Shown here: positions 1 to 34,732 of the stretch, piece by piece
How positions within the stretch are numbered: position 1 is the first letter of the stretch
Layout of the letters: every line of letters begins with the position of its first letter
NCBI GenBank assembly: GCA_025435555.1
Contig: JAIWWG010000169.1
Location: 1 to 34,732, forward strand
DNA length: 34,732 nt
From: Chytriomyces cf. hyalinus JEL632
Lineage: Eukaryota; Chytridiomycota; Chytridiomycetes; Chytridiales; Chytriomycetaceae
Direction of reading: 5' to 3'
Position numbers and translations under genes: made by a program
The notes under the pieces: generated by a model
What the model was told of the DNA's origin: nothing
Seen by the model: only the letters and a program-made list of their open reading frames with translations
Databases searched by the model: none

Positions 1-1368
1 GTCCAGCGAAGGATGTTGTTGCGTGTCTTGCGGTCAATTCCCTTGCAGGCAGTCAGATACGGCCGGACTGGGTCTTTGGTTTCGACTTGGATTGCGCCAG
101 CAATGGTGTCCAGGTTGTTGTCCAGGTTGACGATGGATTCCTTGCGCAGCTTCTTGCGAGCATTGTCAGACAGCGCTTGTTTTGGCTTCGGAGGGTACCG
201 GAACGGAACTTCAGCTGGAGGTGGGGGAACCAGTGGTTGCTGTCGAAAATCAATCCATTTAGCATCCACATGAGTCACAAGTGGGTTGGAGCGAGCAAGG
301 CGGGGAAGACATTCCTGAAATGGTTTGTCAGCACCAAGCAGAGCGCCGCGCCAGAAACGAACAGCCGGGATAGAACGATCAGTTGAGTTATGCAATCGGG
401 AGGACCACATGAGATTGAGCTCGGTAGCACGGTGTTTGAATGGTTCGACTTGCAGCAGCTTGTGGAGAGCGGCAGTGGACGTGTTGCGGGGTGTTGATGT
501 GAGAGTCCGTAGTGCAAGACGTTGGACCGACTCGTACAACTTGAGCGTGGACGCGGATGGGAGCTTGAGAGCAATGCCATATTCAAGGACCGGCCGAATG
601 AAACTCCTGTAGATAGTAACAGAAGCTGCAGGAGCCCAGCCCATTGCATTCATACCTACCGATGCCAGCGCCACAATGACACCACGCGCTTTTGAAGTTC
701 GTTCCTTTGCCAGCAGAGCCCAGTTGATTCCGTGTTGGCCAAAAGGGATGCCGAGATACGGGGCACATTGCTGGGATGGAAGGTCCACGTTGTAGAGCTT
801 GAGAGGTACATCACGTAGTGCTGGAACAGGACCGAGATAGATGCACTTGGATGGCGAGAACCGGATGCCGACAGTGTTGGACCATTCCTCACACGTTCGG
901 AGCAGGACTGCGAGATCATGTTGATTTGCAGCTACCAAGGACGTATCGTCTGCAAACAGGAGGTTATTGAGATGGATACCGTTGATTCGAATTCGCGGGA
1001 TTCCAGGAGCACGTAGCCGAATTGAGAGACCATGGATGTGACAGTTGAACAAAATCGGGGACAGAGTAGCACCCTGCAAAAGACCTCGTTCGTTGTCAAT
1101 CGGATCACTAATCACGCCAGCCACCACCAGACAGCACGAGGTTGTGATCGAAAAGATCCTGGAGCCGTGCAAGCATGAATTCGTCCCGGCCGACGACTTG
1201 TGTGAGCATTTGCAAAGAACCCTTCCGATCGACTTCGGCATATGCCGCTTTGAGGTCCAGCAGGATAGTCGAAGCATGTTCATGGTGTTCAGGGTTTCGT
1301 GGAGAACCATGGCTTGATCGAGCGAGGACCGACCGGGTCTGAAGCACCTTGAAAGTCTCGAGTTGTTG
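1..1368 (-). mobile_element. B0: family B non-LTR element, 5'-truncated, 3' end outside window
   Basis: Positions 1-1139 match B2 from 8193 onward essentially base for base. The copy begins abruptly (its 5' side) at a telomeric joint at 1369, inside the reverse transcriptase region, without the A-tract found at full-length 5' ends. Its 3' end and 3'UTR lie beyond the left edge. Between about 1140 and 1368 it carries roughly ten small differences from the other B copies, mostly single-base indels, while the rest is clean. Confidence 0.9.
1..1368 (-). pseudogene. ORF2 fragment (RT core to pre-knuckle region), family B
   Basis: This corresponds to about residues 688-1144 of the 1273-aa family B ORF2 seen complete in B3. 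It holds the RT palm with the LDIKAAYD-type motif (read here as LDLKAAYAE in the degraded part) and the LLFADDT motif, but no endonuclease. The CCHC knuckle falls just outside the window. There is no start codon, because the 5' end is cut at the telomeric joint. An extra G near 1140-1141 and further indels up to 1368 break the frame; from about 1139 leftwards the frame is open to the window edge. It is a dead copy whether or not the indels are real. Confidence 0.85.
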
Positions 1369-1379
1369 CCTAACCCTAC
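1369..1379. repeat. Telomeric joint 1 (B0/B1)
   Basis: The sequence reads CCTAACCCTAC, one A short of the consensus CCTAACCCTAAC. It separates the truncated 5' side of B0 from the 3' end of B1. The missing A lies inside a zone rich in single-base indels and may be an error. Confidence 0.9.
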
Positions 1380-1558
1380 GTTTTCAGTTTCTTTTAATCA
1401 AGTTACACAGTAACACAAGTGCGGGGTGAAAGATAGCAAAAATCACTCAAAAAAGTTCAAGAACTCCAAAGAATCAGAAGTAAAGTGCGGAATGTTAAGA
1501 AAACAGATGATCGGTAAAGGTAATAAGATATGTATGGTCAGTTCGGCTTGACGGTTGA
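1379..1558 (-). other. 3'UTR of B1, with small hairpin
   Basis: This non-coding tail of family B lies between the ORF2 stop (TTA on the plus strand at 1559-1561) and the telomeric joint. A 5-bp inverted repeat GTTAC-ACA-GTAAC lies at 1402-1414, about 24 nt from the 3' terminus, as in the other B copies. Confidence 0.75.
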
Positions 1559-2153
1559 TTATCCAGGCTCCGGGTTTTGCCGTGGTCGCCCAAGCGGGGC
1601 TCCCCGGGTTGAGGTATGCGATTTCGCGGTCTTCGAGGCGGGCAGTGGTCGTGCGGGTGCATCTGGCTCGGCCAGTAGCCATTGGCTTGCTGGTTGGAGG
1701 TGCGACATTCGGTGTAGATGAGAGCTACGGCAGAAGAGACTTCGGTGTACGTGTCGATTTCGGAGGGCGGTGTATTCCGGACTTCATTCAGGATCGTATC
1801 AAGCCAGGTCATTCGGCCGGCAGGAGGTGCAAGCGTGTCCCAGTTGATGCGCAGGAGAGCAGTGGCAACCAGAACAGTCAGCAGCATGGATCGGGTCAGT
1901 ACGTCGTTGCACTTGAGGCACGGTTCGTGTCGGGGTGACGGCACCAAGAGTCCAGCGAAGGATGTTGTTGCGTGTCTTGCGGTCAATTCCCTTGCAGGCA
2001 GTCAGATACGGCCGGACTGGGTCTTTGGTTTCGACTTGGATTGCGCCAGCAATGGTGTCCAGGTTGTTGTCCAGGTGACGATGGATTCCTTGCGCAGCTT
2101 CTTGCGAGCATTGTCAGACAGCGCTTGTTTTGGCTTCGGAGGGTACGGAACGG
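1559..2153 (-). pseudogene. ORF2 C-terminal fragment, family B
   Basis: It covers about residues 1076-1273 of family B ORF2, including the CCHC knuckle region (residues 1154-1169 in B3) and the proline/arginine-rich tail. The frame is broken by several one-base gains and losses relative to B2 and B3: near 1645 (extra G in a G run), 1672 (lost C), 1690-1705, 1870-1895, 1935 (extra G), 2074 (lost T) and 2146 (lost C). It has no start codon and no RT, so no active product is expected. Confidence 0.8.
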
Positions 2154-2164
2154 CCTAATCCTAA
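2154..2164. repeat. Telomeric joint 2 (B1/A1), variant unit
   Basis: The sequence reads CCTAATCCTAA, so the second hexamer has T in place of C compared with the other joints. It lies between truncated B1 and the 3' end of A1. Confidence 0.9.
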
Positions 2165-2356
2165 CGTTTTCAGTGTGTCTTTATTGCTTGATAAAGCGCG
2201 CTTTCAAAATGGTAATCGGTTCCCTTTTTGGGCCGTGTTTGGTAAGGATACAGAGAAAAAAACGACTAAGTCGCGAAAAAAAATTTCGAAATGGTTAAAT
2301 GTAAAAGTTGACAGAAAATGTCGATCTGCCAACAACAGCAGCGCAAGTCCGCCGCA
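2165..2356 (-). other. 3'UTR of A1 with three short inverted repeats
   Basis: The 192-nt tail between the ORF2 stop and the telomeric joint contains a perfect palindrome AAAGCGCGCTTT at 2193-2204. It also has CGACT-A-AGTCG at 2263-2273 and CGAAA-n5-TTTCG at 2274-2288. The terminal bases CGTTTTCAGT (plus strand) are identical to those of family B. In non-LTR elements the 3'UTR is where the reverse transcriptase recognises its RNA. That these stems play that role here is inference. Confidence 0.7.
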
Positions 2357-5300
2357 TCAGCCGCCTCGTCCACGGCCTCTCGGTCGACCTCCTCGGTTCC
2401 GGATCGCCCCGCGGTGGGGTGCTTGTGCGTTTGATGGCCCGCTTCGGTAAGTTGGTTTGAATTTCGCTGGGTTGTAGTGGGCGTTCATGATGGCGGTGGC
2501 CTGAACTCGGATGCTTCGCAGGCCCTCGTAGTCCGCGAAGATGGCGTCGAGCTCTTGCTGGAGCGTAGCGGTGCTGGCGTCGATGATCTCGCTGTATCCG
2601 CCGCAGGCGAGTCGGATCGTGTTGATGGCCTGGTAAGTGGCTTCGATTCTTGTATTGGTCCCGGATTTGAACTCCAGCTTGCTAATGGCTTCGTCGATGA
2701 TAGTGGCTCCATGCGCGAGGAGTTCTGGTGGCGGTCCGAGATCGTTGTCGAAGGCGGCTTGCAGGGCGGGTTCAATGCCGGAGCACTCAATGCCATGCTG
2801 GCGGGACAGTTCGACGCCGCACGTGCGGCACTCTTGGTGGTTGCATATACGGCCAAGGAGCCAGAGGAGGATGGTGCGGGAGACTGGTCTGGAAATTGCG
2901 GGGCCGGCCATGACAAGCGCGTGGCGCTGCTTGCGGGTCGCAGGGACTGGGAGAATTTTCGATGTCCGGGCTTGGGATTTCTGTTGAAGCGCGAGCATGT
3001 CTTGGTGGTGCCATTCGTCAATGGTGTCTTCGGGGATCTTGTGGGTGGATCCACGAGGAGTGATGAGCATGGGTTGACGATTGTTGACGGTGAGCGGGTT
3101 GACAATGAGTGCGAGGCGGGGAAGTGATCGGAAGTGTGGGTTGTGTGCGAGGGTGTGCTTGATGAGTGATGTGGATTCGGGTCTGTGGTCTCGTTCGAGG
3201 CCTTGGCGGTATGTGTGGAGTGTGAGGTTGCGAGTGTCGTTGGACTGGTGGAGACGGTAGTAGTAGGCAGCATTGAGGATGAGGTTACGTGTTTTGATAG
3301 TGGGAACTGATGATAGTAGGTGTAGCGAGGCGATAGATGTGGAGGTGGGTACTGAGTAGAGGATACGGAGGCATGTGTTCTGGAATTTCTGGAGTGGCTG
3401 GAGTTCTTCTGTCGTGAGCGGACGAATTGCGAGACCATATTCGAGTTGCGAGCGAATAAAGACTGGGTACATATATAGACTGTGCAGGGTTCGAAAACCA
3501 AAACCATTAAACCCTTTTCCCTTCATCCAGGACAGTGTCTTCTTGGCATCGGTGATTCTTTTTGATGTTGATGCGGTCATGTCGATTCCTGTGGCGGTCA
3601 TTGTCATTCCTACGTAGCTGGTGCTGTCTCTTTGTGCGATTTCGATTCCATTCATTTTGATGCACATCTCGGTCGGTCCGACAGCGACGCTTTTGTGTGG
3701 CGCCCAGGTGACGCCCTTCTTCTTACCCCATTCTGCGACTGTGTTGATGATTTGCTGAAGTGTGTGTTTGTTGCGTGCGAAAACTGTAGTGTCATCTGCG
3801 AAAAGGAGTGAGTTGATGCGGTGGGGTCCGACGCGAATACATGCATTCTGGTACAGGTCACGGAGTGTTGCTGGGAGCGAGTTGATGGAGATGTTGAAGA
3901 GGGGGGGTGCTGAGAGTGTTCCTTGTAGGAGACCACGGGTAACTGGGATATCTGCAGATTTGGAGCCGGATACGAGTAGACGGGCGACGTTGTGGTCAAA
4001 CAGGCATCTGAAGATGGGGATGAGTACTGAGTGGGTAATCTGTGGATTGGGGTCTGACGGGTTTTCGAACATTTCTGTCCAGAGGAGGGGGCGATTGGTA
4101 CAATCGTAAGCTGCTTGGATGTCGAGGTATACTGCGTGGAGGTCTGGGTGGGCTGCGATGATTTCGTGGAGGGTGAGTAGCTGATCGAGGGTTGAGCGGT
4201 TGCGTCGGAAGCCACCTTGTGCAGTGTCAGTGAACGAGTTAGTGCGGTGTTCAAGGAGGTGACGGAAGCAACCCTCATACACCATCCGAATACGACAGGT
4301 AAGCGATATGGGACGATAATTGGCGACGTCATGTTGATCACCCTTGTTTTTGTAGACCAGTGCCACGTTGGCGACATTCCACTCGGTGGGTGTTGCGAGA
4401 AGTGCAGTGAAGATGCGGAATGCGAGGGTGAGGGGATAAGCTGTGATAATGATTTCAGTCTCCGGATCCTTGGGTCCCTTGACTAACTCTCCATGTATTC
4501 CATCTTCTCCAGCTGCTTTTCCTGAGGGCATCCAGGCAACCAGGCTATGCACGTTTTCTTCCTTAATGATATCTGCGACAGATGTTTTTGTGAGTGGGGT
4601 TCGGGGGGATCGGGGATTGGTTGTGTCAAGTGCGATGGGGTTGGGTTGGTCTTCTCCTTTTGGGGGTGAGCCAAACGTTGTTTTGAAGTGTTGCGCGTAT
4701 TGATCCATTTTATCCGGTCGCAGAGCGCAGTTGGATCGCAGACTACGAGCACGTTGGCAGGCAATCCGTTTGGCTTCTGCGCTCGGGTCATACACTCTGG
4801 TGTCAGTGACTGCGTTGTAGAGGCGTTTCCTCGAGCGCTTGGCTGCTTTTCGAACAATGATGTTGATATATCGAAGTTTACCGGCACGTTCTCTCCGCGT
4901 GATGGGGTCCAGTCCAGCTTCAAGCATCGCGTCCTGGGCTTCAGTGCGCCAACGCATCAGCTCTTTGAGATGGTCCTCAATCATATCCGCCTTGAGAGCG
5001 CCACCATGAAACTTAACCACACCAAGGGCTTTTCTCGCAGCTGAACGAATCCAGTCAGATACTAAGTCCCAAGCACGGTCAGCAATATCGACGCGGTCTT
5101 CCCATGTGACTGGTCCGGCCGTGAGTCGATGGTGCTCGATTTCCTCAATTGTTGCAGTGAGTACTTGGTTGATTTCTCCTTCCCTTTTCTCAAGTTCCTC
5201 ACGATACTGATCCATTCTGCCCTGCAGAGCACGGATGTTGATGCGTTCGAATGGGGGTTTTCGAAAGCCGGCCAAACCGGTCACTTCGAATGTCAAGAGA

Positions 5301-6004
5301 TGGTGGTCGGAGCCAATCGCGGTTTCGTTGTCCAGTACTGTTAAATTCGAGACACGCGTGGCTCCAGGCCCATTGGCAAAGACGAGATCAGTGATCCCTT
5401 TTCCACCGTTGGTGCTCCATGTTGTCCATTTCCCCTGGACCGGGTCGACGCGAAGCCAGTCACCATCATCAAGCCATTTTTCAATCCACGTTCTGCGTTG
5501 ACCATTTACGCCAGAGTTCGGGACTGTGCTATGATCACCAACACGAATGTGGCGAGCATTGAGGTCTCCAACCATAATGATTGGCGATCCGATGTTCTGC
5601 TGCTGAAGCCGCGTCATCATCAGATCGAATGCGGTAAGTGTTGCTGCTCCTTCAGAGGGAGCCAAATACGCGCTAACTAAAAGTGTGTCTCCAAGGCGGA
5701 CTACCATCCATCTACCGTCGTCATCACTGATTTCGAAAATAGACGTTAGCCTGCCAGTTGCATCGATCATCATCAACCCATTACGAGCTTTGGTTACCCC
5801 GCGAGCAGGGTCGCCGATGAGAGTCTCTCCGCGTGTTTCTGCTATCACATTTCTCATAGGGTTTGTTGCCGATTTTCTGAGCCCAGTATCCGCGAGGATT
5901 AAATAGTCTAACTTTTTGTGTTTCATGAGGGATTCAATGTGGTGTCCTTCACCGATGAGGTTTCTTCGCGCGTTCAAAAATCCGATTTTGGTGTGCTCAA
6001 TCAT
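2357..6004 (-). CDS. Family A ORF2: APE endonuclease / reverse transcriptase (1215 aa)
   Basis: This is the enzyme of target-primed reverse transcription. The N-terminal APE-like endonuclease spans about residues 5-240, with N11, GDLN (146-149), ITDLVF (D206) and SDHH (232-235). The position where family B and most relatives have Glu (ETWL) is Asp39-Thr40. The RT domain spans about 470-790, with YRPIS (563-567), QGGFR (596-600), the palm Asp in LDIQAAYD (D628) and LLFADD (D737, D738). A zinc knuckle follows, C1059-x2-C1062-x7-H1070-x3-C1074. The tail is rich in Arg-Gly (about 1195-1215). No RNase H domain was seen. The ATG at 6004 overlaps the ORF1 stop (ATGA), so translation probably depends on termination-reinitiation. 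The frame is identical in A2 and A4. Confidence 0.95.
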   Translation of the reverse strand: MIEHTKIGFLNARRNLIGEGHHIESLMKHKKLDYLILADTGLRKSATNPMRNVIAETRGETLIGDPARGVTKARNGLMMIDATGRLTSIFEISDDDGRWMVVRLGDTLLVSAYLAPSEGAATLTAFDLMMTRLQQQNIGSPIIMVGDLNARHIRVGDHSTVPNSGVNGQRRTWIEKWLDDGDWLRVDPVQGKWTTWSTNGGKGITDLVFANGPGATRVSNLTVLDNETAIGSDHHLLTFEVTGLAGFRKPPFERINIRALQGRMDQYREELEKREGEINQVLTATIEEIEHHRLTAGPVTWEDRVDIADRAWDLVSDWIRSAARKALGVVKFHGGALKADMIEDHLKELMRWRTEAQDAMLEAGLDPITRRERAGKLRYINIIVRKAAKRSRKRLYNAVTDTRVYDPSAEAKRIACQRARSLRSNCALRPDKMDQYAQHFKTTFGSPPKGEDQPNPIALDTTNPRSPRTPLTKTSVADIIKEENVHSLVAWMPSGKAAGEDGIHGELVKGPKDPETEIIITAYPLTLAFRIFTALLATPTEWNVANVALVYKNKGDQHDVANYRPISLTCRIRMVYEGCFRHLLEHRTNSFTDTAQGGFRRNRSTLDQLLTLHEIIAAHPDLHAVYLDIQAAYDCTNRPLLWTEMFENPSDPNPQITHSVLIPIFRCLFDHNVARLLVSGSKSADIPVTRGLLQGTLSAPPLFNISINSLPATLRDLYQNACIRVGPHRINSLLFADDTTVFARNKHTLQQIINTVAEWGKKKGVTWAPHKSVAVGPTEMCIKMNGIEIAQRDSTSYVGMTMTATGIDMTASTSKRITDAKKTLSWMKGKGFNGFGFRTLHSLYMYPVFIRSQLEYGLAIRPLTTEELQPLQKFQNTCLRILYSVPTSTSIASLHLLSSVPTIKTRNLILNAAYYYRLHQSNDTRNLTLHTYRQGLERDHRPESTSLIKHTLAHNPHFRSLPRLALIVNPLTVNNRQPMLITPRGSTHKIPEDTIDEWHHQDMLALQQKSQARTSKILPVPATRKQRHALVMAGPAISRPVSRTILLWLLGRICNHQECRTCGVELSRQHGIECSGIEPALQAAFDNDLGPPPELLAHGATIIDEAISKLEFKSGTNTRIEATYQAINTIRLACGGYSEIIDASTATLQQELDAIFADYEGLRSIRVQATAIMNAHYNPAKFKPTYRSGPSNAQAPHRGAIRNRGGRPRGRGRGG

Positions 6005-7575
6005 TGCTCCATCTGAGTTTCCTCAGAGTTGGATCCTGACTGATTACCCTGTTTTGGCGCAGCAAGTTCTCGAATACGAGCCTGCATTGCCATGTCACAT
6101 CCCTCGAGTGCAGCCTGCTTCACAAGCGCAAAACGAGCTCTGCGATAAACCCCAGCACGGCGCGCGCACATGCATTCTTTCATCATGTTCTCATTCGCAT
6201 CCGGTTGGTGTGGCGGACTATCCAACGGGTTGAAATCGCTGAGCAAGATCTGCTTCGCGTCGAGTTTCTGACGAATATCGGCTTCATGACGACCATCAAA
6301 GAAGATCTCAGCAATGGAGAATCCACGACCAAGTGGACTGATGTCCTCGATATACGGCAGTTCGAACGTGTCGCGGAAGATGGCGCGTGTTGCTTTCATG
6401 GGTCCGTTCAATTTGGCTTCCTTCTTCAAGAATCTGAGCGATACAAAGCACGACTTAATGGATTCTGCACGGACGGGGGCTGGGCCTTCACGGGCTGGCG
6501 CATTGAAGTCTGATCGAATCGACATGGCAGCAATCTCTTTGTACGAGGGAGCAGCTTTGAAGTTTTTGTTGAACGTTTGGGTACGGTTCATGTTTTTTGG
6601 GCGGTACACAGGGCCATTCGCATGGGATTCAGTGGGTCTACCACGGCTGGCGGAGCGCGCAGCGCGACTGGCAGCCCGGGTGGACTTTTGTTGTTGTTGT
6701 TGCTGTTGTGGTTGTTGTTGTTGTGGCTGTTGAGTTTGGGGTTGCTGTGAAAGACGGTTGCGCATGTCGTTGATTTCACGTTGGAGGGCTGCATTGTTTT
6801 CGATCTGTTGTTTCAATTGTGCACTCTGTTCACGGATCATTTCCATCTGTGTGTTGATGGTGCGCATAAATTCGTCGACACGTTTGTTGTTCTCAAGAAC
6901 CATTTTTTGGAGTTCAGCAAGGTTCATTGCTGGGTTCGACATTTTTTCGTTTTTCTCGCAGTCAAAGTCAATTTCAAATTCAGAATCACTGGAGTCGACA
7001 GCGTCAACGGTGCGTTTGATGCCTGCGGGCTGTGGAATAAAGGGGACTGCCTTCTTTCGCTGTTTTCGATTGTAATGCGCCCGGAGATGGTCTTCGAGCT
7101 GTGCTGATTCAAGTGCGAGATCGATAAGATCTTGGATTCCAGAATTACGACAGGCGTCTCTGAGTCGGGGTCTGCTGGCACACTCGCTGTTCTTACACTG
7201 GATAGACGTGAGACTGATGCCGAATGGGGTTTTATTGCCACAGGCACTCTTCGTTTGAAATTCGAAATCACAGACTGAATTGCCAATGATCTGTTTGCAC
7301 TTGAGGAGCTTCTTTGCGAATTGCCAAGTTGCTCGTTCGAACTGGGTGAAGCCGTCTGGGGTGGCGGCTTTGACGACAACTCGGAGGTTGGTGTTGATGA
7401 CGTAATCTGATGCTGATGCACTAAACGCAAACGGGGTCGGTTCGGGCTTAACGCTCGCTGATTCGGGTTCTTCGGATGCTTTTGGACGCTTAAAGATCGA
7501 CGAGATCCTCGGCTGCTGTTGAATGTTGGTGGTGGGTTGCTGTGGTTGCGCTCTTGGGGATTTCGGTGCTGGCAA
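6001..7575 (-). CDS. Family A ORF1: putative RNA-binding protein with Cys cluster, coiled coil and RRM-like domain
   Basis: The ORF is open for 524 codons with no ATG until codon 212 (position 6942). The start given is a TTG, the only near-cognate codon between the upstream in-frame TGA (7593-7591) and the open frame; the true start is uncertain. The N-terminal part holds QPRISSIF (21-28, PIP-box-like) and cysteines C93, C102, C112, C127, C132 and C142, aligning with a Cys cluster in family B ORF1. A coiled coil follows at about 213-278, then a Gln-rich run (278-297), a basic Arg/Ser stretch (300-313), and a C-terminal domain (about 372-500) with a beta-alpha-beta-beta-alpha-beta pattern typical of RRM folds, containing LLSDFNPL. 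There are no gag-type CCHC knuckles. The likely role is coating element RNA as a ribonucleoprotein. It ends in the ATGA overlap with ORF2. Confidence 0.85.
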   Translation of the reverse strand: MPAPKSPRAQPQQPTTNIQQQPRISSIFKRPKASEEPESASVKPEPTPFAFSASASDYVINTNLRVVVKAATPDGFTQFERATWQFAKKLLKCKQIIGNSVCDFEFQTKSACGNKTPFGISLTSIQCKNSECASRPRLRDACRNSGIQDLIDLALESAQLEDHLRAHYNRKQRKKAVPFIPQPAGIKRTVDAVDSSDSEFEIDFDCEKNEKMSNPAMNLAELQKMVLENNKRVDEFMRTINTQMEMIREQSAQLKQQIENNAALQREINDMRNRLSQQPQTQQPQQQQPQQQQQQQKSTRAASRAARSASRGRPTESHANGPVYRPKNMNRTQTFNKNFKAAPSYKEIAAMSIRSDFNAPAREGPAPVRAESIKSCFVSLRFLKKEAKLNGPMKATRAIFRDTFELPYIEDISPLGRGFSIAEIFFDGRHEADIRQKLDAKQILLSDFNPLDSPPHQPDANENMMKECMCARRAGVYRRARFALVKQAALEGCDMAMQARIRELAAPKQGNQSGSNSEETQMEQ

Positions 7576-7606
7576 TGAACCAACACAATTTCAAGAGAGT
7601 TTTTTT
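6943..7606 (-). promoter_or_regulatory. AUG-free 5' segment of A1 (664 nt)
   Basis: From the 5' end of the element to the first ATG (6942) there is no ATG in any sense frame, while the opposite strand of the same segment has twelve. The first ATG is in frame with ORF1 (codon 212) and has A at -3. This suggests that AUGs are selected against so that scanning ribosomes reach codon 212. Near-cognate initiation near the 5' end could also make a longer ORF1 protein. Conserved in A2 and A4. Confidence 0.7.
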
Positions 7607-7617
7607 CCTAACCCTAA
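7607..7617. repeat. Telomeric joint 3 (A1/B2)
   Basis: CCTAACCCTAA lies between the seven-T tract (plus strand) at the intact 5' end of A1 and the 3' end of B2. Confidence 0.95.
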
Positions 7618-7801
7618 CGTTTTCAGTTTCTTTTAATCAAGTTACACAGTAACACAAGTGCGGGGTTGAAAGATAGCAAAAATCACTCAAAAAAAGTTCA
7701 AGAACTCCAAAGAATCAGAAGTAAAGTGCGGAAATGTTAAGAAAACAGATGATCGGTAAAGGTAATAAGATATGTATGGTCAGTTCGGGCTTGACGGTTG
7801 A
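7618..7801 (-). other. 3'UTR of B2 with GTTAC hairpin
   Basis: This 184-nt family B tail has the inverted repeat GTTAC-ACA-GTAAC at 7641-7653. Only the terminal CGTTTTCAGT (plus strand) is shared with the family A tail; the rest is unrelated. Confidence 0.75.
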
Positions 7802-10275
7802 TTATCCAGGCTCCGGGTTTTGCCGTGGTCGCCCAAGCGGGGCTCCCCCGGGTTGAGGTATGCGATTTCGCGGTCTTCGAGGCGGCAGTGGTCGTGCGGG
7901 TGCATCTGGCTCGGCCCAGTAGCCATTGGCTTGCTGTTGGAGGTGGCGACATTCGGTGTAGATGAGAGCTACGGCAGAAGAGACTTCGGTGTACGTGTCG
8001 ATTTCGGAGGGCGGTGTATTCCGGACTTCATTCAGGATCGTATCAAGCCAGGTCATTCGGCCGGCAGGAGGTGCAAGCGTGTCCCAGTTGATGCGCAGGA
8101 GAGCAGTGGCACCAGAACAGTCAGCAGCATGGGATCGGGTCAGTACGTCGTTGCACTTGAGGCACGGTTCGTGTCGGGTGACGGCACCAAGAGTCCAGCG
8201 AAGGATGTTGTTGCGTGTCTTGCGGTCAATTCCCTTGCAGGCAGTCAGATACGGCCGGACTGGGTCTTTGGTTTCGACTTGGATTGCGCCAGCAATGGTG
8301 TCCAGGTTGTTGTCCAGGTTGACGATGGATTCCTTGCGCAGCTTCTTGCGAGCATTGTCAGACAGCGCTTGTTTTGGCTTCGGAGGGTACCGGAACGGAA
8401 CTTCAGCTGGAGGTGGGGGAACCAGTGGTTGCTGTCGAAAATCAATCCATTTAGCATCCACATGAGTCACAAGTGGGTTGGAGCGAGCAAGGCGGGGAAG
8501 ACATTCCTGAAATGGTTTGTCAGCACCAAGCAGAGCGCCGCGCCAGAAACGAACAGCCGGGATAGAACGATCAGTTGAGTTATGCAATCGGGAGGACCAC
8601 ATGAGATTGAGCTCGGTAGCACGGTGTTTGAATGGTTCGACTTGCAGCAGCTTGTGGAGAGCGGCAGTGGACGTGTTGCGGGGTGTTGATGTGAGAGTCC
8701 GTAGTGCAAGACGTTGGACCGACTCGTACAACTTGAGCGTGGACGCGGATGGGAGCTTGAGAGCAATGCCATATTCAAGGACCGGCCGAATGAAACTCCT
8801 GTAGATAGTAACAGAAGCTGCAGGAGCCCAGCCCATTGCATTCATACCTACCGATGCCAGCGCCACAATGACACCACGCGCTTTTGAAGTTCGTTCCTTT
8901 GCCAGCAGAGCCCAGTTGATTCCGTGTTGGCCAAAAGGGATGCCGAGATACGGGGCACATTGCTGGGATGGAAGGTCCACGTTGTAGAGCTTGAGAGGTA
9001 CATCACGTAGTGCTGGAACAGGACCGAGATAGATGCACTTGGATGGCGAGAACCGGATGCCGACAGTGTTGGACCATTCCTCACACGTTCGGAGCAGGAC
9101 TGCGAGATCATGTTGATTTGCAGCTACCAAGGACGTATCGTCTGCAAACAGGAGGTTATTGAGATGGATACCGTTGATTCGAATTCGCGGGATTCCAGGA
9201 GCACGTAGCCGAATTGAGAGACCATGGATGTGACAGTTGAACAAAATCGGGGACAGAGTAGCACCCTGCAAAAGACCTCGTTCGTTGTCAATCGGATCAC
9301 TAATCACGCCAGCCACCACCAGACAGCACGAGTTGTGATCGAAAAGATCCTGGAGCCGTGCAAGCATGAATTCGTCCAGGCCGAAGACTTGTGTGAGCAT
9401 TTGCCAAAGAACCCTTCGATCGACTTCGTCATATGCCGCTTTGATGTCCAGCAGGATAGTCGAAGCATGTTCATTGGTGTTCAGGGTTTCGTGGAGAACC
9501 ATGGCTTGATCGAGCGAGGACCGACCGGGTCTGAAGCCACCTTGAAAGTCATCGAGTTGTTGCATTACGGGTCCAAGTTCAGGAACAAGCAGCCGCTCGT
9601 AGAGTCGTCGTATCGTACTTGTCAGTGCAATAGGTCGGTAGTTTGCAATGTCCTGATCAGATCCCTTCTTCTTGAAGACTGGCACAATGAGCGCCTTCCT
9701 CCAGTCAGATGGAATAGTTGCAGCAGCATGGACCATGGGCAGGAAAACACTGAGAACGTCAGCCATGAGATCGCCACCGGCTTTGATGAGTTCAGCAGGA
9801 ATTCCATCGGATCCAGTAGCCTTTCCGAGTGGGAGTCCAGCAATCGCAGACATGATCGCATCCGGGTTGAAGACTTCCTGAGTTGGACGCGACTGGATTT
9901 CCTCAAGCGCAGGGGGTCCAGGTTGGGGATGTCCAGTCGGAGGTGCTCCAAAGGTAGTTCGAAAATGGGCAGCGTGTTCATTGATTTTCGCCGGGTCCAG
10001 TTTGCAGACAGTGCGGTCTTTTCGCGACTTGGCTCCTTTTACCATGCGCATGAACGAGGACATGTTTTGTGGGACTGTGAGCTTATCGACAGCATCTTCG
10101 AAGAGCACGCGCTTGCGTGTGGTCAGATCCGCCCGGTAATCACGCTGAGTGTTGGTCAGTTCGGAAGCAAGGCGTTTGATTTCGAGACGAGACAACTGGC
10201 CACGCTCGATTTCCTGTTGCACGTTCGCAAGTTCTTGCTGCACGTTGTCCCGACTTTGTTCAAGCTCATCAGTCC
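7802..10275 (-). pseudogene. ORF2 fragment with intact RT domain, family B
   Basis: The fragment is open from the truncation point to the normal TAA stop at 7802, about residues 450-1273 of the B3 protein. It keeps the RT domain (YRPIALT, QGGFR, LDIKAAYD, LLFADD) and the CCHC knuckle (C-x2-C-x7-H-x3-C) but has lost the endonuclease and the linker. The telomeric joint places an in-frame TAG just upstream, and the first in-frame ATG is about 70 codons inside, so it lacks a proper start. The frame has no internal break, as expected for a recent 5'-truncated insertion. Confidence 0.88.
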
Positions 10276-10286
10276 CCTAACCCTAA
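10276..10286. repeat. Telomeric joint 4 (B2/A2)
   Basis: CCTAACCCTAA lies between the truncated 5' side of B2 and the 3' end of A2. The exact left boundary is ambiguous by up to two C residues, because the element also ends in CC there. Confidence 0.95.
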
Positions 10287-10477
10287 CGTTTTCAGTGTGT
10301 CTTTATTGCTTGATAAAGCGCGCTTTCAAAATGGTAATCGGTTCCCTTTTTGGGCCGTGTTTGGTAAGGATACAGAGAAAAAACGACTAAGTCGCGAAAA
10401 AAAATTTCGAAATGGTTAAATGTAAAAGTTGACAGAAAATGTCGATCTGCCAACAACAGCAGCGCAAGTCCGCCGCA
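10287..10477 (-). other. 3'UTR of A2
   Basis: This 191-nt tail has the palindrome AAAGCGCGCTTT at 10315-10326. It is one A shorter than A1 in the A run before CGACTAAGTCG; otherwise it is the same. Confidence 0.7.
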
Positions 10478-13400
10478 TCAGCCGCCTCGTCCACGGCCTC
10501 TCGGTCGACCTCCTCGGTTCCGGATCGCCCCGCGGTGGGGTGCTTGTGCGTTTGATGGCCCGCTTCGGTAAGTTGGTTTGAATTTCGCTGGGTTGTAGTG
10601 GGCGTTCATGATGGCGGTGGCCTGAACTCGGATGCTTCGCAGGCCCTCGTAGTCCGCGAAGATGGCGTCGAGCTCTTGCTGGAGCGTAGCGGTGCTGGCG
10701 TCGATGATCTCGCTGTATCCGCCGCAGGCGAGTCGGATCGTGTTGATGGCCTGGTAAGTGGCTTCGATTCTTGTATTGGTCCCGGATTTGAACTCCAGCT
10801 TGCTAATGGCTTCGTCGATGATAGTGGCTCCATGCGCGAGGAGTTCTGGTGGCGGTCCGAGATCGTTGTCGAAGGCGGCTTGCAGGGCGGGTTCAATGCC
10901 GGAGCACTCAATGCCATGCTGGCGGGACAGTTCGACGCCGCACGTGCGGCACTCTTGGTGGTTGCATATACGGCCAAGGAGCCAGAGGAGGATGGTGCGG
11001 GAGACTGGTCTGGAAATTGCGGGGCCGGCCATGACAAGCGCGTGGCGCTGCTTGCGGGTCGCAGGGACTGGGAGAATTTTCGATGTCCGGGCTTGGGATT
11101 TCTGTTGAAGCGCGAGCATGTCTTGGTGGTGCCATTCGTCAATGGTGTCTTCGGGGATCTTGTGGGTGGATCCACGAGGAGTGATGAGCATGGGTTGACG
11201 ATTGTTGACGGTGAGCGGGTTGACAATGAGTGCGAGGCGGGGAAGTGATCGGAAGTGTGGGTTGTGTGCGAGGGTGTGCTTGATGAGTGATGTGGATTCG
11301 GGTCTGTGGTCTCGTTCGAGGCCTTGGCGGTATGTGTGGAGTGTGAGGTTGCGAGTGTCGTTGGACTGGTGGAGACGGTAGTAGTAGGCAGCATTGAGGA
11401 TGAGGTTACGTGTTTTGATAGTGGGAACTGATGATAGTAGGTGTAGCGAGGCGATAGATGTGGAGGTGGGTACTGAGTAGAGGATACGGAGGCATGTGTT
11501 CTGGAATTTCTGGAGTGGCTGGAGTTCTTCTGTCGTGAGCGGACGAATTGCGAGACCATATTCGAGTTGCGAGCGAATAAAGACTGGGTACATATATAGA
11601 CTGTGCAGGGTTCGAAAACCAAAACCATTAAACCCTTTTCCCTTCATCCAGGACAGTGTCTTCTTGGCATCGGTGATTCTTTTTGATGTTGATGCGGTCA
11701 TGTCGATTCCTGTGGCGGTCATTGTCATTCCTACGTAGCTGGTGCTGTCTCTTTGTGCGATTTCGATTCCATTCATTTTGATGCACATCTCGGTCGGTCC
11801 GACAGCGACGCTTTTGTGTGGCGCCCAGGTGACGCCCTTCTTCTTACCCCATTCTGCGACTGTGTTGATGATTTGCTGAAGTGTGTGTTTGTTGCGTGCG
11901 AAAACTGTAGTGTCATCTGCGAAAAGGAGTGAGTTGATGCGGTGGGGTCCGACGCGAATACATGCATTCTGGTACAGGTCACGGAGTGTTGCTGGGAGCG
12001 AGTTGATGGAGATGTTGAAGAGGGGGGGTGCTGAGAGTGTTCCTTGTAGGAGACCACGGGTAACTGGGATATCTGCAGATTTGGAGCCGGATACGAGTAG
12101 ACGGGCGACGTTGTGGTCAAACAGGCATCTGAAGATGGGGATGAGTACTGAGTGGGTAATCTGTGGATTGGGGTCTGACGGGTTTTCGAACATTTCTGTC
12201 CAGAGGAGGGGGCGATTGGTACAATCGTAAGCTGCTTGGATGTCGAGGTATACTGCGTGGAGGTCTGGGTGGGCTGCGATGATTTCGTGGAGGGTGAGTA
12301 GCTGATCGAGGGTTGAGCGGTTGCGTCGGAAGCCACCTTGTGCAGTGTCAGTGAACGAGTTAGTGCGGTGTTCAAGGAGGTGACGGAAGCAACCCTCATA
12401 CACCATCCGAATACGACAGGTAAGCGATATGGGACGATAATTGGCGACGTCATGTTGATCACCCTTGTTTTTGTAGACCAGTGCCACGTTGGCGACATTC
12501 CACTCGGTGGGTGTTGCGAGAAGTGCAGTGAAGATGCGGAATGCGAGGGTGAGGGGATAAGCTGTGATAATGATTTCAGTCTCCGGATCCTTGGGTCCCT
12601 TGACTAACTCTCCATGTATTCCATCTTCTCCAGCTGCTTTTCCTGAGGGCATCCAGGCAACCAGGCTATGCACGTTTTCTTCCTTAATGATATCTGCGAC
12701 AGATGTTTTTGTGAGTGGGGTTCGGGGGGATCGGGGATTGGTTGTGTCAAGTGCGATGGGGTTGGGTTGGTCTTCTCCTTTTGGGGGTGAGCCAAACGTT
12801 GTTTTGAAGTGTTGCGCGTATTGATCCATTTTATCCGGTCGCAGAGCGCAGTTGGATCGCAGACTACGAGCACGTTGGCAGGCAATCCGTTTGGCTTCTG
12901 CGCTCGGGTCATACACTCTGGTGTCAGTGACTGCGTTGTAGAGGCGTTTCCTCGAGCGCTTGGCTGCTTTTCGAACAATGATGTTGATATATCGAAGTTT
13001 ACCGGCACGTTCTCTCCGCGTGATGGGGTCCAGTCCAGCTTCAAGCATCGCGTCCTGGGCTTCAGTGCGCCAACGCATCAGCTCTTTGAGATGGTCCTCA
13101 ATCATATCCGCCTTGAGAGCGCCACCATGAAACTTAACCACACCAAGGGCTTTTCTCGCAGCTGAACGAATCCAGTCAGATACTAAGTCCCAAGCACGGT
13201 CAGCAATATCGACGCGGTCTTCCCATGTGACTGGTCCGGCCGTGAGTCGATGGTGCTCGATTTCCTCAATTGTTGCAGTGAGTACTTGGTTGATTTCTCC
13301 TTCCCTTTTCTCAAGTTCCTCACGATACTGATCCATTCTGCCCTGCAGAGCACGGATGTTGATGCGTTCGAATGGGGGTTTTCGAAAGCCGGCCAAACCG

Positions 13401-14125
13401 GTCACTTCGAATGTCAAGAGATGGTGGTCGGAGCCAATCGCGGTTTCGTTGTCCAGTACTGTTAAATTCGAGACACGCGTGGCTCCAGGCCCATTGGCAA
13501 AGACGAGATCAGTGATCCCTTTTCCACCGTTGGTGCTCCATGTTGTCCATTTCCCCTGGACCGGGTCGACGCGAAGCCAGTCACCATCATCAAGCCATTT
13601 TTCAATCCACGTTCTGCGTTGACCATTTACGCCAGAGTTCGGGACTGTGCTATGATCACCAACACGAATGTGGCGAGCATTGAGGTCTCCAACCATAATG
13701 ATTGGCGATCCGATGTTCTGCTGCTGAAGCCGCGTCATCATCAGATCGAATGCGGTAAGTGTTGCTGCTCCTTCAGAGGGAGCCAAATACGCGCTAACTA
13801 AAAGTGTGTCTCCAAGGCGGACTACCATCCATCTACCGTCGTCATCACTGATTTCGAAAATAGACGTTAGCCTGCCAGTTGCATCGATCATCATCAACCC
13901 ATTACGAGCTTTGGTTACCCCGCGAGCAGGGTCGCCGATGAGAGTCTCTCCGCGTGTTTCTGCTATCACATTTCTCATAGGGTTTGTTGCCGATTTTCTG
14001 AGCCCAGTATCCGCGAGGATTAAATAGTCTAACTTTTTGTGTTTCATGAGGGATTCAATGTGGTGTCCTTCACCGATGAGGTTTCTTCGCGCGTTCAAAA
14101 ATCCGATTTTGGTGTGCTCAATCAT
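10478..14125 (-). CDS. Family A ORF2: APE endonuclease / reverse transcriptase (A2 copy)
   Basis: This is an intact 1215-aa copy, residue for residue the same as the A1 copy: endonuclease at the N-terminus (Asp39 in place of the usual Glu), RT with D628 and D737/D738, and the CCHC knuckle at 1059-1074. The ATG at 14125 overlaps the ORF1 stop at 14122-14124. With no stop codon, indel or motif loss, this copy could be active if transcribed. Its neighbours are a truncated B copy on the 3' side and another full A copy on the 5' side. Confidence 0.95.
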   Translation of the reverse strand: MIEHTKIGFLNARRNLIGEGHHIESLMKHKKLDYLILADTGLRKSATNPMRNVIAETRGETLIGDPARGVTKARNGLMMIDATGRLTSIFEISDDDGRWMVVRLGDTLLVSAYLAPSEGAATLTAFDLMMTRLQQQNIGSPIIMVGDLNARHIRVGDHSTVPNSGVNGQRRTWIEKWLDDGDWLRVDPVQGKWTTWSTNGGKGITDLVFANGPGATRVSNLTVLDNETAIGSDHHLLTFEVTGLAGFRKPPFERINIRALQGRMDQYREELEKREGEINQVLTATIEEIEHHRLTAGPVTWEDRVDIADRAWDLVSDWIRSAARKALGVVKFHGGALKADMIEDHLKELMRWRTEAQDAMLEAGLDPITRRERAGKLRYINIIVRKAAKRSRKRLYNAVTDTRVYDPSAEAKRIACQRARSLRSNCALRPDKMDQYAQHFKTTFGSPPKGEDQPNPIALDTTNPRSPRTPLTKTSVADIIKEENVHSLVAWMPSGKAAGEDGIHGELVKGPKDPETEIIITAYPLTLAFRIFTALLATPTEWNVANVALVYKNKGDQHDVANYRPISLTCRIRMVYEGCFRHLLEHRTNSFTDTAQGGFRRNRSTLDQLLTLHEIIAAHPDLHAVYLDIQAAYDCTNRPLLWTEMFENPSDPNPQITHSVLIPIFRCLFDHNVARLLVSGSKSADIPVTRGLLQGTLSAPPLFNISINSLPATLRDLYQNACIRVGPHRINSLLFADDTTVFARNKHTLQQIINTVAEWGKKKGVTWAPHKSVAVGPTEMCIKMNGIEIAQRDSTSYVGMTMTATGIDMTASTSKRITDAKKTLSWMKGKGFNGFGFRTLHSLYMYPVFIRSQLEYGLAIRPLTTEELQPLQKFQNTCLRILYSVPTSTSIASLHLLSSVPTIKTRNLILNAAYYYRLHQSNDTRNLTLHTYRQGLERDHRPESTSLIKHTLAHNPHFRSLPRLALIVNPLTVNNRQPMLITPRGSTHKIPEDTIDEWHHQDMLALQQKSQARTSKILPVPATRKQRHALVMAGPAISRPVSRTILLWLLGRICNHQECRTCGVELSRQHGIECSGIEPALQAAFDNDLGPPPELLAHGATIIDEAISKLEFKSGTNTRIEATYQAINTIRLACGGYSEIIDASTATLQQELDAIFADYEGLRSIRVQATAIMNAHYNPAKFKPTYRSGPSNAQAPHRGAIRNRGGRPRGRGRGG

Positions 14126-15696
14126 TGCTCCATCTGAGTTTCCTCAGAGTTGGATCCTGACTGATTACCCTGTTTTGGCGCAGCAAGTTCTCGAATACGA
14201 GCCTGCATTGCCATGTCACATCCCTCGAGTGCAGCCTGCTTCACAAGCGCAAAACGAGCTCTGCGATAAACCCCAGCACGGCGCGCGCACATGCATTCTT
14301 TCATCATGTTCTCATTCGCATCCGGTTGGTGTGGCGGACTATCCAACGGGTTGAAATCGCTGAGCAAGATCTGCTTCGCGTCGAGTTTCTGACGAATATC
14401 GGCTTCATGACGACCATCAAAGAAGATCTCAGCAATGGAGAATCCACGACCAAGTGGACTGATGTCCTCGATATACGGCAGTTCGAACGTGTCGCGGAAG
14501 ATGGCGCGTGTTGCTTTCATGGGTCCGTTCAATTTGGCTTCCTTCTTCAAGAATCTGAGCGATACAAAGCACGACTTAATGGATTCTGCACGGACGGGGG
14601 CTGGGCCTTCACGGGCTGGCGCATTGAAGTCTGATCGAATCGACATGGCAGCAATCTCTTTGTACGAGGGAGCAGCTTTGAAGTTTTTGTTGAACGTTTG
14701 GGTACGGTTCATGTTTTTTGGGCGGTACACAGGGCCATTCGCATGGGATTCAGTGGGTCTACCACGGCTGGCGGAGCGCGCAGCGCGACTGGCAGCCCGG
14801 GTGGACTTTTGTTGTTGTTGTTGCTGTTGTGGTTGTTGTTGTTGTGGCTGTTGAGTTTGGGGTTGCTGTGAAAGACGGTTGCGCATGTCGTTGATTTCAC
14901 GTTGGAGGGCTGCATTGTTTTCGATCTGTTGTTTCAATTGTGCACTCTGTTCACGGATCATTTCCATCTGTGTGTTGATGGTGCGCATAAATTCGTCGAC
15001 ACGTTTGTTGTTCTCAAGAACCATTTTTTGGAGTTCAGCAAGGTTCATTGCTGGGTTCGACATTTTTTCGTTTTTCTCGCAGTCAAAGTCAATTTCAAAT
15101 TCAGAATCACTGGAGTCGACAGCGTCAACGGTGCGTTTGATGCCTGCGGGCTGTGGAATAAAGGGGACTGCCTTCTTTCGCTGTTTTCGATTGTAATGCG
15201 CCCGGAGATGGTCTTCGAGCTGTGCTGATTCAAGTGCGAGATCGATAAGATCTTGGATTCCAGAATTACGACAGGCGTCTCTGAGTCGGGGTCTGCTGGC
15301 ACACTCGCTGTTCTTACACTGGATAGACGTGAGACTGATGCCGAATGGGGTTTTATTGCCACAGGCACTCTTCGTTTGAAATTCGAAATCACAGACTGAA
15401 TTGCCAATGATCTGTTTGCACTTGAGGAGCTTCTTTGCGAATTGCCAAGTTGCTCGTTCGAACTGGGTGAAGCCGTCTGGGGTGGCGGCTTTGACGACAA
15501 CTCGGAGGTTGGTGTTGATGACGTAATCTGATGCTGATGCACTAAACGCAAACGGGGTCGGTTCGGGCTTAACGCTCGCTGATTCGGGTTCTTCGGATGC
15601 TTTTGGACGCTTAAAGATCGACGAGATCCTCGGCTGCTGTTGAATGTTGGTGGTGGGTTGCTGTGGTTGCGCTCTTGGGGATTTCGGTGCTGGCAA
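14122..15696 (-). CDS. Family A ORF1 (A2 copy)
   Basis: The 524 open codons are identical in sequence to A1 ORF1, including the Cys cluster (93-142), coiled coil, Gln-rich run and RRM-like C-terminal domain. The start shown is the same TTG; the first ATG is at 15063 (codon 212). Conservation of the ATG-less N-terminal frame in a second intact copy supports its being translated, but identical copies this young are weak evolutionary evidence. Confidence 0.85.
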   Translation of the reverse strand: MPAPKSPRAQPQQPTTNIQQQPRISSIFKRPKASEEPESASVKPEPTPFAFSASASDYVINTNLRVVVKAATPDGFTQFERATWQFAKKLLKCKQIIGNSVCDFEFQTKSACGNKTPFGISLTSIQCKNSECASRPRLRDACRNSGIQDLIDLALESAQLEDHLRAHYNRKQRKKAVPFIPQPAGIKRTVDAVDSSDSEFEIDFDCEKNEKMSNPAMNLAELQKMVLENNKRVDEFMRTINTQMEMIREQSAQLKQQIENNAALQREINDMRNRLSQQPQTQQPQQQQPQQQQQQQKSTRAASRAARSASRGRPTESHANGPVYRPKNMNRTQTFNKNFKAAPSYKEIAAMSIRSDFNAPAREGPAPVRAESIKSCFVSLRFLKKEAKLNGPMKATRAIFRDTFELPYIEDISPLGRGFSIAEIFFDGRHEADIRQKLDAKQILLSDFNPLDSPPHQPDANENMMKECMCARRAGVYRRARFALVKQAALEGCDMAMQARIRELAAPKQGNQSGSNSEETQMEQ

Positions 15697-15728
15697 TGAA
15701 CCAACACAATTTCAAGAGAGTTTTTTTT
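15064..15728 (-). promoter_or_regulatory. AUG-free 5' segment of A2
   Basis: This repeats the situation in A1: no sense-strand ATG before 15063. The segment is one base longer because of an eight-base A-tract at its end. Confidence 0.65.
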
Positions 15729-15739
15729 CCTAACCCTAA
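15729..15739. repeat. Telomeric joint 5 (A2/A3)
   Basis: CCTAACCCTAA lies between the A-tract of A2 (eight T on the plus strand) and the 3' end of A3. This is a joint between two copies of the same family. Confidence 0.95.
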
Positions 15740-15930
15740 CGTTTTCAGTGTGTCTTTATTGCTTGATAAAGCGCGCTTTCAAAATGGTAATCGGTTCCCT
15801 TTTTGGGCCGTGTTTGGTAAGGATACAGAGAAAAAACGACTAAGTCGCGAAAAAAAATTTCGAAATGGTTAAATGTAAAAGTTGACAGAAAATGTCGATC
15901 TGCCAACAACAGCAGCGCAAGTCCGCCGCA
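15740..15930 (-). other. 3'UTR of A3
   Basis: This 191-nt tail has the same inverted repeats and terminal bases as A2. Confidence 0.7.
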
Positions 15931-18900
15931 TCAGCCGCCTCGTCCACGGCCTCTCGGTCGACCTCCTCGGTTCCGGATCGCCCCGCGGTGGGGTGCTTGT
16001 GCGTTTGATGGCCCGCTTCGGTAAGTTGGTTTGAATTTCGCTGGGTTGTAGTGGGCGTTCATGATGGCGGTGGCCTGAACTCGGATGCTTCGCAGGCCCT
16101 CGTAGTCCGCGAAGATGGCGTCGAGCTCTTGCTGGAGCGTAGCGGTGCTGGCGTCGATGATCTCGCTGTATCCGCCGCAGGCGAGTCGGATCGTGTTGAT
16201 GGCCTGGTAAGTGGCTTCGATTCTTGTATTGGTCCCGGATTTGAACTCCAGCTTGCTAATGGCTTCGTCGATGATAGTGGCTCCATGCGCGAGGAGTTCT
16301 GGTGGCGGTCCGAGATCGTTGTCGAAGGCGGCTTGCAGGGCGGGTTCAATGCCGGAGCACTCAATGCCATGCTGGCGGGACAGTTCGACGCCGCACGTGC
16401 GGCACTCTTGGTGGTTGCATATACGGCCAAGGAGCCAGAGGAGGATGGTGCGGGAGACTGGTCTGGAAATTGCGGGGCCGGCCATGACAAGCGCGTGGCG
16501 CTGCTTGCGGGTCGCAGGGACTGGGAGAATTTTCGATGTCCGGGCTTGGGATTTCTGTTGAAGCGCGAGCATGTCTTGGTGGTGCCATTCGTCAATGGTG
16601 TCTTCGGGGATCTTGTGGGTGGATCCACGAGGAGTGATGAGCATGGGTTGACGATTGTTGACGGTGAGCGGGTTGACAATGAGTGCGAGGCGGGGAAGTG
16701 ATCGGAAGTGTGGGTTGTGTGCGAGGGTGTGCTTGATGAGTGATGTGGATTCGGGTCTGTGGTCTCGTTCGAGGCCTTGGCGGTATGTGTGGAGTGTGAG
16801 GTTGCGAGTGTCGTTGGACTGGTGGAGACGGTAGTAGTAGGCAGCATTGAGGATGAGGTTACGTGTTTTGATAGTGGGAACTGATGATAGTAGGTGTAGC
16901 GAGGCGATAGATGTGGAGGTGGGTACTGAGTAGAGGATACGGAGGCATGTGTTCTGGAATTTCTGGAGTGGCTGGAGTTCTTCTGTCGTGAGCGGACGAA
17001 TTGCGAGACCATATTCGAGTTGCGAGCGAATAAAGACTGGGTACATATATAGACTGTGCAGGGTTCGAAAACCAAAACCATTAAACCCTTTTCCCTTCAT
17101 CCAGGACAGTGTCTTCTTGGCATCGGTGATTCTTTTTGATGTTGATGCGGTCATGTCGATTCCTGTGGCGGTCATTGTCATTCCTACGTAGCTGGTGCTG
17201 TCTCTTTGTGCGATTTCGATTCCATTCATTTTGATGCACATCTCGGTCGGTCCGACAGCGACGCTTTTGTGTGGCGCCCAGGTGACGCCCTTCTTCTTAC
17301 CCCATTCTGCGACTGTGTTGATGATTTGCTGAAGTGTGTGTTTGTTGCGTGCGAAAACTGTAGTGTCATCTGCGAAAAGGAGTGAGTTGATGCGGTGGGG
17401 TCCGACGCGAATACATGCATTCTGGTACAGGTCACGGAGTGTTGCTGGGAGCGAGTTGATGGAGATGTTGAAGAGGGGGGGTGCTGAGAGTGTTCCTTGT
17501 AGGAGACCACGGGTAACTGGGATATCTGCAGATTTGGAGCCGGATACGAGTAGACGGGCGACGTTGTGGTCAAACAGGCATCTGAAGATGGGGATGAGTA
17601 CTGAGTGGGTAATCTGTGGATTGGGGTCTGACGGGTTTTCGAACATTTCTGTCCAGAGGAGGGGGCGATTGGTACAATCGTAAGCTGCTTGGATGTCGAG
17701 GTATACTGCGTGGAGGTCTGGGTGGGCTGCGATGATTTCGTGGAGGGTGAGTAGCTGATCGAGGGTTGAGCGGTTGCGTCGGAAGCCACCTTGTGCAGTG
17801 TCAGTGAACGAGTTAGTGCGGTGTTCAAGGAGGTGACGGAAGCAACCCTCATACACCATCCGAATACGACAGGTAAGCGATATGGGACGATAATTGGCGA
17901 CGTCATGTTGATCACCCTTGTTTTTGTAGACCAGTGCCACGTTGGCGACATTCCACTCGGTGGGTGTTGCGAGAAGTGCAGTGAAGATGCGGAATGCGAG
18001 GGTGAGGGGATAAGCTGTGATAATGATTTCAGTCTCCGGATCCTTGGGTCCCTTGACTAACTCTCCATGTATTCCATCTTCTCCAGCTGCTTTTCCTGAG
18101 GGCATCCAGGCAACCAGGCTATGCACGTTTTCTTCCTTAATGATATCTGCGACAGATGTTTTTGTGAGTGGGGTTCGGGGGGATCGGGGATTGGTTGTGT
18201 CAAGTGCGATGGGGTTGGGTTGGTCTTCTCCTTTTGGGGGTGAGCCAAACGTTGTTTTGAAGTGTTGCGCGTATTGATCCATTTTATCCGGTCGCAGAGC
18301 GCAGTTGGATCGCAGACTACGAGCACGTTGGCAGGCAATCCGTTTGGCTTCTGCGCTCGGGTCATACACTCTGGTGTCAGTGACTGCGTTGTAGAGGCGT
18401 TTCCTCGAGCGCTTGGCTGCTTTTCGAACAATGATGTTGATATATCGAAGTTTACCGGCACGTTCTCTCCGCGTGATGGGGTCCAGTCCAGCTTCAAGCA
18501 TCGCGTCCTGGGCTTCAGTGCGCCAACGCATCAGCTCTTTGAGATGGTCCTCAATCATATCCGCCTTGAGAGCGCCACCATGAAACTTAACCACACCAAG
18601 GGCTTTTCTCGCAGCTGAACGAATCCAGTCAGATACTAAGTCCCAAGCACGGTCAGCAATATCGACGCGGTCTTCCCATGTGACTGGTCCGGCCGTGAGT
18701 CGATGGTGCTCGATTTCCTCAATTGTTGCAGTGAGTACTTGGTTGATTTCTCCTTCCCTTTTCTCAAGTTCCTCACGATACTGATCCATTCTGCCCTGCA
18801 GAGCACGGATGTTGATGCGTTCGAATGGGGGTTTTCGAAAGCCGGCCAAACCGGTCACTTCGAATGTCAAGAGATGGTGGTCGGAGCCAATCGCGGTTTC

Positions 18901-19577
18901 GTTGTCCAGTACTGTTAAATTCGAGACACGCGTGGCTCCAGGCCCATTGGCAAAGACGAGATCAGTGATCCCTTTTCCACCGTTGGTGCTCCATGTTGTC
19001 CATTTCCCCTGGACCGGGTCGACGCGAAGCCAGTCACCATCATCAAGCCATTTTTCAATCCACGTTCTGCGTTGACCATTTACGCCAGAGTTCGGGACTG
19101 TGCTATGATCACCAACACGAATGTGGCGAGCATTGAGGTCTCCAACCATAATGATTGGCGATCCGATGTTCTGCTGCTGAAGCCGCGTCATCATCAGATC
19201 GAATGCGGTAAGTGTTGCTGCTCCTTCAGAGGGAGCCAAATACGCGCTAACTAAAAGTGTGTCTCCAAGGCGGACTACCATCCATCTACCGTCGTCATCA
19301 CTGATTTCGAAAATAGACGTTAGCCTGCCAGTTGCATCGATCATCATCAACCCATTACGAGCTTTGGTTACCCCGCGAGCAGGGTCGCCGATGAGAGTCT
19401 CTCCGCGTGTTTCTGCTATCACATTTCTCATAGGGTTTGTTGCCGATTTTCTGAGCCCAGTATCCGCGAGGATTAAATAGTCTAACTTTTGTGTTTCATG
19501 AGGGATTCAATGTGGTGTCCTTCACCGATGAGGTTTCTTCGCGCGTTCAAAAATCCGATTTTGGTGTGCTCAATCAT
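15931..19577 (-). pseudogene. Family A ORF2 with one frameshift near the N-terminus (A3)
   Basis: From codon 50 (ATG at 19431) to the stop it equals the intact copies, including RT and CCHC knuckle. One T is missing from the run at about 19484-19488 (plus strand), shifting the frame at Lys30-Lys31 just before the Asp39 endonuclease position. The ATG at 19577 still overlaps the ORF1 stop. If the missing base is a sequencing error the gene is intact. If real, translation could begin only at codon 50, losing the first endonuclease motif. Confidence 0.85.
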
Positions 19578-21150
19578 TGCTCCATCTGAGTTTCCTCAGA
19601 GTTGGATCCTGACTGATTACCCTGTTTTGGCGCAGCAAGTTCTCGAATACGAGCCTGCATTGCCATGTCACATCCCTCGAGTGCAGCCTGCTTCACAAGC
19701 GCAAAACGAGCTCTGCGATAAACCCCAGCACGGCGCGCGCACATGCATTCTTTCATCATGTTCTCATTCGCATCCGGTTGGTGTGGCGGACTATCCAACG
19801 GGTTGAAATCGCTGAGCAAGATCTGCTTCGCGTCGAGTTTCTGACGAATATCGGCTTCATGACGACCATCAAAGAAGATCTCAGCAATGGAGAATCCACG
19901 ACCAAGTGGACTGATGTCCTCGATATACGGCAGTTCGAACGTGTCGCGGAAGATGGCGCGTGTTGCTTTCATGGGTCCGTTCAATTTGGCTTCCTTCTTC
20001 AAGAATCTGAGCGATACAAAGCACGACTTAATGGATTCTGCACGGACGGGGGCTGGGCCTTCACGGGCTGGCGCATTGAAGTCTGATCGAATCGACATGG
20101 CAGCAATCTCTTTGTACGAGGGAGCAGCTTTGAAGTTTTTGTTGAACGTTTGGGTACGGTTCATGTTTTTTGGGCGGTACACAGGGCCATTCGCATGGGA
20201 TTCAGTGGGTCTACCACGGCTGGCGGAGCGCGCAGCGCGACTGGCAGCCCGGGTGGACTTTTGTTGTTGTTGTTGCTGTTGTGGTTGTTGTTGTTGTGGC
20301 TGTTGAGTTTGGGGTTGCTGTGAAAGACGGTTGCGCATGTCGTTGATTTCACGTTGGAGGGCTGCATTGTTTTCGATCTGTTGTTTCAATTGTGCACTCT
20401 GTTCACGGATCATTTCCATCTGTGTGTTGATGGTGCGCATAAATTCGTCGACACGTTTGTTGTTCTCAAGAACCATTTTTGGAGTTCAGCAAGGTTCATT
20501 GCTGGGTTCGACATTTTTTCGTTTTTCTCGCAGTCAAAGTCAATTTCAAATTCAGAATCACTGGAGTCGACAGCGTCCAACGGTGCGTTTGATGCCTGCG
20601 GGCTGTGGAATAAAGGGGACTGCCTTCTTTCGCTGTTTTCGATTGTAATGCGCCCGGAGATGGTCTTCGAGCTGTGCTGATTCAAGTGCGAGATCGATAA
20701 GATCTTGGATTCCAGAATTACGACAGGCGTCTCTGAGTCGGGGTCTGCTGGCACACTCGCTGTTCTTACACTGGATAGACGTGAGACTGATGCCGAATGG
20801 GGTTTTTATTGCCACAGGCACTCTTCGTTTGAAATTCGAAATCACAGACTGAATTGCCAATGATCTGTTTGCACTTGAGGAGCTTCTTTGCGAATTGCCA
20901 AGTTGCTCGTTCGAACTGGGTGAAGCCGTCTGGGGTGGCGGCTTTGACGACAACTCGGAGGTTGGTGTTGATGACGTAATCTGATGCTGATGCACTAAAC
21001 GCAAACGGGGTCGGTTCGGGCTTAACGCTCGCTGATTCGGGTTCTTCGGATGCTTTTGGACGCTTAAAGATCGACGAGATCCTCGGCTGCTGTTGAATGT
21101 TGGTGGTGGGGTTGCTGTGGTTGCGCTCTTGGGGATTTCGGTGCTGGCAA
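19574..21150 (-). pseudogene. Family A ORF1 with four frameshifts (A3)
   Basis: Compared with the intact copies there is a lost T at about 20477-20482, an extra C at about 20577-20578, an extra T at about 20803-20807 and an extra G at about 21107-21110. The C-terminal 300 codons (from the ATG at 20476) stay in frame with the coiled coil and RRM-like domain. The N-terminal Cys-cluster region is split between frames. The first sense-strand ATG (20514) is now out of frame with the C-terminal part. All four changes lie in homopolymer contexts. Confidence 0.83.
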
Positions 21151-21181
21151 TGAACCAACACAATTTCAAGAGAGTTTTTTT

Positions 21182-21192
21182 CCTAACCCTAA
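21182..21192. repeat. Telomeric joint 6 (A3/A4)
   Basis: CCTAACCCTAA lies between the A3 5' A-tract and the A4 3' end. Confidence 0.95.
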
Positions 21193-21382
21193 CGTTTTCA
21201 GTGTGTCTTTATTGCTTGATAAAGCGCGCTTTCAAAATGGTAATCGGTTCCCTTTTGGGCCGTGTTTGGTAAGGATACAGAGAAAAAACGACTAAGTCGC
21301 GAAAAAAAATTTCGAAATGGTTAAATGTAAAAGTTGACAGAAAATGTCGATCTGCCAACAACAGCAGCGCAAGTCCGCCGCA
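21193..21382 (-). other. 3'UTR of A4
   Basis: This 190-nt tail has the same palindrome and hairpins as the other A copies and one T less in the CCCTTTTGGG segment. Confidence 0.7.
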
Positions 21383-24300
21383 TCAGCCGCCTCGTCCACG
21401 GCCTCTCGGTCGACCTCCTCGGTTCCGGATCGCCCCGCGGTGGGGTGCTTGTGCGTTTGATGGCCCGCTTCGGTAAGTTGGTTTGAATTTCGCTGGGTTG
21501 TAGTGGGCGTTCATGATGGCGGTGGCCTGAACTCGGATGCTTCGCAGGCCCTCGTAGTCCGCGAAGATGGCGTCGAGCTCTTGCTGGAGCGTAGCGGTGC
21601 TGGCGTCGATGATCTCGCTGTATCCGCCGCAGGCGAGTCGGATCGTGTTGATGGCCTGGTAAGTGGCTTCGATTCTTGTATTGGTCCCGGATTTGAACTC
21701 CAGCTTGCTAATGGCTTCGTCGATGATAGTGGCTCCATGCGCGAGGAGTTCTGGTGGCGGTCCGAGATCGTTGTCGAAGGCGGCTTGCAGGGCGGGTTCA
21801 ATGCCGGAGCACTCAATGCCATGCTGGCGGGACAGTTCGACGCCGCACGTGCGGCACTCTTGGTGGTTGCATATACGGCCAAGGAGCCAGAGGAGGATGG
21901 TGCGGGAGACTGGTCTGGAAATTGCGGGGCCGGCCATGACAAGCGCGTGGCGCTGCTTGCGGGTCGCAGGGACTGGGAGAATTTTCGATGTCCGGGCTTG
22001 GGATTTCTGTTGAAGCGCGAGCATGTCTTGGTGGTGCCATTCGTCAATGGTGTCTTCGGGGATCTTGTGGGTGGATCCACGAGGAGTGATGAGCATGGGT
22101 TGACGATTGTTGACGGTGAGCGGGTTGACAATGAGTGCGAGGCGGGGAAGTGATCGGAAGTGTGGGTTGTGTGCGAGGGTGTGCTTGATGAGTGATGTGG
22201 ATTCGGGTCTGTGGTCTCGTTCGAGGCCTTGGCGGTATGTGTGGAGTGTGAGGTTGCGAGTGTCGTTGGACTGGTGGAGACGGTAGTAGTAGGCAGCATT
22301 GAGGATGAGGTTACGTGTTTTGATAGTGGGAACTGATGATAGTAGGTGTAGCGAGGCGATAGATGTGGAGGTGGGTACTGAGTAGAGGATACGGAGGCAT
22401 GTGTTCTGGAATTTCTGGAGTGGCTGGAGTTCTTCTGTCGTGAGCGGACGAATTGCGAGACCATATTCGAGTTGCGAGCGAATAAAGACTGGGTACATAT
22501 ATAGACTGTGCAGGGTTCGAAAACCAAAACCATTAAACCCTTTTCCCTTCATCCAGGACAGTGTCTTCTTGGCATCGGTGATTCTTTTTGATGTTGATGC
22601 GGTCATGTCGATTCCTGTGGCGGTCATTGTCATTCCTACGTAGCTGGTGCTGTCTCTTTGTGCGATTTCGATTCCATTCATTTTGATGCACATCTCGGTC
22701 GGTCCGACAGCGACGCTTTTGTGTGGCGCCCAGGTGACGCCCTTCTTCTTACCCCATTCTGCGACTGTGTTGATGATTTGCTGAAGTGTGTGTTTGTTGC
22801 GTGCGAAAACTGTAGTGTCATCTGCGAAAAGGAGTGAGTTGATGCGGTGGGGTCCGACGCGAATACATGCATTCTGGTACAGGTCACGGAGTGTTGCTGG
22901 GAGCGAGTTGATGGAGATGTTGAAGAGGGGGGGTGCTGAGAGTGTTCCTTGTAGGAGACCACGGGTAACTGGGATATCTGCAGATTTGGAGCCGGATACG
23001 AGTAGACGGGCGACGTTGTGGTCAAACAGGCATCTGAAGATGGGGATGAGTACTGAGTGGGTAATCTGTGGATTGGGGTCTGACGGGTTTTCGAACATTT
23101 CTGTCCAGAGGAGGGGGCGATTGGTACAATCGTAAGCTGCTTGGATGTCGAGGTATACTGCGTGGAGGTCTGGGTGGGCTGCGATGATTTCGTGGAGGGT
23201 GAGTAGCTGATCGAGGGTTGAGCGGTTGCGTCGGAAGCCACCTTGTGCAGTGTCAGTGAACGAGTTAGTGCGGTGTTCAAGGAGGTGACGGAAGCAACCC
23301 TCATACACCATCCGAATACGACAGGTAAGCGATATGGGACGATAATTGGCGACGTCATGTTGATCACCCTTGTTTTTGTAGACCAGTGCCACGTTGGCGA
23401 CATTCCACTCGGTGGGTGTTGCGAGAAGTGCAGTGAAGATGCGGAATGCGAGGGTGAGGGGATAAGCTGTGATAATGATTTCAGTCTCCGGATCCTTGGG
23501 TCCCTTGACTAACTCTCCATGTATTCCATCTTCTCCAGCTGCTTTTCCTGAGGGCATCCAGGCAACCAGGCTATGCACGTTTTCTTCCTTAATGATATCT
23601 GCGACAGATGTTTTTGTGAGTGGGGTTCGGGGGGATCGGGGATTGGTTGTGTCAAGTGCGATGGGGTTGGGTTGGTCTTCTCCTTTTGGGGGTGAGCCAA
23701 ACGTTGTTTTGAAGTGTTGCGCGTATTGATCCATTTTATCCGGTCGCAGAGCGCAGTTGGATCGCAGACTACGAGCACGTTGGCAGGCAATCCGTTTGGC
23801 TTCTGCGCTCGGGTCATACACTCTGGTGTCAGTGACTGCGTTGTAGAGGCGTTTCCTCGAGCGCTTGGCTGCTTTTCGAACAATGATGTTGATATATCGA
23901 AGTTTACCGGCACGTTCTCTCCGCGTGATGGGGTCCAGTCCAGCTTCAAGCATCGCGTCCTGGGCTTCAGTGCGCCAACGCATCAGCTCTTTGAGATGGT
24001 CCTCAATCATATCCGCCTTGAGAGCGCCACCATGAAACTTAACCACACCAAGGGCTTTTCTCGCAGCTGAACGAATCCAGTCAGATACTAAGTCCCAAGC
24101 ACGGTCAGCAATATCGACGCGGTCTTCCCATGTGACTGGTCCGGCCGTGAGTCGATGGTGCTCGATTTCCTCAATTGTTGCAGTGAGTACTTGGTTGATT
24201 TCTCCTTCCCTTTTCTCAAGTTCCTCACGATACTGATCCATTCTGCCCTGCAGAGCACGGATGTTGATGCGTTCGAATGGGGGTTTTCGAAAGCCGGCCA

Positions 24301-25030
24301 AACCGGTCACTTCGAATGTCAAGAGATGGTGGTCGGAGCCAATCGCGGTTTCGTTGTCCAGTACTGTTAAATTCGAGACACGCGTGGCTCCAGGCCCATT
24401 GGCAAAGACGAGATCAGTGATCCCTTTTCCACCGTTGGTGCTCCATGTTGTCCATTTCCCCTGGACCGGGTCGACGCGAAGCCAGTCACCATCATCAAGC
24501 CATTTTTCAATCCACGTTCTGCGTTGACCATTTACGCCAGAGTTCGGGACTGTGCTATGATCACCAACACGAATGTGGCGAGCATTGAGGTCTCCAACCA
24601 TAATGATTGGCGATCCGATGTTCTGCTGCTGAAGCCGCGTCATCATCAGATCGAATGCGGTAAGTGTTGCTGCTCCTTCAGAGGGAGCCAAATACGCGCT
24701 AACTAAAAGTGTGTCTCCAAGGCGGACTACCATCCATCTACCGTCGTCATCACTGATTTCGAAAATAGACGTTAGCCTGCCAGTTGCATCGATCATCATC
24801 AACCCATTACGAGCTTTGGTTACCCCGCGAGCAGGGTCGCCGATGAGAGTCTCTCCGCGTGTTTCTGCTATCACATTTCTCATAGGGTTTGTTGCCGATT
24901 TTCTGAGCCCAGTATCCGCGAGGATTAAATAGTCTAACTTTTTGTGTTTCATGAGGGATTCAATGTGGTGTCCTTCACCGATGAGGTTTCTTCGCGCGTT
25001 CAAAAATCCGATTTTGGTGTGCTCAATCAT
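21383..25030 (-). CDS. Family A ORF2: APE endonuclease / reverse transcriptase (A4 copy)
   Basis: This is an intact 1215-aa frame with the same sequence as the A1 and A2 copies: endonuclease motifs N11, D39, D147/N149, D206 and S232-D233-H234; RT catalytic D628, D737 and D738; knuckle C1059, C1062, H1070 and C1074; RGG-type C-terminus. The start ATG at 25030 lies within the ORF1 stop overlap. It sits directly downstream (in sense direction) of the only complete family B element, so the two families are physically mixed within the array. Confidence 0.95.
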   Translation of the reverse strand: MIEHTKIGFLNARRNLIGEGHHIESLMKHKKLDYLILADTGLRKSATNPMRNVIAETRGETLIGDPARGVTKARNGLMMIDATGRLTSIFEISDDDGRWMVVRLGDTLLVSAYLAPSEGAATLTAFDLMMTRLQQQNIGSPIIMVGDLNARHIRVGDHSTVPNSGVNGQRRTWIEKWLDDGDWLRVDPVQGKWTTWSTNGGKGITDLVFANGPGATRVSNLTVLDNETAIGSDHHLLTFEVTGLAGFRKPPFERINIRALQGRMDQYREELEKREGEINQVLTATIEEIEHHRLTAGPVTWEDRVDIADRAWDLVSDWIRSAARKALGVVKFHGGALKADMIEDHLKELMRWRTEAQDAMLEAGLDPITRRERAGKLRYINIIVRKAAKRSRKRLYNAVTDTRVYDPSAEAKRIACQRARSLRSNCALRPDKMDQYAQHFKTTFGSPPKGEDQPNPIALDTTNPRSPRTPLTKTSVADIIKEENVHSLVAWMPSGKAAGEDGIHGELVKGPKDPETEIIITAYPLTLAFRIFTALLATPTEWNVANVALVYKNKGDQHDVANYRPISLTCRIRMVYEGCFRHLLEHRTNSFTDTAQGGFRRNRSTLDQLLTLHEIIAAHPDLHAVYLDIQAAYDCTNRPLLWTEMFENPSDPNPQITHSVLIPIFRCLFDHNVARLLVSGSKSADIPVTRGLLQGTLSAPPLFNISINSLPATLRDLYQNACIRVGPHRINSLLFADDTTVFARNKHTLQQIINTVAEWGKKKGVTWAPHKSVAVGPTEMCIKMNGIEIAQRDSTSYVGMTMTATGIDMTASTSKRITDAKKTLSWMKGKGFNGFGFRTLHSLYMYPVFIRSQLEYGLAIRPLTTEELQPLQKFQNTCLRILYSVPTSTSIASLHLLSSVPTIKTRNLILNAAYYYRLHQSNDTRNLTLHTYRQGLERDHRPESTSLIKHTLAHNPHFRSLPRLALIVNPLTVNNRQPMLITPRGSTHKIPEDTIDEWHHQDMLALQQKSQARTSKILPVPATRKQRHALVMAGPAISRPVSRTILLWLLGRICNHQECRTCGVELSRQHGIECSGIEPALQAAFDNDLGPPPELLAHGATIIDEAISKLEFKSGTNTRIEATYQAINTIRLACGGYSEIIDASTATLQQELDAIFADYEGLRSIRVQATAIMNAHYNPAKFKPTYRSGPSNAQAPHRGAIRNRGGRPRGRGRGG

Positions 25031-26601
25031 TGCTCCATCTGAGTTTCCTCAGAGTTGGATCCTGACTGATTACCCTGTTTTGGCGCAGCAAGTTCTCGAA
25101 TACGAGCCTGCATTGCCATGTCACATCCCTCGAGTGCAGCCTGCTTCACAAGCGCAAAACGAGCTCTGCGATAAACCCCAGCACGGCGCGCGCACATGCA
25201 TTCTTTCATCATGTTCTCATTCGCATCCGGTTGGTGTGGCGGACTATCCAACGGGTTGAAATCGCTGAGCAAGATCTGCTTCGCGTCGAGTTTCTGACGA
25301 ATATCGGCTTCATGACGACCATCAAAGAAGATCTCAGCAATGGAGAATCCACGACCAAGTGGACTGATGTCCTCGATATACGGCAGTTCGAACGTGTCGC
25401 GGAAGATGGCGCGTGTTGCTTTCATGGGTCCGTTCAATTTGGCTTCCTTCTTCAAGAATCTGAGCGATACAAAGCACGACTTAATGGATTCTGCACGGAC
25501 GGGGGCTGGGCCTTCACGGGCTGGCGCATTGAAGTCTGATCGAATCGACATGGCAGCAATCTCTTTGTACGAGGGAGCAGCTTTGAAGTTTTTGTTGAAC
25601 GTTTGGGTACGGTTCATGTTTTTTGGGCGGTACACAGGGCCATTCGCATGGGATTCAGTGGGTCTACCACGGCTGGCGGAGCGCGCAGCGCGACTGGCAG
25701 CCCGGGTGGACTTTTGTTGTTGTTGTTGCTGTTGTGGTTGTTGTTGTTGTGGCTGTTGAGTTTGGGGTTGCTGTGAAAGACGGTTGCGCATGTCGTTGAT
25801 TTCACGTTGGAGGGCTGCATTGTTTTCGATCTGTTGTTTCAATTGTGCACTCTGTTCACGGATCATTTCCATCTGTGTGTTGATGGTGCGCATAAATTCG
25901 TCGACACGTTTGTTGTTCTCAAGAACCATTTTTTGGAGTTCAGCAAGGTTCATTGCTGGGTTCGACATTTTTTCGTTTTTCTCGCAGTCAAAGTCAATTT
26001 CAAATTCAGAATCACTGGAGTCGACAGCGTCAACGGTGCGTTTGATGCCTGCGGGCTGTGGAATAAAGGGGACTGCCTTCTTTCGCTGTTTTCGATTGTA
26101 ATGCGCCCGGAGATGGTCTTCGAGCTGTGCTGATTCAAGTGCGAGATCGATAAGATCTTGGATTCCAGAATTACGACAGGCGTCTCTGAGTCGGGGTCTG
26201 CTGGCACACTCGCTGTTCTTACACTGGATAGACGTGAGACTGATGCCGAATGGGGTTTTATTGCCACAGGCACTCTTCGTTTGAAATTCGAAATCACAGA
26301 CTGAATTGCCAATGATCTGTTTGCACTTGAGGAGCTTCTTTGCGAATTGCCAAGTTGCTCGTTCGAACTGGGTGAAGCCGTCTGGGGTGGCGGCTTTGAC
26401 GACAACTCGGAGGTTGGTGTTGATGACGTAATCTGATGCTGATGCACTAAACGCAAACGGGGTCGGTTCGGGCTTAACGCTCGCTGATTCGGGTTCTTCG
26501 GATGCTTTTGGACGCTTAAAGATCGACGAGATCCTCGGCTGCTGTTGAATGTTGGTGGTGGGTTGCTGTGGTTGCGCTCTTGGGGATTTCGGTGCTGGCA
26601 A
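25027..26601 (-). CDS. Family A ORF1 (A4 copy)
   Basis: The 524 open codons are identical to the A1 and A2 copies. It shows the same absence of ATG before codon 212 (25968), with the TTG at 26601 as the only near-cognate start after the upstream in-frame stop. Domain order: PIP-like motif, Cys cluster, coiled coil, Gln-rich run, basic stretch, RRM-like domain. The short 5' leader (29 nt including a five-base A-tract) leaves little room for other start signals. Confidence 0.85.
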   Translation of the reverse strand: MPAPKSPRAQPQQPTTNIQQQPRISSIFKRPKASEEPESASVKPEPTPFAFSASASDYVINTNLRVVVKAATPDGFTQFERATWQFAKKLLKCKQIIGNSVCDFEFQTKSACGNKTPFGISLTSIQCKNSECASRPRLRDACRNSGIQDLIDLALESAQLEDHLRAHYNRKQRKKAVPFIPQPAGIKRTVDAVDSSDSEFEIDFDCEKNEKMSNPAMNLAELQKMVLENNKRVDEFMRTINTQMEMIREQSAQLKQQIENNAALQREINDMRNRLSQQPQTQQPQQQQPQQQQQQQKSTRAASRAARSASRGRPTESHANGPVYRPKNMNRTQTFNKNFKAAPSYKEIAAMSIRSDFNAPAREGPAPVRAESIKSCFVSLRFLKKEAKLNGPMKATRAIFRDTFELPYIEDISPLGRGFSIAEIFFDGRHEADIRQKLDAKQILLSDFNPLDSPPHQPDANENMMKECMCARRAGVYRRARFALVKQAALEGCDMAMQARIRELAAPKQGNQSGSNSEETQMEQ

Positions 26602-26630
26602 TGAACCAACACAATTTCAAGAGAGTTTTT
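25969..26630 (-). promoter_or_regulatory. AUG-free 5' segment of A4
   Basis: As in A1 and A2, the sense strand contains no ATG upstream of 25968. The segment is slightly shorter because of the five-base A-tract. Confidence 0.65.
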
Positions 26631-26641
26631 CCTAACCCTAA
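26631..26641. repeat. Telomeric joint 7 (A4/B3)
   Basis: CCTAACCCTAA lies between the A4 5' A-tract (five T on the plus strand) and the 3' end of B3. Confidence 0.95.
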
Positions 26642-26825
26642 CGTTTTCAGTTTCTTTTAATCAAGTTACACAGTAACACAAGTGCGGGGTTGAAAGATAG
26701 CAAAAATCACTCAAAAAAAGTTCAAGAACTCCAAAGAATCAGAAGTAAAGTGCGGAAATGTTAAGAAAACAGATGATCGGTAAAGGTAATAAGATATGTA
26801 TGGTCAGTTCGGGCTTGACGGTTGA
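26642..26825 (-). other. 3'UTR of B3
   Basis: This 184-nt tail appears identical to B2. The GTTAC-ACA-GTAAC inverted repeat is at 26665-26677. Confidence 0.75.
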
Positions 26826-29800
26826 TTATCCAGGCTCCGGGTTTTGCCGTGGTCGCCCAAGCGGGGCTCCCCCGGGTTGAGGTATGCGATTTCGCGGTCT
26901 TCGAGGCGGCAGTGGTCGTGCGGGTGCATCTGGCTCGGCCCAGTAGCCATTGGCTTGCTGTTGGAGGTGGCGACATTCGGTGTAGATGAGAGCTACGGCA
27001 GAAGAGACTTCGGTGTACGTGTCGATTTCGGAGGGCGGTGTATTCCGGACTTCATTCAGGATCGTATCAAGCCAGGTCATTCGGCCGGCAGGAGGTGCAA
27101 GCGTGTCCCAGTTGATGCGCAGGAGAGCAGTGGCACCAGAACAGTCAGCAGCATGGGATCGGGTCAGTACGTCGTTGCACTTGAGGCACGGTTCGTGTCG
27201 GGTGACGGCACCAAGAGTCCAGCGAAGGATGTTGTTGCGTGTCTTGCGGTCAATTCCCTTGCAGGCAGTCAGATACGGCCGGACTGGGTCTTTGGTTTCG
27301 ACTTGGATTGCGCCAGCAATGGTGTCCAGGTTGTTGTCCAGGTTGACGATGGATTCCTTGCGCAGCTTCTTGCGAGCATTGTCAGACAGCGCTTGTTTTG
27401 GCTTCGGAGGGTACCGGAACGGAACTTCAGCTGGAGGTGGGGGAACCAGTGGTTGCTGTCGAAAATCAATCCATTTAGCATCCACATGAGTCACAAGTGG
27501 GTTGGAGCGAGCAAGGCGGGGAAGACATTCCTGAAATGGTTTGTCAGCACCAAGCAGAGCGCCGCGCCAGAAACGAACAGCCGGGATAGAACGATCAGTT
27601 GAGTTATGCAATCGGGAGGACCACATGAGATTGAGCTCGGTAGCACGGTGTTTGAATGGTTCGACTTGCAGCAGCTTGTGGAGAGCGGCAGTGGACGTGT
27701 TGCGGGGTGTTGATGTGAGAGTCCGTAGTGCAAGACGTTGGACCGACTCGTACAACTTGAGCGTGGACGCGGATGGGAGCTTGAGAGCAATGCCATATTC
27801 AAGGACCGGCCGAATGAAACTCCTGTAGATAGTAACAGAAGCTGCAGGAGCCCAGCCCATTGCATTCATACCTACCGATGCCAGCGCCACAATGACACCA
27901 CGCGCTTTTGAAGTTCGTTCCTTTGCCAGCAGAGCCCAGTTGATTCCGTGTTGGCCAAAAGGGATGCCGAGATACGGGGCACATTGCTGGGATGGAAGGT
28001 CCACGTTGTAGAGCTTGAGAGGTACATCACGTAGTGCTGGAACAGGACCGAGATAGATGCACTTGGATGGCGAGAACCGGATGCCGACAGTGTTGGACCA
28101 TTCCTCACACGTTCGGAGCAGGACTGCGAGATCATGTTGATTTGCAGCTACCAAGGACGTATCGTCTGCAAACAGGAGGTTATTGAGATGGATACCGTTG
28201 ATTCGAATTCGCGGGATTCCAGGAGCACGTAGCCGAATTGAGAGACCATGGATGTGACAGTTGAACAAAATCGGGGACAGAGTAGCACCCTGCAAAAGAC
28301 CTCGTTCGTTGTCAATCGGATCACTAATCACGCCAGCCACCACCAGACAGCACGAGTTGTGATCGAAAAGATCCTGGAGCCGTGCAAGCATGAATTCGTC
28401 CAGGCCGAAGACTTGTGTGAGCATTTGCCAAAGAACCCTTCGATCGACTTCGTCATATGCCGCTTTGATGTCCAGCAGGATAGTCGAAGCATGTTCATTG
28501 GTGTTCAGGGTTTCGTGGAGAACCATGGCTTGATCGAGCGAGGACCGACCGGGTCTGAAGCCACCTTGAAAGTCATCGAGTTGTTGCATTACGGGTCCAA
28601 GTTCAGGAACAAGCAGCCGCTCGTAGAGTCGTCGTATCGTACTTGTCAGTGCAATAGGTCGGTAGTTTGCAATGTCCTGATCAGATCCCTTCTTCTTGAA
28701 GACTGGCACAATGAGCGCCTTCCTCCAGTCAGATGGAATAGTTGCAGCAGCATGGACCATGGGCAGGAAAACACTGAGAACGTCAGCCATGAGATCGCCA
28801 CCGGCTTTGATGAGTTCAGCAGGAATTCCATCGGATCCAGTAGCCTTTCCGAGTGGGAGTCCAGCAATCGCAGACATGATCGCATCCGGGTTGAAGACTT
28901 CCTGAGTTGGACGCGACTGGATTTCCTCAAGCGCAGGGGGTCCAGGTTGGGGATGTCCAGTCGGAGGTGCTCCAAAGGTAGTTCGAAAATGGGCAGCGTG
29001 TTCATTGATTTTCGCCGGGTCCAGTTTGCAGACAGTGCGGTCTTTTCGCGACTTGGCTCCTTTTACCATGCGCATGAACGAGGACATGTTTTGTGGGACT
29101 GTGAGCTTATCGACAGCATCTTCGAAGAGCACGCGCTTGCGTGTGGTCAGATCCGCCCGGTAAGCACGCTGAGTGTTGGTCAGTTCGGAAGCAAGGCGTT
29201 TGATTTCGAGACGAGACAACTGGCCACGCTCGATTTCCTGTTGCACGTTCGCAAGTTCTTGCTGCACGTTGTCCCGACTTTGTTCAAGCTCATCAGTCCA
29301 AAACTCCGATGGCAGATGGTCAGAGACTTGGAGGACACCAATTGACTTTGACGCAGCATTTCGGACCCATGACAGGAAGTGTTCCCAGGCCTCGTTGATC
29401 AACTCTTGAGTTCTAGCACGGTTTGGTGTGTGAGTATTGTTCAAGAGCGAGGAGCGAGAAGTACTTCCCGGGAGGGGAGCGCCTACTGCAGGTACCGCGG
29501 TGTGTGCATCGCACTGTGATGCACCCGCGATGTACCCCACAGCAGGGCTTTCAAAGCTCGTTCGCAGCAATTCCAGGCATAAGCACATGTCCTGCTGCGT
29601 AGATGGGTTGGGAGCATCGACAGAACGTGGATGGGAGTGGGATGGACCAGCGGACTGAGAAGGACTGTCAGACATGTGAGTGGTGGCTCTGGGGCAATCT
29701 GCAGTGTGGGTAACAGGATCAAGAGAAGCATGGGAAGTACTTCCCGGAGGGTTGGCGCCTACTGCAGGTGCCACGGTGTGTGCATCGCACTGTGATACAC

Positions 29801-30647
29801 CCGCAACGTATCCCACAGCAGGGCTTTCCAAGCGTGTTCGCAGCAATTCCAGTTGATCCATGATCTCCTGCTGCGTGGACTCCAGCTCCTCAGCAAAACG
29901 CTGATGGTATTTGGCAGTTGTGAGGCGACGAACATTCCAGCGCGCAAAAGACTTGGGCTTGGTTTCGACATCCAGTGGCACAGAAAATGTCAGCGGCCGA
30001 TGGTCCGAACCTCCAAGTGACTCGCCTTCATGAACTGTGAGGTTAGAGACTGGGAAGCTCGAGAGTACAACATCCGGAATCCCTCGACCACCACCAGCCC
30101 ACGACGTCCATTTCCCAGACTCCGGGATTTGAAGCGCAAGTCCAGAGTTGAACAGTTCCTGCTGCATATACGTTCCACGTGTGTTTGTGAGTGAATCACC
30201 AGCATCCGTCATCCGTGCGTTCAGATCGCCAACCAAAAGACAACGCAACGTAAAGCCTTCAGATAACGTTTCCGCTTTTTGAAGCATGTCCCCGATTACC
30301 CGATTGTCAGCAGAGGGGGGGATGTAGGCAGTGATGAGGATAAGATCAGAGATGCGCATTGCGCAATAGAACCCCAAGGGATCTTCATAGATAACTCGGA
30401 ATTGGGGGGAGAGAGTTGCAGTTGAGAACGCCAAAATGCCGCCAAAATTGCGCCGACCTCCCGCAATTGCCTCCGTGTTTGTACTTGTGATATTAAATAG
30501 GTGTGGTCGAAAAGGAATGGAGGATGTTGGGGAGAGCCACGTTTCCACCATTAAAGAAAGGTCAACAGATTGCGCAGACTTGAATCTCAGGACTTCTTCG
30601 GCTTTGCCAGACAGCCCGTTGAGATTCGAAAATGCGATTTTGATCAT
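26826..30647 (-). CDS. Family B ORF2: APE endonuclease / reverse transcriptase (1273 aa)
   Basis: The N-terminal APE endonuclease spans about residues 1-225, with N8, E35-T36 (ETWL), GDLN (140-143), D192 and S214-D215-H216, all canonical. A linker at about 226-440 contains a diverged internal duplication (residues 266-309 and 358-401). The RT domain spans about 580-880, with YRPIALT (662-668), QGGFR (694-698), D726 in LDIKAAYD and LLFADD (D828, D829). A zinc knuckle follows, C1154-x2-C1157-x7-H1165-x3-C1169, with exactly the spacing seen in family A. The C-terminus is rich in Pro and Arg and lacks the RGG tail of family A. No RNase H was seen. The ATG at 30647 overlaps the ORF1 stop (30644-30646). 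It should cut and prime at telomeric repeats. Confidence 0.95.
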   Translation of the reverse strand: MIKIAFSNLNGLSGKAEEVLRFKSAQSVDLSLMVETWLSPTSSIPFRPHLFNITSTNTEAIAGGRRNFGGILAFSTATLSPQFRVIYEDPLGFYCAMRISDLILITAYIPPSADNRVIGDMLQKAETLSEGFTLRCLLVGDLNARMTDAGDSLTNTRGTYMQQELFNSGLALQIPESGKWTSWAGGGRGIPDVVLSSFPVSNLTVHEGESLGGSDHRPLTFSVPLDVETKPKSFARWNVRRLTTAKYHQRFAEELESTQQEIMDQLELLRTRLESPAVGYVAGVSQCDAHTVAPAVGANPPGSTSHASLDPVTHTADCPRATTHMSDSPSQSAGPSHSHPRSVDAPNPSTQQDMCLCLELLRTSFESPAVGYIAGASQCDAHTAVPAVGAPLPGSTSRSSLLNNTHTPNRARTQELINEAWEHFLSWVRNAASKSIGVLQVSDHLPSEFWTDELEQSRDNVQQELANVQQEIERGQLSRLEIKRLASELTNTQRAYRADLTTRKRVLFEDAVDKLTVPQNMSSFMRMVKGAKSRKDRTVCKLDPAKINEHAAHFRTTFGAPPTGHPQPGPPALEEIQSRPTQEVFNPDAIMSAIAGLPLGKATGSDGIPAELIKAGGDLMADVLSVFLPMVHAAATIPSDWRKALIVPVFKKKGSDQDIANYRPIALTSTIRRLYERLLVPELGPVMQQLDDFQGGFRPGRSSLDQAMVLHETLNTNEHASTILLDIKAAYDEVDRRVLWQMLTQVFGLDEFMLARLQDLFDHNSCCLVVAGVISDPIDNERGLLQGATLSPILFNCHIHGLSIRLRAPGIPRIRINGIHLNNLLFADDTSLVAANQHDLAVLLRTCEEWSNTVGIRFSPSKCIYLGPVPALRDVPLKLYNVDLPSQQCAPYLGIPFGQHGINWALLAKERTSKARGVIVALASVGMNAMGWAPAASVTIYRSFIRPVLEYGIALKLPSASTLKLYESVQRLALRTLTSTPRNTSTAALHKLLQVEPFKHRATELNLMWSSRLHNSTDRSIPAVRFWRGALLGADKPFQECLPRLARSNPLVTHVDAKWIDFRQQPLVPPPPAEVPFRYPPKPKQALSDNARKKLRKESIVNLDNNLDTIAGAIQVETKDPVRPYLTACKGIDRKTRNNILRWTLGAVTRHEPCLKCNDVLTRSHAADCSGATALLRINWDTLAPPAGRMTWLDTILNEVRNTPPSEIDTYTEVSSAVALIYTECRHLQQQANGYWAEPDAPARPLPPRRPRNRIPQPGGAPLGRPRQNPEPG
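29458..29576 (-). repeat. Internal direct repeat in family B ORF2 linker, copy 2
   Basis: This 119-nt segment is about 88% identical by eye to 29734-29852 and in the same reading frame, 276 nt (92 codons) away. It encodes the second ESPAVGYIAGASQCDAH-type block. Confidence 0.85.
29734..29852 (-). repeat. Internal direct repeat in family B ORF2 linker, copy 1
   Basis: This is the partner of 29458-29576, encoding the ESPAVGYVAGVSQCDAH-type block between endonuclease and RT. The spacing is an exact multiple of three, so the duplication kept the frame. Confidence 0.85.
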
Positions 30648-32527
30648 TCTTGGTCGGCGGCGTCAGCCGCGGGACCAAGATCCAGATTGGACACAGACAT
30701 GGCAACATCGTCTTGACTATCGACAAACTCAGTAGATTCCGGAACTGGGTCGAGAGTCACAAAATCAGTTAGCGACAGTGTGTCTGGGGCAGCAAATTTC
30801 GCAAACGCGCTACGGTGGGGGCGTGGGGGTGCAAGAAGGGAGTCGGATGGGGAGCCTCGGATGGTTTCAAACACTTTCTGCGTGGCTTCCTTGAGTTGCT
30901 GAGAGGCACCGGCAAGGATGGCAGCACGGAGATTGACAGTACGTGCGGCTTTGCACAAAAACGCGAGGCGCTTGGCAGCTTTTTCTGTCTGGGTGGAGTC
31001 AAGGCGATTTCCGTCAATGTCGGATATGAGTGGGTTGAAGGCTGCAAGGAGGACTTGTTGGCCACGCTCCCTAAGAACTCGCACCACTTCCAGAACAACA
31101 TCAGTCGGACAATACAGCTCAATGATGGAGTTACCAATAGATGAGGTAAGAGCCACATTGTGGCGAACCCCCATCTGTCCCACAAACGCATCGATCAAAT
31201 GTTTCCGGTCCCGGAAGGAACATCCGCGCAACTGACGACTGCTGTGGAGTTCAACACGGATCACTGCAAACTTTTTCGGTTCAGGGACAGCTTTCGCCAT
31301 CTGTAATGCCTTCTTTTGACGCATGCGGTGTGTTTTTTCATCATACTGCTGCTGAGTTTGCGGCGCGCGTTGACGAGATTCGCAAGATGGTGGAGGGGCA
31401 CGACGCGTTCCATTACGTGCAACAGTGGACCAGGCGGCTTCAACAACCTGTGTGGAAGTGTTTTCAACAGCAACGGGTACAGAAACAGTTGTTGTTGAGG
31501 CAGGGGCAGCACCTGGGACAATACGCCCTCCAGGTCCAGTGCGACCTCCACGACCGCTTTTTCGAGAGGTACGCACATGGGGCTGCACGTGGGTGGACTG
31601 GGCTCCATTGGGAGTTGGTGCTGCGAGCGTGGGAGCAGTTGAAGCACTGATGGAAGCCAAGAGGGCTGTTGCTGTGCTCAATGGCTGCGCCACAGTTGGC
31701 TGACACTCATTTGCTGTGCCTGATGACTTACCCACACCAACTGAGCCCTGCTGCATCTGGGTGACCAGCTGGGCCAGCAGCGCAATCAGGGACTGCAGCT
31801 GCGTCTGAAGGGAAGCTGTAGCGGCCTCTGCTGCCTCTGCACGCTGCTGCCAGTTGACAGCTGTGGCAGGCACAGCAGGGGGTGGAAATGCATTCGAAAT
31901 CACTGATGGCGACATTTCGGAGGCTGCAGCGGTGGTCTGCATGGCTGGCGCGGGTGCCATGAAGCTGAATTCGCTCTGTGGAAGGCCTGCGGAACCAGCT
32001 GGGGTGGTGAGATTGGTTGTTGAGGTTGTTGCTGTGCTTGCTGAGCCTGCTGAGCCTGCTGGTGGCTGATCCACAGAGCGGCCAGCGGTGGCTGCAGCAA
32101 ATGAGAGGGTCTGTTGGATCAGACGACTCTGGGAAGCACTGGGTGTGGAAGTAGAGACTGCAGTGGCAGTGTCTGCTTCGGAGTTCTGGCGGCGGCGCTT
32201 TGCTGCTGTGCCTGTGGTGGAAGTGACTGGGACCAGCTTACCGAAAGCCTTCTCCCACTCTGCGTACAGGTCCGCAGAGGCCGACCCTCCTGCCTTCAGC
32301 GCTGCGTTGAGTCTGCAACGTTTGGTGCACGTGGTGCACTGCATTTGGATGGTGGAGAACCCAAACTGGTTCGGATTCCCTCCCACCCCAAGGCTCTTCA
32401 GAGAGGCCGACCCGCATCCCGCCACGGGACAGCGAGCCGTCCCCTTGAGGCGCTTTGCGATGTTGAGCTCCAGCATCACGAACGGGTGCTTGGTGTTGGT
32501 GCTGCTGCTTTTGATGACCGTGGACAT
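30644..32527 (-). CDS. Family B ORF1: putative RNA-binding protein with zinc-ribbon-like N-terminus (627 aa)
   Basis: It starts at the first ATG of the element (32527, context GAAATGT, G at -3), only 19 nt from the 5' terminus including the A-tract. The N-terminal Cys cluster is C33-x4-C38-x25-C64-x2-C67-x3-C71, with FGFSTIQMQC matching FGISLTSIQC of family A. Then come a basic KRRR (110-113), a long Ser/Thr/Ala/Pro-rich low-complexity region (about 115-225), a short coiled coil (about 226-260), an Arg/Gly stretch (320-335), and an RRM-like domain (about 418-500) ending in LLAAFNPL. There are no gag CCHC knuckles. The C-terminus is acidic. The probable role is element RNP assembly. It is followed by ORF2 through an ATGA overlap. 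Confidence 0.88.
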   Translation of the reverse strand: MSTVIKSSSTNTKHPFVMLELNIAKRLKGTARCPVAGCGSASLKSLGVGGNPNQFGFSTIQMQCTTCTKRCRLNAALKAGGSASADLYAEWEKAFGKLVPVTSTTGTAAKRRRQNSEADTATAVSTSTPSASQSRLIQQTLSFAAATAGRSVDQPPAGSAGSASTATTSTTNLTTPAGSAGLPQSEFSFMAPAPAMQTTAAASEMSPSVISNAFPPPAVPATAVNWQQRAEAAEAATASLQTQLQSLIALLAQLVTQMQQGSVGVGKSSGTANECQPTVAQPLSTATALLASISASTAPTLAAPTPNGAQSTHVQPHVRTSRKSGRGGRTGPGGRIVPGAAPASTTTVSVPVAVENTSTQVVEAAWSTVARNGTRRAPPPSCESRQRAPQTQQQYDEKTHRMRQKKALQMAKAVPEPKKFAVIRVELHSSRQLRGCSFRDRKHLIDAFVGQMGVRHNVALTSSIGNSIIELYCPTDVVLEVVRVLRERGQQVLLAAFNPLISDIDGNRLDSTQTEKAAKRLAFLCKAARTVNLRAAILAGASQQLKEATQKVFETIRGSPSDSLLAPPRPHRSAFAKFAAPDTLSLTDFVTLDPVPESTEFVDSQDDVAMSVSNLDLGPAADAADQE

Positions 32528-32546
32528 TTCAAACAGACTTTTTTTT

Positions 32547-32556
32547 CTAACCCTAA
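32547..32556. repeat. Telomeric joint 8 (B3/B4)
   Basis: CTAACCCTAA, one C shorter than the others, directly follows an eight-T tract (plus strand). The missing C next to a homopolymer may be real or an error. Confidence 0.92.
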
Positions 32557-32740
32557 CGTTTTCAGTTTCTTTTAATCAAGTTACACAGTAACACAAGTGC
32601 GGGGTTGAAAGATAGCAAAAATCACTCAAAAAAAGTTCAAGAACTCCAAAGAATCAGAAGTAAAGTGCGGAAATGTTAAGAAAACAGATGATCGGTAAAG
32701 GTAATAAGATATGTATGGTCAGTTCGGGCTTGACGGTTGA
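32557..32740 (-). other. 3'UTR of B4
   Basis: This 184-nt tail has the same sequence as B2 and B3, with the GTTAC-ACA-GTAAC inverted repeat at 32580-32592. Confidence 0.75.
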
Positions 32741-34732
32741 TTATCCAGGCTCCGGGTTTTGCCGTGGTCGCCCAAGCGGGGCTCCCCCGGGTTGAGGTAT
32801 GCGATTTCGCGGTCTTCGAGGCGGCAGTGGTCGTGCGGGTGCATCTGGCTCGGCCCAGTAGCCATTGGCTTGCTGTTGGAGGTGGCGACATTCGGTGTAG
32901 ATGAGAGCTACGGCAGAAGAGACTTCGGTGTACGTGTCGATTTCGGAGGGCGGTGTATTCCGGACTTCATTCAGGATCGTATCAAGCCAGGTCATTCGGC
33001 CGGCAGGAGGTGCAAGCGTGTCCCAGTTGATGCGCAGGAGAGCAGTGGCACCAGAACAGTCAGCAGCATGGGATCGGGTCAGTACGTCGTTGCACTTGAG
33101 GCACGGTTCGTGTCGGGTGACGGCACCAAGAGTCCAGCGAAGGATGTTGTTGCGTGTCTTGCGGTCAATTCCCTTGCAGGCAGTCAGATACGGCCGGACT
33201 GGGTCTTTGGTTTCGACTTGGATTGCGCCAGCAATGGTGTCCAGGTTGTTGTCCAGGTTGACGATGGATTCCTTGCGCAGCTTCTTGCGAGCATTGTCAG
33301 ACAGCGCTTGTTTTGGCTTCGGAGGGTACCGGAACGGAACTTCAGCTGGAGGTGGGGGAACCAGTGGTTGCTGTCGAAAATCAATCCATTTAGCATCCAC
33401 ATGAGTCACAAGTGGGTTGGAGCGAGCAAGGCGGGGGAAGACATTCCTGAAATGGTTTGTCAGCACCAAGCAGAGCGCCGCGCCAGAAACGAACAGCCGG
33501 GATAGAACGATCAGTTGAGTTATGCAATCGGGAGGACCACATGAGATTGAGCTCGGTAGCACGGTGTTTGAATGGTTCGACTTGCAGCAGCTTGTGGAGA
33601 GCGGCAGTGGACGTGTTGCGGGGTGTTGATGTGAGAGTCCGTAGTGCAAGACGTTGGACCGACTCGTACAACTTGAGCGTGGACGCGGATGGGAGCTTGA
33701 GAGCAATGCCATATTCAAGGACCGGCCGAATGAAACTCCTGTAGATAGTAACAGAAGCTGCAGGAGCCCAGCCATTGCATTCATACCTACCGATGCCAGC
33801 GCCACAATGACACCACGCGCTTTTGAAGTTCGTTCCTTTGCCAGCAGAGCCCAGTTGATTCCGTGTTTGGCCAAAAGGGATGCCGAGATACGGGGCACAT
33901 TGCTGGGATGGAAGGTCCACGTTGTAGAGCTTGAGAGGTACATCACGTAGTGCTGGAACAGGACCGAGATAGATGCACTTGGATGGCGAGAACCGGATGC
34001 CGACAGTGTTGGACCATTCCTCACACGTTCGGAGCAGGACTGCGAGATCATGTTGATTTGCAGCTACCAAGGACGTATCGTCTGCAAACAGGAGGTTATT
34101 GAGATGGATACCGTTGATTCGAATTCGCGGGATTCCAGGAGCACGTAGCCGAATTGAGAGACCATGGATGTGACAGTTGAACAAAATCGGGGACAGAGTA
34201 GCACCCTGCAAAAGACCTCGTTCGTTGTCAATCGGATCACTAATCACGCCAGCCACCACCAGACAGCACGAGTTGTGATCGAAAAGATCCTGGAGCCGTG
34301 CAAGCAATGAATTCGTCCAGGCCGAAGACTTGTGTGAGCATTTGCCAAAGAACCCTTCGATCGACTTCGTCATATGCCGCTTTGATGTCCAGCAGGATAG
34401 TCGAAGCATGTTCATTGGTGTTCAGGGTTTCGTGGAGAACCATGGCTTGATCGAGCGAGGACCGACCGGGTCTGAAGCCACCTTGAAAGTCATCGAGTTG
34501 TTGCATTACGGGTCCAAGTTCAGGAACAAGCAGCCGCTCGTAGAGTCGTCGTATCGTACTTGTCAGTGCAATAGGTCGGTAGTTTGCAATGTCCTGATCA
34601 GATCCCTTCTTCTTGAAGACTGGCACAATGAGCGCCTTCCTCCAGTCAGATGGAATAGTTGCAGCAGCATGGACCATGGGCAGGAAAACACTGAGAACGT
34701 CAGCCATGAGATCGCCACCGGCTTGATGAGTT
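32741..34732 (-). pseudogene. ORF2 (C-terminal part), family B, frameshifted and incomplete
   Basis: It covers about residues 610-1273 of family B ORF2. From 33430 to the stop it reads cleanly, with the CCHC knuckle. To the right the frame is broken by an extra G (33433-33437), a lost C (about 33772), an extra T (33865-33867), an extra A (34306-34307) and a lost T (about 34723). The RT motifs LLFADD and LDIKAAYD are all present but spread over different frames. All changes are in homopolymers, so the break may be an assembly error near a contig edge. Confidence 0.82.

What the first reader, a model, noticed from the sequence alone, without database searches (positions are those of the whole stretch)
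1..34732. Mixed telomeric array of two APE-type, two-ORF non-LTR families
Nine consecutive copies from two divergent families stand head to tail on one strand, each separated only by about two telomeric hexamers. Known telomere-associated LINE-type elements include TRAS/SART of silkworm (APE-type, TTAGG), GilM/GilT of Giardia, MoTeR of Magnaporthe, Cnl1 of Cryptococcus and Zepp of green algae. A composite array in which two APE-type families interleave in TTAGGG repeats, share their termini and leave almost no free repeat may be a distinct telomere system, possibly contributing to chromosome-end maintenance.
Basis: partly seen in the sequence, partly recalled or inferred. Interest (0 to 1): 0.9.

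Follow-up and report, generated by a model that had tools for sequence, protein, structure and literature searches.

The report
Jumping genes packed into fungal telomeres
In what looks like a swimming-spore fungus, chromosome ends carry head-to-tail arrays of several related jumping genes, one copy after another with only about two telomere repeats between them, a lifestyle best known from silkworms.

Summary
The 34.7 kb contig is nine copies of two non-LTR retrotransposons (A, 5.4 kb; B, 5.9 kb), all on the minus strand; its eight joints carry 9-11 bases of telomeric repeat. Both families have an ORF1 and an APE-endonuclease/RT ORF2 (32% identical). Elsewhere in the genome near-identical copies form arrays of one polarity at contig ends: on 7 of 8 contigs over 50 kb the 3' ends face the near end (the eighth has one copy 120 kb inside). 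At four array bases telomere-like repeats lie between chromosomal DNA and the first element. Further families (E, F, C) join these arrays. Spacing is strikingly constant: 9-12 bases at 49 of 51 joints, including 12 of 12 joints to 5'-truncated copies with 11 different truncation points, so it is not merely array duplication. A telomerase gene is present; marker genes suggest a zoosporic fungus. Known fungal telomeric elements seen in the papers are REL-type; APE-type ones are known from insects. Best reading: telomere-specific APE LINEs inserted by target-primed reverse transcription, each copy carrying about two telomeric repeats that border the next insertion. A role in telomere maintenance and the RT clade are untested. 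New variant of a known kind.

The parts
1..1369 (-). B copy 0, 5'-truncated (5' limit at 1369), cut off by the contig start on its 3' side
   Evidence: joint at 1379, truncation point B3970 of the reference
1370..1378 (-). telomeric spacer TAGGGTTAG (one T missing)
1379..2153 (-). B copy 1, 5'-truncated, 3' part only
   Evidence: truncation point B5135
2154..2164 (-). telomeric spacer TTAGGATTAGG
2165..7606 (-). A copy 1, full length; ORF2 2357-6004, ORF1 6001-7575
7607..7617 (-). telomeric spacer TTAGGGTTAGG
7618..10275 (-). B copy 2, 5'-truncated at B3258 of the reference
10276..10286 (-). telomeric spacer TTAGGGTTAGG
10287..15728 (-). A copy 2, full length; ORF2 10478-14125, ORF1 14122-15696
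15729..15739 (-). telomeric spacer TTAGGGTTAGG
15740..21181 (-). A copy 3, full length; frames interrupted by single-base indels relative to the other copies
21182..21192 (-). telomeric spacer TTAGGGTTAGG
21193..26630 (-). A copy 4, full length
21383..25030 (-). A ORF2, 1215 aa: APE endonuclease (Exo_endo_phos_2), RT (RVT_1), C-terminal CCHC
25027..26601 (-). A ORF1, 524 aa from a TTG, N-terminal cysteine motif; 4-nt overlap with ORF2
26631..26641 (-). telomeric spacer TTAGGGTTAGG
26642..32546 (-). B copy 3, full length
26826..30647 (-). B ORF2, 1273 aa: APE endonuclease, RT, C-terminal CCHC
30644..32527 (-). B ORF1, 627 aa; 4-nt overlap with ORF2
32547..32556 (-). telomeric spacer TTAGGGTTAG
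32557..34732 (-). B copy 4, 3' part, cut off by the contig end

Best explanation
This is part of a chromosome end of a (probably zoosporic) fungus, built of telomere-specific APE-type LINEs. Shown: two-ORF families whose sense strand is the TTAGGG strand lie head to tail, with 9-12 nt of telomeric repeat at nearly every joint, no 3' poly(A) tail, and 3' ends facing the contig end where this can be judged. Inferred: ORF2's APE endonuclease nicks the CCCTAA strand in the telomere near the GGG/TTA boundary. The element RNA, whose 3' end is ACTGAAAACG followed by about two UUAGGG units, pairs with the nicked strand and is copied by target-primed reverse transcription. The 5' end is joined within the GGG of the second hexamer, and incomplete copying gives 5' truncations. 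Because each new copy ends again in ACTGAAAACG plus hexamers, it presents the same landing site, so arrays grow as chains of mixed families. Recombination or break-induced copying between ends then duplicates blocks. Telomerase presumably still adds repeats distally.
For: APE and RT domains in both families. One polarity in 12 of 12 contigs that hold more than one scored 3' end. 3' ends outward on 7 of 8 contigs over 50 kb with copies of 97% identity or more: C5, C40, C48, C60, C68, C111, C238; the eighth is C231. Unique DNA, then 21 TTAGGG units, then B on C111; unique DNA, then degenerate TTAGG(A/G) repeats, then a full A start on C60; telomere-like repeats at the bases on C48 and C68, and 23 nt of them at the edge of the C40 locus. 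C94 ends in eight TTAGGG units. Joint table: spacer 10-12 nt in 37 of 39 joints to full-length copies and 9-11 nt in 12 of 12 to truncated copies (11 distinct truncation points); a further truncated joint on C5, missed by the table, has the same spacer. A-run before full starts (part of how these were recognised) but after the spacer at 0 of 12 truncated ones, so it belongs to the 5' end. AATAAA or ATTAAA 6 and 5 nt before CTGAAAACG in A and B. First-hexamer variants recur at A or B tails with different downstream neighbours (C78:2165, C68:494846, C96:3122; C5:79665 and 84054), as expected if the tail is inherited with the element. C66 and C78 share the block B-A-A-A-B3258, which suggests copying between ends.
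Against: Contigs also end where repeats defeat assembly, so a contig end is not proof of a chromosome end; polarity and basal repeats argue against this, but few contigs are anchored. A 97% B 3' end lies 120 kb inside C231; diverged A copies (83-92%) on C10, C49 and C172 lie more than 40 kb from the end they face, C49 facing away from its nearer end. Diverged F-like ORF2 hits on C203 and C4 lie 87-97 kb from the contig end their 3' side faces, so the wider group is not confined to ends. Two of 39 full joints are longer (13 and 19 nt), and element D on C94 follows five hexamers. The two-hexamer tail cannot be told apart from residual target. No activity, nicking or transcript data; whether the endonuclease itself chooses the site is untested.
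Confidence: 0.73

Rival explanations
1. Array growth is mainly recombinational: a few insertion joints were made once and then copied by break-induced replication, unequal exchange or rolling-circle extension, as proposed for some MoTeR arrays with identical interstitial telomeres.
For: C66 and C78 share the ordered block B-A-A-A-B3258 including the same truncation point; A copies are identical apart from one tail base and single-base indels; MoTeR arrays with identical spacers were explained this way (PMC7367193, passages).
Against: Eleven different truncation points and several family orders all carry the same 9-11 nt spacer; copying a few joints does not give that. A-run lengths in the shared block differ (6, 7, 7 against 5, 7, 8), though these may be homopolymer errors.
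Confidence: 0.25
2. Template jumping: during one TPRT event the RT runs off one element RNA and continues on the 3' end of another, so that head-to-tail chains are laid down at once and the constant spacer is simply the RNA 3' end.
For: Explains mixed families, constant spacer and truncated members without a second target (joint table). Template jumping by non-LTR RTs is recalled from work on R2, not looked up here.
Against: Arrays of up to nine or more copies would need many jumps; known mainly in vitro (recalled); a poly(A) tail on the RNA would be expected at the joints and is not seen before truncated copies.
Confidence: 0.2
3. The arrays are chromosome-internal satellites that merely contain telomere-like hexamers, and lie at contig ends only because assembly breaks there.
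For: The window's contig has no unique sequence; other short array contigs were read only in part; one 97% copy is internal on C231.
Against: Outward 3' polarity on 7 of 8 long contigs with near-identical copies; 21 TTAGGG units at the base on C111; TTAGGG repeats at the very end of C94.
Confidence: 0.08
4. Assembly artefact: collapsed or chimeric joining of copies.
For: Single-base indels, more of them at the contig's left end, show incomplete polishing.
Against: The same kind of joint recurs on 15 contigs with different neighbours and truncation points, and copies sit next to unique DNA on C48, C60, C68 and C111.
Confidence: 0.03

Closest known systems
SART1/TRAS1 (silkworm)
   Same: Two ORFs, APE endonuclease and RT in ORF2, insertion into telomeric repeats of a host that keeps such repeats; SART sits in the TTAGG strand, as A and B have their sense strand on the TTAGGG strand (PMC7265360, abstract and introduction). 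Element D in the opposite orientation recalls the SART/TRAS pair.
   Different: SART ends in poly(A); A and B end in telomeric hexamers without poly(A). Telomeric SART/TRAS copies are described as full length only (PMC4700185, passages), whereas truncated copies are common here. Different kingdom; R1-clade membership not tested; TTAGG versus TTAGGG.
MoTeR (Magnaporthe) and FoTeR (Fusarium)
   Same: Fungal, telomere-inserted; MoTeR arrays have truncated members and interstitial telomere tracts (PMC7367193 and PMC12857005, passages).
   Different: They encode a C-terminal REL endonuclease of the clade with Cnl1, SLACS and CRE, in one large ORF; A and B encode an N-terminal APE endonuclease and two ORFs. 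The passages place variant repeats and new telomeres at MoTeR 5' ends, so the 5' end seems to face outward there; here the 3' end does. Most MoTeR spacers vary in length.
Zepp (Chlorella) and Tx1-1_ACar (anole)
   Same: Non-LTR elements listed as telomere-associated (PMC10088271, passages); that they are APE-type is recalled.
   Different: Joints, orientation and ORFs were not compared; no sequence on hand.
Drosophila HeT-A/TART/TAHRE
   Same: Chromosome ends made of head-to-tail non-LTR elements (PMC7265360 introduction).
   Different: Here telomeric hexamers and a telomerase gene are present, and 3' ends face outward. The Drosophila orientation (5' end outward) is recalled.

Membership tests
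Telomere-specific APE LINEs (SART/TRAS kind) | APE endonuclease and RT in ORF2 | tested here: met
   PF14529 and PF00078 over the curated cut-offs in both families
Telomere-specific APE LINEs (SART/TRAS kind) | two ORFs | tested here: met
   4-nt ORF overlap in both
Telomere-specific APE LINEs (SART/TRAS kind) | insertion in telomeric repeats at a fixed register | tested here: met
   spacer 9-12 nt at 49 of 51 joints; four array bases with telomere-like DNA. Genomic pattern only, no insertion assay
SART/TRAS | 3' poly(A) tail | tested here: not met
   telomeric hexamers follow CTGAAAACG; no A-run after the spacer at 0 of 12 truncated joints
SART/TRAS | RT in the R1 clade | not testable with these tools
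   no eukaryotic RT reference set; PDB hits are mainly L1 and R2 proteins
MoTeR/FoTeR/Cnl1 (CRE clade) | C-terminal REL endonuclease with RHD or RHN after a CCHC | tested here: not met
   APE in both; CCHC found but no RHD or RHN anywhere in either ORF2
Tad clade | RNase H domain in ORF2 (recalled as usual in the clade) | tested here: not met
   no RNase H family up to E 1
Drosophila-type telomere | telomerase and short repeats absent | tested here: not met
   Telomerase_RBD in two pieces on C172; TTAGGG runs
Zepp | L1-type RT and array structure | not tested
   no Zepp sequence on hand

The most novel reading that the evidence does not exclude
A self-propagating landing-pad system. Families with otherwise dissimilar 3' UTRs share one terminal motif, ACTGAAAACG plus two hexamers, which serves both as the RNA 3' end that pairs with the telomere and as the DNA site that the next element of any family recognises. 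Several APE LINE families thus follow one chain-growth rule and, next to telomerase, add kilobases to the chromosome ends of a flagellated fungus.
Probability: 0.3. Interest if true: 0.82.

Novelty: new variant of a known kind. Interest (0 to 1): 0.62.

Why it matters
Telomere-specific LINEs arose several times; the fungal ones named in the papers seen here are of the REL type. A multi-family APE-type system in an early-diverging fungus with a telomerase gene would be an independent case, close in logic to the silkworm, and its metronomic two-hexamer spacing gives a direct handle on how such elements choose their site. It makes testable whether LINE chains lengthen chromosome ends where telomerase is also present.

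Tried and rejected
Internal satellite and pure recombination were weighed and put down as rivals. The A-run as a poly(A) tail of the preceding copy was rejected because it is absent before 12 of 12 truncated copies and present (13 A) before the first copy on C60. Relatives in viral contigs: none (172 stretches matched a pattern, none confirmed), and none with the 3' motif. No Rfam match up to E 1, so no known 5' ribozyme; no tRNA. G-quadruplexes: 0 four-run GGG motifs on either strand of A and B; the laxer GG motif is commoner on the antisense strand (15 against 4 in A, 17 against 11 in B). The endonuclease domain of B found no related solved structure. Host by rRNA: an SSU 16-mer hits C163 once and a typed 5.8S-like query found nothing, which shows nothing either way. 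Host by markers: Fungal_trans, 13 matched pieces, and Radial_spoke, 12 matched pieces, both exon by exon; the host group is an inference. Literature: ten searches listed no paper that I recognised as describing APE-type telomeric LINEs in a fungus; several listings were cut at 12-20 of many papers, only open-licence PMC papers are held, and most hits were seen as listings only.
Full report
WHAT IS THERE. The window is a whole contig (C78 of 242; genome 37.8 Mb). It consists of nine element copies with short telomeric spacers and nothing else. Self-BLAST and the joint sequences give, from the window's high end to its low end in sense direction: B (cut by contig end), B, A, A, A, B (5'-truncated), A, B (5'-truncated), B (5'-truncated, cut by contig start). 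The eight joints carry TTAGGGTTAGG or a near variant of 9-11 nt. A copies are 5.4 kb; the four differ by no substitution except one in a telomeric tail, plus single-base indels mostly in short homopolymers. The indels look like unpolished long-read errors, and the broken frames of copy 3 may be nothing more.

PROTEINS. ORF2 of A (1215 aa) and B (1273 aa) each match PF14529 (APE-type endonuclease) and PF00078 (RVT_1) over the curated cut-offs and are 32% identical to each other. No RNase H family was found up to E 1. Both have a C-terminal CCHC and neither has RHD or RHN. The ORF1s of A, B and E have no Pfam match over the cut-off (weak coiled-coil-type hits for A), but those of A, B, E and F share an N-terminal cysteine motif in alignment (E and F are partial, 21-28% identity to A). 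ORF1 and ORF2 overlap by 4 nt in A and B. PDB matches of the RT are mainly LINE-1 and R2 proteins, which does not settle the clade.

WHERE THE COPIES LIE. Searches with the 3' 400 bases gave 25 places for A (25 candidates, all scored) and 42 for B (40 of 81 candidates scored, so a lower bound). These 67 places lie on 26 contigs; 12 of 12 contigs with more than one place are of one polarity. Contig ends attract repeats in any assembly, so I used only contigs over 50 kb. Copies of 97% identity or more lie on eight of these. On C5, C40, C48, C68, C111 and C238, and on C60 (from; its 3' end runs off the contig), the 3' ends face the near contig end. On C231 (over 120 kb, length unknown) one 97% B 3' end lies 120 kb from the end it faces. 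In the two searches that is 20 of 21 places within 36 kb of the end. The lengths of C32, C202 and C95 are not known; C32 (30 kb) and C202 (9 kb) fit, C95 cannot be judged. Diverged A copies are on C12 (92%) and C208 (84%), near ends and outward, and on C10 (87%), C49 (83%) and C172 (92%), more than 40 kb from the end their 3' side faces; C49 faces away from its nearer end. Seven contigs plus C12 and C208 point outward (9 of 9, two-sided p 0.004 by coin toss), but this count leaves out C231, C49, C10 and C172.

TELOMERIC BASES AND CAP. On C111 (992,932 bp) unique DNA is followed by 21 TTAGGG units and then a B copy that lacks about its first 83 bases; the contig ends in B's telomeric tail, and the distance fits one B copy, whose middle I did not read. 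On C60 unique DNA is followed by degenerate TTAGG(A/G) repeats and then a full A start with 13 A. C48 and C68 show degenerate telomere-like repeats before a truncated first copy; the C40 locus shows 23 nt of such repeats at its edge. The bases on C5 and C238 were not read. C94 ends in eight TTAGGG units. The exact 18-mer (CCCTAA)3 occurs only on C94, C111, C193 and C209 (35 overlapping matches, all on one strand).

SPACING. Of 59 occurrences of CTGAAAACG followed by T in the window and the merged loci, 40 rows precede a full-length start; one (C96:7002) duplicates its neighbour 7015 and is dropped, leaving 39. Twelve precede a 5'-truncated A or B copy (11 distinct points; point numbers count from a reference that begins with the 10-nt spacer). 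Seven are other cases: family F, family C, two opposite-orientation D insertions, two old copies on C10 and one on C12. Spacer length is 10-12 nt at 37 of 39 full joints (others 13 and 19) and 9-11 nt at 12 of 12 truncated joints. D follows 12 nt of repeat on C76 but five hexamers on C94. The loci came from the 3'-end and telomere searches, not from every copy. One more truncated joint, on C5 near 96,769, was missed because its motif has an extra A; its spacer is again TTAGGGTTAGG. The 21-unit tract on C111 would offer many equivalent sites, so a constant two-hexamer distance needs a rule.

MECHANISM. The sense strand is the G-rich strand, with the 3' end outward. The first cDNA strand would then be primed by a nicked C-rich strand distal to the element, which is insertion within a telomeric tract and not extension of the terminal overhang. 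There is no 3' poly(A). AATAAA (A) or ATTAAA (B) lies 6 or 5 nt before CTGAAAACG, so ordinary cleavage 10-30 nt downstream (recalled range) would end the RNA within or near the two hexamers; such an RNA end can pair with CCCTAA. This step is inferred. The A-run (5-10 A in the table, 13 on C60) belongs to the 5' end. First-hexamer variants at tails with different neighbours favour an inherited tail. What makes the next insertion fall after the second hexamer is open: recognition of the shared ACTGAAAACG boundary, template jumping, or copying of joints. The shared block in C66 and C78 shows that copying, or allelism, also occurs.

OTHER FAMILIES. E was seen by its 5' end and part of ORF1 (C94). 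F was seen by its 5' part on C5; an ORF2 41-43% identical to A follows it there and occurs also on C92, C137 (two), C10 and C203 (two), and the 3' motif follows it on C5 at 90,833. C is a truncated copy on C94 with the same terminus, as has a copy of unassigned family on C10. Other diverged hits on C4, C221, C198 and C125 (37-64%) were not assigned. The hits on C203 and C4 lie 87-97 kb from the end their 3' side faces. D is a poly(A)-tailed element in the opposite orientation after B on C76 and after C on C94. In the ORF2 search 13 full A copies are 100% identical in protein (38 of 261 candidates scored).

HOST. Telomerase_RBD is present in two adjacent pieces, Fungal_trans in 13 pieces and Radial_spoke in 12. 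Together these suggest a flagellated (zoosporic) fungus. The species is not known.

LITERATURE. Seen: PMC12857005 (abstract, passages), PMC7367193 (passages), PMC7265360 (abstract, introduction), PMC10088271 (passages), PMC4700185 (passages), PMC11797018, PMC11115238, PMC2699053 and PMC4133162 (passages). PMC3374306 is not held. REL-type fungal elements and APE-type insect elements are the nearest known kinds. The near-complete B. dendrobatidis assembly reports TTAGGG ends; the passages seen do not mention telomeric LINE arrays.

VERDICT. Real, and very probably telomeric rather than an internal satellite. A telomere-specific APE LINE system of a known general kind, in a new lineage and with an unusual 3' end and spacing. 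A maintenance role is not shown.

Noticed in passing
C76:35214-35851 and C94:22264-22815 (L049, L001): An element (D) with an A-tail of about 17-20 inserted in the opposite orientation in the telomeric repeats; its frame on C76 has no Pfam match.
   Followed up: partly
window:25027-26658 (-): A ORF1 is open from near the element's 5' end, but its first ATG codon is at residue 211 of the frame read; where B has its ATG, A reads ATT, so a near-cognate start is possible.
   Followed up: no
window:29458-29576 and 29734-29852: A 120-nt repeat (89% identical) within B ORF2, in the linker between endonuclease and RT.
   Followed up: no
window:21383-25030 (-), residue 39 of A ORF2: Where B has VETWL, A has ADTGL: an Asp in the place of the usual metal-binding Glu of APE endonucleases (motif recalled).
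   Followed up: no
C10:46807-69019: An older array with decayed joints and an F-like ORF2, about 26-48 kb inside the contig end, perhaps an internalised former telomere.
   Followed up: partly
C111:985475-986973 (L067) and C68:492956-493796 (L023): The unique DNA next to the telomeric repeats encodes a BTB and TLDc domain protein on C111 and a PAN domain on C68.
   Followed up: no
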